Positions 1 to 64,000 of a stretch of 64,000 bases of DNA are shown here, one piece after another (position 1 is the stretch's first letter; each line of letters starts with the position of its first letter). The stretch spans positions 1 through 64,000 of the forward strand of contig SUVV01000008.1 in NCBI GenBank assembly GCA_015061805.1. Direction: 5' to 3'. Source of the stretch: Lentisphaerota bacterium. Its GTDB lineage: Bacteria > Verrucomicrobiota > Lentisphaeria > Victivallales > Victivallaceae. The notes below the pieces were generated by a model, which saw only the letters and a list, made by a program, of their open reading frames with translations, had not been told where the DNA came from and did no database searches. The translations under genes and the position numbers were made by a program.

Positions 1-36
1 TTTCACTGATTCAACCTTGTTTTTTGCTTTTGCCAT
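1..36 (-). CDS. Partial gene, N-terminus only
   Basis: A reading frame enters the window from the left on the minus strand and begins MAKAKNKVESVK at 36. An AGG about ten bases upstream of the ATG could serve as ribosome binding site. Only 12 residues are visible, so the product cannot be named. The lysine-rich start is compatible with a small basic protein, but that is a guess. The neighbouring tRNA gene is on the same strand 110 bp upstream. Confidence 0.45.
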   Translation of the reverse strand, partial: MAKAKNKVESVK

Positions 37-145
37 ACGAATACCTAAAATAACAGGTTATGGCTGATTATAGCACAACAATAGGTGTTTTTCAATCCCA
101 AGTGGGGAAAAGTGGGGATGTTTTGTTAAAATTTGAGCATAAAAA

Positions 146-233
146 TGGCGGAGAGAGAGGGATTCGAACCCTCGGAGGCTTGCACCTCACCACATTTCCA
201 ATGTGGCGCCTTCGTCCACTCGACCATCTCTCC
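146..233 (-). tRNA. tRNA-Ser (anticodon GGA)
   Basis: On the minus strand the sequence folds as a class II tRNA: acceptor stem GGAGAGA pairs with TCTCTCC, discriminator G, and a genomically encoded CCA at the 3' end (146-148). The anticodon stem CCACA/TGTGG holds the loop TTGGAAA, so the anticodon is GGA, which reads serine UCC/UCU. The T arm carries GGTTCGAATCC, and there is an extended variable arm as expected for tRNA-Ser. An ORF on the plus strand across this gene is only its shadow. Confidence 0.97.
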
Positions 234-496
234 GCTTGTTATTGCGTATTTCATAATATAGCCCGGAATTTTTTAATTGCAAGTCGGAAATCTTGAAAAA
301 AACGAATTTTTTGCCTTGATCCGGTTATTTCTCCGCTGCAAAATTTTTGCGTTGGGGATTTGTTGGCGCGAAAAGTTCATTCCCCATAAGTTTCTCCAAC
401 GCTTCAACGCCGTTCTTGCATGCTGTTTTGCATGCTGAAATATTCTTGTCAAAACGCTGTTTTGTCAATGCTTAATACGTTTTTCCGGTGGCGTAA

Positions 497-997
497 TTAT
501 TTTTTTAACTGCTCAAAAGCGGTGACGAGCCAGCCGGAAGTGTTCTTTTTAAGGCTGACCTGATATTCAGTGATATCACCGTTGATATTTTCAGCAATGA
601 TGATCGAAGCATTGCCGTCTTTGATTTCCGAAGAAGACACCGTATACTGGTGATTTGCCGCGAGGTTCTGTTTACGGGTTTCCTGCAGTTGGGGAGACAA
701 TTTTTTATTTTTCCACTTTGCGGCTTCTTCCGGCGGCAAAGTTTCGCTGTAGGCTTCCCAGTCATACAGGACGAAGGAGATGCAATTTTTCAATGCGGCC
801 TCTCCGGCAGAGAGTTCATGGTGCGGGGCGCGGTTATCGCCGAGCAGTTTTCCGGGTTCGCGGAGTGTTGCCGATGTCATGGCGGACCCGGAAAATAACT
901 TGCTTATGCCCGGAATATTGAACGAACACTGGGACAACGCCCATATCGCAATCGCAACTGTTACACCAAAACCGATGAAAGCAAAAAATTTGGTCAT
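497..997 (-). CDS. Small membrane-anchored or lipoprotein-like protein
   Basis: The 166-residue product has a hydrophobic N-terminal segment (about residues 4-22) followed by LSQC at 21-24, which resembles a weak lipobox, so it is either a signal-anchored protein or a lipoprotein. The C-terminal half (about 70-165) alternates short strands and ends in GWLVTAFEQLKK, similar in style to NTF2/DUF4878-type domains (ordered strands with a terminal GxW motif); that similarity is impression only. It stands alone, with its own promoter at 1036-1063. Function unknown. Confidence 0.7.
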   Translation of the reverse strand: MTKFFAFIGFGVTVAIAIWALSQCSFNIPGISKLFSGSAMTSATLREPGKLLGDNRAPHHELSAGEAALKNCISFVLYDWEAYSETLPPEEAAKWKNKKLSPQLQETRKQNLAANHQYTVSSSEIKDGNASIIIAENINGDITEYQVSLKKNTSGWLVTAFEQLKK

Positions 998-1035
998 AGG
1001 GATTTTTCCTTTTATAAAATTAATGACAACGATTT

Positions 1036-1063
1036 AATTTAATCCGGGATCGGCATATTTCAA
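1036..1063 (-). promoter_or_regulatory. Promoter for the 497-997 gene
   Basis: Minus-strand TTGAAA (1058-1063), 16-bp spacer, TAAATT (1036-1041), about 40 bp before the ATG. It fits the promoter pattern seen repeatedly in this window. Confidence 0.55.
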
Positions 1064-1159
1064 GAGATTCCAATGTCGAAAAGAGTTTTTTTGAAAAAAA
1101 ATAACAGCAATTTATTTATCAATACCGGTAGACTTGATGGCGGCATGAGTGCCGGATAT

Positions 1160-1188
1160 TTGAAAATCAGCAGTTTACAGGATATATT
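1160..1188 (+). promoter_or_regulatory. Promoter of the YejM-like operon
   Basis: TTGAAA (1160-1165), 17-bp spacer, TATATT (1183-1188), 33 bp upstream of the start codon at 1222. Confidence 0.65.
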
Positions 1189-1221
1189 ATGTAAAATGCC
1201 AAACGTATATTAAGGGGTTTT

Positions 1222-3075
1222 ATGAAAGATATGATATGCGATGTTATCCGGAAAACCGGTGACTTTATGAAAAAGTATGAGTTTTGTCAGATTTTCCAGT
1301 TTGCTGTGCTGAATGGCTTTATCTGGATGTTGATGTCCATTGCCTATTTATGCTACATGGATCTGCAGAAACACTCCGCTTACGGCATTACCTATTCGGT
1401 GATGTTTACGGTCGGACATCTCGGAGTATTCGCTTGCGGATTGTGGATATTGCTGCAGCTTTGCCGCTTTTGCGGGAAACGTTTTTTTCGGGTGTCGACG
1501 GTATTCTGGGGCGGATTGCTGACCTTTCTGCTTTTTGCCGATATCGTTGTTTTCAGTTTGTACCGTTTCCACATCAATATTCCGATGCTGGCGCTTTTCT
1601 GCTCTCCGGCGGCGTTTGAACTGGTGGAACTGCCGCTGACGATGATATTGATGATCGTGCTGATCGCCGGAATCATTTTTACCGGAGAGTTTTTTCTCTG
1701 GAAACTGGTTCGCAAATTCAGTTTTCCCAAGAGTTCTTTTGCGGTATCCGGAGTGATCATCCTCTGTTTTCTGGGATTTAACGGGATCCATGCGTGGGCG
1801 GCATTCAATGCCGATCAGGAGATCATGCTCCGGACGGAGGCTCTGCCTTTGAAATATGCCATGACGGCGACCCGCTTTTTCAGCCGCCGGGGATTCACTC
1901 CGGCAAAACGGATAAAGATCTATGCCGGTTCGGTGATCAATTACCCGCTGAAAAAACTTGAATTCAAACCGGTTGAAAAGCGGAAAAATATCATCTTTAT
2001 TCTGGTGGACAGTTTGCGCGCCGATATGCTGACTCCGGAAGTGATGCCCAATATGTGTACTCTTGCAGAAAAAGTTCCGAGTGCCCGGTTTACCAACCAT
2101 TTTTCCGGGGGCAACTGTACCAAGACCGGAGTTTTCAGTTTGTTCTACGGTATTCCGGGGAATTATTTCGATCAGGCGCTGCGTTCCAATGTCGGCGCGG
2201 CAATGATCGATTCCATGAAAGCGCAGGGATACGACATCAAGGTTTTTGCCGGGGCAACGCTTCTGGCGCCGCCATTCAACCGGACGATTTTCGCCAATGT
2301 GCCGGATATTGAAGTGACCCAGCCCGGCGCGAGCAAGGTCGAACGCGATATTACCGCAATCAATAAGTGTGTGGAATATCTGCAGAAACGGGACTCCTCC
2401 AAACCCTGTTTTGTTTTCCTCTTTCTGGATTCGGTGCATGGCAGTTCGATGGCGCCGGGATTCCCGAAGAGGTTCCCGACCGATTTGGATCAGGTGAACT
2501 ATCTCAATCTGCGCAACAATCTCAAGGGCAGAAATGATGTGATGAATCTGATCAAAAATTCCTGCTTTTACATGGACGATCTTCTGCACCGCTTCTTTCA
2601 GAAAGTCGATATGCCGAAGCGGATCGCCGAAGATACCGTCGTCCTGCTGACCAGCGACCACGGCAACGAGGTCGGGGAAAGCGAAATGAAAAACTGGGGA
2701 CACAACAGCAACTTTGCCCGTTACCAGACTCAGACTCCGCTGTTGATTCTCGGTTTGGACCGTCCGTCACAGAAGATCACCTATCAGACCAGTGCGATGG
2801 ATGTTTCCGCGACCATCATGCAGGATGTACTCGGATGCAAAAATGATATTGCTGACTACTCCATCGGACGGAACCTCTTTGACCCGACGGAACGCGAATT
2901 TATTTTCAGTTCCAGTTATCTGGAGACCGCGATCATCAACCGCAACAGGATTTTTGTCCAGACGGTTTACGGCATCATCCGCAAATATGATCTGGACGGT
3001 AAGTTCATCGAAGACCCGCTCCCGGCTCCGGTGGTGAAAAAATTCTTTGAAATGACCGCAAAATATGCCAAGTGA
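1222..3075 (+). CDS. YejM/PbgA-like inner-membrane sulfatase-fold protein
   Basis: A 617-residue protein with about five N-terminal membrane segments (residues ~20-190) followed by an alkaline-phosphatase-superfamily sulfatase domain from ~255. The domain opens with IIFILVDSLRADML (metal-ligand Asp near 263), has NCTKTGVFSLFYG near 300 where the nucleophile Thr sits in this family, and SDHGNE near 478. This arrangement matches the YejM/PbgA family, which in Enterobacteria controls LpxC stability and LPS level and binds cardiolipin; whether this one is catalytic or regulatory cannot be told. The ATG at 1222 has AAGGGG ten bases upstream. It is the first gene of a three-gene operon with envelope-type partners. 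Confidence 0.85.
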   Translation: MKDMICDVIRKTGDFMKKYEFCQIFQFAVLNGFIWMLMSIAYLCYMDLQKHSAYGITYSVMFTVGHLGVFACGLWILLQLCRFCGKRFFRVSTVFWGGLLTFLLFADIVVFSLYRFHINIPMLALFCSPAAFELVELPLTMILMIVLIAGIIFTGEFFLWKLVRKFSFPKSSFAVSGVIILCFLGFNGIHAWAAFNADQEIMLRTEALPLKYAMTATRFFSRRGFTPAKRIKIYAGSVINYPLKKLEFKPVEKRKNIIFILVDSLRADMLTPEVMPNMCTLAEKVPSARFTNHFSGGNCTKTGVFSLFYGIPGNYFDQALRSNVGAAMIDSMKAQGYDIKVFAGATLLAPPFNRTIFANVPDIEVTQPGASKVERDITAINKCVEYLQKRDSSKPCFVFLFLDSVHGSSMAPGFPKRFPTDLDQVNYLNLRNNLKGRNDVMNLIKNSCFYMDDLLHRFFQKVDMPKRIAEDTVVLLTSDHGNEVGESEMKNWGHNSNFARYQTQTPLLILGLDRPSQKITYQTSAMDVSATIMQDVLGCKNDIADYSIGRNLFDPTEREFIFSSSYLETAIINRNRIFVQTVYGIIRKYDLDGKFIEDPLPAPVVKKFFEMTAKYAK

Positions 3076-3380
3076 ACGAACCGGAACCAAAAATGAGAAA
3101 TTCGCAATGCCGCAAAATCGACCGTAAATATTTTGCGGCGGCATTGCTGATATTGTTTCTGCTGGTCACCGCCGGGATAATTCAGTTGTTTCCGCCGGAA
3201 ACACCGCCGGATGCACCTACGCATCATTTCAGAAACAATCTGTTGATTCTGGATACGATGGAAGAGGAAACTTTGAAAAATAATCCGGAAGTCCATGCCG
3301 CTCTGATACGGATCCTCCGCGGATACCGGCGCAATGGAGAAGCGGCAATGTGGCAGAATTTCAAAGGCGGCCGCTTGTGA
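3072..3380 (+). CDS. Small single-pass membrane protein
   Basis: A 102-residue protein with one membrane segment (about residues 22-41, YFAAALLILFLLVTAGIIQL) and a charged C-terminal tail. The GTG start overlaps the stop of the YejM-like gene as GTGA; an internal ATG at 3093 is an alternative start. Position between a YejM-like protein and a polytopic membrane protein, with overlaps at both ends, suggests the three act together in the inner membrane. No family recognised. Confidence 0.7.
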   Translation: MNEPEPKMRNSQCRKIDRKYFAAALLILFLLVTAGIIQLFPPETPPDAPTHHFRNNLLILDTMEEETLKNNPEVHAALIRILRGYRRNGEAAMWQNFKGGRL

Positions 3381-4756
3381 AAAAAATCCTGCAATCGACC
3401 GTTTTCGCTATTTTGGTCTGTGCCCTGCCGATCCTCCTGCGGGTGTGGTGCGGTGAATCTCCGTCAACTCACCCGGAGGGAAACTGTTTTATCATACACT
3501 ATAATTCGGCGGCGAATCCGGTCAAACTGATCTTTGATCCGCTTCGCACTGACTGGGCGAGTTTTCAGGCGCGCGAATTGAGTTATCTGCTGGATTATCT
3601 GGATGCGAAATTCATTTTTGCCTCCATCCGGTCGCATCATGCTCACTTTTATTCTTTGAGTGCATTGCTGTTACTGATCGCTTCGGCGGGATTGATCCAC
3701 TGCAAATTGAAAAAACTTTATCCGCAAAGTCCGGCATTACTGCAACTGTTGGTGCCATTGATGTATGTTTGCAGTTTTGTGAATTTCACCGGATTTTTCC
3801 GCTCTTCCAAACCGGCAGTATCGTTTCTGCTGCTCTGGATTTTTTTCAATATTGCCGCAATGGTCAAGTTTCCGGAAAAGTTCCAGTCGTTCCGGGCGCA
3901 TTGGTGGACGGCGATATTACTGCTGCTGATGCCCGGATTTGACCGTATCGGTTTTTTCTCCGCTGCCGCTTGTGCCGGAGGGAGCGCGCTGGTGCTGGGC
4001 ATGCTGTCCTGTGAACTGCTTCCGATTGAACGCACCAAAGTTGAAGCACTTAAAAAGCCGCTGATGATTTTTTCGGTTTCGGCATTGGTGTCGGTGATAT
4101 TTTCATTGATCTACAACTTTGCCATCGCTCCGGCGTTGGTCGAAGCGATCAACGGTTACAAGGTGAGTTTTGAATATCAGACATTCCGGATGCCGATCAC
4201 TGCATTGCATAAAGGGGCGGTCTTTATCCTGCAGAATTACGGGGGATTTTTCCTGCCGGTCAATGGGATGGCGGCTTTATTTTGCGGTGCGGCGGTGGTA
4301 TTGTTCCTGACCTTTTGCGCGATCAGGTGTTACCGGCAGAACCCGGAGAATATTCTGGTGATAATCGCTTTTTGCGGAATATTTACCGCATCTCTGCTCT
4401 GTGCCGGGATGATGAACGGACGCCACCCGTTGATAAATGAATTGCCGATCGGCTCATATTTTCAGGTTTTCGGCGCCGCGCTGACCGGAATATCAGCGGT
4501 GGTGCTGTTTGAGCTTAAAGAGAAAAAGAGCATTATCATTTTAACTGTGCTCATGATTTTTGCCGGGATGACTCCGGTGTGCCGGATGATTCTGCCCAAA
4601 CCCTATTGTTCAGCGGAGTTGGTATTCCATCAGCAGACGACCGGAGAGACGATCGGAATGCTCAATTCTCCGGAGAAAACTCCTTCAAAACTGCTTCCAA
4701 CTACCTCATGGGAACTGATTACCTTTGCCCGTAAATCCGGAGAAATTCTTAAATAA
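3377..4756 (+). CDS. Polytopic membrane protein of the YejM-like operon
   Basis: About 459 residues when started at GTG 3377, which again overlaps the preceding stop as GTGA and has AAAGGCGG upstream; an upstream in-frame GTG (3350) is less likely. It starts with a membrane segment (VKKILQSTVFAILVCALPIL) and has about ten further hydrophobic stretches with few charged loops. The overall look resembles integral-membrane glycosyltransferases of the GT-C type, but no diagnostic acidic motif stands out, so the function is open. It ends 8 bp inside the convergent gene on the minus strand. Confidence 0.75.
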   Translation: MKKILQSTVFAILVCALPILLRVWCGESPSTHPEGNCFIIHYNSAANPVKLIFDPLRTDWASFQARELSYLLDYLDAKFIFASIRSHHAHFYSLSALLLLIASAGLIHCKLKKLYPQSPALLQLLVPLMYVCSFVNFTGFFRSSKPAVSFLLLWIFFNIAAMVKFPEKFQSFRAHWWTAILLLLMPGFDRIGFFSAAACAGGSALVLGMLSCELLPIERTKVEALKKPLMIFSVSALVSVIFSLIYNFAIAPALVEAINGYKVSFEYQTFRMPITALHKGAVFILQNYGGFFLPVNGMAALFCGAAVVLFLTFCAIRCYRQNPENILVIIAFCGIFTASLLCAGMMNGRHPLINELPIGSYFQVFGAALTGISAVVLFELKEKKSIIILTVLMIFAGMTPVCRMILPKPYCSAELVFHQQTTGETIGMLNSPEKTPSKLLPTTSWELITFARKSGEILK

Positions 4757-5240
4757 CGGCCGCCAGCCACTCCGGCACCGGTCGTCTGCTCCAGCATGGC
4801 GGACGTTTGAAACGGTCGAGTTTGGTGCAGTAATATTCACGGTGGGCTTCGATGAGATCACTGCTGTATGAATGAAAATCGCGGAATGTCCGGGCTAGAT
4901 CACTGCAATCTTCCGGATATTCCGGCTGGAACAGTATTTCCCGGTAACTCCGTACCAGAGCGCGGTAGGCATGGTCTTTGCCGAAACGGTAATGGAATTC
5001 ATCCTGCAATGCGCCATTGTAAGCAACTACCCAGTTGATCTGTCCCGGGGTGCGGATCGCCCGGATCACCGGATGATTGAGCGTATGGGGCAGGGGGAAG
5101 CCGGGCGGCAGAGCGATCCTGCTGTTCAGTATGACTGCGGAGAGGATCTGGGCATTTTCCAGACACATTTTTATTACATGAGTGTCAGCAAGAAATCTTA
5201 CTGCGGAAACACAATCCCGGTCAAGAATAAACAACTGCAT
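4749..5240 (-). CDS. Conserved protein, 'DxHVxKMxLExAQ' family
   Basis: A 163-residue soluble protein that begins MQLFILDRDCVSAVRFLADTH and continues with VIKMCLENAQ. This matches a family of small bacterial and phage proteins whose N-terminus reads like NIFVLD-DP--AA--H-DKHVVKM-LE-AQ. Annotations of that family are mostly 'hypothetical' or 'pyrimidine dimer glycosylase-like', and I would not assert a function. Later residues are rich in Trp, His and Arg (HPVIRAIRTPGQINWVVAY). It has its own promoter at 5263-5290. Confidence 0.75.
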   Translation of the reverse strand: MQLFILDRDCVSAVRFLADTHVIKMCLENAQILSAVILNSRIALPPGFPLPHTLNHPVIRAIRTPGQINWVVAYNGALQDEFHYRFGKDHAYRALVRSYREILFQPEYPEDCSDLARTFRDFHSYSSDLIEAHREYYCTKLDRFKRPPCWSRRPVPEWLAAVI

Positions 5241-5262
5241 CGTTCATATCTCCTGCAAATAC

Positions 5263-5290
5263 AATATAAATGAATGCAGTTGCGATTCAA
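5263..5290 (-). promoter_or_regulatory. Promoter for the 4749-5240 gene
   Basis: Minus-strand TTGAAT (5285-5290), 16-bp spacer, TATATT (5263-5268), about 23 bp before the start codon. A ribosome binding site (GCAGGAG) follows. Confidence 0.6.
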
Positions 5291-5300
5291 TTGGCGGAAA

Positions 5301-7697
5301 TCATTTCCCGCAGAGAAATTTTTCGGCAAGTTTCATTGTGTCCAACGGGGCATTGCCGTAAGCAACGCCAAGTTCGTCGGCAAAATTCTGATCGACCACC
5401 GCGCCGCCGATGATGAATTTGAGATCATCCAATCCGCGCGCTCGGGCAAGTCCGACCACTTCGCGCATGGAATCCATGGTCGCAGTCATCAGCGCTGAAA
5501 GGCAGATGACCTTGACATTTTCCGCATCCGCCCGTGCCAGAATGGTTTCTGCCGGAACATCTTTACCCAGATCGATCACCTCAAAACCGTAGTTTCGCAA
5601 AATTACCGCCACAATATTTTTGCCGATATCGTGGATATCATTTTTGACCGTGGCAATGATCACTTTACCTTTGGTGCTGACGGCATTGCCGGAATTGAGC
5701 ATCGGTTCGAGATAAGCGGTTCCGCAGCTCATCGCTTCGGCTCCGGCAATCAGCTGGGGCAGGAAGAATTCCTTGCGTTCATAACGGTCGCCGACTTCGG
5801 TGATAGCGGGAATGAGTATCTGATTGATGATCTCCGCAGGGAGCATCCCGTTCCGGAGGACGGCATCGATCTTGGCAGTAATTCCTGCGGCATCTCCGCG
5901 TAGAACGGCTTGCCGGAGTGCGGCATCCGGAGTTGCGCTTTTTTCCGGTTGCGGAGCGGAGGCGGCACTGTCGGCGAAGCGCCTGATAAAGTTCTCCATA
6001 TTGCGGTCTTTACCGCTGAGGGCATCTCCGGCGGCGGTTTGTTCCATGATGTCGGCAAAGAGCGGATTGGCGATCGCCATATTCAGGCCGCATCCCATTG
6101 CCATACTCAAAAAGGTGCGGTTGACCAACTGGCGGTTGGGCAGACCGAAACTGATATTGGACAATCCGCAGACGGTATTGAGTTTGCTTTTTCTGCACCG
6201 GGAGATGAATTCCAATGCGCTGTTTGCCGCGTTGGGATCGGTCGAAACCGAGAGTATCAGCGCATCGATACAGAAATCTGCATCCCGGTAACCGTATTTC
6301 TTTGCTTCAGAGATGATTTCCTGCAGGATCTCCCAGCGTTCATCGCCGCTTTTCGGTAATCCGGCATCGGTCAGGGGCAGAAGAATCAGCATCGCACCAT
6401 ATTTGGCGGCGATGGGAAGGATCTGTTTCAACCGCTTTTCTTCGGCGGAAATGGAGTTGAGCAACGCTCTGCCGGGGTACAAGCGCAGTGCGGCTTCGAC
6501 GGTTTCCGCGGTGGTGGAGTCGATGCAAAGTATTGCCGGAGTGCTTTTCAATATCCGGTGAAGTGCCGCGCGCATCATTGCAGTTTCGTCAATACCGGAC
6601 ATGCCCATGTTGACATCGAGTACTTCAGCTCCGGCATCAAGTTGCTGGATGGCAAAATCAAAGAGCAGATCGGTTTTGCCTTCGCGCAGTTCGGCTTGAA
6701 GCGCTTTTTTGCCGGTGGGATTGATTCTTTCGCCGATGACGGTAAACGGCTGATCGACGGAGATTTCCCGGTATTTCCCGGGAGCGGAAAGGGCGCTTGC
6801 CGTACTTGCCGGAAGAGCCGGGATTTCAGCAGAACGGAATTTTTTATTCATCGCCGCCAGATGTTCCGGGGTGGTTCCGCAGCAGCCGCCCATGATCGTC
6901 ACTCCGGAGGAAAGCAGATCGTTCACTGAATCGGCAAATGCCGCAGGCGACATTTCAAAACAGGTCTTGCCGTTGCAGAGTTTCGGGAGGCCGGCGTTGG
7001 GCTTGGCGATGAGCGGGATCCGGGCAAACGGGCGCATCTTGCGGATGATCTCCGCCATTTCCGCAGGACCGGTGGAACAGTTGCAGCCGAAAGCATCCGC
7101 GCCCAGACTCTGCATGGTAATGAGCGATGCCGCCGGATCACACCCGGTCAGAGTTTTTCCGGAATTTTCAAAGGTCATGGTAACGATGACCGGGAGATCG
7201 GGTGCAGCTTCCCGGCATCCGAGCAGGGCGGCGCGCGCTTCCTGAATATCCATCATGGTTTCGATGGCGAAACCGTCGGCGCCGTTGGCTGCCAGAATGG
7301 CGGCGAGTTCCCGGAAAATGGCAACGGCTTCTTCAAAGGGCAACTCGCCGTAAGGTTCGACAAAACGTCCGGTGGGAGCGATATCACCGAAGACGGTTTT
7401 TTCTCCGGCATGCGCCTTGGCTCGCCGCATCAAAGTTCCGATGATCTCTTCCATGCGGTCGGCCAGACCGAATTCCGCCATCTTGCAGCGGTTACCGCCG
7501 AATGTGGGCGCGTAGACGATATCACTGCCGCTGTTGAAGTAGGCATCGTGAACGGAGTTGATCGCTTCGGGGTGTTCATACACCCAGAGTTCCGGGGAAA
7601 CGCCGGAGGGCATTCCGAGTTTGATAAGTTCGGTTCCGGTGGCTCCGTCCAGGAGCAGACCTTTTGAAGCAAGAAGTTTGAAGTTTTCTCTGGTCAT
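5301..7697 (-). CDS. metH: Cobalamin-dependent methionine synthase lacking the reactivation domain
   Basis: A 798-residue cytosolic enzyme transferring the methyl group of methyl-tetrahydrofolate to homocysteine through cobalamin. Domains in order: homocysteine-binding barrel (~1-290, with GCCGTTPEHL providing the zinc cysteines and an upstream GCNCSTGP), pterin-binding barrel (~315-570, VIGERINPTGKK and DVNMGM), cobalamin-binding cap and Rossmann modules (~620-798, with VKNDIHDIGKNIV as the DxHxxG cobalamin-ligand motif). E. coli MetH has about 1,227 residues; the C-terminal activation domain is absent here and encoded separately by the gene immediately upstream, whose stop overlaps this start as ATGA. 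The pair therefore works as a split MetH. Confidence 0.95.
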   Translation of the reverse strand: MTRENFKLLASKGLLLDGATGTELIKLGMPSGVSPELWVYEHPEAINSVHDAYFNSGSDIVYAPTFGGNRCKMAEFGLADRMEEIIGTLMRRAKAHAGEKTVFGDIAPTGRFVEPYGELPFEEAVAIFRELAAILAANGADGFAIETMMDIQEARAALLGCREAAPDLPVIVTMTFENSGKTLTGCDPAASLITMQSLGADAFGCNCSTGPAEMAEIIRKMRPFARIPLIAKPNAGLPKLCNGKTCFEMSPAAFADSVNDLLSSGVTIMGGCCGTTPEHLAAMNKKFRSAEIPALPASTASALSAPGKYREISVDQPFTVIGERINPTGKKALQAELREGKTDLLFDFAIQQLDAGAEVLDVNMGMSGIDETAMMRAALHRILKSTPAILCIDSTTAETVEAALRLYPGRALLNSISAEEKRLKQILPIAAKYGAMLILLPLTDAGLPKSGDERWEILQEIISEAKKYGYRDADFCIDALILSVSTDPNAANSALEFISRCRKSKLNTVCGLSNISFGLPNRQLVNRTFLSMAMGCGLNMAIANPLFADIMEQTAAGDALSGKDRNMENFIRRFADSAASAPQPEKSATPDAALRQAVLRGDAAGITAKIDAVLRNGMLPAEIINQILIPAITEVGDRYERKEFFLPQLIAGAEAMSCGTAYLEPMLNSGNAVSTKGKVIIATVKNDIHDIGKNIVAVILRNYGFEVIDLGKDVPAETILARADAENVKVICLSALMTATMDSMREVVGLARARGLDDLKFIIGGAVVDQNFADELGVAYGNAPLDTMKLAEKFLCGK

Positions 7698-8323
7698 GAC
7701 TGATTTTCCTGTGTGCTGTGAATAAAGGCAAAGGCGGTCACGCTCTTTTCCGGCAGCAGAAAGTTGTTTTGATCCAAGGTTATGCCCATTTGGGACATCT
7801 CCAGTTTCCGGTAGAGAAACTGCTGCAGTGCAAGCGGCATATCACCGTATCCCGGAGAGAAGCGGCGTGTGTCCATGATCAATCCGGTCCGGAGCAACCC
7901 GGTTCCGGAAATTTTGCAGAGGGTATCCATCGCGGCATCGGCACATTCACTGCCGACGGCATCGGCGATGGCGCTGTCTGCAATGCTTGAAGAGTTATCG
8001 CGCCAGTCGGTCAATGATTTCCCAATGGTGACTGCTCCGCACCACAACGCTGCGGCATTGGCGGCGCGACGGCAGAATTGAGTGCCGAGTTCCAGAAATC
8101 CGTCGGCAGTTTCCACTCCGTTTTCGTGAATTTCTGAAATCGGCAGAGTGATAAATCTGCCCTGTGGTTCGCAGAGCGCAAAAAGTTTCCTTGACAATCC
8201 GTTGTATCGGATTCTGGTATCTTCATCAACCGCTGTTTTGAAACAGTTCCCGCCCAGCCGGAGAAAGATCTCTTTCTCCGGGAATTCAATGCTTAAACGT
8301 TCAAATCTGCGGATATCCTGCAC
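7694..8323 (-). CDS. Stand-alone MetH activation-domain protein
   Basis: About 209 residues. The C-terminal stretch RFSPGYGDMPLALQQFLYRK and FLLPEKSVTAFAFI match the S-adenosylmethionine-binding activation domain of B12-dependent methionine synthase (consensus R-SPGYGD-PL and ML-P-KSVTA). In other organisms this domain reactivates oxidised cob(II)alamin by reductive methylation. The start is inferred as GTG at 8323, just after the stop of the upstream esterase, preceded by GGAG; a longer frame to 8527 would lie wholly inside that esterase and is rejected. It overlaps metH by 4 nt, so the two halves should be made together. Confidence 0.85.
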   Translation of the reverse strand: MQDIRRFERLSIEFPEKEIFLRLGGNCFKTAVDEDTRIRYNGLSRKLFALCEPQGRFITLPISEIHENGVETADGFLELGTQFCRRAANAAALWCGAVTIGKSLTDWRDNSSSIADSAIADAVGSECADAAMDTLCKISGTGLLRTGLIMDTRRFSPGYGDMPLALQQFLYRKLEMSQMGITLDQNNFLLPEKSVTAFAFIHSTQENQS

Positions 8324-8342
8324 CGATTTTTTTCTCCGGAAA

Positions 8343-9158
8343 TCAGATGACTCCGCGCGGGAAATCCAAAGTACCGCTGAGGAAGTTCGCTGCCAGTGCC
8401 GTCCATTGTGAAAGCGCGTGACAGCCCAATCCCAAACCGCGGCCGTGGGGACCCTGCGGGAAAATATGCAGTTCACAGATCTTGTCATTTGCCCACATCG
8501 CATTGGCAAAGGCAAGCGCGTTGGCAACCGGAACCACCTGATCGGTCGCGGTGTGCCAGACGAAAGCCGGAGGGGTGTCCGGGGTGATCGCTTTGTGCAA
8601 GTCCATCTTGGCTTTTTCGCTCAGCGCGGCATTGCTGCCCAGCAAATTGATGGCACTGCCCCGGTGGGAGAATTCTTCGGTTGCGGCGATCACCGGGTAG
8701 CAGAGGAGCATCGCATCCGGGCGGGCGGAAAATTCATCCGCTTTGTCACCTTCTTTATGCAGGGCATCCTGATAGTAGAGTCCGGCAGTTCCGGCGAGAT
8801 GACCTCCGGCGGAAAATCCGCAGACGGCGATTTTATCGGGATCGACCTTCCATGCAGCCGCGTTGGCGCGGATGATGCGGATGGCGCGGGCAACGTCATT
8901 CAGTCCGGCGGGGTAGTTGTAGGGTTTGACCCGGTACTGAACCGTTACGGCATGGAAGCCGAGTTCATTGAAGCGGCGGGCGATGGGGTCGCCTTCGTGA
9001 TAGGCGCGGTGGCTGTAGCCGCCGCCGGGGAGGATGACGACCAGACCGAGCGGAGTGCAGGCGCCGCCAATTAAAAAGGTGTCCATGTATGGCGAGAAAG
9101 ATTCTGCCGGATTGCCGGAGGGGGCGCTTGCCGGATTCTTATAAAGTTCGATTCTCAT
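8343..9158 (-). CDS. Alpha/beta hydrolase, acetylesterase type (copy 1)
   Basis: A 271-residue alpha/beta hydrolase of the BD-FAE/acetylxylan-esterase-like group. It has LPGGGYSHRAYHEGDPIA (oxyanion-hole HGG-type loop, ~60), GFSAGGHLAG with the nucleophile Ser near 130, and a C-terminal FPQGPHGRGLGLG with the catalytic His near 245; Asp is probably in HTATDQVVP. The start MRIELYKN at 9158 has AGGGAA upstream; a longer frame is rejected. No signal peptide, so it is probably cytoplasmic, trimming acyl groups from imported sugars. It is a clear duplicate of the next gene upstream. Confidence 0.85.
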   Translation of the reverse strand: MRIELYKNPASAPSGNPAESFSPYMDTFLIGGACTPLGLVVILPGGGYSHRAYHEGDPIARRFNELGFHAVTVQYRVKPYNYPAGLNDVARAIRIIRANAAAWKVDPDKIAVCGFSAGGHLAGTAGLYYQDALHKEGDKADEFSARPDAMLLCYPVIAATEEFSHRGSAINLLGSNAALSEKAKMDLHKAITPDTPPAFVWHTATDQVVPVANALAFANAMWANDKICELHIFPQGPHGRGLGLGCHALSQWTALAANFLSGTLDFPRGVI

Positions 9159-9184
9159 AACGATTATTCCCTGAATTTGAAATT

Positions 9185-10003
9185 TTATTTGTAATATACG
9201 GCTCGGGGGAATCCGCATTGTTTTTCGAGAAATACTGCGGCTTCTTTGCTCCAGCTGACGATATCGGCGTGTCCCAGTCCCAGTCCGCGTCCGTGAGGAC
9301 CTTGCGGGAAGACATGCAGTTCGCATTTTTTCTGGAGATTCCACATCGCGCGGGCGAATTCGATCGCGCATTCCACGGGGACAGCTTTGTCCGTGGCGGT
9401 GTGCCAGATGTAGGCTGGCGGAGTATTCTCATCGACCAGTTTCCAGTGGTCGATAAATTTGCCGTCGGAATCGTAATAAGGGGAACCTGCCGGGACTTCG
9501 CGTCCTTTATCCGTGTAGGTCCAGGTCGCAGAAAGCACCGCATAACAAAGGAGCATGGCATCGGCTTTGCCGGAAAAGTTGTCGGTATAATCGTTGGCTT
9601 TGACATTGAACTGTTCTGCCATCATGCCGGTACAGGCGGCAAGATGACCGCCGGCAGAAAATCCGCAAACGGCAATCTTATCGGGGGCAATGCACCATTT
9701 TTCTGCATTGGCGCGGATGATTTTGACCGCGCGCGCCGCATCCAGCTGCGCTGCCGGAGCGGTGGAGGGGAGAACCCGGTACTGCAGAACAAAGGCGTGA
9801 TATCCGAGTTCATTGAAGCGCCGGGCGATGGGGTCGCCTTCATGATAAGCGCGGTGATTGTAGCCGCCGCCCGGGAAAATCAGTACTGCACCGAGCGGAT
9901 TTTTGACCGAATCGACCAGAAAGGTGTCAAGATAAGGCTGGAATTCCCAATCGGATGGAACTCCGGGAAAAGAATCGGCATCAGAATAAAGTTGTATTCT
10001 CAT
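9185..10003 (-). CDS. Alpha/beta hydrolase, acetylesterase type (copy 2)
   Basis: A 272-residue paralogue of the downstream gene, sharing FPGGGYNHRAYHEGDPIARR, CGFSAGGHLAA and HVFPQGPHGRGLGLG. The Asp-containing segment here is HTATDKAVPVE. The two copies differ mainly in the lid region (residues ~150-200), which suggests different acyl or sugar substrates. First gene of the operon running through copy 1, the MetH activation protein and metH; the promoter is at 10046-10074. Link between esterases and methionine synthesis is probably only transcriptional. Confidence 0.85.
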   Translation of the reverse strand: MRIQLYSDADSFPGVPSDWEFQPYLDTFLVDSVKNPLGAVLIFPGGGYNHRAYHEGDPIARRFNELGYHAFVLQYRVLPSTAPAAQLDAARAVKIIRANAEKWCIAPDKIAVCGFSAGGHLAACTGMMAEQFNVKANDYTDNFSGKADAMLLCYAVLSATWTYTDKGREVPAGSPYYDSDGKFIDHWKLVDENTPPAYIWHTATDKAVPVECAIEFARAMWNLQKKCELHVFPQGPHGRGLGLGHADIVSWSKEAAVFLEKQCGFPRAVYYK

Positions 10004-10045
10004 AAAAATTTTCCTGTAAAATGAAATAAAAAACTGTTTTCAGAT

Positions 10046-10074
10046 AATATACCCTTATCCGTACTTTTTTTCAA
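10046..10074 (-). promoter_or_regulatory. Promoter of the esterase-metH operon
   Basis: Minus-strand TTGAAA (10069-10074), 17-bp spacer, TATATT (10046-10051). Confidence 0.65.
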
Positions 10075-10111
10075 CTCTTTACTGCATATTGCAAAGAGAA
10101 AAATACCGGCA

Positions 10112-11269
10112 TTACCGGCTTGTTTCAAACATCGATCTTCCGGCGTATTCCATGAGCAGTGCCGAGCATATCGGCGCGTTGGTCCAGCCGGTGTAAATGC
10201 TGTTGGCTCCGCCTTCGTGATGATCGCCGCCGCCCCAACTTTGCGTGCTTACGTCGTACATGCCGCGCCAGCAGCCGTTGAAGCGGGAGGATGGGGTGTC
10301 GTCCTGAATTTTACAGACGAAATTTATGAGTTGTTCAGCCGTTTTGCGGTATTCCGGGAGCAGCAGCGCAAGTTCACGCATTCCGATCAGACTCCAGTTG
10401 AGGGTATAGATCATATCGGCTAAAGCGGAACCTTGAGGTGCTTCGTGGTGTTCAGCCGGCATGATGCCGGTTTCCGGGTCGATCTTTGCGATAATGGCAT
10501 CGGCATGTTTCCGGGCTTGGGCAAGGAAGAATTCCCGATCGAATTTCCGGGCGCAATTGATCGCTCCCAGCATGGCGTAGGCGTGTTCGCTGGTGTTGGG
10601 GCAATTCAGATTTGAATAGAATTTTTTGGCAATCTGCTGATATTTTCCGGCTGTTTCCTCCGTCGCCGCTCCGGCAAGCGCCATTGCAGCAAGGGCGGTG
10701 AAGTGAGGCATCTCCCGGTTGCCGTTCCAATGCGGGGAGGGTTCTGCTGAAGCAAGCGCCTGATAAAGTTCTCCGGCGAGGCGGTCTGCCCAGTAGTGCA
10801 TCTGATACTTACGGTCAAGTTCCGGAAAGTCATCGGCGATTTTGTGTTGAAGCAGCAGGCACCACGATTCATCATCGTACCATATTGCCGGTTTCCGGGT
10901 GATGTGCGACCAGTTCCAACAGCCGGGGATAAGTCCCTCTTCGGAACTGCGTGCCAGAAGACCGCTCCGGCAATAGAGAAAGTCGATGATATTTTTTCCG
11001 ATCATCTCATAGCCGCAGCCGGGGAAAAGCTGTCCGGCAGTAAGAAATATCCATGCGGTCTGAAAATTGCAGTCCGCCCGGCGCGGTTCGATGATACAGC
11101 CGCCGTCGAATTCGGTAAATGCCGGAAATACAGTCAATATCCTTTCCATTGCCGCATTGTTGGCCCTGACGGCGATGCGTTCAGCAACACCCCAGCTGCC
11201 ATCAGCAGGGAACATCACTCCGGATGATTTGAACCATTCAAGATTTCTTTGAATAACCTGTTTCAGCAT
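10112..11269 (-). CDS. Predicted alpha/alpha-barrel carbohydrate-acting protein
   Basis: A 385-residue protein without signal peptide. Helical, tryptophan-rich repeats (WYDDESWCLLLQHK, HWNGNREMPHFTALAAMALAG, MIYTLNWSLIGMRELALLLP) and a C-terminal SWGGGDHHEGGANSIYTGW suggest an (alpha/alpha)6 toroid as found in six-hairpin glycosidases and lyases. I cannot name the family. It is transcribed from 11297-11325, divergently from the AraB-type kinase, whose promoter starts only about 20 bp away, which supports a shared sugar pathway. Confidence 0.7.
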   Translation of the reverse strand: MLKQVIQRNLEWFKSSGVMFPADGSWGVAERIAVRANNAAMERILTVFPAFTEFDGGCIIEPRRADCNFQTAWIFLTAGQLFPGCGYEMIGKNIIDFLYCRSGLLARSSEEGLIPGCWNWSHITRKPAIWYDDESWCLLLQHKIADDFPELDRKYQMHYWADRLAGELYQALASAEPSPHWNGNREMPHFTALAAMALAGAATEETAGKYQQIAKKFYSNLNCPNTSEHAYAMLGAINCARKFDREFFLAQARKHADAIIAKIDPETGIMPAEHHEAPQGSALADMIYTLNWSLIGMRELALLLPEYRKTAEQLINFVCKIQDDTPSSRFNGCWRGMYDVSTQSWGGGDHHEGGANSIYTGWTNAPICSALLMEYAGRSMFETSR

Positions 11270-11296
11270 TGTGTACCGCCTTTCCTCGTTTTATAG

Positions 11297-11325
11297 AATA
11301 TAGCATCGCTTTTTTGAGATTTCAA
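11297..11325 (-). promoter_or_regulatory. Promoter for the 10112-11269 gene
   Basis: Minus-strand TTGAAA (11320-11325), 17-bp spacer, TATATT (11297-11302). Confidence 0.65.
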
Positions 11326-11346
11326 TGCCACCGCGGTTCCGGTTAT

Positions 11347-11375
11347 TTGCAAAAATATCCACTTGCCGTTATATT
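11347..11375 (+). promoter_or_regulatory. Promoter of the AraB-type kinase operon
   Basis: TTGCAA (11347-11352), 17-bp spacer, TATATT (11370-11375), 38 bp before the start codon. It diverges from the promoter at 11297-11325, so one regulator could act on both. Confidence 0.65.
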
Positions 11376-11413
11376 ATCCTCCGTTATTGTAATTTAAGAG
11401 GATCTTTTGTCAT

Positions 11414-12994
11414 ATGAAAAAAACATTTATCGGTTTGGATTACGGTTCGGACAGTGTCCGGGCGCTGTTGGTCGATCAGGATGGCAGGGAACTTGCCACT
11501 GCAGTACACTGTTACCGCCGCTGGAGCGAGGGGCTGTACTGCCGCCCGGTCGGACATCAATTCCGTCAGCATCCGCTTGACTACCTCGAAGGTCTGGAGC
11601 AAACCATCCGCGAAGTGCTTGCCGGACAGGATGCTTCCTGTGTCACCGGTATCGCGGTCGATGCTACATGTACTACCATGTGTGCCGTCGATGGTGATGG
11701 AGTTCCGCTGGCGCTCAAACCGGAATTTTCCGAAGAGCCGGATGCCATGTTTGTTTTGTGGAAAGATCATACTGCCTCCGCCGAGGAAAAACGCATCAAT
11801 GAAGTTGCTTCCAATTGGAGCGGCGGAGATTACCGCAAATATTCCGGAGGCGGTTACTCCTGCGAATGGTTCTGGAGCAAGGTTCTGTATATTCTGCGCC
11901 GCAATCCGGCGGTTCGTACCGCCCACCGCAGCTGGGTGGAACTTTGCGACTGGATCCCCGGAATCCTCTCCGGTAATTGCAATCCGGCAACGATCTGCCG
12001 CAGCCGCTGTGCCGCCGGACATAAAGCGCTCTGGCACGCGGAATGGGGCGGCTTGCCTCCGGAAGAGTTTCTCGTCGCCATCGACCCGCTGCTTGCCGGG
12101 GAAAGGAGCCGGCTTTATGAAGATACCTGTGTCGTCGGTACTCCCGCCGGAACGATCACTCCGGAATGGGCATCCCGGCTCGGTCTTCCGGAAAATGTGG
12201 TCATTGCCGCCGGTTCTGTCGATTGCCATGTCGGCGCTGTCGGAGCGCAGGTTGCTCCCGGCGAGATGATCAAGGTGATTGGGACATCAACTTGTGATGT
12301 TCTGGTTTCTCCTGATCCGGGGCGCTGTATCCCCGGAATTTGCGGGCAGGTCGATGGTTCCGTCCTGCCGGGATTGACCGGTCTGGAAGCCGGACAATCC
12401 GCATTCGGTGACATTTATAACTGGTTCAAACGTTTCCTCTCCTACGCCGGGGATGTTTCCTTTGCCAAATTGGAAGAGGATGCCGCCGCGATTCCGGTCG
12501 GTTCCTGCGGCGTGGTTGCATTGGATTGGTTCAATGGCAGGCGCACGCCTTATGCCAATTCGCAGTTGAGCGGGGTCATCGCCGGGATGAATCTGGGGAC
12601 CTCCGTTCCGATGGTCTACCGCGCCTTGATCGAAAGCACCGTTATGGGCAGTAAAGCAATTCTCGAACACCTGAAAAAAGAGGGCATTGTCATCAACGGG
12701 ATCACCGCTGTCGGCGGCATCAGTTTCAAGTCGGAATTCATAATGCAGATGTGTGCCGATGCTTTCAATATGCCGATCAAGATCGCCCGGACCGAACAAT
12801 CCTGCGCGCTCGGTGCCGCGATGATCGCCGCGACTGCCGCCGGAGTTTTCACTTCGGTCGAAGCCGCGCAGCATGCCATGGGCAGCGGATACTGCAAAGT
12901 CTACACTCCCGATGCCGGCAAGAATAAACAATATGAAGCACTGTTTTTGCAGTATCAAACTCTAGGGAATGCGGTTGAAGGAATCCAAAAATGA
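11414..12994 (+). CDS. araB: Ribulokinase-type FGGY sugar kinase
   Basis: A 526-residue FGGY-family kinase. The N-terminus FIGLDYGSDSVRALLVD carries the phosphate-binding motif and is typical of L-ribulokinase; GLEAGQSAFGDIYNWF and GGISFKSEFIMQMCADAFN with EQSCALGAAMIAATAAG in the C-terminal lobe match AraB. E. coli AraB has 566 residues. The enzyme would phosphorylate L-ribulose to L-ribulose 5-phosphate, although related pentulose substrates cannot be excluded because araA and araD are not nearby. It overlaps the downstream lipoprotein gene by 4 nt (ATGA). Confidence 0.88.
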   Translation: MKKTFIGLDYGSDSVRALLVDQDGRELATAVHCYRRWSEGLYCRPVGHQFRQHPLDYLEGLEQTIREVLAGQDASCVTGIAVDATCTTMCAVDGDGVPLALKPEFSEEPDAMFVLWKDHTASAEEKRINEVASNWSGGDYRKYSGGGYSCEWFWSKVLYILRRNPAVRTAHRSWVELCDWIPGILSGNCNPATICRSRCAAGHKALWHAEWGGLPPEEFLVAIDPLLAGERSRLYEDTCVVGTPAGTITPEWASRLGLPENVVIAAGSVDCHVGAVGAQVAPGEMIKVIGTSTCDVLVSPDPGRCIPGICGQVDGSVLPGLTGLEAGQSAFGDIYNWFKRFLSYAGDVSFAKLEEDAAAIPVGSCGVVALDWFNGRRTPYANSQLSGVIAGMNLGTSVPMVYRALIESTVMGSKAILEHLKKEGIVINGITAVGGISFKSEFIMQMCADAFNMPIKIARTEQSCALGAAMIAATAAGVFTSVEAAQHAMGSGYCKVYTPDAGKNKQYEALFLQYQTLGNAVEGIQK

Positions 12995-14064
12995 AACGAA
13001 TGTTGTTTTTATTTGCCGCCCTGCTGCTTTTTTCCGGATGTGCGAATTTCGGAAGCACGATTGGAAAGAACAAAATTTCCAGAGTTTTCTGCTGGGGCAT
13101 CCCCAAAACTGAAGCCGAAGCTGCCGGATATGCCGCTTCCGGTGTTACCGATATCCGGGCTGCCAACGCCAAACAATGCGCATGGATCGTTAAACACGGA
13201 ATGACCCCTTACTGCGGAACTTTCACTCCGGATGGTCCCCATCTCCAGGTGATGACTCCGGAGGAAGAAGTTTATCACAAATATATCAACGGTGGCGATC
13301 TTTCTGAAAAAATTCCGGTCGCTGAACGCAGAAAAATCATTGACCGGCGCCGCCGGGCAAAGAATCACCGCTACGGCGGAGATATGGTCAATGCCATCGA
13401 TACCATCAATACTGCAAAATTAAAGTGTTTCGCCAGCGACAAAGATCTGGTGCTTGCCCGGCGCAAGATCGACCGCATTATCGCCAGATCCCCAGCCGGA
13501 GTCAAAGGCATCTACATTGACTACATCGGTTACACCAATCACCGGGGATGTTACTGCCGCAGCTGCCTGAAGCGTTATCGGAAATACCTCAATGCACGTC
13601 GACTTGCCGATACTCCGGAGAATCGTGATGATTTTTACCGTCAGACCCTTGTCAACTACTGCAATGCAGTTGTCGATTACATCAAAAGCAAGCGGCCGGA
13701 ATTCAAAATCGTGGCGCACATCTACCCGGAATTCAATCCCGATCCGCTCTACGGCAACCGGACAAAGATCGATTACTGCGGTCAGACGGTCAGTTGGTAT
13801 TTCAAATGGAAGCCGGAAAAAATCACCGGTTACACCCGCGTTGTCACGGAGCAAGCCAATGATTTCTTTCCCGGAGTTCAGGGAATTCCCTTTATCGGTT
13901 TGAATATCAATTCCAAAAGCAGTCTGGGCTATAAAACTCCAGGCGATGTTGAAAATGAATTGAAAACCATTATCGCTGCCGGTGCTGATACCCTCATGGT
14001 CTGTACCGGAAGCGCGATGCTTGCTCCCGGATATTTCGAAGTATTCCAAAAATACTGCAAGTGA
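12991..14064 (+). CDS. Glycosidase-like TIM-barrel lipoprotein
   Basis: A 357-residue lipoprotein: signal sequence with lipobox LFSGC (Cys ~17). The body looks like a beta/alpha barrel: ISRVFCWGIPKTEAEAAGYA, then GVKGIYIDYIGYTNHRGCYC (an acidic residue after a beta-strand, as at a glycosidase active site, followed by a CxC-S-C cluster), then IVAHIYPEFNPDP. I do not recognise a named GH family; it resembles uncharacterised barrel proteins with a cysteine-rich insertion. It is translationally coupled to the AraB-type kinase, which suggests a role in releasing or sensing that kinase's sugar at the outer membrane. Confidence 0.75.
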   Translation: MKRMLFLFAALLLFSGCANFGSTIGKNKISRVFCWGIPKTEAEAAGYAASGVTDIRAANAKQCAWIVKHGMTPYCGTFTPDGPHLQVMTPEEEVYHKYINGGDLSEKIPVAERRKIIDRRRRAKNHRYGGDMVNAIDTINTAKLKCFASDKDLVLARRKIDRIIARSPAGVKGIYIDYIGYTNHRGCYCRSCLKRYRKYLNARRLADTPENRDDFYRQTLVNYCNAVVDYIKSKRPEFKIVAHIYPEFNPDPLYGNRTKIDYCGQTVSWYFKWKPEKITGYTRVVTEQANDFFPGVQGIPFIGLNINSKSSLGYKTPGDVENELKTIIAAGADTLMVCTGSAMLAPGYFEVFQKYCK

Positions 14065-14101
14065 CAGGGCGGCGGCTCGCGGTCAATCTCCTTACAAGTC
14101 A

Positions 14102-14190
14102 CCGGGCTTGCGCCCGGCGGGGGAGAGGCATGTGTCGGTTTGCAGCGCAAACCAACGTGAAGCGCCCGCTTATGAGAGTAATGACATAAT
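14102..14190. repeat. Reduced hairpin-array repeat between convergent genes
   Basis: A short hairpin CCGGGCTTGCGCCCGG (14102-14117) is followed at 14131-14190 by a shortened form of the five-hairpin cassette described at 16190: hairpin 1 (GGTTTGCAGCGCAAACC), the spacer AACGTGAAGCG, a degenerate hairpin 5 and a terminal TAATGACATAATA. Hairpins 2-4 are missing. It lies between the ends of two convergent genes, as most full copies do. Confidence 0.7.
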
Positions 14191-14202
14191 AACTTTTTAT
14201 GA

Positions 14203-15699
14203 TCACAGCGCACTTTGCAGAGATCTGGCGTTGTTAAGTATTTGTTGCCGCTCTTTTTGGATGCGGAGATATTCATCCTGTTTTTGTTTCTCTTCGCGGT
14301 ATTTGCTGTAACGTGCCGCTTCCTCCCTGTCGGAATAAGTAACGTCCAAGCGGCATACATCGAGAGTACCGCCCCGTTTATATGCGCAGAATTCCAATTC
14401 AATTTTTTTATATTCTCCGAACCAATAGCTTATTTTCCTGTCTTCCTCTATTCTATCGGTGTAGTATTTGGAATACTTTTCCTGAATTGCAAGTTGTAAA
14501 GATATGAATTTTTTGTTAGTGTTTGTGTTTTGAACAAAAAGCGACCAGAAACCCTCTTCTTCTGTTTTTGCAGTTATTTCGTAAATTTCTCCTTTTTCAT
14601 TTACATATACTTCGTATTCAGAGAAGATTGAAGATGGATTTGGAGGATCTATTTTGAAACAACCGTCTTTTCTGCCATCTTGCAGGATGTCTCCGAAAGA
14701 GATTCCAAAGGCTCCTGTCAAGTGTTTTGCAACTTCTTTTGCCTGAGCATCGTCAACTTTATTTTTCGGTGTATAAGCCGTTGTACTGCTTGATGCCGTT
14801 GTACTGCTTGATGCCGTTGTACTGCTTGATGCCGTTGTACTGCTTGATGCCGTTGTACTGCTTGATGTTGTTGTAGTGTCATGTTCGTCAATATACACAT
14901 ATACGTTGTAAGACATACATAAAATAATTATAAATGCTGCAATGCCGATCGCAATGTTACGCACTATTTTCCCGATTTTGATATTTAACTGTGATTTCGG
15001 GATGGTGAAAGATTTTTGGCAGATGGGACACTCCAGTTCAATTCCGATAAATTCGTCAGGAATGTCCAGTTCGGCATTGCAATTGGGGCATTTTTTTACT
15101 AATTCTTGATTTTTTGCAGATTTTGTTAAACGGGGTTTGATTTTTTCGGTAATGTCGTTTGCAAAGGAATTGAGTTTATTTCTGAATTTTGGTATCAGTT
15201 GACCGTACGTTTTAACTTTATCATTGATTACGGATAATGGCAGTTTATCGATAGAGATTGCTATCGTTTTTTTGCCGGTTCGCACCGGTTGGACTTTTTT
15301 CTTGCAATATTTGCATATCGTTGCTTTTATTTTGATTTTCTCATTGCAAAAGGGACAAATCCGTTCTTCTGCTTCAGAAGCGATTGATTTTTCGCAGCAG
15401 TGGACACATTCATATTCTTTACCTTTCATTGATTCCGGAAGTTCTGTTGCGTTATTACATTCCGGGCAGATAAAGATAAACAGAGCTTCTTCGATATGCG
15501 GATGTTCTGCTGCTTTTTTCAAGTTGGTTTCTGGAGGAATTATTTGCGTTTCGGATTTGTTTGGACCGTTTTTCTGAATTTTTTGGTCAATAACAAATGT
15601 TTTCCTGCACATGGGACACTCGACATCCATGTTGATCCAGTCGTCTTGAGCTTGTAATTTTGCGCCGCAATGTGGACATTTTGTGATGAATTCCGCCAT
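14203..15699 (-). CDS. Multi-zinc-ribbon, single-pass membrane protein
   Basis: A 498-residue protein. Zinc ribbons with paired CxxC knuckles: CPHCGAKL...CPMCRKTF (~8-32), CPECNNATEL...CVHCC (~75-100), CPFCNEKIKIKATICKYCKK (~115-135) and CPNCNAEL...CPICQKSF (~205-235). A membrane segment (~250-275) is followed by a low-complexity Ser/Thr linker built from five identical 18-bp units, then a C-terminal domain of ~170 residues. The start MAEFITK has AAAGGAG upstream; a longer frame is rejected. Cysteine ribbons on one side and a soluble domain on the other suggest a metal-dependent or nucleic-acid/protein-binding membrane sensor, but function is unknown. The gene is AT-richer than its neighbours. 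Confidence 0.75.
   Translation of the reverse strand: MAEFITKCPHCGAKLQAQDDWINMDVECPMCRKTFVIDQKIQKNGPNKSETQIIPPETNLKKAAEHPHIEEALFIFICPECNNATELPESMKGKEYECVHCCEKSIASEAEERICPFCNEKIKIKATICKYCKKKVQPVRTGKKTIAISIDKLPLSVINDKVKTYGQLIPKFRNKLNSFANDITEKIKPRLTKSAKNQELVKKCPNCNAELDIPDEFIGIELECPICQKSFTIPKSQLNIKIGKIVRNIAIGIAAFIIILCMSYNVYVYIDEHDTTTTSSSTTASSSTTASSSTTASSSTTASSSTTAYTPKNKVDDAQAKEVAKHLTGAFGISFGDILQDGRKDGCFKIDPPNPSSIFSEYEVYVNEKGEIYEITAKTEEEGFWSLFVQNTNTNKKFISLQLAIQEKYSKYYTDRIEEDRKISYWFGEYKKIELEFCAYKRGGTLDVCRLDVTYSDREEAARYSKYREEKQKQDEYLRIQKERQQILNNARSLQSAL
14777..14866 (-). repeat. Five identical 18-bp tandem repeats inside a gene
   Basis: The 18-bp unit GCCGTTGTACTGCTTGAT (plus strand) occurs five times with no change, encoding repeated Ser/Thr/Ala hexapeptides in the linker of the zinc-ribbon membrane protein. 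Identity of all copies implies recent expansion by slippage; length probably varies between strains without frameshift. Confidence 0.95.
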
Positions 15700-15738
15700 G
15701 GTATAACTCTCCTTTGATTTAATTTTGAACAAAAAAGA

Positions 15739-15827
15739 GGCACATTCCGAAGAAGTGCCCAGCTCAACGCCTACCACAGCGTTACAAAAACACACAAATA
15801 CGGAATGTGCCAAACCAAGCGGTTTGG
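15739..15827 (-). promoter_or_regulatory. Structured leader with terminator-like stem
   Basis: On the minus strand, ahead of the zinc-ribbon gene, GGCACATTCCG (ending at 15801) pairs with CGGAATGTGCC (15739-15749) over a ~50-nt insert that itself contains AACGC...GCGTT. The closing arm is followed by TCTTTTTTG. A second hairpin, CCAAACC-GCTT-GGTTTGG (15810-15827), precedes it and competes for two bases. The layout fits a transcription attenuator or a small terminated RNA. No riboswitch class was recognised. Confidence 0.5.
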
Positions 15828-16150
15828 ACACACCGATCTAAAAAGTGTTTTTGTATTACGTCTTATTTTTGAAGTGGTAGTTCAGAGCCGGACGTTTACA
15901 ATCAGTTTGCCAAATTTTTATTCAGTATTTTTTCTATATTTACCTCAAAAGTTTTTATTGGAGTGAACCTATTCACCCCAAACGCTATAATTTATATTGC
16001 CTTAAAGAAAATTACAAGTTTTTTGATCGAAAAAAATGATTTTATCATCAAAAATTTTACTATGTTCCGGCAGATGAGAGATAAGAGTGTTTTTTTATAA
16101 AATTTGTCATCGTTCTGTAAGTTGTGATACGATAACAACGTGAGCAAAAC
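15828..16150. other. AT-rich intergenic stretch, no gene seen
   Basis: About 320 bp of AT-rich sequence between the structured leader and the first hairpin-array module. It has a small inverted repeat GTGAACCTATTCAC near 15963-15976. Short ORFs across its right end overlap the repeat arrays and have no ribosome binding site; no gene is supported. Confidence 0.6.
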
Positions 16151-16189
16151 ATACCCCGCTTTTTTTGAAAAGGGATGGGGGAAAGAGTT

Positions 16190-16311
16190 GGTTTGCGATG
16201 CAAACCAACGTGAAGCGCAGGATAGAACCTGCATGGATCATTGCTTTGCAATGTGAAGCGTTTGCCTGTGGCAAACATGAAGCACTCGTTTTCACGAGTA
16301 AGGATATGATA
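16190..16311 (+). repeat. Five-hairpin cassette, locus 1 copy a
   Basis: Five hairpins in fixed order, separated by (G/A)TGAAG-type spacers (here partly ATGGAT): H1 GGTTTGC-GAT-GCAAACC, H2 GCAGG-ATAGAA-CCTGC, H3 CATTGC-TTT-GCAATG, H4 GTTTGCC-TGT-GGCAAAC, H5 CTCGT-TTTC-ACGAG, then the constant tail GTAAGGATATGATA. The preceding 30 bp (from 16152) are the ACCCCGC...TTTTTTGAAAAGGG element that recurs before copy b. Confidence 0.9.
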
Positions 16312-16324
16312 TTTTATATTTCCC

Positions 16325-16349
16325 GTTTTGCGAACAACGTGAGCAAAAC
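16325..16349 (+). repeat. Conserved-loop hairpin, GTTTTGC stem
   Basis: GTTTTGC and GCAAAAC pair around the loop GAACAACGTGA. The same loop recurs at other loci on a different stem (GCCGC/GCGGC). Confidence 0.75.
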
Positions 16350-16388
16350 ATACCCCGCTTTTTTTGAAAAGGGATGGGGGAAAGAGTT

Positions 16389-16510
16389 GGTTTGCGAATG
16401 CAAACCAACGTGAAGCGCAGGATAGAACCTGCATGGATCATTGCTTTGCAATGTGAAGCGTTTGCCTGTGGCAAACATGAAGCGCTCACTTCGTGAGTAA
16501 GGATATGATA
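16389..16510 (+). repeat. Five-hairpin cassette, locus 1 copy b
   Basis: Same order as copy a, with H1 loop GAAT and H5 changed to CTCAC-TTC-GTGAG, which keeps full pairing while two stem positions differ from copy a. Distance between copy starts is 199 bp because the C/G-rich element and conserved-loop hairpin lie between them. Confidence 0.9.
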
Positions 16511-16521
16511 AGTTTATATAA

Positions 16522-16540
16522 GCCGCGACAACGGAGCGGC
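16522..16540 (+). repeat. Conserved-loop hairpin, GCCGC stem
   Basis: GCCGC and GCGGC pair around GACAACGGA, replacing the GTTTTGC stem seen at 16325 while keeping the loop core CAACG. Confidence 0.75.
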
Positions 16541-16574
16541 GACATACCCCGCTTTTTTTGAAAAGGGATGGGGG

Positions 16575-16632
16575 TGTGGGGGAAGGGAAAAACTTTTTTT
16601 CTCGTGAAAAAAAGTTTTTCCCTTCCCCCACA
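16575..16632. terminator. 27-bp perfect palindrome downstream of the histidine phosphatase gene
   Basis: Arms 16575-16601 and 16606-16632 pair without mismatch around the loop TCGT. It begins 11 bp after the stop of the minus-strand gene at 16643. It is probably a strong, possibly bidirectional transcription terminator, although its stem is far longer than a usual intrinsic terminator and it is part of the repeated module. Confidence 0.7.
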
Positions 16633-16642
16633 ATGCCTTCTC

Positions 16643-17314
16643 TCACACAAAGAGCGAGTAGGGCTGGCGTTTTTGGGCATCCGGGACGGTGTAGGCAAGG
16701 TTCCAGGAATCATCGTTATCCTGAAACAGCGCTGCGCCCTGTAAGTAGCCGCACCAGTCATCCGGGGTGAAGAGTCTGACTTTGCTGAAAAAGAGCAGAG
16801 TAACGATCACGATGTCGTGGGTGCAAAGAATCGTATTTTTTGTGTTGAATCTGGTTTGAGTGAGAAAATTCAGCAGATCGGCGACAAAGAGTTTGGCATC
16901 TTTCATCCCTTCGGCTTTGCCGGTTGCAAAATATTGACGGAAGAGCATCGGGATAGTGCCATTGTCGATTGCTTCTTCAAGCGCCTGCGGTGATTCGAAC
17001 ATCGAATGATCGTAAATTTCCGGGCAGAGGCGGATATCCTGCGGTGTCTGGAAGTTTCCGCCATCGATCAACGCTTGTGCGGTTTCTATGGTTCTGCGGC
17101 GCGGTGAAGCACCGAAACCGGCATCTTTCAGTCCGGTCAATAATTTTCCGCAATCGACAGCATATTGTCTGCCTTCGGCGGTCAGACCGGGGTCGTAGTT
17201 TCCGTTGACCAGTGATTCCCGGATGGAGTGGCGCAGCAAAAGCACGCTCCGACGGGATTTTTCCGCGAGTGCCGGAATTTCGGCGAATGAGATGATTTCC
17301 GGATGTATATTCAT
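16643..17314 (-). CDS. Histidine phosphatase superfamily protein
   Basis: A 223-residue cytosolic protein of the phosphoglycerate-mutase-like fold. The catalytic motif reads LLLRHSIRE near residue 27 (RHS in place of the usual RHG), followed by LTAEGRQYA, SPRRRTIETAQ and the second catalytic histidine in ILCTHD near 166. The family removes phosphate from small molecules or proteins; the substrate is not predictable. The gene sits alone, with the 27-bp palindrome of repeat locus 1 directly at its 3' end. Confidence 0.82.
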   Translation of the reverse strand: MNIHPEIISFAEIPALAEKSRRSVLLLRHSIRESLVNGNYDPGLTAEGRQYAVDCGKLLTGLKDAGFGASPRRRTIETAQALIDGGNFQTPQDIRLCPEIYDHSMFESPQALEEAIDNGTIPMLFRQYFATGKAEGMKDAKLFVADLLNFLTQTRFNTKNTILCTHDIVIVTLLFFSKVRLFTPDDWCGYLQGAALFQDNDDSWNLAYTVPDAQKRQPYSLFV

Positions 17315-17385
17315 GCGAGTATTGAAAAAGTTACCCTGACACGCTCTTAAAATGAACGGTCAGGGATGATGTTCAAGTTGGATGT

Positions 17386-18591
17386 TTATCCGAGTTTATT
17401 CATTGAGTCGGCGTAGATACGGCGGACTGCTGCTTTATCGGCTTCAGTCGGTGCAAGAGAGAGCAGACCATCCAGCGAAGGAGTGGTGAATGCCAGTTCC
17501 ACAAGGTGATCGAGGTCGGATTCGACAAATCCTTCATCGGCAAGTTTCTGCGGCACACCGGAAGCGGCGAGCCACTTTTCCACACCCTGCGCGGCGGCGA
17601 GAGCTTCGTCCGGGGTTCCGGCAAGACCGGGAACCAGCGGAGCAAGAATATCTGCAAGCACGCCCGCTTTCGCCGGGTAGATCTCTTTGACCACCGCCGG
17701 AAGCAGAATGGAAAGTCCGAGACCGTGAGTGAGTTCCGGTTTGATACCGCTCAAGGGGTGTTCCAGCGCGTGGGTGTAGTGGAGCAGACCGTTGTCAAAA
17801 CAGACTCCGGCGAGCATGGAAGCGTAGAGCAGGAAGTAACGGGCTTCAAGGTCGGCAGGATTGGCTTCTGCGACGGGGAGATATTTGGCGACCAGAGCGA
17901 TCGCTTCGCGGGCGAGGGAGATCGAAAAGACGCTGGCAGTCTTGGCGGTCGCCGCTTCCACGCAGTGGTTGATCGCATCAATGCTGACGAAACGGGTCTG
18001 CGCCGGAGAAAGTCCGGTCATCAGCGCCGGGTCATCGATCGACCAGGTGGGATAGATGCAATCGTAGGCGATGGCAGGTTTGTACTCTTTTTCCAGAATG
18101 GTGGCAACGGCGAAGCGGTCGGCTTCGGTACCGGTTCCGTGGGTGAGGTTAACCGCAATGATGGGTACGGCGGTATCGGGGGTGAATTTGAATTCGTAAA
18201 GTTCAGTTGCAGTTTTACCCGGATTCGCCAGCAAAATAGCGGCGCTTTTACCGGCATCGATAGGGCTGCCGCCGCCGATGGCGAGAACCGCCTGCGCGCC
18301 GGGAGCCATTGCCACGGCTTCGTCGATCTGGGCGGTGGTCGGATTGGGGGTGACTTTATCAAAGAGGGTGTAGGCGATGCCGCGTGATTCCAGAGCCGGG
18401 ACGATCACATCCCAGGCGCCGGTGGCTTTGTAAGCGCCTCTGCCGGATACAACCAGAATATGTTTGATGTTGCGGGCAACCAGCTGATCGGCGATATCGT
18501 TGATTTTATGAATGGCGCCGCATCCGAAGTAGACGAGAGTTTTCAAACGGAATTCCGACACCTGGGTAATATCGATCTGGGTGTTAAGCAT
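17386..18591 (-). CDS. Iron-containing alcohol dehydrogenase
   Basis: A 401-residue group III alcohol dehydrogenase. The nucleotide-binding part includes VLAIGGGSPIDAGKSAA (GGGS, ~98-114); the metal site is formed by Asp and His in FVSIDAINHCVEAA (~200), His in THALEHPLSG and His in THGLGLS. It would interconvert an aldehyde or ketone with the alcohol using NAD(P)H; fermentation aldehydes or a sugar-derived lactaldehyde are possible substrates. The start MLNTQ at 18591 is preceded by AGGAGGT, so the longer frame to 18912 is rejected. Confidence 0.92.
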   Translation of the reverse strand: MLNTQIDITQVSEFRLKTLVYFGCGAIHKINDIADQLVARNIKHILVVSGRGAYKATGAWDVIVPALESRGIAYTLFDKVTPNPTTAQIDEAVAMAPGAQAVLAIGGGSPIDAGKSAAILLANPGKTATELYEFKFTPDTAVPIIAVNLTHGTGTEADRFAVATILEKEYKPAIAYDCIYPTWSIDDPALMTGLSPAQTRFVSIDAINHCVEAATAKTASVFSISLAREAIALVAKYLPVAEANPADLEARYFLLYASMLAGVCFDNGLLHYTHALEHPLSGIKPELTHGLGLSILLPAVVKEIYPAKAGVLADILAPLVPGLAGTPDEALAAAQGVEKWLAASGVPQKLADEGFVESDLDHLVELAFTTPSLDGLLSLAPTEADKAAVRRIYADSMNKLG

Positions 18592-18630
18592 AACGTACCT
18601 CCTGTTGGTTATTTTTTTAACGATGTTCAC

Positions 18631-18659
18631 AATATACCATCTTTCAGCGTATTTTTCCA
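18631..18659 (-). promoter_or_regulatory. Promoter of the iron alcohol dehydrogenase gene
   Basis: Minus-strand TGGAAA (18654-18659), 17-bp spacer, TATATT (18631-18636). One mismatch from the usual -35. Confidence 0.5.
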
Positions 18660-18690
18660 GTTGCCCCGCCAAAAAAGTAGACAATTTTTT

Positions 18691-18831
18691 GGAGAAATCT
18701 GCGAGGCGGTTGCCGCCGGGCGCGCAGGCTGGACAGAGCGAACCTCCGGTCAAAGATGTTTGCCGGGAATGATCCGGCAGAACCGGTGACTGCTGAGTAT
18801 TGCGAAAAACCCGGCATGAAAACCTTTCTCC
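18691..18831. ncRNA. Candidate structured RNA or element between divergent promoters
   Basis: GC-rich segment with nested complementarity. Outer arms GGAGAAA (18691-18697) and TTTCTCC (18825-18831); then CTGCG/CGCAG (18699-18703, 18723-18727) enclosing GGCGG-TTG-CCGCC; then CCGGT/ACCGG (18746-18750, 18782-18786) enclosing TGCCGG/CCGGCA. It lies between promoters of two divergent genes and has no convincing reading frame. I compared it mentally with cobalamin, TPP, SRP, 6S and RNase P RNAs and found no match; the strand is undetermined. Confidence 0.4.
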
Positions 18832-18900
18832 CCGAAGCAGGAGCAGCCTTTTTCTTGTGAAAAAAGATTGACTGCAATGTGAAATTTCAGTGCATTTGAC

Positions 18901-18929
18901 TTGAATTATCATCAGGTTAATAATATATT
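18901..18929 (+). promoter_or_regulatory. Promoter of the S66 peptidase pair
   Basis: TTGAAT (18901-18906), 17-bp spacer, TATATT (18924-18929), followed by AGAAGGGG and the ATG at 18965. Confidence 0.65.
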
Positions 18930-18964
18930 ATCTGAAAAGATCGTTATCAGAAGGGGTTTATTGG

Positions 18965-19990
18965 ATGAATCGGGTGCTTTTGTTTGCTGTGCTGCTGACC
19001 GGATGCTGTCTATTTGCTGCCAATAATAATTATGATCCGGAAGTGTTCGCTGTCCGGGGGAAGGCGAGAGATTACACAAACGTTTTCCCGCCGCAGGTGA
19101 AAACGATTGCGGTCATCACCCCGGCTTCCTATCCCGGCCCGAAAACCCTGCTTGCCGGTATCAAACTGCTTCGCAAAGCAGGTTACAAGGTCAAGGTTTA
19201 TCCCAACGTCCTGCGCAAACCGGAAGTTGCCGATAAAACCGGTTACGCCGCCATTCCCGTGGAATACCGGATCGCCGATTTTGAAGCCGCCTGGCGCGAT
19301 TTGGAAAACGATATGATAATATGTTCACGCGGCGGGCGCGGTACCGAAGAACTGGTTGCTAATATCAACTGGGCGAAACTTCCCCGCCGCCCGGAACTTT
19401 TTCTGCTCGGTTACAGCGATGTGACCATGCTGCTTTCGTTTATGGTCTCCAAAGGTTATGGCAGACCGGTCGCCGGGCCCACCGCCAATGGTCTGCCGGG
19501 GCTGGCGGCGCGAATCGTTCCGGTGATGAAAAAAGTGTTTCACGGTGAAGCGGTTTCGCTCAAACTCAAACCGTTGAAGCCGGGAGAGGCTTCCGGAAAA
19601 GTGGTTGCAGGACTGCTTTCACGTTATGTCAGAGTTGTCGATGCCGGGTATGATTTTTCGGCAAGGGGGAAGATCGTGGTGATCGAAAGTGTTTCCTGCA
19701 CATCCCGGGGAGTTTCGCGCGATTTGGAATTTCTGCTGCAGAAAGGTTTTTTCAAAGATGCTTCCGCGTTGGTATTCGGACACTTTGCCCGTCCGGTCGA
19801 CAAGAAGCAGATCGATATTGTGTTGGAAAAATTTGCCGGTAAATTGGATATCCCTGTCTACCGGGGATTCCCTTTCGGGCATCAGGCCGACAATCTGGTG
19901 ATCGACTTTTCCCGTCCGGCATTCATCAAAAATAATGTCATAACTTTCCCTGAAATCAAACCAACGAAAGACAAGGAGAATGAAAAATGA
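18965..19990 (+). CDS. Exported S66 family peptidase (LD-carboxypeptidase-like), copy 1
   Basis: A 341-residue protein with a signal sequence (residues 1-~19, VLLFAVLLTGCCLFAA; the Cys could be a lipid site). Family S66 features: IAVITPASYPGPKT at the N-terminal strand, CSRGGRGTEEL, the nucleophile Ser in LLGYSDVTMLL (~150), Glu in VVIESVSC (~240) and His in FPFGHQADN (~308). Known members cleave the L,D bond of tetrapeptide muropeptides or inactivate microcin C-like compounds, and are mostly cytoplasmic; a signal sequence is unusual. It overlaps the next gene by 4 nt. Confidence 0.87.
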   Translation: MNRVLLFAVLLTGCCLFAANNNYDPEVFAVRGKARDYTNVFPPQVKTIAVITPASYPGPKTLLAGIKLLRKAGYKVKVYPNVLRKPEVADKTGYAAIPVEYRIADFEAAWRDLENDMIICSRGGRGTEELVANINWAKLPRRPELFLLGYSDVTMLLSFMVSKGYGRPVAGPTANGLPGLAARIVPVMKKVFHGEAVSLKLKPLKPGEASGKVVAGLLSRYVRVVDAGYDFSARGKIVVIESVSCTSRGVSRDLEFLLQKGFFKDASALVFGHFARPVDKKQIDIVLEKFAGKLDIPVYRGFPFGHQADNLVIDFSRPAFIKNNVITFPEIKPTKDKENEK

Positions 19991-20997
19991 AAAAAATCAA
20001 CCTCTGGTGTGCTGTTTTTGCCGCTTGCGGTATGGCGTTGAGCCTCGGCGCCGCCCGGAATGATTCCGATCCGGAAGTCTTGAGCAGCAAAGGCGGCAAA
20101 CGCAACTATGCCGGAGTTTATCCGGTCAAGACCATCGCGATCATCACTCCGGGATCTTACCCCAATCCCAAAACTGCCAAACCTGCAATAAATCTGCTTC
20201 GCAAGGCCGGTTACAAGGTCAAAGTTTACCCCAATGTCTTCCTTCGCCCGAAAGGCGTGGCGAAAAACCGTTATCTTTCATCTCCGGTCGAAGTGCGCGT
20301 GAAAGATTTTGAAGCCGCCTGGTGCGATATGGAAAACGATATGATCCTCTGCGCCCGCGGCGGCTGGGGTACAGTTGATCTCGTTGAAAAAGTCAACTGG
20401 GCGAAACTTCCCCGCCGTCCGGAACTCTTTGTGATGGGTTACAGCGATGTGACCATGCTGCTTTGCGCGCTGTACGCCAAAGGTTATGGCAGACCGGTCG
20501 CCGGAGCGAATCTCACTTCTCATGGCGGTTTGAGTCCTGCGCTCATTCCGGAAATGAAAAAGATGTTTCACGGCGAAGCGTTGAAGCCGATCAAACTGAA
20601 AACTATGGTTCCGGGAGATTGCTCCGGAAAGCCGGTCGCCGGTCTTCTTGCCCGTCTGGCTCTGACCGTCCGTAAAAATTACGGTGTCGATACCAAAGGA
20701 CGGATCCTCATTATCGAATGTGTCCGCAGTACTCCGGAAAAAATCCAGAAGGATCTGGATGATCTTTTCGCCGCTAAATTCTTTGAAGGTGCTTCCGGTG
20801 TAGTCTTCGGACACTTCCTGCAGAGCGGAAAAAACGAGGTGATCGATAAGATCCTTGAAGATTTCTCCAAAAAACTGAACATCCCGGTTTATCGCGGTAT
20901 GCCTTTCGGTCATCACGCCAAACATCTGTCGATCGATTTCTCCCGCGAAATCGTGATCAAAGACGGCATCCTGACTTTCCCCGCCGTTAAAAAATAA
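19987..20997 (+). CDS. Exported S66 family peptidase (LD-carboxypeptidase-like), copy 2
   Basis: A 336-residue paralogue of the preceding gene with the same architecture: signal sequence ending near AALSLGAA (~22), CARGGWGTVDL, MGYSDVTMLL (nucleophile Ser), LIIECVRS (Glu) and MPFGHHAKHLS (His). All three catalytic residues are kept, so both copies are probably active and have diverged in substrate. Coupling by ATGA and shared promoter imply co-production. Transcription ends at the hairpins at 20999-21052. Confidence 0.87.
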   Translation: MKKINLWCAVFAACGMALSLGAARNDSDPEVLSSKGGKRNYAGVYPVKTIAIITPGSYPNPKTAKPAINLLRKAGYKVKVYPNVFLRPKGVAKNRYLSSPVEVRVKDFEAAWCDMENDMILCARGGWGTVDLVEKVNWAKLPRRPELFVMGYSDVTMLLCALYAKGYGRPVAGANLTSHGGLSPALIPEMKKMFHGEALKPIKLKTMVPGDCSGKPVAGLLARLALTVRKNYGVDTKGRILIIECVRSTPEKIQKDLDDLFAAKFFEGASGVVFGHFLQSGKNEVIDKILEDFSKKLNIPVYRGMPFGHHAKHLSIDFSREIVIKDGILTFPAVKK

Positions 20998-20998
20998 C

Positions 20999-21052
20999 GC
21001 ACTGTTTTTAACGGAAACACAGTGCAGGTGCGGAAAAAACTTTTTTCCGCAC
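20999..21052. terminator. Double-hairpin terminator between convergent genes
   Basis: First hairpin GCACTGT/ACAGTGC (20999-21025). Second is a 12-bp perfect stem GTGCGGAAAAAA-C-TTTTTTCCGCAC (21028-21052), with A/T tracts that give a U-run in either direction. It can serve the S66 pair and the convergent miaA. Confidence 0.75.
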
Positions 21053-21113
21053 TCCATCCTTTTGCAGAATAGCGGAATACTTTATTCCCGTTAGCGGCAA
21101 AAGGGAATTTTTT

Positions 21114-21980
21114 TTACCCGATAATTTCGTCCGGATAAGGCGCCTGGTGGCGGAACCAGGTTCGCTGACGGCGGGCATACTGCCAGGTTGCCGTAGAAAT
21201 CTTTTCGATAAGGGTGTCTTTGTCGAATTTACCGTCAAGATATTCGGCGATGATTTTGTAGCCGAGTGCCTGATGGGCGGTCGGGGTATTGAAAAGCCCT
21301 TTGGCAATGGCTTTTTCTGCTTCTTCGATCCAGCCGCAATCAAGCATAAGTTTGGCGCGTTTCCGGATGCGCTCTTTAAGCACATCGGATTCGCGTTCGA
21401 TCAGGCGGACACAGCAGGGAAAGCGGCGGTCAGTTTGTCCGCTTTGAAAAGTCAGAATGGATTTACCGGAGATAAGGCGCACTTCCAGAGCCCGGATCAG
21501 TTTTCTCCGACAGTCCTGCCACTTTTCCAACGCGGCTGGATCGAGGCGGCGCATCTCTTCTGCGAGGGCGATTGCGCCGGAATCTGAATCATATTTTTCA
21601 TCCAGATTTTTCCGCAGTTCCACATCGGCGGGCAGATCATCCATGCCGCAGATGAAACTTTTAACGTAAAGACCGGTGCCGCCGCAGAGAATCGGAACAT
21701 TGCCCCGGGCGCGCACTTCTGCAACACACTTTCCGGCAAGGATACAGTAATCGCTGACGGTCATACGCTGGTCGAGTTCGAGAGTTCCCACCAGATGGTG
21801 CGGTATACGGGCGCGTTCTTCTGCGGTCGGCTGGGCGGTTCCGATCGGCAGCTCTTTGTAGAACTGCATGGAATCGCAGGAGATGATCTCGCCGCCGATT
21901 CTTTCTGCTTCTGCCAATGCCGCAGAACTCTTGCCGCTGGCGGTACATCCGATATAGACGATAAGGGGGTGGTTATTCAT
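21114..21980 (-). CDS. miaA: tRNA dimethylallyltransferase
   Basis: A 288-residue enzyme adding a dimethylallyl group to A37 of tRNAs reading UNN codons. The P-loop YIGCTASGKSSAALA is near residue 9-23, DSMQFYKELPIGTAQPT follows, then GGTGLYVKSF and the C-terminal TWQYARRQRTWFRHQ characteristic of MiaA. The start MNNHPLIV at 21980 is chosen because it puts the P-loop at its usual distance; it overlaps the upstream membrane-protein gene by 8 nt. Confidence 0.95.
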   Translation of the reverse strand: MNNHPLIVYIGCTASGKSSAALAEAERIGGEIISCDSMQFYKELPIGTAQPTAEERARIPHHLVGTLELDQRMTVSDYCILAGKCVAEVRARGNVPILCGGTGLYVKSFICGMDDLPADVELRKNLDEKYDSDSGAIALAEEMRRLDPAALEKWQDCRRKLIRALEVRLISGKSILTFQSGQTDRRFPCCVRLIERESDVLKERIRKRAKLMLDCGWIEEAEKAIAKGLFNTPTAHQALGYKIIAEYLDGKFDKDTLIEKISTATWQYARRQRTWFRHQAPYPDEIIG

Positions 21981-23427
21981 GTGCCGGTACCAGAAATGTA
22001 TGGTTGTCTGTGCTGAAAACTTCATTGAACTTGCATTGGAACCGATCTTCCAGCAATTTTTTATCTTCGTCAAAGTGCTTGACCGCAAGTTGCGGAATGC
22101 CGGAAACTTTTCCTCCCGGACCGTCGAAAATGATTTGGCTTTCCACCCCGGCTTCCATAAATGCGTACATCAGCGCCCACGGGTCACTGTTGAATGTGGC
22201 GTATAATGCCGGAACTCCGCTCAAGTGCTTTTTGAATTCCCTTGCCGTAAGTTGCGGTGAAAATGTTTTTTTGGCAAAATGGCAGTCGATAAAGTCCTCC
22301 TGACCGCCGGGGCAGGGGTGAAGCACGGAGATTTTTTCACGGATAACTTCCATGTGACCGGCTGCACCCCAGAAACATAGGGAGAATGTTATCAGCAGCG
22401 CCATTTTTTCAGCGTATTTCACTCCTCTTTTGTATCGCATCAATGCAAGAAAATCCCTGACCCCATCCGCCAAAAGCAGGGCAAATACCGGAAACAACGG
22501 AAAGAACACCCGGGGAAACGGGGCAACTTTGAAAATATACGCCGCCGGAACCGGCAACAGCCAGATCAGCAGATGAAAACACTTCGGAGTAAGGCGGCAG
22601 GGTTTTATCTTGCTCAAAGCCGCCGGGATGATCAGCGGCAGAAATGTGAAAACTATTCCCATTGCCAACGCAAGCAGCATCGCGGAACCGTTTGCCCAGC
22701 CTTCACCCAGAGCCGCACCGCGCCGCAGATCGGTTCTGATCGGCAGATAGAACAGGATAAAAGCCGCCGCCGGAGTGATCCCGGCAAGGTAAAGACGCCA
22801 TTTTTTGAAAATTTCCCAGCGGCAATACCCCAGCGCAAACAGCAATGCTCCGGCAATTCCGGCGAGTGTCCCCGGCATCGTTCCCACTCCGAGAAGCGAG
22901 AATGCAAACCATCCGGCAAGGAAGCGTTTTTTTCCATTTTCAAGGAAGCAAGTCACCATCCATACTCCGCCGGCAACGGCAGCACCTGACAGCATGTAGC
23001 CTCTCAAGGCGGTTCCGTAAACGGTAAACGGGAAACTTATTGCCAATGCGCTTAACGCGATAAAGGCGGAGGTATTGCCGCTTTTGCGGCGCATCTGCCA
23101 CAGAAAAAACAACGATAAAAGTCCGCAGACAAACGGAAATAAGCGCAGGAAATCAAAGGAAAAGAGTTTTATCCACCAGTGCAGAAATATGGTGTGGAGG
23201 ATTTGATTGTTGGGGATGAAGTAGGAGTGATAGATTTTTGCCGGAGTTTCCAGCAGAGCGAAATTCAATACGGTCAGCGCTTCATCGAACCACAGGGGGC
23301 GGTTCAGCATATTCCGGGAAAATATGGCAAAGAGAATAAATAGAATAAACGGAGCGAACCTTTCCGCTTTCCCGGAGAAAATAAAAGACCGGAAAGAAAC
23401 TTTTCTCTCCGGTCCTTTGCCAGTCAT
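21973..23427 (-). CDS. GT39-like polytopic membrane glycosyltransferase
   Basis: Up to 484 residues, about ten membrane segments. RPLWFDEALTVLNF near 44 carries the acidic DE motif of the first luminal loop and LHTIFLHWWIKLF follows, as in the GT-C/PMT (GT39) superfamily that uses lipid-linked sugars on the outer face of the inner membrane. A soluble tail follows ~370. The substrate is unknown. The listed ATG lies inside the terminator of the ferredoxin gene, so the true start may be further downstream, for example the Met before LNRPLWFDE or an unseen alternative start. Confidence 0.75.
   Translation of the reverse strand: MTGKGPERKVSFRSFIFSGKAERFAPFILFILFAIFSRNMLNRPLWFDEALTVLNFALLETPAKIYHSYFIPNNQILHTIFLHWWIKLFSFDFLRLFPFVCGLLSLFFLWQMRRKSGNTSAFIALSALAISFPFTVYGTALRGYMLSGAAVAGGVWMVTCFLENGKKRFLAGWFAFSLLGVGTMPGTLAGIAGALLFALGYCRWEIFKKWRLYLAGITPAAAFILFYLPIRTDLRRGAALGEGWANGSAMLLALAMGIVFTFLPLIIPAALSKIKPCRLTPKCFHLLIWLLPVPAAYIFKVAPFPRVFFPLFPVFALLLADGVRDFLALMRYKRGVKYAEKMALLITFSLCFWGAAGHMEVIREKISVLHPCPGGQEDFIDCHFAKKTFSPQLTAREFKKHLSGVPALYATFNSDPWALMYAFMEAGVESQIIFDGPGGKVSGIPQLAVKHFDEDKKLLEDRFQCKFNEVFSTDNHTFLVPAHE
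23378..23414 (-). terminator. Intrinsic terminator of the ferredoxin gene
   Basis: On the minus strand GACCGG (from 23414) pairs with CCGGTC (to 23387), followed by TTTTATTTT. It lies 26 bp after the ferredoxin stop and overlaps the first residues of the next reading frame. Confidence 0.65.
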
Positions 23428-23439
23428 AACTGTAAAAAA

Positions 23440-23610
23440 TTACAGGCTGATGGCTTCGCAGGGGCAACTGCCGACGCAGGCTCCGCATTCAATGCAGGCA
23501 CCTTCGTCGACGACAGCCTTGTCGGCTTCGATGGTGATGGCACTGACGGGGCAGCTGTCAACGCAAGCACCGCAACCGGCGCAGGTATCTTTATCAATTT
23601 TAGCAGCCAT
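23440..23610 (-). CDS. 2[4Fe-4S] ferredoxin
   Basis: A 56-residue protein, MAAKIDKDTCAGCGACVDSC and so on, with two complete CxxCxxCxxxC clusters (CAGCGACVDSCP and CIECGACVGSCP), each able to hold one [4Fe-4S] centre. It is the clostridial-type low-potential electron carrier used with hydrogenases and pyruvate:ferredoxin oxidoreductase, consistent with an anaerobe. The ribosome binding site AAGGAG is eight bases from the ATG. Its own promoter overlaps a large inverted repeat (23662-23690). Confidence 0.96.
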   Translation of the reverse strand: MAAKIDKDTCAGCGACVDSCPVSAITIEADKAVVDEGACIECGACVGSCPCEAISL

Positions 23611-23656
23611 TTTTAATTCTCCTTGTTGAGTTTGGGTTTAGTAACGAACTGTATTT

Positions 23657-23690
23657 AATATAGCGCTTGACATTTCAAATATCAAGCGCT
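23657..23690 (-). promoter_or_regulatory. Ferredoxin promoter with overlapping inverted repeat
   Basis: Minus-strand TTGATA (23680-23685), 17-bp spacer, TATATT (23657-23662). AGCGCTTGA (23662-23670) and TCAAGCGCT (23682-23690) form a 9-bp inverted repeat across the promoter core: either an operator or the terminator stem of the upstream PPIase gene (no clear U-run). Confidence 0.6.
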
Positions 23691-23716
23691 TTTTGCATAA
23701 TTGGCAAATATATTTA

Positions 23717-24814
23717 TTACTGCAGCTGCGGCATGGCGGGCATTGCCGGGAACTTGATGAAATATTTGACCTTGGCGGCTTTTTCTCTGGCGGCGACAAA
23801 ATCCATCAGGGCGCGCTGTTCTTTTTCCGCTTTGAGCGAGGCGATCAGCTGATCCTTGATCTGGGCGAACGGTATCATATCTTTCTTTTTGAGGGCATCG
23901 CGGCGGATGATGTGATAACCGAACTGAGTTTCGACGACTTCAGAGATCTGACCGTCTTTGAGGGCGATGACCGCTTTTTCAAATTCGGGAACCATCTGAC
24001 CTTTCTGGAAAGCTCCGAGGGAACCGCCGTTGGCGCTGGACGGGCAGGCACTTTCGCTCTTGGCTTTGGCTTCGAAGATAGCCGGATTGGCTTTGAGTTC
24101 GATCAGAATGGCTTCGGCTTTGTCCTTGGCTGCCTTTTTGGTCTTGGCATCAGCCTTGGGATCGACTATGATCAGGATGTGGGAAGCGCGCAGGGCATTT
24201 TCCGGATCGGCGGGGGATTCAAACATCGCGGGGTTGGCTTTGTAGAATTTTTCCGCATCGGCTTCGGTAACGTTGATACCTTTGTAGATGGTCTTCTGCA
24301 GGAAACTCTGCATGGCGATCTGCTGCTGGGCATCTTTGTTGGCGGCGATTTCATCGATGTACTGAGCGAGAGTCTTTTTGCGCATGGCAAGCTGCTTGGT
24401 GATCACATCGAGCTGTTCTTTGGGCATCTTTTTGATGTCGGCTTCGATGAACTCTTTAGCGGCTTTTTCAGAGGGGATGAAACCGGCTTTTTTCATCGCA
24501 TCGACCATCAGGTCATTGATGACCATGGACTTAACCAGTTCGGCCCCCATGCCCTGGAGCTGAGCATTGACTTCAGCGGGGATCTTGCCGCCGGGGAACT
24601 GCTTGTTCAGTTCGGCAACGAAATCTTTTTTGGTGAGAGTTTTGCCGTTGTATTCGGCAAGTTTTTCCGGCCAGTTGGTCCAGAACGGTTTGACTTCTGC
24701 CGCCGGGGCAGCTTTGGCAGCCGGAGCGGCATCCTTTTTGACATCAGCGGCAAAAAGAGTTGAACCGGCGATTCCCGCCGCCAGCATTGCGGTCAACAAA
24801 ATACTCTGTTTCAT
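23717..24814 (-). CDS. Exported parvulin-type peptidyl-prolyl isomerase
   Basis: A 365-residue protein with signal peptide MKQSILLTAMLAAGIAGSTLFA, an Ala-rich linker, an N-terminal SurA-like helical chaperone region (~60-200) and one parvulin domain (~210-310): ALRASHILIIVDP, SACPSSANGGSLGAFQKGQM, EFEKAVIALKDGQISEVVET, QFGYHIIRRD. It would fold outer-membrane and secreted proteins in the periplasm, as SurA/PrsA do. The ATG at 24814 is preceded by AGGAGGA; a longer frame is rejected. Single-gene unit. Confidence 0.92.
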   Translation of the reverse strand: MKQSILLTAMLAAGIAGSTLFAADVKKDAAPAAKAAPAAEVKPFWTNWPEKLAEYNGKTLTKKDFVAELNKQFPGGKIPAEVNAQLQGMGAELVKSMVINDLMVDAMKKAGFIPSEKAAKEFIEADIKKMPKEQLDVITKQLAMRKKTLAQYIDEIAANKDAQQQIAMQSFLQKTIYKGINVTEADAEKFYKANPAMFESPADPENALRASHILIIVDPKADAKTKKAAKDKAEAILIELKANPAIFEAKAKSESACPSSANGGSLGAFQKGQMVPEFEKAVIALKDGQISEVVETQFGYHIIRRDALKKKDMIPFAQIKDQLIASLKAEKEQRALMDFVAAREKAAKVKYFIKFPAMPAMPQLQ

Positions 24815-24955
24815 AGGATCAGTCCTCCTGATTTGTTTTTCACAGCATAACAGTATGGTTTGGCTGCTGTGAAAGTTTACTTTCAGCCGCATTATCTTTT
24901 CTGCGGCAACTTACACTTTACACTAATAATATGTCCGGACAAAAAATCAATGCCG

Positions 24956-25363
24956 TTACCGGAATTTGCGGAAAACTTTCAGTATCCGGTGCTTTTCTTT
25001 ATTCTTGTCCAGTCCTACCAACATGAAAGAACCGCTCGTTTCATAGATCGGATAAGGGATGCCGTTAAAGAAGATTTTTTTATTCCTGCTTATTTTTTCC
25101 AGACGCTGTCTGGACATTTTTGCACTGCGGTCGAATTTATATATTCCGATACCGGAACCGGCGATTTGAACTTCCAATGCTTCGGTCGCGCCGAGGGGGC
25201 GGGGATCAAGCCGGTTGGTCTTCTCAACTTTTATACCGTTTTTACGCAGATGGGAAACGAAATCTTCCGGTTGCAGGTAGTTATTGTTATTGGCGCATCC
25301 GGTAAGCAGGGATATCACTCCGGAAAGAGTGAGCACCTTTACGATATTCAGCAATTTCATCAT
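24956..25363 (-). CDS. Small lipoprotein
   Basis: A 135-residue protein with a signal sequence and lipobox LLTGC (Cys ~23), then a short domain rich in basic residues: PEDFVSHLRKNGIKVEKTNR, IGIYKFDRSAKMSRQRLEKI, IPYPIYETSGSFMLVGLDK. No family recognised. It lies just downstream of lolD on the same strand, with a ribosome binding site AGGAGAAAC, so it may be an extra gene of the Lol operon. Confidence 0.75.
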   Translation of the reverse strand: MMKLLNIVKVLTLSGVISLLTGCANNNNYLQPEDFVSHLRKNGIKVEKTNRLDPRPLGATEALEVQIAGSGIGIYKFDRSAKMSRQRLEKISRNKKIFFNGIPYPIYETSGSFMLVGLDKNKEKHRILKVFRKFR

Positions 25364-25417
25364 TGTTTCTCCTGTTCAGATTATCGGAAATATCATCTGA
25401 AAAATATAGCACCGCAT

Positions 25418-26113
25418 CTATTTTTTGTCAAATGGGACAAATACCCCGTCGCTCAATTCAACTGCAGAATTTGCCCGTCCGGCAATGAGATGGTTGTGGG
25501 TGATCATCAGAATCGCCATCTCCGGATTGATTTCGCGCATAGCGCTGAAAAGGTCAAGGATCTCCTCCCCGGTTCTGGGATCAAGGTTACCGGTCGGTTC
25601 GTCCGCCAGAAGCAGTGAAGGAGCGTTCATCAGCGAACGGGCGATGGCGGCACGCTGCTGTTCACCGCCGGAAAGTTCCGTCGGACGGTGAGTCAACCGG
25701 TCGGCAAGTCCAAGTTTTACCAGCAATTCTTCTGCCCGCGCTTTGGCTGTTCCAGCCGACATGTTGCCGATACGTCCGGCGATGGCGGCATTTTCGAGTA
25801 TGGACAATTCCGGGAGCAGATGGTAGGACTGGAAGACAAATCCGATCTTCTCAGCCCGGAATGCCGCGCTCTGACGGCGGTTGAATTTTCCGGCATCCAT
25901 CCCGGAAAAGAGGATTTCACCGCTGTCCGGTTTTTCCAGTATGCCGATGATGTTGAGCAATGTGGTTTTTCCGCTGCCGGATGCCCCGAAAATACAGGTC
26001 CACTGACCTTTTTTCAGAGTGAAGTTCACTCCTTTGAGTACATCCAGTTTATTGCTGCCCATCTGGTAGCTTTTACGGATATCCTTGAGCTGCAGTATCG
26101 GGAAATCATTCAT
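25418..26113 (-). CDS. lolD: Lipoprotein-releasing ABC ATPase (LolD-like)
   Basis: A 231-residue ATPase powering extraction of lipoproteins from the inner membrane. Walker A GASGSGKTTLLNIIG (~36), Q-loop GFVFQSYHLLPELS, signature LSGGEQQRAAIARSL, Walker [13 protein letters not shown] and switch His in MITHN. It belongs to the LolD/MacB/FtsE branch; pairing with a LolC/E-type permease defines the role. The start MNDFPILQ overlaps the permease gene by 8 nt. Confidence 0.9.
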   Translation of the reverse strand: MNDFPILQLKDIRKSYQMGSNKLDVLKGVNFTLKKGQWTCIFGASGSGKTTLLNIIGILEKPDSGEILFSGMDAGKFNRRQSAAFRAEKIGFVFQSYHLLPELSILENAAIAGRIGNMSAGTAKARAEELLVKLGLADRLTHRPTELSGGEQQRAAIARSLMNAPSLLLADEPTGNLDPRTGEEILDLFSAMREINPEMAILMITHNHLIAGRANSAVELSDGVFVPFDKK

Positions 26114-27392
26114 AGCGCAGTGCCTCCGCAGGGTCAAGACGGGCGGCTCTCCATGCCGGAAGCAGCGCACCCAGAGTACAGAGCAGAATACTTGCTCCAA
26201 CGATCAATGCCACATCCTGTCCCACGATATGGGCGGGAAGTTCGTTGAAAAAATAAAACTTTTTCGGGAAAAGTTCCATGCCGCTTACCCGGGAGGCAAA
26301 TTGCAGTATGTCATTGCGGAAGCGGATGACCAGAATGCCGAGGGCAGTTCCGGCGATGCTTCCGGCAACTCCCACCAGCAGGCCCTGAAAGATGAATATC
26401 CGCATGACCGCCCCATCCGAACAGCCCAGCGCTTTGAGCAGACCGATCTCCCGGGTTTTCTGATAAACCGAGGTTATCAGCGTATTGGTGATACTGAATG
26501 CCGCCACCAGCACAATGAATATCAGCAGAAAGAACATCATCATTTTTTCCACATTCAGCACGTCAAGGAAGTTGCGGTTGGCTTCCTCCCATGAGATCAC
26601 CGCGCAATCCGGCAGTTCCGCCCGGAGCGCCTGCAGCAGCGCTTCCTGATCGAAGGGGTCTCTGCCCCAGCCGAAAACCGACGTGGCACTTCCCCACGGC
26701 AGGTCAAAAAGATCGGTGGCATCATCCGGATCGGCAAAGAAAATAATCCGGTCAAAGTCGGCTTTGCCGGCTGAATAGATGCCGGAAACGGTGAATTCAG
26801 ATGGCAGATAGACGGAACCTTCCTGATTGAGTTCGACCTTGCCGTTGGCGTTGAATTTCACCAGATTGGTAAGTTTACGGGCGGAATGTACCAGAAATGT
26901 ATCACCGACACCGATATCCCAGCGCGCCGCCATATCAGTACTGATCACCGCAAAACATTTTCTCCCCTCTCTGCCCAGTTTGAATTCACCTGCTTTCAGG
27001 TAACTTTTGATATCGATATGTTTTACCAATTCCTCCTGCGGTGCGGCAAAGATCACTGCCTGCGTGTCCAGACTGCGTTTCTGCGGACCGAACTGCACCA
27101 GAGTTGCACCCTGGATCACCGGAGCCGCATCGCCGCCGTGACGGCGTACCGCTTCAACTGCTCTGCCGGGGAGGGGCATCCATCCCTGAAGAGAACGGAT
27201 TTGAAAATGCGCCTGCGTTTCGATGAGTTTGGCTTTCATGACATCGGTGAATCCGGTCATGACCGCCATGACCACGATCAGCACCGTGACCCCCAGCATC
27301 ACCCCCAGAATACTCATGAGCGAGATGATGGAAACCATATTGCGGCGGGGGCGCAGATATTTCCCTGCGAGATATAATTCGGTAAGCATCAC
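26106..27392 (-). CDS. Lipoprotein-releasing ABC permease (LolC/LolE-like)
   Basis: A 428-residue permease with four membrane helices: one after the N-terminal amphipathic LYLAGKYLRPRRNMVSIIS, a large periplasmic domain (~55-285), then an FtsX-type core (FFLLIFIVLVAAFSITNTLI, RIFIFQGLLVGVAGSIAGT) and the closing ARLDPAEALRYE. This is the LolC/LolE pattern. Only one such permease is present, so it probably works as a homodimer (LolF type). It overlaps the upstream glycosyltransferase gene by 4 nt and lolD by 8 nt, linking lipoprotein sorting to cell-surface glycan modification. Confidence 0.9.
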   Translation of the reverse strand: MMLTELYLAGKYLRPRRNMVSIISLMSILGVMLGVTVLIVVMAVMTGFTDVMKAKLIETQAHFQIRSLQGWMPLPGRAVEAVRRHGGDAAPVIQGATLVQFGPQKRSLDTQAVIFAAPQEELVKHIDIKSYLKAGEFKLGREGRKCFAVISTDMAARWDIGVGDTFLVHSARKLTNLVKFNANGKVELNQEGSVYLPSEFTVSGIYSAGKADFDRIIFFADPDDATDLFDLPWGSATSVFGWGRDPFDQEALLQALRAELPDCAVISWEEANRNFLDVLNVEKMMMFFLLIFIVLVAAFSITNTLITSVYQKTREIGLLKALGCSDGAVMRIFIFQGLLVGVAGSIAGTALGILVIRFRNDILQFASRVSGMELFPKKFYFFNELPAHIVGQDVALIVGASILLCTLGALLPAWRAARLDPAEALRYE

Positions 27393-29005
27393 TGTTTCTC
27401 CGGAGCGGCGGTCAAGTCGAAAATAAGCATCTGCAGCGGATCGGCATTTATTTCCTGCGCGTTGAGGACATAATTACCGGCTTTTTCAACGCCGGGGATA
27501 CTCTTCGCGCCTTCCGGCCGATTGCTGATAAAGAGAATTTTGGGAGTTCCCACCGGGATATTTCCATGGATAAAGTCAGACTTGGTGCGGATGTTTTTGA
27601 AATCAAATTCCCATGCCGCGGCATTGGCAAGTTCTTCGTTGGCGGCGACGACGGTGTATTTGCACTTGTCAGTCAACTGGCAGCGGCGGCCCAGATCCCG
27701 GAGCGCTTCACCCGGCATCCACTCATTGCCTTTGAAGAACCAGGGCATGAAAAGCAGTACCAGACCGATTCCGGCAAAGTAGAGGTAAAGCCGGCTCCGC
27801 CAGTTGCCGATGGCACTGTAGATCATCATGATCCCGGCAATGATCAGCACTGTGCCCATGACCGGATAAAAGAGTCCGGTAAGCGGAATACTCTTCAAAT
27901 ATTCCGGCTTGGTGAAGTGAAGTATTGCCAGTCCGGTACCGCATGCGGCAAGCAGAACTCCCCATGCCGTCATCAGCCAGTTGTAGGAGCGGTGATGACA
28001 GCCGCTGTTGAAGTAAACCCGGATGCCCGCCGCAATCAACAGCGCCAGCGGCGCAAAACTGCACAGCACCACACTGGCATCCCAGGTCGGGTTGAGCGTC
28101 GCGATCACCAGCGGTATGAAAAGGAAGCAGAAGGCAAAACGGAAGAGCGGCTGACGGAGAAATCCTTTCCACGCCTCTTTGCCAACCACTCCCGCCGCCG
28201 GGATCAGCAATGCCGAGGGGAATGCACCGAGCGCAAAGAGATAGAGCGGCAAATACCACGGCATCGATTCCCAGCAGCAGAATGAGGCAAATTCCCGCCG
28301 GACAAGGGCGCACAGATATCCCGGTTCAGCCCGGTTGACCGCTGCTGCCCAGGGGAGCGCGATCAGTGCGGCGATTGCCGGAATCAAAATCAGCAGAAAC
28401 GGCAGTTGACGGAGTTTTTTGTCCCATATCATGTAGGCAAGTCCGGAGAGCAGCGGTATGAGCAGTGCGCTGATGCCGCCGGTGAGAAATCCGAATCCGG
28501 CAAATACGCCGCAGAGAATGAGGTTCAACGTTTTGCGGCGGTTCAGTTTTGCTTCCTGAAGCGCGATGAAAAGAGTCCCGCAACTGCCGGTGCAGAGCAT
28601 GGCAAACAGTGGTCCGGCAGAGGCAACTGTCCCGGATGTGTAAATCGCCGAACTGGTCAGATAGATGATTGCCGAGAGCGCCGCCAGTTTTTCATCCCGG
28701 AGCATTTGGGCGATGAGGATCCAGATAAAGAGTGCGGTAAGACCTGCCGACAGCGCCGACGGGAAACGCACGGCAAAACCGTTTTTACCGAAAAGCTGTA
28801 TCGATTTTGCTGCCGGATAATATGCCGGGGCGGGAGTTGATATAACAGTTTCACCCCGCCGCTGCGGCGTTACATAGTCGCCGGACAAGACCATTTCTCT
28901 GGCGCTTTCAGCAAATTTGTATTCCGGAATGGCCATGGGGCGGCTGCCCAGCGGCAGAATGTATGCAATCACGAAAAAGAGAAAAATCCAACCGAAATAC
29001 TTCAT
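27389..29005 (-). CDS. ArnT-like membrane glycosyltransferase
   Basis: A 538-residue protein with about twelve membrane segments. The N-terminal loop RPMAIPEYKFAESAREMVLS and the next VTPQRRGETVISTPAPAYY match the ArnT/GT83 pattern (PE---AE-AREM), where an acidic residue coordinates the lipid-phosphate donor. ArnT adds aminoarabinose to lipid A; here the sugar and acceptor are unknown and other arn genes are absent. A soluble C-terminal part follows residue ~410. It is in a tightly overlapped operon with the Lol genes. Confidence 0.8.
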   Translation of the reverse strand: MKYFGWIFLFFVIAYILPLGSRPMAIPEYKFAESAREMVLSGDYVTPQRRGETVISTPAPAYYPAAKSIQLFGKNGFAVRFPSALSAGLTALFIWILIAQMLRDEKLAALSAIIYLTSSAIYTSGTVASAGPLFAMLCTGSCGTLFIALQEAKLNRRKTLNLILCGVFAGFGFLTGGISALLIPLLSGLAYMIWDKKLRQLPFLLILIPAIAALIALPWAAAVNRAEPGYLCALVRREFASFCCWESMPWYLPLYLFALGAFPSALLIPAAGVVGKEAWKGFLRQPLFRFAFCFLFIPLVIATLNPTWDASVVLCSFAPLALLIAAGIRVYFNSGCHHRSYNWLMTAWGVLLAACGTGLAILHFTKPEYLKSIPLTGLFYPVMGTVLIIAGIMMIYSAIGNWRSRLYLYFAGIGLVLLFMPWFFKGNEWMPGEALRDLGRRCQLTDKCKYTVVAANEELANAAAWEFDFKNIRTKSDFIHGNIPVGTPKILFISNRPEGAKSIPGVEKAGNYVLNAQEINADPLQMLIFDLTAAPEKQ

Positions 29006-30189
29006 TTTTTATCAACTCCGTTTTTGTAATAATAGAACAGGCGAAATTTCCCGGTGCTGTAACGGATACCGTTGAACATCGGGCAGGAATTCTCCAGTTT
29101 CTTTGATGAACAAACAACCAGAATATTGCTTTTCTGCAATGATTTTTCGATACTCTGTTTCAGATCAGCAGGTTTGATCTCTCCGGCATTGTTTCCTACG
29201 GTTTTGACCGGAAATTTGAAAAATTCACTGAAAAACGGGACATCCTGTTTTTCGGCAAAACAGATGGTATCGGCGGACGGCAACTCTCCGGCAATGCTTT
29301 CAAAACGGTAGTGCCAGTAGATTTCACGCTGGATGTGCCACGGCAGGGTAAGCGGCAGGGTGAAAAGCAGAAAGGCAAATGCTCCGCCGATCAGCAGCAG
29401 TTTGCGGCCATTCTTTTTTGCCCCTTTTGCCAGATTGAACCAAATGAGCGGCAGCAGGAGCATCAGCAGAGGACGGATTATCCGTTCCCCTTTGCGGTAG
29501 AGCGCGAATTCCGGCGGGAAATCCACCTTGAAGTGGCGCAGCAGCACCGGCACCAGCACCGCGACCGCCAGAAACAGCAGTATGATCGAACAGACTCTGG
29601 CAAAACGGTCGAGCCGGAGTGCGGTGCGTTCCCGGTCTTGTCCGATGGCGTGGAAGAATTTAAGCAATATAAGTACTGCCGCGGCAACGGCAATGAGCCA
29701 CAGATCGCTGATGTTGAAAAATATTGACCGCATGTAAAATATTCCGGCAAATACGGAAATCAGAATACCGGCAATTGCCGCGAAACGTTTTTTTACTGAA
29801 ACTTTGCCGGCAGAGCAGATCATGCCGTAAACGATCCAAAGCGTTCCTGCGGAGAACAGCGGAGTGAGTGTCGCCGCGCTTCCGAAGTAAAAGACCGGCG
29901 GAAACAGCAAATAAAAAATTGCCGATCTGCCGGGGTGTCGGAATTTCCACCGCTTGCTGATGAGGTATACTGCAACTGCTCCGGCAAAGGTGAGCAATAT
30001 TGCCGGTGTGCGGAAAAGCAGCCGGAAATCCGGAAATTCCGGGAATATGCTGTGCAGTTTGTGGATGAAAACATATTCGCAGGGCGCCGCCAGCGGACGG
30101 ATCGCCGCTTCCGCGACATATATGGTCAACAAGATCAGCGATATTATCAGCTGATCAGAGTGTTTGCTGCAAAACTTTTTTATATTCAT
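29002..30189 (-). CDS. Polytopic membrane protein, first gene of the Lol operon
   Basis: A 395-residue protein with eight to ten hydrophobic segments and a C-terminal soluble tail (~295-395). RPLAAPCEYVFIHKLHSIFP follows the first membrane segment in the same place where ArnT-like proteins carry their acidic loop, and the general layout resembles the downstream gene, so it may be a reduced paralogue, but the AE-AREM motif is missing. It overlaps the ArnT-like gene by 4 nt. Function unknown. Confidence 0.72.
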   Translation of the reverse strand: MNIKKFCSKHSDQLIISLILLTIYVAEAAIRPLAAPCEYVFIHKLHSIFPEFPDFRLLFRTPAILLTFAGAVAVYLISKRWKFRHPGRSAIFYLLFPPVFYFGSAATLTPLFSAGTLWIVYGMICSAGKVSVKKRFAAIAGILISVFAGIFYMRSIFFNISDLWLIAVAAAVLILLKFFHAIGQDRERTALRLDRFARVCSIILLFLAVAVLVPVLLRHFKVDFPPEFALYRKGERIIRPLLMLLLPLIWFNLAKGAKKNGRKLLLIGGAFAFLLFTLPLTLPWHIQREIYWHYRFESIAGELPSADTICFAEKQDVPFFSEFFKFPVKTVGNNAGEIKPADLKQSIEKSLQKSNILVVCSSKKLENSCPMFNGIRYSTGKFRLFYYYKNGVDKK

Positions 30190-30296
30190 TTCGGTTCAGT
30201 TGTTCAAATTATGTAGAATCGCATCCGTAAAACAAAACTTACATATAAAATAACACAAATCTGTCAGGAAATCAAGGGATTATTGTTAAACATCGC

Positions 30297-30333
30297 TTGA
30301 AAAAGCAATTCCCGTGAGGTATATTTCACCTCA
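30297..30333 (+). promoter_or_regulatory. ddh promoter with operator-like inverted repeat
   Basis: TTGAAA (30297-30302), 17-bp spacer, TATATT (30320-30325). The -10 is embedded in TGAGGT-N7-ACCTCA (30315-30333), a 6-bp inverted repeat well placed for a repressor. Confidence 0.65.
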
Positions 30334-30374
30334 ACAGAAGAAAAAAACAGTAAAAATATGAGGAGTTTTTTATC

Positions 30375-31373
30375 ATGTCTTCAATCCGTGTCGTTGTTGC
30401 CGGTTACGGTAATGTCGGTCGAGGTGTTATTGCCGCGATCAGGAATAATCCGGATATGGTACTTGCCGGTATTGTCAGCCGTTCTCCGGAACGGGTAAAA
30501 AAAGAGATCAGCGATGTCCCCGTCCTGCCGTTGGCTGATGTGGAAAAATGGGTCGCTGAACTGCGCCCGGATGTGGCGGTTCTCTGCGGCGGTTCCAAGA
30601 ATGATCTGCCGGAACAGACTGCGATGATCAACAAATTTGTCAATACCGTCGACAGTTTTGACAACCACAGCTGTATTCCGCAGTATTTTGCCAAAGTGGA
30701 TGCTTCGGCACAGGAATCAGGATTTGTTTCGGTCATCTCTACCGGATGGGATCCCGGAGTCTTTTCCATGGAACGGGTGCTTGCCAACAGTTTCCTGCCC
30801 GGATGCCGCGCCTATGGCTTCTACGGTCTCGGTGAAGCCGGCGGCTTGAGCATGGGACACTCTGATGCGCTCCGCACCATCGAAGGTGTTCTCGATGCCC
30901 GTCAGTATACTCACGCCGTTCCGGAAGCGATCGAAAAAGTGCGCGCAGGTGATAATCCGCAGTTCACTCCCGGCGATATGCACACCAGAGAATGTTTCGT
31001 TGTTGCCGCCCCCGGCGCTGACAAGGAAAAAATCACCAGTGAGATCATCAACATGCCCGGATATTTCGCTCCTTACCGGACCACGGTCAACTTTGTCACC
31101 ATGGAGGAACTCAAAGCCAAATACAGCGGCTTTCCCCATGACGGTCTGGTGGTCGCCGCCGGTACCACCGGCGATGGAAATGCCGCCGGTATCGAATACC
31201 GCTGCAAATGGAGCAGCAATCCGGAAGCGACCGCCAATATTCTGGTCGCCCATGCCCGCGCCGCTGTCCGGCTCGCTGCCGAAGGACGCAAGGGAGCGTT
31301 TACCATTCTGGATATTCCGCCTGCCTACTTCTCAACGCTGAGCAAGGCTGAACTTTTGGAAAAGTGGATGTAA
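30375..31373 (+). CDS. ddh: meso-Diaminopimelate dehydrogenase
   Basis: A 332-residue NADPH-dependent enzyme making meso-diaminopimelate directly from tetrahydrodipicolinate and ammonia. N-terminal Rossmann motif VVVAGYGNVGRGV, then VLCGGSKNDLPEQ, the substrate loops VNTVDSFDNH, STGWDPGVFSMERV and GLGEAGGLSMGHSDALR, all characteristic of Ddh. It supplies lysine and peptidoglycan precursors in a single step. The ribosome binding site GAGGAG is well spaced. The following esterase gene starts 25 bp downstream and probably shares the transcript. Confidence 0.94.
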   Translation: MSSIRVVVAGYGNVGRGVIAAIRNNPDMVLAGIVSRSPERVKKEISDVPVLPLADVEKWVAELRPDVAVLCGGSKNDLPEQTAMINKFVNTVDSFDNHSCIPQYFAKVDASAQESGFVSVISTGWDPGVFSMERVLANSFLPGCRAYGFYGLGEAGGLSMGHSDALRTIEGVLDARQYTHAVPEAIEKVRAGDNPQFTPGDMHTRECFVVAAPGADKEKITSEIINMPGYFAPYRTTVNFVTMEELKAKYSGFPHDGLVVAAGTTGDGNAAGIEYRCKWSSNPEATANILVAHARAAVRLAAEGRKGAFTILDIPPAYFSTLSKAELLEKWM

Positions 31374-31398
31374 TTATTCTGAAACAGGAGTATGCATT

Positions 31399-33357
31399 AT
31401 GAATAATCAGCGTTCTATCCTCGGAAATTATCTGCATGAAAGTTCCGTCCGCCGCATCCGGCAGCTCAATCGTGAACGCAACGCCCGGATCGAGGCGCTT
31501 AAAACCCGCGAAGATGCTGAAGCGTATGTGAAAAGTGTACGGCAGAAGATCGCCGCCTGCTTCCCGATGCCATCCGATCATTCGGTACCCAAGTCGGAGC
31601 TGACCGGAGTTGTCCGCAAAGAGGGATTTTCGATTGAAAAGATCATCTACTACAGCCGGGAAAACTTCCCGGTCACTTCCAACTTGTATCTCCCCGATAC
31701 TCCGGGCAAGCATCCGGGCGTGATCTTTCTCTGCGGTCACTCTGCCAATGGCAAACTCAGTGAAGCCTACCGCAGCGGAGCCGCCAATCTGGCGCAAAAA
31801 GGATTCGTCGTCCTGTTGATCGACCCCATCAGTCAGGGTGAACGCTGGCAGTTTATCGATGTCCCCAACGCCTCCGAAGCCAACGGCAAGTGTACCCGCG
31901 AACACAATATGATGGGTAAGCAGCTCCGGCTCTTCGGTGAATTTTTCGGTGCATGGCGCGCCTATGATGCCATTCGCGGTCTGGACTATCTGCTGTCCCG
32001 TCCGGAGGTCGACCCCGCCCGGGTCGGTATCACCGGAAACTCCGGCGGCGGTACGATGACCACTTTTACGCAGGCTCTGGATGAACGCTTCACTATGGCT
32101 GCCGCCAGCTGCTATGTCACCAGTTGGCAGCGCAACTTTGAAAATGAATTGCCCGCCGACGTCGAACAGATCCCGCCGGGTATCCTCGCTGCCGGTTGCG
32201 AAATGGGTGACTTCATCCTCGCGTACGCTCCCCGTCCGGTGCTGCTGCTGGGACAGAAAAATGACTTCTTTGATCCCCGCGGTCTCCTTGAGACCTATAA
32301 TCAGGTCAAAAAAGTCTATGCTCTGCTTGGCGCAGAAGAGAATGTCCAGTGTTTCATTGGACCTACCAATCACGGTTATTCCATTGAAAACCGTGAAGCA
32401 ATGTACGGATTTTTTACCAAACATGCCGGAGTCGATGCGGAGGTCAAAGAGAACTTTGATGCAACACAACTCTCTGAACCGGAATTGATCTGCACGGCAA
32501 GCGGACAACTGCTCAAGAGCCGCCCCGAGTTGGCGAAAGTCCACGATTTCATCGCCGCATTTGCCCGTGATTTCGCGGAAAAACGTCCCAAACTGGATGC
32601 CGCCGGAGTCAGGGCAAAACTTAAAGAGTTGTTGAATATTCCGGATAAGATCGAAGAACCCTATGTCCGGATGCTGCGCGGCACCGGAGTCCCCGGAGTT
32701 CCCGATCAACGCCGCAGTTTTGCCCGTTTCGCTCTGGAAAGTCCCGATGGTATGCTCACTCCGCTGAAACTCAACTCCGGAACGACCTGGTTCCATTTTC
32801 CGGCGCTGGAGAAACTCACCATCTACATTCCCCATCTTGATTCAGCAAGCGAAGTCATCAAGATCGATCGGGATGCCGATGATATCTATGCCGGTTTGGA
32901 TGTTTCCGGACTCGGAGAAACCTTGTCGCTCAACGCCGATCAGGTCGCTGAAATGCGTAAATTCAACGCACTCTACAGTCAGGATTACCACTATGATTGC
33001 GTCGAATTGATGTTCGGCTCTTCCATGGTGGCGCGGCGGGTGATGGATATTCTCCGGGCGGTCGAATTTGTCAAGGCGCGCGGTGTCAAGCGTATTGAAA
33101 TCGCCGGCAGAGGGCAAGGTGCGTTCCCGGCGCTGTTTGCCGCGCTGCTTTGCGATGATATCGCGGCGGTCAAACTCTGGGATGCACTTGAATCATATCG
33201 CAGTATTGCGGACAAACGTTTCTCCGCGTGGCCGCAGTCCTGCATGGTTCCGGGAATTCTCAAATATATGGATCTTGCAGATATCCGCGAGGCGGTCGCT
33301 TCGGTCAAGAGTCTGGAAGTTGTCAACTTTGTGAAAGAACCGATCCCGGAAGTCTGA
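31399..33357 (+). CDS. Acetylxylan-esterase-type alpha/beta hydrolase, long form
   Basis: A 652-residue protein without signal peptide. The first ~340 residues form an alpha/beta hydrolase: oxyanion loop VIFLCGHSANGK, nucleophile Ser in GITGNSGGGTMTTF (~217), acid in LLLGQKNDFFDPRG and His in GPTNHGYS (~317). This is the AXE1/Abhydrolase_7-like group found in polysaccharide degraders. The last ~300 residues repeat a shorter, apparently inactive hydrolase-like fold (RIEIAGRGQGAFPALFAALL has Gly-Gln in place of a nucleophile Ser). Substrate probably acetylated sugars or antibiotics; unknown. Confidence 0.82.
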   Translation: MNNQRSILGNYLHESSVRRIRQLNRERNARIEALKTREDAEAYVKSVRQKIAACFPMPSDHSVPKSELTGVVRKEGFSIEKIIYYSRENFPVTSNLYLPDTPGKHPGVIFLCGHSANGKLSEAYRSGAANLAQKGFVVLLIDPISQGERWQFIDVPNASEANGKCTREHNMMGKQLRLFGEFFGAWRAYDAIRGLDYLLSRPEVDPARVGITGNSGGGTMTTFTQALDERFTMAAASCYVTSWQRNFENELPADVEQIPPGILAAGCEMGDFILAYAPRPVLLLGQKNDFFDPRGLLETYNQVKKVYALLGAEENVQCFIGPTNHGYSIENREAMYGFFTKHAGVDAEVKENFDATQLSEPELICTASGQLLKSRPELAKVHDFIAAFARDFAEKRPKLDAAGVRAKLKELLNIPDKIEEPYVRMLRGTGVPGVPDQRRSFARFALESPDGMLTPLKLNSGTTWFHFPALEKLTIYIPHLDSASEVIKIDRDADDIYAGLDVSGLGETLSLNADQVAEMRKFNALYSQDYHYDCVELMFGSSMVARRVMDILRAVEFVKARGVKRIEIAGRGQGAFPALFAALLCDDIAAVKLWDALESYRSIADKRFSAWPQSCMVPGILKYMDLADIREAVASVKSLEVVNFVKEPIPEV

Positions 33358-33374
33358 TGAAATAAAAATAAAGC

Positions 33375-33416
33375 GGGCTGCAGCAGAAAGTGATTTTGCT
33401 GTAGCCCATTTTTTTT
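33375..33416 (+). terminator. Intrinsic terminator after the long esterase gene
   Basis: GGGCTGCAGCA pairs with TGCTGTAGCCC (one G-T pair), followed by ATTTTTTTT. Confidence 0.9.
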
Positions 33417-33575
33417 AATGTTCAGATAATTTGCCGGTTTCAGTTTAATGAGGATACAATAATTCTTAAAATATCTCAACATGATGTGTTTTGCAAGTCA
33501 TTCCTTATGAGATAAAATTATAAAAGCATATTTTCAGCATAACCCGGAATCGGAAAATTATTGGTGTTTTGCGAA

Positions 33576-33613
33576 AAAAACGTACGTTTTTGATAAAATC
33601 CCGTACGCGATTT
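33576..33613 (+). promoter_or_regulatory. Palindromic operator, CGTACG core
   Basis: AAAAACGTACGTTTTT (33576-33591) is a perfect 16-bp palindrome; a second CGTACG, in CCCGTACGCGATTT (33600-33613), follows about 20 bp later, just upstream of the promoter. A CG-centred palindrome is typical for LacI-family regulators of sugar genes. Confidence 0.55.
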
Positions 33614-33615
33614 GC

Positions 33616-33644
33616 TTGTAAAATAATCTTCTGTCCATTATATT
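33616..33644 (+). promoter_or_regulatory. Promoter of the DUF4838 operon
   Basis: TTGTAA (33616-33621), 17-bp spacer, TATATT (33639-33644); ribosome binding site AAGGAG before the ATG at 33680. Confidence 0.65.
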
Positions 33645-33679
33645 AACCGGTACACCTGAACTTATATCAAGGAGCAAAT

Positions 33680-36013
33680 ATGAGAAAATTATGGTTGTTT
33701 CTGTTGTTGGCGTTGAGTTTCTCAACGGCTGTGTCGGCGGATGTTTTCATCCTTAAATCAGCGGAATTCAAATACCCCGGCGTATTGGAAATGCTGAAAA
33801 AAAGTTTGGCTGACGGCGAATCCGCTCTGCCTGCCGGAACTCCTCCGGTGGAAATTTATGCCGGTACGGTCAAAACAGAACCGTTTGCGTCAGTTTTCAA
33901 AGCCGCACTCCCGGGAAAGAAATTGGAATATGACGGCTATGCTGTCGTCGTCAAAGGCAGAAAAGTTTATCTTATCGGCAACGTCGAACGCGCCGTGGTT
34001 TACGCTGCCAATGATTTTCTGGAAAAACAGGCCGGATTCTACCGCCGGGTGCGCCCGGTCGAAAATGGCACCGGCGGTAAAAAACTTGCACTGAAAGATG
34101 CCGCCTGGTTCAACAATCCCGCTTTTGAAATGCGCGGACTTGCCGGTTTTGCTTACAAACGGCTCCATCCGGATTTTCTCGACTGGGAGATGATCAATGG
34201 ATTCAACTTCCGTCCTTTTAACATGAAAGAAAATGCATTCACCCGTGACGAACTTATCCGCCGCGGTTACGATATCAAGCACTCCGGTCACGCTTTCTAC
34301 TACTGGATCAACAACGACGATTACGCCAAACATCCGGAATATTTCCCGCTTATCAAGGGCAAGCGCCAGAAATTTGAAAAGCGCAACTACTCCACGAAAG
34401 TCATGATCAACGTCGGAAATAAAGAGGTTCAGGATCTGGTCGTTCAGCGGATGTTTGAATATATGAAAAAATATCCCGAAACCACCATGATCTCCATGGG
34501 TATGAATGACGGCGGCGGCTGGGGAGATTCTCCGGAAGAGCGCGCCATGGATGACCCCGAAGAGTACAAACGCGGCGTATATTCCACCCGCTATTTCCGT
34601 TTCTGCAACATCATCGCCGAAAAGTTCTGCAAGCGCTATCCCAATGTTCAGATTTTCGTCTACGCCTATCTGACTGCGGTACAGCCGCCCAATCTGAAAA
34701 AACTGCACCCGAATCTTTTCGTTTCTCTCTGTACCTACCGCCGCGATTACAAGCACCGGATCAACGATCCCTCCTCTTCAGTCAACGCCTATTGGAATGA
34801 TCTTATCCTGCGTTGGAAAAAGTTCGGCAATCCCGTCTATATCCGCGATTACATCCTTTTCGGCGGCAGTCCGGCATTTGATGTGCCGATGCTGAAAATT
34901 CTCCAGCAGGATCTGCAGTATTACCGTTCGATCGGTATCAACGCTTATCACTCCGAATGTATCGTCGATATGCCCCGTCCCGATGCTTCCGCTGAAATCA
35001 TCGGCAACTACAAGGGCAGAAATACCGCGCAGGGCAGATGCCGTTACTACTGGCACGGTATGAAAATGGTCTACCATCTGCTCGGAAAACTGCTCTGGGA
35101 TCCCTATGCCGATCTTGATCAGTTGAAAACCGAATATTTCAAAAAATATTACGGCCCGGCAGCGAAATATATGGAAAATATCCATAATCTCATCGCCAAG
35201 CGCTGGGAAGCCGATCCCGCCCCCTATATCTGGAATAAATACGATACCAACTTCCCCCAGATGCTTTTCGTCCCGGGAGATATCGAATATATTGCCAAGC
35301 AGTTGAAGTCAGCCGAAGCCGCCGTCAAAAAGAGCGGTGATAAACAGCTGATCCAGCGTATCGGATGGGAAAAAGAACTGGTCAATAAAGAGTACCGCAA
35401 ACGTTACTCGGCGTTCCAGAATACCCTGAATGTGACCGCTTTCTCCGGCAAAATCACTCCGGATGCGGTAAAGAAACACGCCATCGCCAATAAATCGGTC
35501 ATTGACAACTTCAATACCTTTGAACGTGCGAGCAAGAGTGTCCGTAAATCTTCGTATCCGGTGAAAATTTACTGCGCTGTGCAGGGTGATAACCTCATCG
35601 TTGTCGGTGATTTCGATCAGAAAAAGATTCCGGTTTCCTTTGAGAAAAGAGAAAATGACAATCAGGTCTGGCGCGGCAACAGCACCATGGAACTCTTTAT
35701 CGGTGCCGGTCCCAATACTGCCGGTGACGGTTACTATCAACTGATCGTCACTCCGCTTGGCAATTACTGGGATGGTCAGTTGGGCCGGGTTTTCTGGAAC
35801 AGCAACAGCAGTTTCTCTGCAACCAAAACTAAATTCACTTGGCAGGCGATGGCGATTATTCCGCTTTCCAAACTGGGATATCCCAAGGATGCCAAAAATT
35901 TCAAAATCCGTATGAATTTCGGTCGCAGTATTCCCGGTGTCGAAATCGCCAGCTGGACCAATGGCACCTTTGCCAATGAATCAGCTTTCGGCGTGCTGAA
36001 TATCAAACGGTGA
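33680..36013 (+). CDS. Secreted DUF4838 glycosidase-like protein with C-terminal carbohydrate-binding-type domain
   Basis: A 777-residue protein with signal peptide (~1-20). Residues ~30-145 form the N-terminal alpha/beta domain common to GH20/GH67-type enzymes (GKRVYLIGNVERAVVYAAND-like stretch). Residues ~150-500 are the DUF4838 barrel: NPAFEMRGLAGF, SGHAFYYWINNDDYAKHPEY, MISMGMNDGGGWGDSPEE and INAYHSECI with candidate acidic catalytic residues. The last ~170 residues (WRGNSTMELFIGAGPNTAG, LGRVFW, FKIRMNFGR) resemble a CBM9-like domain. DUF4838 proteins are frequent in Lentisphaerae, Planctomycetes and Bacteroidetes; substrate unknown. Confidence 0.85.
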   Translation: MRKLWLFLLLALSFSTAVSADVFILKSAEFKYPGVLEMLKKSLADGESALPAGTPPVEIYAGTVKTEPFASVFKAALPGKKLEYDGYAVVVKGRKVYLIGNVERAVVYAANDFLEKQAGFYRRVRPVENGTGGKKLALKDAAWFNNPAFEMRGLAGFAYKRLHPDFLDWEMINGFNFRPFNMKENAFTRDELIRRGYDIKHSGHAFYYWINNDDYAKHPEYFPLIKGKRQKFEKRNYSTKVMINVGNKEVQDLVVQRMFEYMKKYPETTMISMGMNDGGGWGDSPEERAMDDPEEYKRGVYSTRYFRFCNIIAEKFCKRYPNVQIFVYAYLTAVQPPNLKKLHPNLFVSLCTYRRDYKHRINDPSSSVNAYWNDLILRWKKFGNPVYIRDYILFGGSPAFDVPMLKILQQDLQYYRSIGINAYHSECIVDMPRPDASAEIIGNYKGRNTAQGRCRYYWHGMKMVYHLLGKLLWDPYADLDQLKTEYFKKYYGPAAKYMENIHNLIAKRWEADPAPYIWNKYDTNFPQMLFVPGDIEYIAKQLKSAEAAVKKSGDKQLIQRIGWEKELVNKEYRKRYSAFQNTLNVTAFSGKITPDAVKKHAIANKSVIDNFNTFERASKSVRKSSYPVKIYCAVQGDNLIVVGDFDQKKIPVSFEKRENDNQVWRGNSTMELFIGAGPNTAGDGYYQLIVTPLGNYWDGQLGRVFWNSNSSFSATKTKFTWQAMAIIPLSKLGYPKDAKNFKIRMNFGRSIPGVEIASWTNGTFANESAFGVLNIKR

Positions 36014-36759
36014 ACAAAATGAAGCGATTTTCAATTTTTCTCGCGGCATTTGCCGCTGTGATTTCCAGTGCCGTTGAACTCAACGGCAATAAGGAATTCA
36101 TCAGTCTGAATTGGAAAAACACCATGGCCCGTCCGGTTTTTACCGTGAGTTTCAAGGTGCGTATGGACAAGAAAAATATGGTCATCCCTGCTCATGTGAA
36201 AAACCGGGGCAGGATACTGTTCAATTTGAGCTGTCAACCCAAAACGGTTCCCGGTCTGCAGAGTATGAAACTGTTTTTTCAGATGACTGCTCATCCGACC
36301 GGCGGCTATGCCGGTATTCAGGCGGACGGTCTCGACTACAAGGGAAAAAATGAAAAAATCCGCTACAATGTCTATTGGCGCGCTGCCAACAGTCAGGTTC
36401 CGACCGATGAATTCGTCACGGTGACGCTGGTTTATGCCGACGGCAGATTCGATGCCTATTTGAATCAGCAGAATCATGCCGCTCTGCACAAACTTATGAC
36501 CCATACGGTAGGATTTGCCGCACCGGAATTCAAGATGACCTTCGGCGGTTCCGGTGCCAGATACAATGTGCCGTGTGCGATCAAAGATATTGCGATTTTC
36601 GATCGGGCCTTGACTTTGGATGATGTCAAGCATCTTGTCAACGGCGGAAATCCCAAAGATGTCGTCGGACTGTTGGCACATTATCCGATGGAGAAAAACG
36701 CTGTTCCGGCAGTCAGTTATCCGCAGATAAGTGCCAAACTGCACAAGCGCAAAAAGTAA
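36010..36759 (+). CDS. Secreted LamG/concanavalin-like protein
   Basis: A 249-residue secreted protein: signal sequence FSIFLAAFAAVISSA, then a single jelly-roll domain with the LamG-type signature IKDIAIFDRALTLDDVKHLV and the closing GLLAHYPME. Such domains bind glycans. The GTG start overlaps the DUF4838 stop as GTGA; ATG 36019 is an alternative. Translational coupling suggests that it is the binding partner of the DUF4838 protein. Confidence 0.78.
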   Translation: MNKMKRFSIFLAAFAAVISSAVELNGNKEFISLNWKNTMARPVFTVSFKVRMDKKNMVIPAHVKNRGRILFNLSCQPKTVPGLQSMKLFFQMTAHPTGGYAGIQADGLDYKGKNEKIRYNVYWRAANSQVPTDEFVTVTLVYADGRFDAYLNQQNHAALHKLMTHTVGFAAPEFKMTFGGSGARYNVPCAIKDIAIFDRALTLDDVKHLVNGGNPKDVVGLLAHYPMEKNAVPAVSYPQISAKLHKRKK

Positions 36760-36781
36760 GCGATATCGACAGATACAAAAA

Positions 36782-36821
36782 AACAAGCAGCGCTGCACAG
36801 AATGCACGCTGCTTGTTTTTT
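36782..36821. terminator. Terminator after the DUF4838 operon
   Basis: AACAAGCAGCG pairs with CGCTGCTTGTT over an ~14-nt loop, followed by TTTTT; a run of A precedes it, so it can act on both strands. Confidence 0.85.
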
Positions 36822-36858
36822 ATTTTACGTTATGTTCCCACTCCCGGAAAATTGTGTT

Positions 36859-36979
36859 GGTTTGCGATGCAAATCAACGTGAAGAGCAGGATAAATCCTG
36901 CGTGAAGCATTGCTTCGCAATGTGAAGTGTTTGCCTGCGGCAAACGTGAAGCGCTCGCTCCGCGAGTAATGATATGATA
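36859..36979 (+). repeat. Five-hairpin cassette, locus 2 copy a
   Basis: H1 GGTTTGC-GAT-GCAAATC (one G-T pair), H2 GCAGGAT-AA-ATCCTGC, H3 CATTGC-TTC-GCAATG, H4 GTTTGCC-TGC-GGCAAAC, H5 CTCGC-TCC-GCGAG, tail GTAATGATATGATA. Confidence 0.9.
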
Positions 36980-36995
36980 AATTTATAGTCTTGTT

Positions 36996-37116
36996 GTTTT
37001 GCGTTGCAAACCAACGTGAAGCGCAGGATAAATCCTGCGTGAAGCATTGCTTCGCAATGTGAAGCGTTTACCTGCGGCAAACGTGAAGCGCTCGCTTCGC
37101 GAGTAAGGATATGATA
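36996..37116 (+). repeat. Five-hairpin cassette, locus 2 copy b
   Basis: Starts 137 bp after copy a. H1 is altered at its first base, H4 has one mismatch (GTTTACC/GGCAAAC), H5 is CTCGC-TTC-GCGAG, tail GTAAGGATATGATA. Confidence 0.9.
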
Positions 37117-37130
37117 AGTTTATGTTTCCT

Positions 37131-37154
37131 GTTTTGCGACCAACGGGAGCAAAA
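37131..37154 (+). repeat. Conserved-loop hairpin, GTTTTGC stem
   Basis: TTTTGC and GCAAAA pair around GACCAACGGGA, between copy b and the TCCGC...TTTTCGAAAAGGGG element (37156-37184). Confidence 0.7.
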
Positions 37155-37184
37155 ATACTCCGCTTTTTTCGAAAAGGGGTGGGG

Positions 37185-37240
37185 TGTGGGGAGGGGAAAA
37201 ACCTTTTTTCCCGTGAAAAAAGGTTTTTCCCCTCCCCACA
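37185..37240. terminator. 26-bp perfect palindrome downstream of gpsA
   Basis: Arms 37185-37210 and 37215-37240 pair without mismatch around CCGT. It starts 17 bp after the gpsA stop on the minus strand. Outer bases are TGT/ACA; at 50526 the same positions are TTT/AAA, a compensated change. Confidence 0.7.
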
Positions 37241-37256
37241 ATGCCATCGGCGTTTT

Positions 37257-38297
37257 TCAGCGGAATTCCTGCCAGGGGATATCGCAGACGGCATTCTGGT
37301 TGATGACGGCATCCAGAAATGACAACAGCCGGAAATCTGCCGGGTCAACTTTTCCTTGTGCGGCAAGTTCCCGCAAGGCATGGTTTATCCGGGTAATGAT
37401 GACCACGCTTTCGAGGGTGACTCCGGCAAGTTCCGCTTTGGCTTCGGCATAACTTTTTCCTTTGCCCAGCAGATAGCCGAGTTTCCGGGTGCGTCCTCCG
37501 AAGATCGTCACATAAAGGTCGCCCGCGCCGGGGATGCCGCAGGCAAAATCGGGATTGCCGCCGTAGAATTTGAGCAATCTTCCCATCTCCCGGAGGCTCT
37601 GTCCGAACAATGCCGCCTGTGGATTATACATGTAAGCATCGGCGCCTTCAAGTTTTTCCGCGAGGCCGATGCCCATGGAAACGGCAACGGCAAAAGCATT
37701 TTTCAAGGCAACACACATCTCCACGCTCAATACATCATTGGAAATATCCGGATGATAGTAGCCGGTGGTCAGCAACTGTTGAAATTGTTTCAATGCCGCG
37801 CTGTCTTCTCCGCAGAAATAGACCATTGTCTGGTGACGGTCCATCAGTTCATAACTGGTGCAGGGGCCGCCGATGGCGCTGAAACTCACCTTGCCCCGGA
37901 GGTGGGGCGGCAGAGATTTTTTGAAATATTCCGGGAAAGTCATCACCGCACCCTCCGGCTGATTGAGCAACCCTTTGGTCACCGCCAGTACCGGTACCCC
38001 CGGGATCAGTCTGGGGATGATCTCCTCTTTGAACCACTCCACGCCGAAACTGCTGACTCCGCAGATGATATATTCAGTACCTTCAAGCGCGGAATCCAGT
38101 TCTTCAATCTGATAATATTTGATCCCGTCCGGCAACTGGCGTTTCATCGGGACATGCCGTCCGGAAATGCGTGCTTCATTGATGATTTCCCGGTCGAGCG
38201 GAGTACCGACCAGACGCACTTCGTGTCCGTTGTCCCGGGCCGGTCGACTCATTCCGGACCCCATCATTCCGGAACCGATAATTGTGATTACAGCCAT
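37257..38297 (-). CDS. gpsA: NAD(P)-dependent glycerol-3-phosphate dehydrogenase
   Basis: A 346-residue cytosolic enzyme reducing dihydroxyacetone phosphate to sn-glycerol 3-phosphate for phospholipid synthesis. Nucleotide motif IIGSGMMGSGM at the N-terminus, VTKGLL (~107), the catalytic Lys in VALKNAFAVAVSMG (~205) and GAGDLYVTIFGGRTRKLG (~255), equivalent to the GLGDL-LTC----SRN-G signature. It is somewhat divergent from the standard signature, so a related 2-hydroxy-acid substrate is not excluded. The repeat locus 2 palindrome follows directly. Confidence 0.82.
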   Translation of the reverse strand: MAVITIIGSGMMGSGMSRPARDNGHEVRLVGTPLDREIINEARISGRHVPMKRQLPDGIKYYQIEELDSALEGTEYIICGVSSFGVEWFKEEIIPRLIPGVPVLAVTKGLLNQPEGAVMTFPEYFKKSLPPHLRGKVSFSAIGGPCTSYELMDRHQTMVYFCGEDSAALKQFQQLLTTGYYHPDISNDVLSVEMCVALKNAFAVAVSMGIGLAEKLEGADAYMYNPQAALFGQSLREMGRLLKFYGGNPDFACGIPGAGDLYVTIFGGRTRKLGYLLGKGKSYAEAKAELAGVTLESVVIITRINHALRELAAQGKVDPADFRLLSFLDAVINQNAVCDIPWQEFR

Positions 38298-38317
38298 AAA
38301 TTTCTCCTTGAAGCCGA

Positions 38318-40522
38318 TCAGAATGCGGCAGTTTCCTGCACGTCCGGTTTGAACGCTTTGAGGTCATCGTAGGAAATCTGTCCGGAGGTGTAGAGGTCTT
38401 CCAGAGCCTTGTCCATCGTGATCATACCATCTTTGTATGCCGTTTCGATGATGGACTGCAGCTGGTAGGTCTTGTTTTCGCGGATAAGCGCCTGGATCGC
38501 CGGAGTGGCGATCATCACCTCGAAGGCACCGACCCGTCCGGCGCCGTCGATCGTCCGGAGCAAACGCTGGGCGACCACAGCCAGAAGCGACGAAGCAAAC
38601 TGCTGACGCACCTGATTCTGCTGGGCTTCGGCGAAGGAGTCGATAACGCGGTCAACGGTCTGGGAAACGCTGTTGGTGTGCAATGTGCCGATGACCAGGT
38701 GACCGGTTTCCGCAGCGGTAAGGGCGGCGGAAATGGTTTCGGTATCGCGCATTTCACCGACCAGAATGATATCCGGGGCTTCACGCATTGCGGCGCGCAG
38801 ACCGTTGGCAAAAGAGTAGGTGTCGAATCCGAGTTCGCGCTGTTCGATGACCGATACTTCATTTTTGTAAACGTATTCGATCGGGTCTTCGATGGTGACG
38901 ATGTGAAGCGGACTGGTCTTGTTGACCATATTGATCAAACTTGCCATGGTGGTCGATTTACCGCTTCCGGTAGGTCCGGTGATCAGGAATAATCCCTGTT
39001 TCTTGCGGATGACTTCGGTCAGAATGGGCGGAAGTTTCAATTCTTCCGGAGTGGGGATGTAGTTGTTGATAACACGGGCGACCATTGCCAGGCTGCCGCG
39101 CTGAAAAAAGGCGTTCACACGGAAACGGTGTTCCTCTTCCGGAGCGTAGGGATCTTCCGGATTGGGCAGAGTTGCGGAAAGCGCAAAGTCCAACTCTTTT
39201 TTCTCCTCCAGAGTGACCTTCTGGCGTTTGGAAATAACGCTGTACAGCAAGTGGCGGACGTCGTCGGAGGTCAGCGGCGGCAGATCCATACCGCAGTAAG
39301 CACCGTGCAGACGGATCATCGGGGGCGCGTTACAGGTGAGCAGCAGGTCGCTCGCCTTATTGCGGACGGCGGTACGGAGCAGGGTTTTCATATTGATCGT
39401 ACCTTCATCGTCATTGCCGTCGGATTCGGCGGCGTAGCGCTTGGTGAAACTGTCGCTGCCGGTATTCATGCCGCGCCAGAACAGCCGCAGTTCGTCCGGG
39501 TTGTCCGAGGCCTCCAGCGCGGTTTCCTGAGTGATGATTTCCGCCTGACTGAGGTCATAGAGTGCCTGATTGAAGTTGTTCATGCCATCGGAGCGTCCGT
39601 TTCGGATGCTCTCTTCCAAAGCCGGATAATCGCGGTAGGCGATCTGCTTTTTGATACCGGGAGTTCCCTGCATTATTTCCAGCGCCGGTACCATGCCGGA
39701 GTGATCCGCCCGGGGGATCAAACGCTGTACGATGACCGCTTCCAGCGCAAATGACAGGTCGAGCGCAGTCTGGTCGCGGACGGATTCCGGGAAAAAGTTG
39801 ATGATACGTTCAATCGTCTGCGGCGCATCGGCGGTGTGCAAAGTGGTGATGACCAGATGACCGGTCAAGGCTGCGGAGAGTGCGACACTCATAGTCTCGC
39901 TGTCACGCATTTCACCGATGACGATGCAGTCGGGGTTTTCCCGCAGCGCGGCGCGCAACGCCGGAACAAAGCCGTTGTTGAATGAACTGATTTCCCGCTG
40001 GTTGATAATGGAAAGATTGTCGGAAAAAGTATATTCGACCGGGTCTTCCAGAGTCAGAATATGTTTCCGCATGTTGGTATTGATGTAGTTGATGATTGAG
40101 GCAAGGGTGGTCGATTTACCGCTGCCGGTGCTGCCGGCAACGATGATCATGCCGCGCGGAGTGGAAGCGATCTTTGCCATGAGTTCTTCCGGGAGCGACA
40201 ACGCTGAAAAGTGCAGGTCGCTGCCGTCGCGCACCGGTCGGGCAACGAAAGCCGGACCATTGAGAGTTTCAAAAAAGTTGATACGGAAACGCAGTCCGTC
40301 ATCGGTGCAGAATGAAGTGTCGGCGGTTTCATTTTCACGGTACTTTTCATTGCCGCGCACGCCGAGAACTTTCAGACGGAAATTATTGATCGCACCGGCT
40401 TCGACCGGTTCAGCATCGGCAGAGATCACATCGCCCATTACCCGGAATGCCGCCGGCTTGCCGGTCGAAACAAAGCAGTCCGACGCATTGTTTTCAATCG
40501 CAAATCTCAAATATGAATCCAT
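38318..40522 (-). CDS. Fused tandem PilT/PilU-type retraction ATPase
   Basis: A 734-residue protein made of two complete PilT-like secretion-ATPase modules. Module 1 (~1-350): MDSYLRFAIENNASDCFV, Walker A GSTGSGKSTTLASI, CIVIGEMRDSETMSVALSAA, TTLHTADAPQTIERI. Module 2 (~380-734): LLRTAVRNKASDLLLTC, Walker A GPTGSGKSTTMASL, IILVGEMRDTETISAALTAA, GTLHTNSVSQTVDRVID. PilT and PilU are normally separate ~340-380-residue hexameric motors; here both are in one chain and both keep Walker A, Asp box and His box. The start at 40522 has GAGGAG nine bases upstream. No pilus genes are nearby. Confidence 0.9.
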   Translation of the reverse strand: MDSYLRFAIENNASDCFVSTGKPAAFRVMGDVISADAEPVEAGAINNFRLKVLGVRGNEKYRENETADTSFCTDDGLRFRINFFETLNGPAFVARPVRDGSDLHFSALSLPEELMAKIASTPRGMIIVAGSTGSGKSTTLASIINYINTNMRKHILTLEDPVEYTFSDNLSIINQREISSFNNGFVPALRAALRENPDCIVIGEMRDSETMSVALSAALTGHLVITTLHTADAPQTIERIINFFPESVRDQTALDLSFALEAVIVQRLIPRADHSGMVPALEIMQGTPGIKKQIAYRDYPALEESIRNGRSDGMNNFNQALYDLSQAEIITQETALEASDNPDELRLFWRGMNTGSDSFTKRYAAESDGNDDEGTINMKTLLRTAVRNKASDLLLTCNAPPMIRLHGAYCGMDLPPLTSDDVRHLLYSVISKRQKVTLEEKKELDFALSATLPNPEDPYAPEEEHRFRVNAFFQRGSLAMVARVINNYIPTPEELKLPPILTEVIRKKQGLFLITGPTGSGKSTTMASLINMVNKTSPLHIVTIEDPIEYVYKNEVSVIEQRELGFDTYSFANGLRAAMREAPDIILVGEMRDTETISAALTAAETGHLVIGTLHTNSVSQTVDRVIDSFAEAQQNQVRQQFASSLLAVVAQRLLRTIDGAGRVGAFEVMIATPAIQALIRENKTYQLQSIIETAYKDGMITMDKALEDLYTSGQISYDDLKAFKPDVQETAAF

Positions 40523-40563
40523 AACATTCTCCTCATCCATGTTAAAATATACAGTTTTCATAA

Positions 40564-40592
40564 AAGATAACTCCGCTTTACATAAAAGTCAA
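40564..40592 (-). promoter_or_regulatory. Promoter of the double PilT gene
   Basis: Minus-strand TTGACT (40587-40592), 17-bp spacer, TATCTT (40564-40569). Confidence 0.55.
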
Positions 40593-40645
40593 GGTGTTAA
40601 AATGACGATTTTAAAAGTATGAAGAACTCCTGCCGGAAAATCCCA

Positions 40646-40674
40646 TTGAAAAATCATTTTTCCGGTATTATATT
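40646..40674 (+). promoter_or_regulatory. Promoter of the MacAB-type operon
   Basis: TTGAAA (40646-40651), 17-bp spacer, TATATT (40669-40674), giving a leader of about 90 nt. A TATAAT also occurs near 40740 but without a good -35. Confidence 0.6.
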
Positions 40675-40774
40675 AAATGAAAAGTTGTTTATGAATTTGA
40701 ATTATAAAATAAAACGCGCCGGTTTGCCGTTATTCTGATATAATGGCAAACCAAAGAACACCGTGGAGGGGACA

Positions 40775-42130
40775 ATGAAAAAATTTGTAAAAGCTGCTAT
40801 AGCGGCAATTGTGATCATTGCAGCTGTTTTCGGCATTTGGAAGTGGAAAAGCAGTGACAACAGCTCTGTAACTCAATACGAATACCGTACCGATGAGGCG
40901 GCGACCGGACGGATTTCCCGGACGATCAGCGCTTCCGGAACCGTTGAACCCGAAGAGTTGATCAATGTCGGTTCGCAGGTCACCGGTAAGATCATGTCCT
41001 TCGGGACCGACCTTGAAGGAAAGCCGGTCGATTACCGTTCCAAAGTCAAAAAAGGCATGGTTCTCGCTCAGATCGACGATGTTCTCTACGCCGCCGAACT
41101 CCGCCAGCGCAAAGCTGAAAAACTTCAGGCTGAAGCCTCCATCACCACCGCCAATGCCAAAATCAAACAGGCCGATGCCAAACTCCAGCTCTCCAAACTG
41201 AACTGGAGCCGCGCTCAGGATCTTTACAGCAAAAAAGCCATGGCAAAAAGTGATTATGATACCGCCGAATCCGCTTATATTACCGCTCTTGCCGACCGGG
41301 CGGCTGCCAACGCTTCACTCAAACAGGCCGAAGCCCAACTCGCCATCGCCGAAGCCGCATTGATCAAAGCCCAGCGCAACATGGATTACTGCGTGATCAC
41401 CAGCCCGGTCGACGGAATCATCATCGACCGCCGGGTGAGTGTCGGTCAGACGGTGGTATCCAATATGAGTGTTTCCAGCATCTTCCTTATCGCCAAAGAT
41501 TTCAAGAAAATGCAGGTCTGGGTTTCCGTCAATGAAGCCGACATCGGCAACATCAGAGAGGGATTGAATGTGGAATTTACGGTCGATACCTATCCCGATG
41601 TTGTCTTTACCGGCAAAGTCAAAAAGGTGCGCCTCAACGCAACCATGTCTCAGAATGTGGTCACATATATCGTGGAAGTCGATACCGACAACCGTAACGG
41701 CAAACTGCTGCCTTACCTTACCGCCAATGTGAAATTTATCATGGCTGAACGCGACAATGTGCTCAATATTTCCAGCGCAGCACTGCGTTTCACCCCGCCG
41801 GAAGGTACTTTGAGTGCCGATGACGCGGAAAAAGTCGCCAACGGCGCTCCGGAAGGTGAACGTTTTATCTTTGTCACCGATGAAAACAGCAAACTCCGTC
41901 TGGTCGCTGTCAAAACCGGTCTTAACGCCGGAGGTCGGATCGAGGTGATTTCCGGCAACCTCAAGGATGGAGATCATGTGGTCATCGCCGCCAGCGAACG
42001 GCGTCCTGACAGTCAGATTTCCAAAAACGGCCCGGCGCGCAGTCCCTTTATGCCGACTCCGACCAAACGTCAGCCGCGCGGTGCCGGAAGTGCCGCCAAA
42101 CGGGCCCGGGCGCAGCAGAACAGCAAGTGA
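40775..42130 (+). CDS. Periplasmic adaptor of a MacAB-type exporter
   Basis: A 451-residue membrane-fusion protein: N-terminal anchor (KKFVKAAIAAIVIIAAVFGI), lipoyl half-motifs SASGTVEPEELINVGSQVTG (~43) and DYCVITSPVDGIIIDRRVSVG (~200), a coiled-coil hairpin between them (~95-190, Ala/Gln/Lys-rich), then beta-barrel and membrane-proximal domains. It would bridge the ABC permease to an outer-membrane TolC-like channel, which is not encoded here. The ATG at 40775 is preceded by GGAGGGG. Last residues are Arg/Pro rich. Confidence 0.88.
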   Translation: MKKFVKAAIAAIVIIAAVFGIWKWKSSDNSSVTQYEYRTDEAATGRISRTISASGTVEPEELINVGSQVTGKIMSFGTDLEGKPVDYRSKVKKGMVLAQIDDVLYAAELRQRKAEKLQAEASITTANAKIKQADAKLQLSKLNWSRAQDLYSKKAMAKSDYDTAESAYITALADRAAANASLKQAEAQLAIAEAALIKAQRNMDYCVITSPVDGIIIDRRVSVGQTVVSNMSVSSIFLIAKDFKKMQVWVSVNEADIGNIREGLNVEFTVDTYPDVVFTGKVKKVRLNATMSQNVVTYIVEVDTDNRNGKLLPYLTANVKFIMAERDNVLNISSAALRFTPPEGTLSADDAEKVANGAPEGERFIFVTDENSKLRLVAVKTGLNAGGRIEVISGNLKDGDHVVIAASERRPDSQISKNGPARSPFMPTPTKRQPRGAGSAAKRARAQQNSK

Positions 42131-42149
42131 GTGCAGGAGCAGATCGATC

Positions 42150-42851
42150 ATGGCTCTTATCGAACTTGAAAATATTGTCAAAACCTATTTCCTCGGCGAG
42201 ATGGATGTCCCGGTACTCAAGGGGATAAATCTCTCCATCGAAAGAGGGGAATATGTGGCACTCATGGGTGCTTCCGGTTCCGGTAAAAGTACGCTGATGA
42301 ATATTCTCGGCTGCCTTGACCGCCCAACCGGAGGTAAATATTTCTTTGACGGCGAAGAAATCGGACAAGCCTCCGGAGACCGCCGGGCGATGGTGCGTAA
42401 TCAGAAAATCGGCTTTGTTTTTCAGAGTTTCAATCTGCTTCCGCGTACCAGCGCCTTGGAAAATGTTATAATGCCGCTCTCTTACACCGCCGGAAACCTT
42501 TCTATGGCAGAACGCCGCAAACGGGGACTTGCCGCCCTTGCCGAAGTCGGTATTTCTGACCGTGCCGGGCACCAGCCGTCCCAGCTTTCCGGAGGTCAGC
42601 AGCAGCGCGTGGCGATCGCCCGGGCGCTGATCAACCGTCCGCCGGTGATCTTCGCTGATGAGCCGACCGGTAACCTTGATACCCATACCAGTCTGGAAGT
42701 AATGGACATGTTCAGCAAACTCAATTCCGAAGGGATCACCGTGATTCTGGTCACTCACTCCGCAGATATCGCCCGTTATGCCAAACGTACGATCTGCATG
42801 AGTGACGGTCAGATCGTTTCCGGCATTTTCGGAGAGGAGGCTTCAAAATGA
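42150..42851 (+). CDS. MacB-type ABC exporter ATPase
   Basis: A 233-residue ATPase. Walker [16 protein letters not shown] (~42), Q-loop [14 protein letters not shown], signature [15 protein letters not shown], Walker [13 protein letters not shown] and VTHS. It starts [15 protein letters not shown] with GCAGGAG upstream. In E. coli MacB the ATPase and permease are one chain; here they are separate but overlap by 4 nt (ATGA). Confidence 0.9.
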
Positions 42852-44206
42852 AAACAACCGATACAGTATTCATGTCGCTCAAAGCCCTGCTTCGCAATCC
42901 GACCCGAACCTTGCTCACCATGCTCGGCATCATCATCGGTATTGCCGCTGTGATCACGATGATGGAGATCGGTCAGGGGTCATCCCGTTCCATCAGAGAA
43001 GCCATGGAAAAAATGGGTGCAGGCAGCGGACTTATTCTGCCGGGGTGGCGGCGTGCCGCCGGGGTCAACACCCGTTCGGGAAGCATGACCTGGCTTCTGC
43101 CCAGTGATGCCGAAGCGATTTTGCGCGAATGTCCCACCGTTTCAATGGTTTCACCGCAGGTGCAGGCAAGCAATATGCAGGTGGTTTATGGATCTGCGAA
43201 CTGGGTCCCCGCGCAGATGTACGGTGTGGCTCCGGAATTTTTCACCATCCGCGACTGGCAGCTCGAGGAAGGAAGATTCTTTTCCCAGCGTGAAGTCGAT
43301 ATAAATGCCCGGGTCTGTCTGGTGGGACAAACCATCGTCAATGAAGTTTTTTACGGAGCATCTCCTCTGGATTGTGAGATCCGTATCCGTGATGTGACAT
43401 TCCGTGTCATCGGCGTACTCAAGAGCAAAGGCGCCAACATGATGGGTTCCGATGAAGACGACGTTATAATAATGCCGTGGACCACCACCAGAATGCGCAT
43501 CACCGGACGTCGTACCGGTTCCATCACCGGAACCACCAGCACTCTGGCGCAGAAACCCGGTGAAGTCTACCCGGTCAAAGGTGTGGCTTTTTATCCGGAA
43601 CAGGATTCCAATCTGGTTGCAGATACTCTGGTACAGCCGCGTTTTACTTACATCGACTGGATCGTATTCTCCGCCACCGACCCGAACAAAATCGACGTGG
43701 CCCGCAAAGAGGTGACGGATCTCCTCCGGGAACGCCACGGATTGTCGGCTACTCAGGAAGATGACTTCCGTATCCGCAGCGCATCAGACTTTTTGCGGAT
43801 GATGAATACCACATCTTCGCTGATGAGCAATCTGCTCCTCGGTGTGGCGATCATTTCGCTGATCGTCGGCGGTATCGGTATTATGAATATCATGCTGGTA
43901 TCGGTAACTGAACGAACCCGCGAAATCGGTCTGCGCATGGCTGTCGGCGCCAGAAGCCGGGATATCCTGCAGCAGTTCCTTATTGAAGCGATCGTGCTGT
44001 GTCTGGTGGGCGGTATTCTCGGTATCTTGCTCGGTCACGGTGCCGCTCTGTTGATTGAAAGCCAGCTCAACTGGCCGATCGGGTCCAGCCCCGGCGCGGT
44101 GATAGCGGCATTTGTCGTTTCGGTAAGCATCGGTATCGTATTCGGCTTCTATCCGGCTTGGAAGGCTTCCAAACTGGATCCGATCGAAGCGCTGCGCTAC
44201 GAATAA
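42848..44206 (+). CDS. MacB-type ABC exporter permease
   Basis: A 452-residue permease: first membrane helix TLLTMLGIIIGIAAVITMME (~18-38), MacB periplasmic domain (~60-320), three FtsX-type helices (LLLGVAIISLIVGGIGIMNI, FLIEAIVLCLVGGILGILLG, PGAVIAAFVVSVSIGIVFGF) and the terminal ASKLDPIEALRYE. With the adaptor and ATPase it forms a tripartite exporter for peptides, macrolide-like compounds or lipids. Confidence 0.9.
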   Translation: MKTTDTVFMSLKALLRNPTRTLLTMLGIIIGIAAVITMMEIGQGSSRSIREAMEKMGAGSGLILPGWRRAAGVNTRSGSMTWLLPSDAEAILRECPTVSMVSPQVQASNMQVVYGSANWVPAQMYGVAPEFFTIRDWQLEEGRFFSQREVDINARVCLVGQTIVNEVFYGASPLDCEIRIRDVTFRVIGVLKSKGANMMGSDEDDVIIMPWTTTRMRITGRRTGSITGTTSTLAQKPGEVYPVKGVAFYPEQDSNLVADTLVQPRFTYIDWIVFSATDPNKIDVARKEVTDLLRERHGLSATQEDDFRIRSASDFLRMMNTTSSLMSNLLLGVAIISLIVGGIGIMNIMLVSVTERTREIGLRMAVGARSRDILQQFLIEAIVLCLVGGILGILLGHGAALLIESQLNWPIGSSPGAVIAAFVVSVSIGIVFGFYPAWKASKLDPIEALRYE

Positions 44207-44243
44207 TCTTTGAATGTAATCAACCAATTTTCCGGAGAAAAAT

Positions 44244-45428
44244 ATGAATCTCTTGTCAAATGAAGTCAAGGCGTTTCTGGGTAACTCTTCCATGATCCGC
44301 CGGATGTTTGAAGCCGGTATCGAATTGAAAAAACAGTACGGTGCCGAAAATGTTTACGATTTCAGTCTGGGCAATCCCGACCTGCCGCCGCCGGTCGAGA
44401 TCAAAACTGCCATGAAAGAAATTTCCGAAGATGCCGATAAGATGTTTGCTTTCGGCTACATGCCCAATGCCGGAAGTGTCGAATGCCGTGCGGCTCTTGC
44501 CAAACTGCTCAAAAAAGAACAGGATCTTACGGTCGATCCTGCCGATATCATCGTCACCTGCGGCGCTGCCGGCGGTATCAACGCCTTTTTCCGGGCGGTA
44601 ATGGAACGGGGCGACGAGGTCATCTGTCCCTCTCCCTATTTCGTCGAATACGGTTTTTATGCCGGAAATTACGGCGGTACGCTGAAACCGGTTCCGACCA
44701 ATGAAGATTTTTCTCTGAATATCGCCAACATCGAGGCGGCGATCACGGAGAAAACCCGGGCGATCATTCTCAACTCTCCCAACAATCCGACCGGTAAGAT
44801 CTATACCGCAGCCGAACTTGCTGAAGTTGCCGCTGTCCTGCTTGCCGCCCGGAAAAAATATGGCAGAATGATCTATATCGTCGCCGATGAACCCTATCGT
44901 TTCCTCAATTTTGACAATGCGGAGATCCCGTCGATTGCCAAAATTTACGATGGTACCGTTGTCATCGGTTCATTTTCCAAGAATCTGTCGCTCCCCGGTG
45001 AACGTCTGGGCTATATCGCCGTTTCTCCCATGTTGGAGAATAAAGCCGAACTCATCGGCGCAATGACCCTGACCAACCGCATTCTCGGATTTGTCAACGC
45101 CCCGGTCGTCGGTCAGAAATTGATCGAAAAGTGCTGGGATTGTCAGGTTGAACTGGATATCTACCGCCGCCGCCGCGATGCGATGGCAAAGGTGCTGACT
45201 GATGCCGGAATTGAATTCATCATGCCGGGCGGAGCCTTCTACTTCTTCCCGAAATCTCCGGTTGCGGATGAACGTATTTTCATTGATGCGCTGCTTAAGG
45301 AGCGGGTGCTGGCGGTGCCGGGCAGAGGATTCGGTGCGCCGGGATACTTCCGTTTGGCATTCTGCGTTTCCGAGAAAAATATCACCGATTCAGCGGAAAG
45401 TTTCAAGCGGGCAATGGCTGCCATTTGA
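44244..45428 (+). CDS. Class I pyridoxal-phosphate aminotransferase
   Basis: A 394-residue fold-type I aminotransferase of the AspB group. SLGNPDLPPP (~42), the cofactor-loop CGAAGGINAFF (~108), NSPNNPTGK (~173), ADEPYR with the PLP-ring Asp (~213), the Schiff-base Lys in SFSKNLSLPGERLGY (~245) and the carboxylate Arg in YFRLAFC (~374). Substrate amino acid not predictable; aspartate, alanine or a precursor of lysine synthesis are typical. Single gene downstream of the exporter, with repeat locus 3 at its 3' end. Confidence 0.88.
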   Translation: MNLLSNEVKAFLGNSSMIRRMFEAGIELKKQYGAENVYDFSLGNPDLPPPVEIKTAMKEISEDADKMFAFGYMPNAGSVECRAALAKLLKKEQDLTVDPADIIVTCGAAGGINAFFRAVMERGDEVICPSPYFVEYGFYAGNYGGTLKPVPTNEDFSLNIANIEAAITEKTRAIILNSPNNPTGKIYTAAELAEVAAVLLAARKKYGRMIYIVADEPYRFLNFDNAEIPSIAKIYDGTVVIGSFSKNLSLPGERLGYIAVSPMLENKAELIGAMTLTNRILGFVNAPVVGQKLIEKCWDCQVELDIYRRRRDAMAKVLTDAGIEFIMPGGAFYFFPKSPVADERIFIDALLKERVLAVPGRGFGAPGYFRLAFCVSEKNITDSAESFKRAMAAI

Positions 45429-45464
45429 GCAGCCGTTCTTTCCCGATAAGGGGAGATGGCATCA

Positions 45465-45533
45465 TGGGGAGGGGAAAAACCTTTTTTCACGAGAAAAAAG
45501 GCCGAACGTCGGCCTCGGTATATCCCCTCCCCA
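45465..45533. terminator. Palindrome of repeat locus 3 with an altered right arm
   Basis: Same palindrome as at the other loci (GGGGAGGGGAAAAACC left arm), but the right arm is interrupted: between GAAAAAAGG and CCCCTCCCC the expected TTTTT is replaced by about 20 bp containing GGCCG-AACGT-CGGCC. It follows the aminotransferase stop by 36 bp and keeps the inner stem needed for termination. Confidence 0.65.
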
Positions 45534-45637
45534 CACCCCACTCCTTTTCGAAAAAAGTGGAGTATGTTTGCTCCCGACTTGTCCCGCCACAGCTCCCTGA
45601 GCGACGGCGGATGGTCGCAAAACAGGAAACATAAATT

Positions 45638-45760
45638 TATCATATCCTTACTCACGGAGTGAGCGCTTCACGTTTGCCAGATGGCAAACGCTTCACATTG
45701 CAAAGCAATGCTTCACGCAGGATTTATCCTGCTCTTCACGTTGGTTTGCATGCGCAAACC
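45638..45760 (-). repeat. Five-hairpin cassette, locus 3 copy a
   Basis: Minus orientation. H5 CTCAC-TCC-GTGAG, H4 GTTTGCC-ATCT-GGCAAAC, H3 CATTGC-TTT-GCAATG, H2 GCAGGAT-AA-ATCCTGC, H1 GGTTTGC-GCAT-GCAAACC. Spacers and the GGATATGATA tail are conserved. Confidence 0.9.
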
Positions 45761-45769
45761 AACACAAAT

Positions 45770-45788
45770 GCCGCTCCGTTGTCGCGGC
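45770..45788 (-). repeat. Conserved-loop hairpin, GCCGC stem
   Basis: Minus strand GCCGC-GACAACGGA-GCGGC, identical to 16522 and 50473. Confidence 0.75.
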
Positions 45789-45801
45789 AAGACTATAAAT
45801 T

Positions 45802-45922
45802 TATCATATCCTTACTCACGGAGTGAGCGCTTCATGTTTGCCAAAGGCAAACGCTTCACATTGCGAAGCAATGCTTCACGCAGGATTTATCCTGCACTTC
45901 ACGTTGGTTTGCAACGCAAACC
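45802..45922 (-). repeat. Five-hairpin cassette, locus 3 copy b
   Basis: Minus orientation, 164 bp from copy a. H5 CTCAC-TCC-GTGAG, H4 GTTTGCC-TTT-GGCAAAC, H3 CATTGC-TTC-GCAATG, H2 as copy a, H1 GGTTTGC-GTT-GCAAACC. Confidence 0.9.
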
Positions 45923-45931
45923 AACACAAAT

Positions 45932-45950
45932 GCCGCTCCGTTGTCGCGGC
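45932..45950 (-). repeat. Conserved-loop hairpin, GCCGC stem, second in locus 3
   Basis: Minus strand GCCGC-GACAACGGA-GCGGC. It is followed by CAAAGCGACGGCGGATGG, which also occurs in a related form (GAGCGACGGCGGATGG) near 45598-45614. Confidence 0.7.
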
Positions 45951-45995
45951 ACAGTTTGCAAAGCGACGGCGGATGGCCGCAAACAATAAACTTAT

Positions 45996-46040
45996 CAAAT
46001 AAAACGGGCTGTTGCCAAAACCTCCAGAGAGGCAGGCAAC
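45996..46040 (-). terminator. Terminator downstream of nagA
   Basis: On the minus strand GTTGCC (from 46040) pairs with GGCAAC (to 46011) with an inner CCTCTCTGGAGG, followed by AGCCCGTTTTATTT. Confidence 0.6.
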
Positions 46041-46066
46041 ATCCCCCAATTTTTTTGGGTCAGATT

Positions 46067-47206
46067 TCAGCAGCGGATCTCGCCGCCGACCATGGCGCGG
46101 GTCACCTTGAATTCCCGGTCAAGCATGACGATATCGGCAAGGTAGCCCGGTTCAAGTCTGCCGCGGTCGAAAAGTTTCATGGAAAGTGCCGCCGAAAGCG
46201 AGGTCGCTTTCACCGCCTGACTCAAGGGCAGTCCGGTCACTTCAACGATATTTTTGAATGCAGTCGCCAATTGCAGAGTGCTTCCGGCAAGTGCTCCGCC
46301 CTCTTTGAGCCGGGCAGCTCCGCCGGAAACGATCACCGGCAGTCCGCCGAGGTCATATTCCCCGTCGGGCATTCCGGCGGCGCGCATGGCATCGGTGATC
46401 AGGATCACCTTGTCCGCGCCCTTGGTCTGGAAGACCAGTTTGATCATCGCCGGATCAATATGCAGTTTGTCGCAGATGAGTTCTGCAAAGACATCCAGAT
46501 GGAGCAATCCGGCACCGACCAGACCGATATCCCGGTGGTGCAGCGGAGTCATCTGATTGCAGAAGTGCGAAAGGTTTCGCAGCCCCGCCTGATGAGCCGC
46601 GGCAAAATCGGAATATTTAGCGGCACTGTGAGTGCAGGATGGGGTGATACCGCGAGCCAGCATCGCTGAAGTAAATTCAGCGCCGCCGGCGATTTCCACG
46701 GCATAGGTGATCTTTTTGACCGGATAAACTGCGTTGAGCCGATCGACTTCGGCGGCATCCGGGAGCCGGACATAAGCCGGATTCTGGGCTCCGGCGGCTT
46801 TGGGGTTGATGAATGGGCCCTCGAGGTGGACTCCGGGCATCCGGCAACCCCGGCGGGGGTCGCATTTGCCGACAGCGGAAAGCGCCTGACACAACTGCTC
46901 ATGGGAAACGGTCAGGGTGGTCGGCAGCAGCGTGGTGACGCCCTCTTCCAGTTTCTTTTCGGCGATAAGCTGAGTTCCTGCGGCATCGCCGTCGCAGAAG
47001 TCAAAGTTGTTTCTGCCGTGGCAATGCAGATCGATGAAGCCGGGGACGACCATTGCGCCTGCGGCATCGATCACTTTGGCTCCGGCGGGAGAACAGATAT
47101 CTCCTGCGGCAACGGCAACGATGAGGTCATTTTCAATAAGGATGCTCCCGGTGGATATTTCCAGATCCGGAGAAACGATATGAGCATTTTTGATAAGGGT
47201 ATACAT
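46067..47206 (-). CDS. nagA: N-acetylglucosamine-6-phosphate deacetylase
   Basis: A 379-residue amidohydrolase removing acetate from GlcNAc-6-phosphate, the first committed step of amino-sugar catabolism and recycling. Metal-site and active-site motifs: VPGFIDLHCHGRNNFDF (~55), HLEGPFINPKAAGAQNP (~128), THSAAKYSDF with metal His (~195), NLSHFCNQMTPLHHRD and the catalytic Asp in LITDAMRAAG (~272). The start MYTLIKNA at 47206 has AGGAG upstream; the longer frame is rejected. It is divergent from an operon predicted to handle N-acetylhexosamine 1-phosphate. Confidence 0.94.
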   Translation of the reverse strand: MYTLIKNAHIVSPDLEISTGSILIENDLIVAVAAGDICSPAGAKVIDAAGAMVVPGFIDLHCHGRNNFDFCDGDAAGTQLIAEKKLEEGVTTLLPTTLTVSHEQLCQALSAVGKCDPRRGCRMPGVHLEGPFINPKAAGAQNPAYVRLPDAAEVDRLNAVYPVKKITYAVEIAGGAEFTSAMLARGITPSCTHSAAKYSDFAAAHQAGLRNLSHFCNQMTPLHHRDIGLVGAGLLHLDVFAELICDKLHIDPAMIKLVFQTKGADKVILITDAMRAAGMPDGEYDLGGLPVIVSGGAARLKEGGALAGSTLQLATAFKNIVEVTGLPLSQAVKATSLSAALSMKLFDRGRLEPGYLADIVMLDREFKVTRAMVGGEIRC

Positions 47207-47240
47207 TTTTTTCTCCTGTTGAATTTTATTTCCGTGTAAT

Positions 47241-47268
47241 AATATAGCGCTGGAATCAGCAAGTGCAA
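47241..47268 (-). promoter_or_regulatory. nagA promoter
   Basis: Minus-strand TTGCAC (47263-47268), 16-bp spacer, TATATT (47241-47246). The near-palindrome GTGCAAATGCAC overlaps the -35. Confidence 0.6.
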
Positions 47269-47332
47269 ATGCACAAATCAACATTCCGCATGGACAATTT
47301 TGCAAAAAAGTCGTTATTGGCAACAGCAAGGT

Positions 47333-47361
47333 TTGATTTCTGATGCAAACGGGACTATATT
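47333..47361 (+). promoter_or_regulatory. Promoter of the nucleotidyltransferase-kinase operon
   Basis: TTGATT (47333-47338), 17-bp spacer, TATATT (47356-47361), 41 bp before the ATG. Confidence 0.65.
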
Positions 47362-47402
47362 AAACTCAAAACATCAACGATCTTTATACAAGGAATTTTA
47401 CT

Positions 47403-48314
47403 ATGAGTTTGTCGCTTTTGATCCTCGCCGCCGGAATGGGCAGCCGCTATGGCAGTCTGAAACAACTTGACCAGATGGGGCCTTCCGGTGAAACCGTGAT
47501 GGACTACTCCGTTTTTGATGCTCTGCGTTCCGGCTTTGACCGGATAATCTTCGTCATCCGCAAGGATTTTGAGGAGGAATTCAAAAACGTCATCGGCAAA
47601 CGCTATGAAGGCAAGGTCAAAATCGAATACGCTTTCCAGGATCTTAACGATCTTCCCGGCAATTTCAAATGCCCGGAAGGCCGCGAAAAACCCTGGGGTA
47701 CCGGACACGCCGTCTACGCGGCAAGAGAACTGCTTACCGAACCTTTTGCCGTGATCAATGCTGACGACTTCTACGGCCGTGACAGTTATGTGCAGTTGGC
47801 AAACTATCTGACCGATCCGCCGGCTCCCGGAAAGGTGCGCGGCTGTATCGCCAGTTTCATTCTGAGCAATACCCTGAGCGAAAACGGTTCTGTTTCCCGC
47901 GGTATTTGCACCGACAACGGCAATGGTATGCTGATGAATGTTGTCGAAAACACCAAGATCTACCGCCGCGCTTCTGACGGAAAAGTGGTGAGTTTGATGG
48001 ATGACGGCAAAGAGGTGGAACTCACCGGAAATGAAGCTGCTTCCATGAACTCCTGGGGCTTCATGCCGGAGATGGTCGGCGAAATCGAAAAACTCTTTAT
48101 CGAATTTCTGGAAGCTCGCGGCACTGAACTCAAAAGCGAATTCTATCTCCCCGGTGTGGTCGATTCTCTCATCCGCAGCGGCAAGGCTGAAATCGCCATG
48201 CGCTGCAGCAAAGACAGCTGGTTCGGAGTCACCTACAAAGAAGACCGTCCGCTGGTTCAGGCGGCGTTGAAAAAACTGGTCGATTCCGGCGCCTATCCGG
48301 AAAAACTTTTCTGA
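47403..48314 (+). CDS. Sugar-1-phosphate nucleotidyltransferase
   Basis: A 303-residue GT-A-fold nucleotidyltransferase: LLILAAGMGSRYGSLKQLDQ (nucleotide loop, ~5-24), KPWGTGHAVYAARELL (~98), and the metal Asp in AVINADDFYG (~120). It would join a sugar 1-phosphate to UTP or another NTP. The next gene encodes an NahK-like anomeric kinase, so the likely substrate is N-acetylhexosamine 1-phosphate, giving UDP-GlcNAc or UDP-GalNAc. Substrate assignment is from context only. Confidence 0.85.
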   Translation: MSLSLLILAAGMGSRYGSLKQLDQMGPSGETVMDYSVFDALRSGFDRIIFVIRKDFEEEFKNVIGKRYEGKVKIEYAFQDLNDLPGNFKCPEGREKPWGTGHAVYAARELLTEPFAVINADDFYGRDSYVQLANYLTDPPAPGKVRGCIASFILSNTLSENGSVSRGICTDNGNGMLMNVVENTKIYRRASDGKVVSLMDDGKEVELTGNEAASMNSWGFMPEMVGEIEKLFIEFLEARGTELKSEFYLPGVVDSLIRSGKAEIAMRCSKDSWFGVTYKEDRPLVQAALKKLVDSGAYPEKLF

Positions 48315-48330
48315 CAGGAGAATTTATATC

Positions 48331-49434
48331 ATGCCGACTCCCTTTTCCCAGAATGAAATACGCCGACTGATCTCAATGTTTGAAGTTTATGGCGATTTCC
48401 TGGTCGGCGCCCCATTCGGCAACGGCAACGTCAATGATACCTTTCAGTTGACCTTCGATCAGGGCGGTATCCGTTTGCACTACATCTTGCAGCGGATCAA
48501 TTCCAACGTTTTCAAAGCCCCGGTCAAGGTGATGGAAAATGTCGCAAAAGTGACCAGCCATATCCTGAAAAAGATCAAAGCCGCTCACAACGAAACCCGC
48601 AAACGCACCATCCGTCTGCTCAAGGCTCTGGATGGTAAACCTTATGCTTTTGACGATCTCGGCAATTGCTGGCGCGCCTATGTTTTCGTGGAACATGCCC
48701 GCAGTTACGATGTGCTGGAAACTCCGGAGCAGGCTTTCCGTATCGCGCAGGGATTCGGTGAATTTCAGGAGCAGCTCAACGATCTGCCCGGCCGTCTGCA
48801 TGAAACGATCCCCGATTTTCACAATACTCCGAAACGGATCGCCCAACTGGAAGCTGCCGTCAAAGCCGACGCCTGCAACCGGGTGAAGGATGTCCGGAAG
48901 GAGATCGATTTTGTACTCTCCCGTGCGGCGGAAACCGATACTCTGCTCAAACTTCACGCCAGCGGTGATATTCCGGAACGTATCACCCACAACGACACCA
49001 AAGCCAACAACATTCTGATCGATGACGTCACCGGAGAAGCCGTCTGTGTTATCGACCTCGATACCGTGATGCCGGGACTTGCCCTCTATGACTTCGGCGA
49101 TATGGTGCGCAGTGGCACCAACCCTGCCGAAGAAGATGAGGTGGATCTGAATAAAGTCGGCATGCGTTTTGATATGTATCAGGGATTTTATGAAGGTTTC
49201 ATCGATACCGCCGGCAAGTTCCTCACTCCGGCTGAACATGAATATCTTCCTTTCTCCGGAAAACTTATCACGCTGGAGATCGGCACCCGGTTCCTGACCG
49301 ACTATCTCGCCGGAGACATCTACTTCAAGACCCGCCGTCCCAATCAGAATCTCGACCGTTGCCGCACCCAGTTCAAACTGGTCGAATCGATGGAAGCACA
49401 AATGAATCACATGAAAGATCTGCTGTTGAAATGA
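48331..49434 (+). CDS. APH-fold sugar kinase, NahK-like
   Basis: A 367-residue aminoglycoside-phosphotransferase-fold kinase. FGNGNVNDTFQLTF (ATP loop, ~28), catalytic HNDTKANNILID (~218) and IDLDTVMPGLALYDFGDMVR (DxD metal motif, ~240). The exact HNDTK-NN-L loop and the neighbouring nucleotidyltransferase match N-acetylhexosamine 1-kinase (NahK) of bifidobacteria, which phosphorylates GlcNAc/GalNAc at C1. It is the second gene of the operon, 16 bp after the first, and overlaps the third by 4 nt. Confidence 0.85.
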   Translation: MPTPFSQNEIRRLISMFEVYGDFLVGAPFGNGNVNDTFQLTFDQGGIRLHYILQRINSNVFKAPVKVMENVAKVTSHILKKIKAAHNETRKRTIRLLKALDGKPYAFDDLGNCWRAYVFVEHARSYDVLETPEQAFRIAQGFGEFQEQLNDLPGRLHETIPDFHNTPKRIAQLEAAVKADACNRVKDVRKEIDFVLSRAAETDTLLKLHASGDIPERITHNDTKANNILIDDVTGEAVCVIDLDTVMPGLALYDFGDMVRSGTNPAEEDEVDLNKVGMRFDMYQGFYEGFIDTAGKFLTPAEHEYLPFSGKLITLEIGTRFLTDYLAGDIYFKTRRPNQNLDRCRTQFKLVESMEAQMNHMKDLLLK

Positions 49435-50144
49435 GTAATTCAATGCCCCTTATCGGTATCACTCCGCTGTTGGATGTTGCCACCGGCAATACCGCGATGC
49501 GTTCCTCTTATATCGACGCTTTGGAAAATGCCGGAGCGATCCCGGTCATTATGCCGATGACGGAAAATACCGCTACGCTGGATTATTTTCTTGAGATGTG
49601 TGACGGTATTCTGATGAGCGGCGGCCAGGATGTTCAGCCCCATCTCTACAATGAGGAAAAACTTCCCCATTGCGGCGAAGTTGTTCCCCAACGCGACAAG
49701 CTTGATCAATATGTTTTCCGGCGTGCGCTCGAATTGAATAAGCCCATTCTCGGCATTTGCCGGGGATGTCAGGCGATGAATGTTTTTGCCGGAGGTTCTC
49801 TCTATCAGGATTTGAGAATCGATTTCGGAACTGATTTCAATCACCGCATGGAAGAGCCGTTCAACCGGGAATCCCATTTGATGATACCGCAGAAAGATAC
49901 TCCGCTGGTTGAACTGCTGGGCGAAAGACTCTTTTCGGTAAACAGCGTTCACCATCAGGGCATCAAACGTCTGGGTGACGGCTTTGATATCATGGCGGTT
50001 TCCGAAGACGGCGTCATTGAAGCAATCTATATGCCGACGCGCCGTTTTGTCTGGGGCGTCCAATGGCATCCGGAATGGTTCTTCGCTGAAAATGCCGACA
50101 GCGCGGCAGTCATTGCCGCCTTTGTCAACGCGGCAAAGGAATAA
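49431..50144 (+). CDS. Class I glutamine-amidotransferase-like hydrolase (peptidase C26)
   Basis: A 237-residue protein of the gamma-glutamyl-GABA hydrolase (PuuD-like) family. MSGGQDVQPHLY (oxyanion region), nucleophile Cys in LGICRGCQAMNVFAGGSLYQ (~109), and the His-Glu pair in GVQWHPEWFF (~213). It cleaves a gamma-glutamyl amide. Its link to the kinase and nucleotidyltransferase is unclear; co-occurrence with NahK-like kinases suggests it acts on a glutamylated metabolite of the same route. Start at 49431 overlaps the kinase stop as ATGA. Confidence 0.85.
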   Translation: MSNSMPLIGITPLLDVATGNTAMRSSYIDALENAGAIPVIMPMTENTATLDYFLEMCDGILMSGGQDVQPHLYNEEKLPHCGEVVPQRDKLDQYVFRRALELNKPILGICRGCQAMNVFAGGSLYQDLRIDFGTDFNHRMEEPFNRESHLMIPQKDTPLVELLGERLFSVNSVHHQGIKRLGDGFDIMAVSEDGVIEAIYMPTRRFVWGVQWHPEWFFAENADSAAVIAAFVNAAKE

Positions 50145-50211
50145 GATTTTTCAATACACTTTGGTTTATGCGCTGCGCTCTATTCCCATTCGGAGGGAGA
50201 TAAAATGTGTT

Positions 50212-50331
50212 GGTTTGCGTTGCAAACCAACGTGAAGCGCAGGATAAATCCTGCGTGAAGCATTGCTTCGCAATGTGAAGCGTTTGCCTTTGGCAAACAT
50301 GAAGCGCTCGCTTCGCGAGTAAGGATATGAT
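50212..50331 (+). repeat. Five-hairpin cassette, locus 4 copy a
   Basis: H1 GGTTTGC-GTT-GCAAACC, H2 GCAGGAT-AA-ATCCTGC, H3 CATTGC-TTC-GCAATG, H4 GTTTGCC-TTT-GGCAAAC, H5 CTCGC-TTC-GCGAG, tail GTAAGGATATGAT. Confidence 0.92.
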
Positions 50332-50337
50332 TGTGTT

Positions 50338-50459
50338 GGTTTGCGATACAAACCAACGTGAAGCGCAGGATAAATCCTGCGTGAAGCATTGCTTCGCAAT
50401 GTGAAGCGTTTGCCTTTGGCAAACATGAAGCGCTCGCTTGCGCGAGTAAGGATATGATA
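50338..50459 (+). repeat. Five-hairpin cassette, locus 4 copy b
   Basis: Direct tandem repeat of copy a at a 126-bp period. Differences: H1 GGTTTGC-GATACAAACC (one mismatch) and H5 CTCGC-TTGC-GCGAG (one-base longer loop). The two copies are almost identical otherwise, implying recent duplication. Confidence 0.92.
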
Positions 50460-50472
50460 AATTTATAGTCTT

Positions 50473-50491
50473 GCCGCGACAACGGAGCGGC
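50473..50491 (+). repeat. Conserved-loop hairpin, GCCGC stem
   Basis: GCCGC-GACAACGGA-GCGGC, followed by the CCCCGC...TTTTCGAAAAGGGG element (50496-50525). Confidence 0.75.
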
Positions 50492-50525
50492 AAAAATACC
50501 CCGCTTTTTTCGAAAAGGGGTGGGG

Positions 50526-50581
50526 TTTGGGGAGGGGAAAAACCTTTTTTCCCGTGAAAAAAGGTTTTTCCCCTCCCCAAA
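50526..50581. terminator. 26-bp perfect palindrome downstream of azlD
   Basis: Arms 50526-50551 and 50556-50581 pair without mismatch around CCGT; outer bases TTT/AAA. It begins 30 bp after the azlD stop on the minus strand. Confidence 0.7.
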
Positions 50582-50611
50582 ATTCCATCTCTCCTTATCG
50601 GATAAAACGCG

Positions 50612-50953
50612 TTACCAGATCTGCTGTTTGAATACCATGTAGATCGTTGTGCCCACGATGATTGACAACAGCGGGTTGCGTTTCCACATCTGCAGCAGCA
50701 CCACCGCCAGCGAAGCTGCGGCTTCCGGGATTCCCCAGCCGCCGGAAGCGAAGGTTGTGTTCCGGTAACTTGAGCAGAAGCAGTAGACGATCAGCATGGC
50801 GATTGCCGCCGGAGCAAGCATTTTGCCGATATAACGTATCAAAGGTGGCACCGGACGGTTTCCGCTGAACATGATAAATGGAAACGCCCGCAACGCGATG
50901 GTGACTGCGCCGCAGACCAATGTCATGATGAGGAAATAGTATTCTTTACTCAT
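50612..50953 (-). CDS. azlD: AzlD-family branched-chain amino-acid exporter subunit
   Basis: A 113-residue protein with three to four membrane helices: ALRAFPFIMFSGNRPVPPLI (the conserved R-PF loop after helix 1), GKMLAPAAIAMLIVYCF, and AAASLAVVLLQMWKRNPLLS ending in IIVGTTIYM. This is the AzlD pattern. It works with AzlC, whose gene lies just upstream and overlaps by 8 nt, to export branched-chain amino acids or analogues. Confidence 0.88.
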   Translation of the reverse strand: MSKEYYFLIMTLVCGAVTIALRAFPFIMFSGNRPVPPLIRYIGKMLAPAAIAMLIVYCFCSSYRNTTFASGGWGIPEAAASLAVVLLQMWKRNPLLSIIVGTTIYMVFKQQIW

Positions 50954-51671
50954 GGCTCCTCTCCTCCTGCAGCACCGACGGTTCCAGTTTCCGTTTGAAC
51001 AGTATAAAAAGTACTGCCATCATTATCATCGCCGGAATCAGCATGTTTCCGGTGGAAAACAGCAATCTGCCGGTAATGGCGGACAATGCGCCGATGGCGG
51101 CGGCTTTTCGGTTCAATTTATCCTGACACTGGTCGGTCAGCACCACCAGAAACAGTGCAGTCATGGCAAAGTCGATCCCTTCGCTGTTAAAGGGCAGGGT
51201 ACTGCCGATCACTGCGCCGGATACCACTCCGAAAATCCAGTAAAGGTGGTCGAGCATGGCAACTCCCAAACAGAAATCCAACGGATTTTCGCCTGCCGGG
51301 ACCCGCTTGTCATCGACTTCAAGGGCGTAGGTTTCATCGGTCAGGCTCCAGATCAGATAGAGTCGTTTCCACAGCGGCAGAGGTCGGAACTTTTCAATCA
51401 GGGAAAAACCGTACATGGCGTAGCGGACATTCAGACAGAAGGTCAGCAGCGCCACCTGGGCAAAGGGAAGCATCGCTTCCGTCCAGTTGACCATGATGAA
51501 CTGCAATGCTCCGGAAATATTGATGCCGCTGCTCAAAAATGCCCAGAATGGCAACGCCTGCAATTTTACGGTCCCGGCAAGCAGTATCCCCGCCGCCATT
51601 CCCATGGCAGTATAGCCCATGAGAACCGGCAGAGAACTGATAAATGCCGCTTTGAAAACTTTTTTCGTCAT
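50946..51671 (-). CDS. azlC: AzlC-family branched-chain amino-acid exporter subunit
   Basis: A 241-residue membrane protein with about seven helices. SSLPVLMGYTAMGMAAGILL in the first segment, ALQFIMVNW, NVRYAMYGFSL and SLTDETYAL are the AzlC signatures. Together with AzlD it forms an amino-acid efflux pair. The upstream gene (amidohydrolase) ends 6 bp before its start, so all three share a transcript. Confidence 0.9.
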   Translation of the reverse strand: MTKKVFKAAFISSLPVLMGYTAMGMAAGILLAGTVKLQALPFWAFLSSGINISGALQFIMVNWTEAMLPFAQVALLTFCLNVRYAMYGFSLIEKFRPLPLWKRLYLIWSLTDETYALEVDDKRVPAGENPLDFCLGVAMLDHLYWIFGVVSGAVIGSTLPFNSEGIDFAMTALFLVVLTDQCQDKLNRKAAAIGALSAITGRLLFSTGNMLIPAMIMMAVLFILFKRKLEPSVLQEERSHE

Positions 51672-51677
51672 AGTGTG

Positions 51678-52448
51678 TCAGAGATGGGCAAGGCGCCGGA
51701 AGTTACCGGAGAAGATCAGATCGAGTTCCCCTTGAGCGAGGTTTTCAGAAAGTACCGCAGCGCGGTTCATCGCCGCGTTGCAGACCGGAAAGTCAGAACC
51801 GAAAAGGAAGCGTTCCGCTCCGAGCGTTTTTACTCCGTGTTTCAGCATGCCCCAGCGGAACAATCCGGTTCCGCAGAGATCGAGATGCAGATTCGGACGC
51901 TCTTTCATCAGTTCCAGTTTTTCGAGATAGGAAACTTTTTCGCCGGGGTGTGCCATGATGACGTTGAGTTTCGGGAAAAGTTCGGCAACTTTTGCCACAT
52001 CCTGATTGGTCATCGGGTGGATATTCACCGGCAGTCCCAATTCGGCGGCAAGATCGTAGACCGGGAAAAGTTCTTCGATGGCGTAGGAGTTGGTTCCGGT
52101 GGTGTAGGGGACGATCTCGCCGAGCCAATGGAGGCGTCCGGTTTTGTAGTATTTTTCGATTTCAGCGCAGGACTCTTCCGGGAATGCCGCGTGGAAAATC
52201 AGACCGGGGATGAAGAAGTCAGGAAAGGTGTCGGCAAAACGGAAACATTCTGCGTTGCATTTTTTCATGCCTTCCGGAGAGGTTTTCCAGTTTTTGTGGA
52301 TGAGCGAACCGCAGCAGAGGGTTATTCCGGCGGCTTTAAGCAGATCGACCATCTCTTGAGCGGTGGCGGGGGATTCGTACATGGCAATATTGTTTTCCGC
52401 TTCAAAGAAGGGATGGACATGAGCATCAACGCAAGTGAAATCGTACAT
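51678..52448 (-). CDS. Amidohydrolase-family metal-dependent hydrolase
   Basis: A 256-residue TIM-barrel hydrolase of the amidohydrolase-2 type. Metal motif DAHVHPFFEAENN at the N-terminus, LGEIVPYTTGTNSYA, NIHPMTNQDV (~135), VIMAHPGEKVSYLEKL (~160) and the catalytic Asp in FLFGSDFPVCNAAMN (~220). Substrate unknown. First gene of the azlCD operon, with GAGG upstream of the ATG at 52448; its product may generate the compound that AzlCD exports. Confidence 0.83.
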   Translation of the reverse strand: MYDFTCVDAHVHPFFEAENNIAMYESPATAQEMVDLLKAAGITLCCGSLIHKNWKTSPEGMKKCNAECFRFADTFPDFFIPGLIFHAAFPEESCAEIEKYYKTGRLHWLGEIVPYTTGTNSYAIEELFPVYDLAAELGLPVNIHPMTNQDVAKVAELFPKLNVIMAHPGEKVSYLEKLELMKERPNLHLDLCGTGLFRWGMLKHGVKTLGAERFLFGSDFPVCNAAMNRAAVLSENLAQGELDLIFSGNFRRLAHL

Positions 52449-52512
52449 TATAACCTCAAAGATATTAAACAGTGTTCCGTTAAACGGTTTTTCCGGATTA
52501 TCGCATCCGCCT

Positions 52513-52541
52513 AATATAACGTTGAGTTGTATTTTTTTCAA
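52513..52541 (-). promoter_or_regulatory. Promoter of the amidohydrolase-azlCD operon
   Basis: Minus-strand TTGAAA (52536-52541), 17-bp spacer, TATATT (52513-52518). Confidence 0.65.
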
Positions 52542-52562
52542 GCAGTTTTTATTGTGCAGGAG

Positions 52563-52591
52563 TTGAATTGAAACGCAAATGAGGTTATATT
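52563..52591 (+). promoter_or_regulatory. Promoter of the nadC operon
   Basis: TTGAAT (52563-52568), 17-bp spacer, TATATT (52586-52591), back to back with the divergent promoter at 52513-52541. Confidence 0.65.
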
Positions 52592-52638
52592 TTCAAGAAA
52601 GCATTTGTAACGTAATAAAATTATGGAGAATTGACAAT

Positions 52639-53526
52639 ATGGCTATCGAAAAAAATTGTATTCCGGCGATCGACTGGAAACGTGCCGATCTGTTGATTGA
52701 ACTTGCTCTGGAAGAAGACCTGGGCGATGCCAAAGATACCACTACTTTATCCGTAGTCCCGGAATCCGCGGTCAGCCGCGCTGTGTTGCTGTGCAAAGAG
52801 GATTCCATGATCCTTGCCGGTTTGGATATCGCCCGCCGGGTGTTTGAAAAAGTCGACCCCTCTCTCGTGTTCACTCCGTTCAAAAAAGATGGTGATCGTT
52901 GTGTCCGCGGCGAATTCATCGCGGAGATATCCGGTTCGGCGCGCGGTATCATCACCGCTGAACGTACTGCGCTCAACTTCCTGCAGCGCATGTGCGGGGT
53001 CGCCACCATGTCCCGGCGTTACGCCGATGCCCTCAAGGACAGCAATTGCGTCGTTCTGGATACCCGCAAAACCACCCCCGGCTTCCGCAATCTGGAAAAA
53101 TACGCGGTTGCGGTCGGCGGTGCCACCAACCATCGTATCGGTCTGTTTGACCGGATCATGATCAAAGACAACCACCGGGAACTCGCCGCTCTGGAAGGCG
53201 ATGGCGCCATCACCCGCGCTGTTGCCCGTGCCCGCAAAGCCTATCCCGAATTGGAGATCGAGGTCGAAACCGATACCCTCGATGAAGTCCGGGAAGCTGC
53301 GGAAAGCGGCGCCGAATACATCATGCTCGACAACATGTCCGATGAGATGATGAAAGAGGCGGTCGCTATCGTCAACGGCAGAGCCCAACTGGAGGCTTCC
53401 GGCGGTATCACTCTGGAACGTTTGCCGCGCATCGGCAAAATCGGCGTTGACTTCGTTTCCTCCGGCGCGCTGACCCACTCGGTGAAATCGATGGATATTT
53501 CGCTGGATATCGAGGTGGTGAGATGA
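52639..53526 (+). CDS. nadC: Nicotinate-nucleotide pyrophosphorylase (quinolinate phosphoribosyltransferase)
   Basis: A 295-residue enzyme converting quinolinate and PRPP to nicotinate mononucleotide in NAD synthesis. LALEEDLGDAKDTTT (~20), TAERTALNFLQRMCGVATM (~105), VLDTRKTTPGFRNLEKYAV (~137), GGATNHRIGLFDRIMIKDNH and ASGGITLERLPR (~253) are NadC hallmarks. The ATG at 52639 is preceded by TGGAGAA. It overlaps ruvA by 4 nt, so these two housekeeping functions are co-expressed. Confidence 0.96.
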   Translation: MAIEKNCIPAIDWKRADLLIELALEEDLGDAKDTTTLSVVPESAVSRAVLLCKEDSMILAGLDIARRVFEKVDPSLVFTPFKKDGDRCVRGEFIAEISGSARGIITAERTALNFLQRMCGVATMSRRYADALKDSNCVVLDTRKTTPGFRNLEKYAVAVGGATNHRIGLFDRIMIKDNHRELAALEGDGAITRAVARARKAYPELEIEVETDTLDEVREAAESGAEYIMLDNMSDEMMKEAVAIVNGRAQLEASGGITLERLPRIGKIGVDFVSSGALTHSVKSMDISLDIEVVR

Positions 53527-54119
53527 TCGGACGTCTGTCCGGAATTTTATTGGAAAGGGATTTTTCCAGCTGTCTGATCGATGTCAACGGAGTCGGTTAC
53601 GAAGTTGCCATACCGCTTTCGACTTTTGACAAATTGCCGCTGGAGAATGAACGGGTTTCTCTCTTTATCCACACCCAGGTAAGAGAGGATGCGATCACGC
53701 TTTTCGGATTTTATTCCGGTGAAGAGCGGGAACTTTTCCGTAAACTCATCGATGTTTCCGGTATTGGCGGTAAATTGGCGCTCAACGTATTGAGTTCGAT
53801 GCCGGTGTCCGGATTCTGTGCCGCGATCGATGCCGGTGACGTCAAGGCGTTGAGCCGGATAAGCGGCATCGGCAAGCGCACTGCTGAACGTTTGCTCGTT
53901 GAGTTGAAAGGCAGGATCGGTTCAAGCGTGATTACTGCCTCTGCCGGAAATCACAGCGGCGAAGTCGCCGATGCCTGTTCCGCACTTGAACAGCTCGGTT
54001 TCAAACGGGATGCCGTCAGTAAGGTCATTAATGCGCTGGTAAGTGAACTTCCTGAAAACGAATGTACTGCTGAAAATTTGCTCCGCAAGGCTCTCGGCAG
54101 ATTGAATTCAATAAAATAA
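53523..54119 (+). CDS. ruvA: Holliday junction branch-migration subunit RuvA
   Basis: A 198-residue DNA-binding protein. MIGRLSGILLERDFSSCLID and VNGVGYEVAIPLSTF form the OB domain; the two helix-hairpin-helix motifs are LIDVSGIGGKLALNVLSSM (~75) and LSRISGIGKRTAERLLVELK (~112); the C-terminal domain III (~150-198) binds RuvB. Size matches the family (~200). RuvB and RuvC genes are not adjacent. Confidence 0.96.
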   Translation: MIGRLSGILLERDFSSCLIDVNGVGYEVAIPLSTFDKLPLENERVSLFIHTQVREDAITLFGFYSGEERELFRKLIDVSGIGGKLALNVLSSMPVSGFCAAIDAGDVKALSRISGIGKRTAERLLVELKGRIGSSVITASAGNHSGEVADACSALEQLGFKRDAVSKVINALVSELPENECTAENLLRKALGRLNSIK

Positions 54120-54143
54120 TTTTTGTAAATTCGGAGAAAAATA

Positions 54144-55724
54144 ATGAGAGAAAAATGGGGAAGCCGTTGGGGCTTTATTTTTGCGGTGGCAGGTTCTGCT
54201 GTCGGACTCGGTAACATTTGGAAATTTCCGTATGTCTGCGGTATGAATGGCGGCGGCGCGTTTGTGCTGCTCTATCTGCTGTGTGTACTTCTGGTCGGAT
54301 TCCCGCTTTTGCTTGCGGAGTTGACTCTGGGACGTGCTGCGCAGAGCAGTTCAGTCGGTGTTTTCGGGAAACTTACCAAAGTCCGGACACTGTTTTCGGA
54401 TTGTGTCGGTGCGCTTCTGGTCATCGGCGGCAGTTCGCTGCTGCTTTTCGGCAAATATGGTTATGGCAGTTGTGTACTGATCGCCGGAATCGCGTTTCTG
54501 GCTCTGGGGTGGCGCACTCTCGGTTACATCAGCGGAGTGATCATCCCGATTGTCATTACCGGTTACTACGGTGTTATCGGTGGCTGGACTTTGCTCTATA
54601 TGGGTAAATCGTTCATGGGACAGCTCAACTTCTCCGATCCGGCCGGTGCCGGCGCGGCGATGAAACCGATCGCAGAAGCATCCGGCAATATGATGTGGCC
54701 GGTGTTGGGTTGCACGGTGTTGTTCATGGCGTTGTGTGCGGCGGTCTGTTTTTCCGGTGTCCGCAAGGGTATTGAGCGGTGGTCGAAGGTTCTGATGCCG
54801 TTGCTTTTTGCTCTGTTGGTCGTGCTTATTTTGCGTGGTATTTCTCTGCCCGGTGCAGAAAAAGGTCTGAAGTTTTTCCTGTCGCCTGACTTCTCCAAAC
54901 TTTCTGCGAACAGCGTTATTGCGGCAATGGGACACTCCTTTTTCTCCTTGAGCCTCGGTATGGGTATCGTGCTTACCTACGGCAGTTATCTGGATAAAAA
55001 AGAGAATATCGTCAAATCGGCAGTCAGCGTCCTGGCACTGGATACCATGGCGGCGATGATGGCTGGACTGGCGATTTTCCCGGCGGTCTTTGCCATGGGC
55101 TTCAAAGAGACCAGCGGTCCGGTTCTGATTTATGAGATCCTGCCTGCGGCATTCAACCATCTGCCTGCCGGATGGGTGTGGAACGGACTTTTCTTTATGA
55201 TGATCGCGGTTGCCGCATTTACCAGTGAGATGAGTTTGCTGGAGCCGCCGACTCAGGTGCTGGTCGATGAATTCAAGATGAAACGGCGTAACGCGGTGAC
55301 TCTGGTCGCGGTGATCTGTATTGCGTTGGGCGTGGTTTGTTCGCTGTCGATGAGCAACTGGGATCGTCTACCGGAAATCCGGGATTTCCTGTTGACTGTT
55401 TGGGACGGCAGTATCTCCCCGTCGCTTTTCCTTACTCTGGACAACTTCAGCTGTAACTGGCTGCTGCCGCTGTGCGGATTTATGCTTTCCATTTATATCG
55501 GGTGGATCTGGGGTGCCCGCAAGGCTCTCAAAGAGATGCGTATCGGAACCAAAGGCGGAGTCAACGGCAATTTGTGGTTGATCATTGCCGGTATCCGGGA
55601 TACTGCCGGTTCCGGAGGCCGCAAGGTGAGTTTGTTTTCGCTGGCAGTGTTGTGGGGCTTCTTTGTCCGCTTCATCACTCCGGCGATGGTGTTTGCCGCA
55701 TTCCTCAATGCTGTCGGACTTTGA
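54144..55724 (+). CDS. Sodium:neurotransmitter symporter (NSS/SNF) family transporter
   Basis: A 526-residue protein with about twelve membrane helices. Helix 1 has AVAGSAVGLGNIWKFPYVCG and NGGGAFVLLYLL, the unwound substrate/Na+ site of the LeuT fold; other segments include GYYGVIGGWTLLYM and SLSLGMGIVLTYGSYL. Bacterial members take up amino acids with sodium. The residue before FPY is Lys where most bacterial members have Arg (an extracellular gate residue in LeuT). Ribosome binding site CGGAG. It lies between ruvA and nfo in one run of genes. Confidence 0.92.
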   Translation: MREKWGSRWGFIFAVAGSAVGLGNIWKFPYVCGMNGGGAFVLLYLLCVLLVGFPLLLAELTLGRAAQSSSVGVFGKLTKVRTLFSDCVGALLVIGGSSLLLFGKYGYGSCVLIAGIAFLALGWRTLGYISGVIIPIVITGYYGVIGGWTLLYMGKSFMGQLNFSDPAGAGAAMKPIAEASGNMMWPVLGCTVLFMALCAAVCFSGVRKGIERWSKVLMPLLFALLVVLILRGISLPGAEKGLKFFLSPDFSKLSANSVIAAMGHSFFSLSLGMGIVLTYGSYLDKKENIVKSAVSVLALDTMAAMMAGLAIFPAVFAMGFKETSGPVLIYEILPAAFNHLPAGWVWNGLFFMMIAVAAFTSEMSLLEPPTQVLVDEFKMKRRNAVTLVAVICIALGVVCSLSMSNWDRLPEIRDFLLTVWDGSISPSLFLTLDNFSCNWLLPLCGFMLSIYIGWIWGARKALKEMRIGTKGGVNGNLWLIIAGIRDTAGSGGRKVSLFSLAVLWGFFVRFITPAMVFAAFLNAVGL

Positions 55725-55746
55725 AATTTATTGATTGGTTGAAACG

Positions 55747-56589
55747 ATGAAATATATTGGCGCTCATGTATCGATTTCCGGCGGAGTGGAAAATGCTCCG
55801 ATCAATGCTGCCGCGCTTGGTGCCACTGCGTTTGCGCTGTTCACCAAGAATCAGCGGCAGTGGAGCGCGCCCGGATATTCCGCTGAACAGATCGCGGCAT
55901 TCAAAGAAAATTGCCGCAAGTTCAATTACACTCCGGCGCAGATACTGCCTCATGACAGTTATCTGATTAATCTCGGACAGCCCGACAAAGAAAAGCGCGA
56001 TAAAGCGCTCGCCGCGTTTGTCGACGAATTGAAACGCTGTCATCAACTCGGTCTTGACCGGTTGAATTTCCACCCCGGCAGTACCTTGAAACTGGTCAGC
56101 GAAAGTGACGGATGCCGGATCATCGGTGAAACCGTCCGCGTTGCGCTGGATGAGGTTCCGGAGGTGACTGCGGTCTTTGAAAATACCGCCGGTCAGGGAA
56201 GCAATCTCGGTTACTCCTTCGATCAGCTGGCGTTGATGATGGAAACGGTCGACCGCCCGGAGCGGGTCGGCGTTTGTCTTGACACCTGTCATGCTTTCGC
56301 AGCCGGTTATGATCTGGCTTCGGAAGAGGGATTTGAACGGACTTTCGCCGAATTTGATTCAAAGATCGGCTTCAAATATTTGCGTGGGATGCACCTCAAC
56401 GATGCCAAGGGTGTGCTGGGGCAGAAACTTGACCGGCATGATTCTCTGGGCAAAGGCAATCTCGGATTTCCGGTTTTTGAACGGATAGTCCGCGACCCGC
56501 GCTTTGACAACATCCCGCTCATTCTGGAAACGCCCGATGAAACGATTTGGCGTCAGGAGATCGAAACACTTCAAAAATTGTCGAATTGA
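55747..56589 (+). CDS. nfo: Endonuclease IV (AP endonuclease)
   Basis: A 280-residue zinc-dependent enzyme cutting DNA at abasic sites. MKYIGAHVSISGG, TVFENTAGQGSNLGYSFDQL (~140), VGVCLDTCHAFAAGYD (~178), GMHLNDAKGVLG (~215) with DRHDSLGKGNLG, and LILETPDE (~260) supply the three-metal site. The start at 55747 has no strong Shine-Dalgarno. It follows the NSS transporter gene by 22 bp. Confidence 0.96.
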   Translation: MKYIGAHVSISGGVENAPINAAALGATAFALFTKNQRQWSAPGYSAEQIAAFKENCRKFNYTPAQILPHDSYLINLGQPDKEKRDKALAAFVDELKRCHQLGLDRLNFHPGSTLKLVSESDGCRIIGETVRVALDEVPEVTAVFENTAGQGSNLGYSFDQLALMMETVDRPERVGVCLDTCHAFAAGYDLASEEGFERTFAEFDSKIGFKYLRGMHLNDAKGVLGQKLDRHDSLGKGNLGFPVFERIVRDPRFDNIPLILETPDETIWRQEIETLQKLSN

Positions 56590-56611
56590 TTCACCGATCC
56601 CAAGGTAGTGT

Positions 56612-58078
56612 ATGGCAGGAGTTGAACAACAACAGAATTTGCGCCACGCAATCGAACAGACCGCCGTGCTTTCTCAGCAGCAGCAGCGCGGTCTGGAACT
56701 GCTTGCAATGCCGCAGCTGAAACTGGATGATGCCATACAGCAGGAGTTGACGCAAAATCCGTTGCTTGAAGCGGTCCTGCCCGATATTTTTGATGTGGTT
56801 CCGGAGGAAAGTTCCGGCAGTGCACCCAAGTCAGATGACGATGATTATGAAGATGGCTTCGAAGTACAGCTTGCCCGTCAGGAAGACTGGATCAATGATC
56901 TGCCGGCAGCGCCGTTTTTCGGGGAAGATCATAAACTTGAGTTTCTGAACAATCTCCCCGCACCGAAACTTACACTGCGCGATATCCTGCTTGCCGAAGC
57001 GGAGAATGCTGATATTCCGGAAAAATTGCAGATCCCGGTCTTTGAGGTCATCTCTTCGCTCGACCCCAACGGTTTTCTGACCGTTCCGCTGGCAGATTTG
57101 ATCATGTCCATGCCGGACGATTCTGAAATCGATATCGACGATATCAAGGCGGCATTGGAACTCATCCGTCAACTTGCCCCTTCGGAAATATGGATCGGCT
57201 ACCGCAGTGATTTCTTTAAGCAGCACCTGGCGGAAGCAGGAAAACTTACTCCGGAATTCAGCCGCTTGTGCGATGAGTTGGAACATCTCCCTGAAGGTGT
57301 CAACGGAGCGGTTCTGAAAAAACAATTGCTCCCGGAACTCGCCGCCAAACTGGATGTCCCGCTTGACGAAGTGGAGAAGATGCTTGAGGTCATCCAGACC
57401 ATCAAGGTCAATCATCTGCAGGAATTTGAACCTGCGGACAGTGTCGCGGTCTATCCCGATCTGGAGATAGTCGGTTTGCCGGATGGCAGTTTTGCCGCAA
57501 GGGTGATGTATGAAACAGAACGACGCGTCATCGTTTCTCCGGTCTATGAAAATATGGCTCAGGACAAAAATCTTTCTCCGGAGGATAAAGCGTTGTTTGA
57601 TGAATTTCTTCCCCGCGCCAGAAACTTTATCCATTCTTTGAAAATGCGGGAGTCCACTTTGCAGCGGCTCGGTGATCTGATCGCTGACCGGCAGAAAGAT
57701 TTTTTCCGTCATGGGATTTCCGGATTGAAAAGTTTCAGCCAGAGCAAAGCCGCCGAATTGCTGGGCTTCAATGTCAGTACCGTTTCCCGGGCGGTTGAGG
57801 ATAAGTATGTCCGTACACCGCGCGGGATGTTCCCGTTGGAGTTTTTCTTCCCCGGCGGCGCCGGAAGTTCCGCTTCCGGAGATCGTTCCCGCGAGGCGGT
57901 CATGGAGGATATCAGGTCTATTATTGATAATGAAAATCCGGCTCTGCCGCTTTCCGATGACCGGATATCTGAAATGCTCCGCGAAGAAGGCGTGCAGATA
58001 TCCCGCCGTACCGTTGCCAAATACCGGGAAATGCTGGGCATCCCCGGGGCTTTCGACCGGAAAAAAGTCAGAGTTTGA
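56612..58078 (+). CDS. rpoN: RNA polymerase sigma-54 factor
   Basis: A 488-residue sigma-54. Region I is Gln-rich: QTAVLSQQQQRGLELLAMP and QQELTQNPLLE (~20-58); an acidic region II (PKSDDDDYEDGFE) follows; the core-binding and HTH domains occupy ~110-430; the RpoN box ISRRTVAKYREMLGIP is at ~464-479. It directs transcription from -24/-12 promoters that need enhancer-binding ATPases, none of which are in this window. It is the last gene of a five-gene run from nadC and overlaps the convergent exporter gene by 11 nt. Confidence 0.96.
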   Translation: MAGVEQQQNLRHAIEQTAVLSQQQQRGLELLAMPQLKLDDAIQQELTQNPLLEAVLPDIFDVVPEESSGSAPKSDDDDYEDGFEVQLARQEDWINDLPAAPFFGEDHKLEFLNNLPAPKLTLRDILLAEAENADIPEKLQIPVFEVISSLDPNGFLTVPLADLIMSMPDDSEIDIDDIKAALELIRQLAPSEIWIGYRSDFFKQHLAEAGKLTPEFSRLCDELEHLPEGVNGAVLKKQLLPELAAKLDVPLDEVEKMLEVIQTIKVNHLQEFEPADSVAVYPDLEIVGLPDGSFAARVMYETERRVIVSPVYENMAQDKNLSPEDKALFDEFLPRARNFIHSLKMRESTLQRLGDLIADRQKDFFRHGISGLKSFSQSKAAELLGFNVSTVSRAVEDKYVRTPRGMFPLEFFFPGGAGSSASGDRSREAVMEDIRSIIDNENPALPLSDDRISEMLREEGVQISRRTVAKYREMLGIPGAFDRKKVRV

Positions 58079-58823
58079 TAATATTGTTGACCGCCATGAA
58101 GATGCCGGCGATAATCAATGTCGCGTAGACTCCGACTTTGAAGTGGTGTTCGCTGACTTTGTTATGCAGGTAATCGCCAAGCAGTACTCCGGCAAGCATG
58201 ACCGGGAATCCCCAAAGCAAATGAGTGCCGAGCGTGCAGTTCCACAATTCGCCCGATACTCCCCAGTTCAGCAGCCGGACGCTGTTCATACTCAACCATA
58301 ACAGACTCAATGTCACCCGGAATACCCGTTTGTCCGGAAGCGCCTTTGAGGAGTAGATCACCACAAAAGGTCCCCCGGTGCCGAATGCCCCCTGAATGAT
58401 GCCTCCGGCAAAGAGCAGGGCGCGCATCAAAAAATTCCGGGCGGCAACTTGAGATGCAGAGGACGGTTCCGGATTTTTCAGCGTGGCGATCTCACCCCGG
58501 ATGCCGGTGGCGATCATAAAAGTTCCCAGTAAAATGCAGAGGATCCCGCTCGGCATTTTATCGAAGAGCCAGATGCCGACGGGCATGCCCAGCCCCGCCC
58601 ACAGGACGATAAAAAGAAACTCTTTCCAGACGATATGTTTCCAGGAACGGGCGACGATGTAAAGCGCCATTCCCCAACTCAGTACGCAGAGCAGTTGTAC
58701 GGCGCTGCGCAGACCGAGCGTGACATTGAGAAAGGGCAGGGCAAGGACGGTACTGCCGAATCCGGTGATTCCTTCCAGAGTGTGGGTGATGAAAATTACG
58801 GCCGCAGATAAGAAAGAGTTCAT
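58068..58823 (-). CDS. TauE/SafE-family (TSUP) exporter
   Basis: A 251-residue membrane protein with eight predicted helices in two similar halves: FITHTLEGITGFGSTVLALP in helix 1 and AGGIIQGAFGTGGPFVVIYS in helix 5, the paired G-GG motifs of TSUP/TauE. Members export sulfite, sulfoacetate or other small organic anions. Substrate unknown. Promoter at 58860-58888; convergent with rpoN. Confidence 0.88.
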   Translation of the reverse strand: MNSFLSAAVIFITHTLEGITGFGSTVLALPFLNVTLGLRSAVQLLCVLSWGMALYIVARSWKHIVWKEFLFIVLWAGLGMPVGIWLFDKMPSGILCILLGTFMIATGIRGEIATLKNPEPSSASQVAARNFLMRALLFAGGIIQGAFGTGGPFVVIYSSKALPDKRVFRVTLSLLWLSMNSVRLLNWGVSGELWNCTLGTHLLWGFPVMLAGVLLGDYLHNKVSEHHFKVGVYATLIIAGIFMAVNNIIKL

Positions 58824-58859
58824 TTGTTTTCCTTGAAAATCACTGTTGGTAATTCATAT

Positions 58860-58888
58860 AATATACTATTGACGCAGAAAAAATACAA
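58860..58888 (-). promoter_or_regulatory. Promoter of the TSUP exporter gene
   Basis: Minus-strand TTGTAT (58883-58888), 17-bp spacer, TATATT (58860-58865). Confidence 0.6.
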
Positions 58889-58905
58889 ATCATCTGTTTC
58901 GGGAT

Positions 58906-58934
58906 TTGCATTTGATAAAAAGACAGTTTATATT
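58906..58934 (+). promoter_or_regulatory. Promoter of the small lipoprotein gene
   Basis: TTGCAT (58906-58911), 17-bp spacer, TATATT (58929-58934). Confidence 0.62.
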
Positions 58935-58994
58935 AGAAACAGCATGGAAAATCTGTCGCTTGAAAAATTTCTTTTCTGAAAAGGAGGTATCCAG

Positions 58995-59444
58995 ATGAAA
59001 AAAATGATTTTGTCAATTGCAATGGGCGTTCTGGTATTCGCCGGATGTGCCACCGTCAAAAATTGCGGAACCGGAAAAACTTGCCCCCAAAAAGCCGAAT
59101 GCTCCAGAGCTTGTGCCAAAGCCAGGGCAAAGTGTCCCTTTGTCGGTAAGTGGGAATTCTTTGTCGATCAGAACAACAAATTGGTCGCCCTGCCGGTAGA
59201 TCCCCAGCCGCAATTGGAATTGTGCCCGAAAGGTGTCATGCGTTTCCATTATGCCCAAGAGGGCAAAAAGGCTGTTCTCGAAGGCAAATGGAAAGTTAAA
59301 GATAATGTGCTGACGATCAGTAACCGGGAGGCTGACAAAGTTCAACGTTATACCCTGACGTCCAATGATACGGCAGTTTTTGTGGTCGGTGCCAACGACC
59401 GTCTGCCGGAAAATACCCGGGTGGTTATCCGCAAGATCAAATAA
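58995..59444 (+). CDS. Small Cys-rich lipoprotein with lipocalin-like C-terminus
   Basis: A 149-residue lipoprotein: signal sequence with lipobox VFAGC (Cys ~18), then a Cys/Lys/Ala-rich linker with six cysteines (KNCGTGKTCPQKAECSRACA) and a C-terminal domain from ~50 that reads like a small beta-barrel: FVGKWEFFVDQNNKLVALPV, VLEGKWKVKDNVLTISNREA. The GKW pattern recalls lipocalin-like 'copper resistance/heat-shock HslJ' style domains, but no family is certain. The ribosome binding site AAGGAGG is strong and a terminator follows, so it is a well-expressed single gene. Confidence 0.8.
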   Translation: MKKMILSIAMGVLVFAGCATVKNCGTGKTCPQKAECSRACAKARAKCPFVGKWEFFVDQNNKLVALPVDPQPQLELCPKGVMRFHYAQEGKKAVLEGKWKVKDNVLTISNREADKVQRYTLTSNDTAVFVVGANDRLPENTRVVIRKIK

Positions 59445-59468
59445 GCATGATCGCGTTTTTACAGAAAA

Positions 59469-59495
59469 CAGGCTGTCCGAGGGACAGCCTGTTTT
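59469..59495. terminator. Terminator after the small lipoprotein gene
   Basis: CAGGCTGTCC-GAG-GGACAGCCTG, a 10-bp perfect stem, followed by TTTT; preceded by AAAA. Confidence 0.85.
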
Positions 59496-59507
59496 GCTGT
59501 AAGTGAC

Positions 59508-59535
59508 TTGAAATTTTGAGTTAAAGGTGTATATT
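59508..59535 (+). promoter_or_regulatory. waaG promoter
   Basis: TTGAAA (59508-59513), 16-bp spacer, TATATT (59530-59535), 46 bp before the ATG. Confidence 0.62.
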
Positions 59536-59581
59536 ATGAATATATACTGTTTAACAAAATCAAGGATATATCACACAGAGT

Positions 59582-60763
59582 ATGGATACCGAAAATATTG
59601 ACGGCGGCGACGGTCGCCCTCCGGGGTGTACCGGAAAAGTAGCTGTTTCTATTTACCGTTATTTCCCGCACGGCGGATTACAGAAGGATATGATGAATGC
59701 TGTAATGGCGCTCCGGAGCAGGAATGTTGATGTAACTATCTTTTGCATGTCTTGGGAAGCCCCGGAAATTCCGGAAAATGTCACCGTCCGCCGGGTGAGG
59801 GTTTCCGGAGCAACCAGTGCCCGCAGAGCGCACAAGTTCGATCTCGCATTGACCCGGATGCTCAAAAGGCGCAATTTCGATCTTCACTTGAGTTTCAATA
59901 AAGTTGCTTCGGCGGATTGTCACTTTGTCGATGATCTTCCCTTTGCCCGGAGCGATTACAAGACTCCCTGGTGGCGGCGGGTGTTTTCATCGCGCTGGCG
60001 GATCTATTCAAGGATGGAACGGCAGGTTTTCAGCGGCAGTTCGGATTCTCTGATCTTCTGCCTGGGGGAAAATCAGAAGCGTTACTATCGGGCGATCTAT
60101 TCCACTCCGAACGAACGTTTTCATTTATTGCCGCCCGGAATCGATGATATCTTTTGCGATGCCATGAAGTTCCGGGAGGAACGCCGCGAAGTCACCCGGC
60201 AGGAGTTGGGTATCGCAGATGATGAACGGGCGCTCTTTATGGTCGGTTCCGCATTTTACGCCAAAGGCGCTGACCGGGCAATCGCCGCTCTGGCGGCACT
60301 GCCGGATGCGGTCGCGGCGAAGACAAAACTTTTCATTGTCGGCAGTAACGATGAAGAACGTTTCCGCTCATTTGCCAAACGCTGCGGGATCGATGACCGG
60401 GTCTTTTTTCTCGGAGCGCGCAACGATGTGCCGCATCTGATGGCGGCGGCAGATCTGCTGATCCATCCGGCGCGCAGTGAGGCGTCCGGGATCGTTTTGC
60501 TGGAAGCACTTTGTTGTGGTACTCCGGTGCTTTGTTCCGGCAACTGCGGTTATGCGCATTATGTGCATGAGGCCGGTTGCGTGGTATTGCTCCGTCCTTT
60601 CCGGCAGAGCCACTTGAACCGGGCGCTGAAACTGATTCTGACGGTTCCGGGAAATCTGGAGGAACTTCAGCAATCGGTGATTGATGCCGGATTCCGCAGT
60701 GATCAATTCCGGCGCAGCGATGTCATAGCCGATGTTATTGTGAAAAAACTTTCTCTGTCCTGA
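59582..60763 (+). CDS. waaG: WaaG-like LPS-core glycosyltransferase (GT4)
   Basis: A 393-residue GT-B-fold enzyme. SIYRYFPHGGLQKDMMNAVM (~23-42) is the N-terminal signature of WaaG/RfaG, which adds the first glucose to the heptose of the LPS core. The family-4 EX7E motif is present as EASGIVLLEALCCGTPVL (~300), and LPPGIDD and ALFMVGSAFYAKGADRAI form the nucleotide-sugar side. It implies a heptose-containing LPS core, although no other waa genes are nearby. It ends 6 bp before the convergent recF stop. Confidence 0.88.
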   Translation: MDTENIDGGDGRPPGCTGKVAVSIYRYFPHGGLQKDMMNAVMALRSRNVDVTIFCMSWEAPEIPENVTVRRVRVSGATSARRAHKFDLALTRMLKRRNFDLHLSFNKVASADCHFVDDLPFARSDYKTPWWRRVFSSRWRIYSRMERQVFSGSSDSLIFCLGENQKRYYRAIYSTPNERFHLLPPGIDDIFCDAMKFREERREVTRQELGIADDERALFMVGSAFYAKGADRAIAALAALPDAVAAKTKLFIVGSNDEERFRSFAKRCGIDDRVFFLGARNDVPHLMAAADLLIHPARSEASGIVLLEALCCGTPVLCSGNCGYAHYVHEAGCVVLLRPFRQSHLNRALKLILTVPGNLEELQQSVIDAGFRSDQFRRSDVIADVIVKKLSLS

Positions 60764-60769
60764 AAAAGG

Positions 60770-61798
60770 TCAGAAGCGGATGATCTCCGACTCTTTCAAC
60801 GCATCCGGAATGGTTGAGGCAAAGGTGAAAAAACTTTGATCGGCACCGGAAATGGTTTCCAGAAAGAGCTGGAGATTTTTTTCATCCAGTTCACCGGTGA
60901 TGTCATCCGCCAACACCGCGACCGGAGCCGGGGTCTCCTGCCGGAACAGTTTGAACTGGGCAAGTTTCATCAGCAGTGATATCAAGCGCAACTGCCCGGT
61001 CGAACCGAAGTTTCGCAGTGGTTTGCCGTCAAAAATTATTTCAAATTCATCCAATTGAATACCGGTCAATGTGCAGCTGCGCCGCAGTTCGCTTGCCTTG
61101 CGGGAATGGAGCAATTTCAGGAATTCTTCCGGGGAATCGGGGGTGTCGGTCTTGTAATTGAGTTCAATACTGCCCCGGCTGTCCAGCAGAGTATTTACAT
61201 TGTCTGCCAATTTTTCTGCATAGAAACGGCGCCTCCGGGCGATACACGGGGCTTGTTCTGCCAACTCTTCATCAAAGGCGTTGACCAGTTTGAGATTTTG
61301 TTTCAGGGCGCGGTTGCGCTGGAGCAGGGCTCTGGTGTAACGGGAGAGGCGCTGGAGATATTCCGGTTCGACAGTGGAGATCAGGATATCAAAAAATTTT
61401 CTCCGGCACCCGGAACTGCCGCCGGTGATCATCCGGTCTTCCGGTGAAAAAACGACGCAGTGGAACTCTCTGATGAATTCACTGGAACGGCGTATCGCCG
61501 CCTTGCCGATAAACAACTCCCGCTGACCGGAAAGGCTTTCCCTGACCCGGATCTTTTCTCTGCCGTGGGCAGTCCGGATGGTGGCGCCGAGAGTGAAACT
61601 TTTTGCACCCAGCCGGATCAATTCGCGGGTAGGGGCATTGCGGAAAGAACGGAGCAGACTCAGGAAAGCGATGCTTTCCAGAGCGTTGCTTTTTCCGGTT
61701 CCGTTGGGGCCGTGAAATATTACCTGTTGATGCGAAAACGCCAATTCCCGGCAAGTGAAATTGCGGAAATCGGCGAGTTCAAGTTTTTCAATGACCAC
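60770..61798 (-). CDS. recF: DNA replication and repair protein RecF
   Basis: A 342-residue SMC-like ATPase that loads RecA at gaps with RecO and RecR. Walker A FHGPNGTGKSNALES (~30-44), signature region FGSTGQLRLISLLMKLAQF and Walker B PVAVLADDITGELDEKN (~300). Length matches the family (~360). It is 6 bp downstream of dnaN on the same strand, the classical dnaN-recF order. The gene's C-terminus reaches to within 6 bp of waaG. Confidence 0.95.
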   Translation of the reverse strand: MVIEKLELADFRNFTCRELAFSHQQVIFHGPNGTGKSNALESIAFLSLLRSFRNAPTRELIRLGAKSFTLGATIRTAHGREKIRVRESLSGQRELFIGKAAIRRSSEFIREFHCVVFSPEDRMITGGSSGCRRKFFDILISTVEPEYLQRLSRYTRALLQRNRALKQNLKLVNAFDEELAEQAPCIARRRRFYAEKLADNVNTLLDSRGSIELNYKTDTPDSPEEFLKLLHSRKASELRRSCTLTGIQLDEFEIIFDGKPLRNFGSTGQLRLISLLMKLAQFKLFRQETPAPVAVLADDITGELDEKNLQLFLETISGADQSFFTFASTIPDALKESEIIRF

Positions 61799-61804
61799 TT
61801 TTTA

Positions 61805-62896
61805 TTACTTTTTACGCAGCGGCATGATGATGTAGACGAAACCTTCTCCGGCTTCGATGGCGACCGGAGCCAGCGGGTCGTTGAGTTTGATCTTGACCGT
61901 TTCCGCATCGGTGTTGCGGAGCGGATCGGAGAGGAATACCGGGTTGAAGGAAACTTCAAACGGTTCGCCGTCATAAACTGCTTCGATCAAATCGGTACCT
62001 TCACCGACTTCGGCGCTGGAACCCTGCAGGAACAACTGATTGTTTTCAAAGCGGAGGATGATGAAACCGGTGGCAACCGAGAGCATCAGCGCGACGGTTT
62101 CAATCTTGCTGCGCAGAACCTGAACCGGAACTTCGACTTCCTGTTTGAACTGGGCGGGGACGACCGCGCGGTAGTTGGGGAAGCTGCCTTCGATCAGCTT
62201 GGTGGTGAGGGTGAATCCGGCGGCGGAGAAGCAGCAGAGTTTTTCACCGAAGTCGATTGCGACTTCTTCTTCACCGTCGAGCAGGCGGCGGAGTTCAGCC
62301 ATAGCCTTGAGGGGGACGATGGCATCGCCTTCGGCGGAGAGATTTTCGACGACACTTTCCTGCATCGCCATACGCTTGCCGTCGGTGGCAACGAGAGTTA
62401 CCTTTTCATCTTTCATGCTGACCAGGATACCAGTCAGGACTTTGCGGGAGTCATCGGCGCTCACGGCGTAGGAGATGGAACCGATCATCCGTTTGAACTG
62501 ATTCTGTTTGAATTTCGCCGAGCGGACAGTTTCAAATTCGGCGGCTTCGGGGAAGTCGGCGGCGGGGAGTCCGAGCAGGGTGAATTTCGCTGTGCCGCAG
62601 CAGATTTTGGCATGTTCCTGATCGTCGATGTCAAAGGAAACTTCCGGAGCGCCGAAACTGCCGATCAACTGGGTGAGTTTACGGGCGGGCAGAGTGGTGA
62701 TGCCGTTTTCGCTGACTTCGGCTTCGACTTCGGTAGCAAGGCGCAGTTCCAAGTCGGTGGTGCAGAGTTTGAGTTTGCCCTCTTCAGCCTGGATGAGGAC
62801 GTTGCTGAGCAGCGGAAGCATGGAATGCGAACCGATGATGCTGCCGACGCGCTGGAGCGCTTTCTGGAATTTTTCGCGGTTTACACTGAATTTCAT
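61805..62896 (-). CDS. dnaN: DNA polymerase III sliding clamp (beta subunit)
   Basis: A 363-residue clamp with three repeated domains. MKFSVNREKFQKALQRVGSI at the N-terminus, LPLLSNVLIQAEEGKLKLCT, VSMKDEKVTLVATDGKRMAM (~177-196) and the C-terminal DPLAPVAIEAGEGFVYIIMPL RK-type end are all DnaN features. The dimer encircles DNA and tethers polymerase and repair proteins. The 5' region is very AT-rich and holds a consensus DnaA box, suggesting DnaA-linked regulation. Confidence 0.96.
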   Translation of the reverse strand: MKFSVNREKFQKALQRVGSIIGSHSMLPLLSNVLIQAEEGKLKLCTTDLELRLATEVEAEVSENGITTLPARKLTQLIGSFGAPEVSFDIDDQEHAKICCGTAKFTLLGLPAADFPEAAEFETVRSAKFKQNQFKRMIGSISYAVSADDSRKVLTGILVSMKDEKVTLVATDGKRMAMQESVVENLSAEGDAIVPLKAMAELRRLLDGEEEVAIDFGEKLCCFSAAGFTLTTKLIEGSFPNYRAVVPAQFKQEVEVPVQVLRSKIETVALMLSVATGFIILRFENNQLFLQGSSAEVGEGTDLIEAVYDGEPFEVSFNPVFLSDPLRNTDAETVKIKLNDPLAPVAIEAGEGFVYIIMPLRKK

Positions 62897-62910
62897 CTTT
62901 TGTTTTCTCC

Positions 62911-62919
62911 TGTGTATAA
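62911..62919 (-). promoter_or_regulatory. Consensus DnaA box upstream of dnaN
   Basis: TTATACACA on the minus strand, a perfect match to TTATNCACA, 15 bp upstream of the dnaN ATG. Confidence 0.6.
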
Positions 62920-62954
62920 ATATTATCTAATATAAATATTACTTGTTACAAATA

Positions 62955-62963
62955 TAATCCACA
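62955..62963 (+). promoter_or_regulatory. Near-consensus DnaA box upstream of dnaN
   Basis: TAATCCACA, one mismatch from TTATCCACA, on the opposite strand to the box at 62911. The 35 bp between the two boxes are almost entirely A and T. Confidence 0.4.
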
Positions 62964-63019
62964 TTTCCCGGATTTTCAAACTTTGACCGATAAAAATCAC
63001 AAATTTTTTATCCGCCTGG

Positions 63020-63958
63020 TCAATCAAAAGAGAGCTGATAGAGTTCCGCTTTGAAACCGGAACAGAGGATGCCCGCCAACTCCGCCGCCATCGTGTCGGC
63101 TTTGGTGCTGCCGATCATCCGGTGGATGAAATCGAACATGTCGGGGATGGTCATCAGGCAGGGGGGAGTTTCTGTGGAGGCAAGTTTCGCGGCGATAGCG
63201 CTCCGGGCATCTTCCAGAATGGCGGAAGTTTCGTAGAGCGCCGGATAGAGTTCCAGTTCTGTAACCGGCGCCTGAAGTTCCCGGAACGAGGCGAACTTTT
63301 CCATAAAAAAGAAAAATCTGATACCCGGAAATACCGGAGATACCGCATTTATCCGCAGAATTCCGCATTTCATCAAATCTGCCGCATCCGGCGGCATCAG
63401 TGATACGATGTCCTGCCGGGTGAGGACGGTTCCGGAAACCGTATTGGCCGGATGGTTTTTCAGGTCGGCTTCGGCGGTTTCCCGCTCATAGTGGCGGGCG
63501 AGTTCCAGAACCAGATGCAGTGAAGCCAGTTCGATTTTCGCCAGCCGGAGCGCTTCGGCGCATTTTTCTGAAATTTTTTCCAGCCGCTCCTGCGAACAGC
63601 CCAGATGTACCGCGAGAAAGTCGCGCAGATTTTCCGGGGTTGCGGACAACTGCACCAACTGTTCGCATGCGGTGGTGTTGCGGAAAAGTTCTGCAGCTTT
63701 GGCAAATCCGCTGTTTTCGAGCAGACGGATGACTGCGGCATCGATTTCACCTGCGTTGAAGATCAACTCCGGACGGGGCGCCCGGCGCAGAGTGTATTCC
63801 AGTGCAAGGACGATGTCGTCGGAGATGTAACTTTCCTGTGCCATTCCGGCACTTTGAAATGCGGCGGCGATCCGGACTTGCAGGGCTTCCGGCTCAAAGG
63901 GGGAGATGCCCCCGTCGCTGTCTTTGAGGAGTATCGGATTTACAACAGTCTTGTACAT
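63020..63958 (-). CDS. ATP-cone-like protein of unknown function
   Basis: A 312-residue soluble protein. Its N-terminus, ILLKDSDGGISPFEPEALQVR followed by IAAAF and a helical stretch to ~85, resembles the ATP-cone domain found at the start of ribonucleotide reductases and in NrdR (typical form: VIKRDG--E-FD--K----I--A). The rest has no cysteine or radical-site motif of a reductase; it has helical segments and a C-terminal SFRELQAPVTELELYPALYE. It precedes dnaN by ~120 bp on the same strand. It may sense nucleotides near the replication genes; speculative. Confidence 0.65.
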   Translation of the reverse strand: MYKTVVNPILLKDSDGGISPFEPEALQVRIAAAFQSAGMAQESYISDDIVLALEYTLRRAPRPELIFNAGEIDAAVIRLLENSGFAKAAELFRNTTACEQLVQLSATPENLRDFLAVHLGCSQERLEKISEKCAEALRLAKIELASLHLVLELARHYERETAEADLKNHPANTVSGTVLTRQDIVSLMPPDAADLMKCGILRINAVSPVFPGIRFFFFMEKFASFRELQAPVTELELYPALYETSAILEDARSAIAAKLASTETPPCLMTIPDMFDFIHRMIGSTKADTMAAELAGILCSGFKAELYQLSFD

Positions 63959-63964
63959 GGAAAC

Positions 63965-64000
63965 TTATTCAAATTTTTCAAGTTTGATGCCGGGGATCTT
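63965..64000 (-). CDS. Partial gene, C-terminus only
   Basis: The last 11 residues (KIPGIKLEKFE) and TAA stop of a minus-strand gene that enters from the right edge. It ends 6 bp before the ATP-cone-like gene starts, so the two probably share an operon. Product cannot be named. Confidence 0.5.
   Translation of the reverse strand, partial: KIPGIKLEKFE

Follow-up and report, generated by a model that had tools for sequence, protein, structure and literature searches.

Four genes in the window, as the whole stretch of 64,000 nucleotides analysed here is called, are each followed by the same composite of hairpins, and this raises the question of whether the composite is a mobile element or a structured RNA device belonging to gene 3′ ends. 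The arrangement described in an earlier note on this DNA is upheld at all four loci. Past the stop codon of the gene comes a long palindrome (H1), followed by the TTTTCGAAAA element (H2), a hairpin with a conserved loop (H3, which is expanded at locus 3) and two five-hairpin cassettes (Table 1). The genes on the H1 side were also correctly assigned (minus-strand at 16643, 37257 and 50612; the plus-strand gene ending at 45428), and at 4/4 loci the module points away from the stop codon of the adjoining gene. Three loci had been placed between convergent genes; clear Pfam matches bear this out at loci 3 and 4, but at locus 2 it is likely rather than certain because the distal gene (36010-36759) has a sub-threshold Pfam match only. 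The setting of locus 1 is tandem. As a separate observation, TAAGGATATGAT resembles the complement of the 16S 3′ end. The proposed covariance-model search was run with a model whose training set included the six cassettes of loci 2-4 but not the two of locus 1, and all eight window cassettes matched with E-values no higher than 1.3e-27. The fold of locus 2 has an energy of -149.2 kcal/mol compared to -92.6 +/- 5.1 for 100 shuffled sequences (z -11); it is clear that the structure of the module is far beyond chance.

Table 1. Positions in the window of the parts of the four hairpin modules.
Feature	Position	Strand	Remark
Locus 1 H1 long palindrome	16578..16629	-	13 nt past stop of minus-strand gene 16643-17314
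Locus 1 H3 (GCCGC type) + H2	16522..16571	-	
Locus 1 cassette nearest H1	16386..16509	-	Covariance-model match, outside training set
Locus 1 second H3 (TTTTGC type) + H2, separating the two cassettes	16320..16381	-	
Locus 1 distal cassette, then further H2-H3 piece	16187..16310	-	Covariance-model match, outside training set
Locus 2 H1 long palindrome	37188..37237	-	19 nt past stop of gene 37257-38297
Locus 2 H3 + H2	37131..37184	-	
Locus 2 cassette nearest H1	36993..37115	-	Covariance-model match, in training set
Locus 2 distal cassette	36856..36978	-	Covariance-model match, in training set
Locus 3 left terminal-inverted-repeat sequence TTTCCCGATAAGGGGAGAT	45439..45457	+	
Locus 3 H1, interrupted by GCCGAACGTCGGC hairpin	45466..45532	+	
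Locus 3 H2 + expanded H3	45541..45622	+	
Locus 3 cassette nearest H1	45639..45763	+	Covariance-model match, in training set
Locus 3 distal cassette, then terminal H3 piece	45803..45925	+	Covariance-model match, in training set
Locus 4 H1 long palindrome	50529..50578	-	33 nt past stop of gene 50612-50953
Locus 4 H3 (GCCGC type) + H2	50473..50524	-	
Locus 4 cassette nearest H1	50335..50458	-	Covariance-model match, in training set
Locus 4 distal cassette	50209..50331	-	Covariance-model match, in training set
Locus 4 distal terminal inverted repeat remnant CGCTCTATTCCCATTCGGAGGGAGAT	50175..50200	+	Read by eye

The strict pairing of cassettes seen in the window fails genome-wide. The 31 modules scored in this genome, being those whose H1 and H2 fit one regular expression (window locus 3, copies at contig ends and copies with damaged H1 are left out of the count), hold 0 to 5 cassettes each: none in 7, one in 11, two in 9, three in 2, and four and five in 1 each. 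Two cassettes at every window locus is a coincidence of the window. With locus 2 as query, 82 match rows were obtained in this genome, a number that includes partial pieces and counts the palindrome on both strands, and these were grouped by eye into about 40 places; the cassette covariance model gave at least 74 matches. Among the intergenic copies listed, the end with H1 is constant and the distal one stops at variable places. The repeat is present in 18 of 288 genomes of the phylum, all 18 in the same family (f1), and in at least 19 of 40 relatives (own genome included), all of one genus. Among the genomes searched it is confined to one Lentisphaerae family.

The link between cassettes and gene 3′ ends survives this wider search, in which the cassettes did not prove to be scattered singly and unconnected with such ends. 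H1 begins 4-39 nt past the stop codon of a gene pointing toward it in 27 of the 31 modules, compared to 496 of 16,600 random positions (3%) and 254 of 1,218 random positions outside called ORFs (21%). By an approximate count, in which the distal gene of locus 2 was miscalled, about 19 of the modules lie between convergent genes and about 11 in tandem, with about 1 lacking a neighbour. In relatives, under a looser rule that has no control of its own, H1 lies at gene 3′ ends in 16 of 20 usable non-prepilin copies. The proposal that the module targets terminators is only partly borne out; copies do sit at gene 3′ ends, but the terminator scan of locus 2, the sole locus scanned, did not call H1 an intrinsic terminator, and prepilin genes provide, in their coding leaders, a second large niche.

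Such a placement would be expected of a 3′-end device maintained by the host, in which H1 ends or insulates transcription and the cassettes serve as a structured 3′ UTR or an RNA platform to which a protein binds through the repeated GTGAAG/CTTCAC linkers. The very stable fold is in keeping with this, as is the co-change of hairpin arms, with two-sided changes in 7 of 37 predicted pairs; template-switch correction of palindromes could also yield paired arm changes. However, the variable cassette number and distal ends, the missed call of H1 in the scan of locus 2 and the absence of the module at the two orthologous gene ends tested (see below) speak against a maintained device, which we consider quite unlikely. 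Wobble pairs, judged by eye, likewise show no clear strand bias: departures of the G-U and A-C types are similar in number, so that they carry no information on the active strand. The Rfam search of the window (14000-51000) at gathering score returned 0 matches. The suggestion of a structured RNA acting in trans is thus left without support by Rfam or by wobble-pair bias.

The other suggestion made from the window, a non-autonomous mobile element, is supported by inverted repeats with an 8-bp flank, by the lack of the module at two orthologous gene ends in relatives and by the close similarity of inserts that different species have in unrelated genes. The sole contiguous copy with two ends (L067, 370 bp) has inverted repeats CGCTATATTCCCGATAAGGGGAGAT and CGCTCTGTTCCCATTCTGGGGAGAT and, by script, an exact 8-bp flanking repeat. 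Inverted repeats and an 8-bp flank were also read by eye at the ends of one copy split over two contigs (C12/C21), and several further copies retain single terminal inverted repeat ends or remnants. No target duplication had been seen in the window, and none was found by script at the window loci; at locus 4, also read by eye, both terminal inverted repeat remnants (the left one scored by script) are present with no matching 8-bp flank. This absence does not extend to the intact copy elsewhere in the genome. The repeat resembles a MITE in being short (370 bp in L067), free of a transposase gene and present in about 40 places, and in the terminal inverted repeats of L067; an 8-bp target duplication was seen in L067 and, by eye, in the split copy, and not at locus 4. 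As to an autonomous partner, among the matches listed in this incomplete genome (up to 2 mismatches, inspected by eye) no pair of terminal inverted repeats less than 3 kb apart was found besides that of L067.

The comparison of orthologous gene ends in relatives, which had been proposed as a check, found the module absent at both gene ends tested. No H1+H2 module follows the aminotransferase genes of 15/15 relatives, where neither H1 nor H2 was found, or the gpsA-like genes of 8/8 relatives, one of which (G011) shows an isolated H2-like match at a distance of 425 nt; the orthologues are best matches with synteny not required, and the expression used misses H1 of window locus 3 but finds the H2 and linkers there. 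Two relatives (G010 and G005) have degenerate H1-like sequence past the aminotransferase stop, and therefore some sites may be old. The module thus appears not to be ancestral at the two genes tested. Taking this together with the mechanism set out below, we put at a little under 80% the probability that these are a family of small, non-autonomous mobile hairpin repeats with two niches.

No enzyme linked to the repeat was found in the genomes searched. REP hairpins are preceded by GTAG, and the same 5-6 nt linker stands ahead of each hairpin here; with Y1 genes present in some relatives, this could suggest REP-like elements moved by an HUH (Y1/RAYT) transposase that recognises TTCAC and a hairpin. 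However, this genome has no more than a broken remnant of Y1_Tnp, and none was detected in G003, G015, G018 and G020, which are copy-rich and 72-90% complete, and to our knowledge HUH transposition leaves no target duplication, in conflict with the 8-bp duplication of L067. This link was rejected as very improbable. Insertion by target-primed reverse transcription, as for a retroelement, could explain why H1 is fixed and the other end variably truncated in intergenic copies, and also why the left junctions of prepilin inserts vary. It is just as hard to credit, given that RVT_1 was not found in four incomplete genomes (this one, G003, G008 and G020), which leaves a reverse transcriptase unsupported, and that DNA transposition accounts better for terminal inverted repeats flanked by an 8-bp repeat. 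Searches of plasmid, phage and viral collections were without a hit, as was that of Rfam over the range covered; the earlier note claimed no named family, and these searches supplied none.

Of the 39 prepilin-type genes examined in this genome (the best 39 of 47 matches), 19 have H1-H3 hairpins or a cassette array placed in frame within the leader. By peptide patterns, which set the leader classes, 18 of these reading frames have an H-module, 1 an array, 2 another duplication and 18 none. In all 18 prepilin H2-H1 copies, a number that excludes 4 already present in the comparison set, the pilin frame is the only one of the three that is open. Duplicated FTLIELL codons are spaced by a multiple of three in 40 of 41 pairs from several species (the same insert recurs among them, and they do not represent independent events), and stops occur in 0 of the 40 in-frame spacings. 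Insert-borne TTYACTTTAATAGAA, which encodes FTLIE, is found in 14/19 module genes, counting remnant L177 as an extra H-module gene, compared to 0/19 others, counting the two genes with another duplication. Leaders with an H-module or array number 1/15 in G012, 7/25 in G015, 9/25 in G018 and 2/24 in G021, these being the best 15, 25, 25 and 24 of at least 92, 76, 77 and 77 matches, with nine leader rows lacking a genome assignment; inserts are rarer in the sampled relatives than in this genome.

Between species, the 231-nt insert is 89-98% identical in nine pairs, the 279-nt insert 97-98% in two of three pairs and the 180-nt insert 93-97% in three G012-G000 pairs, compared to mostly 46-65% for the host sequence past the insert. 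Less alike are the inserts of G015 versus G012 or G000 (62-77%) and of L221 versus L134 (86%). It is possible to account for the prepilin copies by gene conversion among paralogues, perhaps as a leader or antigenic variation system with the intergenic copies as by-products. Six related genomes have at least 8 to 92 prepilin-type N-termini each, and FTLIELLV codons bound the inserts on both sides, so that exchange would keep the frame. However, within one gene the left and right FTLIELL copies agree on average at 77% of 24 nt, hardly above the 74% between genes, which offers little for homologous recombination, and the closely matching inserts across species and the intergenic copies' own inverted repeats are not what conversion predicts; we regard this explanation as unlikely. 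The prepilin copies that were read have no inverted repeats, so a mobile repeat would need a second route of entry.

In order, a full intergenic copy of the mobile repeat comprises CGCTCTGTTCCC as terminal inverted repeat, H1, H2, H3, 0-5 cassettes, another H3 piece and, as distal inverted repeat, GGGGAGAT. A DDE-type transposase acting in trans would move such copies, which would insert at stop codons or beside them, or else persist nowhere but there, and tandem duplication and loss would alter the number of cassettes, as for boxB modules in BOX. In prepilin genes, the FTLIELLV codons would be the point of entry for an H3-H2-H1 piece or for a cassette array. The 3′ end of the insert would bring FTLIE codons of its own, so that the gene still has a start codon, encodes a long leader and leaves the N-terminus of the mature pilin intact; with cleavage by prepilin peptidase before Phe, the insert-derived peptide would be discarded. 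With a shed leader in one niche and gene 3′ ends in the other, the repeats would therefore be tolerated where extra sequence does little harm. Every CTTCAC linker could conceivably be a relic of FT codons from successive insertions, a conjecture and no more because the linkers in prepilin arrays lie in different frames.

BOX elements of Streptococcus pneumoniae are composites in which tandem middle modules, variable in number, stand between end modules; they have terminal inverted repeats and target duplications, would form stable stem-loops if transcribed, and often lie at the very 3′ end of a gene, as in 36 of the 58 coding sequences that overlap a BOX in one genome (PMC3049150). The composite modules, inverted repeats, stable stem-loops and gene 3′ ends are shared with the present repeat, as is, in L067, a target duplication; the repeat appears to work like BOX, the match being one of modular organisation. 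It differs from BOX as there described in its middle unit, a five-hairpin series with CTTCAC linkers, in its H1, which faces the stop codon as a long, nearly perfect palindrome, and in the pieces that also lie in frame in prepilin leaders. The RPEs of Rickettsia are palindromic, about 100-150 bp long and tolerated both between genes and in frame in many unrelated protein genes (PMC2229807, PMC10969869). An in-frame palindromic insert is seen here in prepilin genes, again a likeness of organisation; unlike RPEs so described, the coding copies, in a search confined to prepilin genes, were found at one motif, prepilin FTLIELLV, and bring its first codons along. PARCELs of Mollicutes and other microbes are described as horizontally spread palindromic coding repeats, some in membrane proteins, that form tandem 25-residue protein domains (PMC2996958). 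In contrast to that description, the present repeats stand ahead of the mature pilin and do not code for protein elsewhere. An integrative element in a tRNA gene carries a copy of the end of the target gene, which restores the gene after insertion. A copy carried by the element would restore the gene here also, but no integrase or cargo was seen and the target is a protein-coding motif.

A more specific reading, which we offer tentatively and at rather less than even odds, is a mobile hairpin element specialised on the FTLIELLV processing signal, open in the single frame required and equipped with FTLIE codons, the insert becoming a removable leader with the mature pilin unchanged and the BOX-like composites of the window being a non-coding branch. 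Mobile palindromes within genes are known from Rickettsia, but the coding copies found here all lie at a single precise site, the processing motif of prepilins, which they rebuild. For annotation, up to about 157 codons ahead of the last FTLIELLV may be repeat-derived (L174: 291 + 180 nt), and these repeats are probably behind contig breaks. If the specialised reading is true, dozens of prepilin paralogues would offer the element a harmless coding home, and it would parallel, at the protein level, those elements that repair the tRNA gene into which they integrate, a host peptidase removing the insert. The survival of selfish repeats in coding DNA would thereby become a question that can be tested.

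On direct reading, the four repeat modules of the window (loci 1-4) share one order from the gene stop outward: the long palindrome H1, the C/G-rich element H2, the conserved-loop hairpin H3, TATAAATTTATCATATCCTTACTC, and then cassettes of about 120 bp built from hairpins H5-H9. It is clear that the composite architecture claimed in the earlier note for four gene 3' ends is present. Hairpins H5-H9 are joined by GCTTCAC linkers; on the opposite strand the linkers read GTGAAGC, and TAAGGATATGATAA is present there. Locus 2 folds into a structure much more stable than its shuffles (n=100). Three of the loci had been placed between convergent genes, and this is probably so for loci 2-4, the distal gene at locus 2 being weak in Pfam; locus 1 lies in a tandem gene arrangement.

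Elements of the module between the gene stop and the cassettes
Element	Sequence	Strand
H1	GGGGAGGGGAAAAACC...GGTTTTTCCCCTCCCC	leading away from the stop codon
H2	CCCC-TTTTCGAAAA-AAGCGGGG	leading away from the stop codon
H3, two types	TTTTGC-TC-N-CGTTG-N'-TC-GCAAAA / GCCGC-TC-CGTTG-TC-GCGGC	leading away from the stop codon

A separate hairpin, GCCGAACGTCGGC, breaks up H1 in several intergenic and prepilin copies (window 45500-45514; L317; L115). On the GTGAAG strand the cassette end reads TAAGGATATGAT at the window loci of this genome and TAAGGATGTGTT in L012 and L024; each agrees at 10/12 bases, perhaps by chance, with TAAGGAGGTGAT, the complement of the 16S rRNA 3' end.

The exact H7 core with its linkers was found in 11 named stretches, every one titled as a Lentisphaerae or Lentisphaeria MAG, and had no match in viral contigs. 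A covariance model built from 28 cassettes (E-values are rough) matched 19 of 40 relatives, own genome counted, in a single genus and, under stricter filters, 18 of 288 genomes of the phylum, all in the family of this genome. Searching with a strict H1 pattern gave 58 occurrences in this genome and hits in 15 of the 40 relatives (own counted); the 16 relatives outside the genus had none, and a reversed H1 control gave no matches. Between species the stem arms covary while the linkers are constant, as in H8 (GCAGGAT..ATCCTGC, GCCGGGAA..TTCCCGGC, GACGGAT..ATCCGTC).

With locus 2 as query, this genome (G000; 2.29 Mb, 91% complete, the window being C31:1-64000) gave 82 match rows, counting partial pieces and H1 on either strand, which fall at about 40 sites on grouping by eye. 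In the 31 modules with recognisable H1 and H2 the number of cassettes was 0 in seven, 1 in eleven, 2 in nine, 3 in two, and 4 and 5 in one each; the strict pairing seen by the earlier note is not a genome-wide rule. The proposed link to gene 3' ends held: H1 begins 4-39 nt past the stop codon of a gene directed toward it in 27/31 modules, as against 496/16,600 random positions in the same stretches and 254/1,218 random positions outside called ORFs. Outside prepilin genes, 16 of the 20 copies usable in relatives lie within 75 nt past an ORF end, a looser rule without its own control. A second dispersed repeat (GTTTTGCAAG...GAGCCGACAGGAGCGTACTG...), which looks like a separate, unrelated family, stands after or near cassettes or H3-H2-H1 pieces in L043, L057 and L322, and in diverged form in L033 and L084.

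Beyond H1, several copies carry TTCCCGATAAGGGGAGAT or a near form, and complete distal ends, read inward from outside, are CGCTCTGTTCCCATTCTGGGGAGATAATATTTTTCAATAAC. The only contiguous copy found by script with both ends, L067, has ATTCAAAA on each side, an exact 8-bp repeat at the element ends; by eye, a single element with agreeing 8-bp flanks is split between contigs C12 and C21, one of its ends lying at the end of each. This insertion and that of L067 each overlap a stop codon, again by eye. Remnants of both inverted repeats are retained at locus 4, with flanks that do not match. No other TIR-like pair at most 3 kb apart was seen among the matches listed (up to 2 mismatches, by eye; genome incomplete). 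At orthologous gene ends in relatives, an H1+H2 module past the stop was not found at any of the 15 aminotransferase genes (locus 3) or the 8 gpsA-like genes (locus 2), although G010 and G005 have degenerate H1-like sequence there. In one relative (L287, G001) the 3' side of the aminotransferase stop is filled by tandem AAGACAAGAAAAGCCAACTACCCTACTTTCTTTTCCACGAAAAG and variants, a different 3'-end repeat. Neither a Y1 transposase nor a reverse transcriptase, each considered as the linked enzyme, was associated with the repeat consistently across genomes; G000:C29:20906-21220 is a Y1 transposase remnant with three internal stop codons.

In relatives, and also in this genome, some of the cassette and H1 matches border the codons for FTLIELLVVIAIIAIL, which is the methylation motif at prepilin N-termini. 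N_methyl and TIGR02532 were found in five proteins scanned; all TIGR02532 scores exceed its cut-off and several N_methyl scores fall slightly below that of Pfam. Prepilin N-termini gave 47 matches here and 8 to 92 in each of six relatives. Of the best 39 of the 47 frames, 18 have an H3-H2-H1 module in the leader (some truncated) and 18 have no insert; one carries a cassette array and two a different duplication. Leader inserts are rarer in the relatives sampled: 1/15 in G012 (best 15 of 92), 7/25 in G015 (25 of 76), 9/25 in G018 (25 of 77) and 2/24 in G021 (24 of 77). The usual insert-bearing gene runs start codon, short leader, FTLIELLV, insert, FTLIELLVVIAII. The second FTLIE is specific to the module, TTYACTTTAATAGAA serving as such in 14/19 module-bearing genes versus 0/19 others. 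Other short perfect palindromes stand immediately upstream of the FT codons in some leaders (L049 near 5409, TTTACTCCGGCATGCCGGAGTAAA; L099; L102; L018).

The inserts respect the reading frame. A frame-blind search for successive FTLIELL-coding stretches at most 480 nt apart, in the loci collected, gave 41 pairs, which are not 41 independent events because several have one insert family in common. In 40 the spacing is divisible by three, with no in-frame stop in any of the 40; the exception (L153, 142 nt) precedes an open frame that lacks an ATG. Despite unequal lengths, 18/18 scored prepilin H2-H1 copies keep the pilin frame open and the other two closed. Where no FTLIEL codons follow, the corresponding frame has stops in 8/36 H2-H1 copies, and some frame is open in all 36. 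Among 57 distinct cassettes the CTTCAC strand always has at least one open frame and the GTGAAG strand none; the prepilin arrays seen use the CTTCAC strand.

Between species, nine pairs of the 231-nt insert are 89-98% identical. The 279-nt insert of L134 is 97-98% identical to two G018 copies and 86% to a third, and the 180-nt insert of G012 is 93-97% identical to three G000 copies, that of G015 just 62-77% to G012 or G000. Host sequence 3' of the insert is mostly 46-65% identical, and 67-73% in four pairs with a host stretch of only 55 nt.

The repeat is real, widespread and probably mobile, in line with one of the two readings offered in the earlier note; its inverted repeats, the 8-bp flank at L067, the absence of modules after relatives' aminotransferase and gpsA-like genes, and closely matching inserts in unrelated genes of different species support this. 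At loci 1-4 it is of an ordinary, BOX/MITE-like kind, and for the intergenic composite the best reading is probably that of a modular, MITE-like repeat working like pneumococcal BOX elements. BOX elements vary in their number of boxB modules, have inverted repeats and target duplications, and often sit at gene 3' ends (PMC3049150); the intergenic repeat here likewise has variable cassette number, inverted repeats and a gene-3'-end position, with an 8-bp flank at L067 and, by eye, at the C12/C21 copy. Inverted repeats were absent from the prepilin copies read. These lie in coding sequence, like Rickettsia palindromic elements (PMC2229807, PMC10969869); unlike those elements, the coding copies found here, in prepilin genes, occupy one motif and rebuild it. 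Published accounts of this repeat, or of inserts in the prepilin leaders of Lentisphaerae, did not turn up in searches of an open-access library. Judging from the motif, prepilin peptidase would cut off the insert-bearing leader. The extension of the repeat into prepilin coding sequence is unusual and well supported, and lay beyond sight from the window sequence alone.
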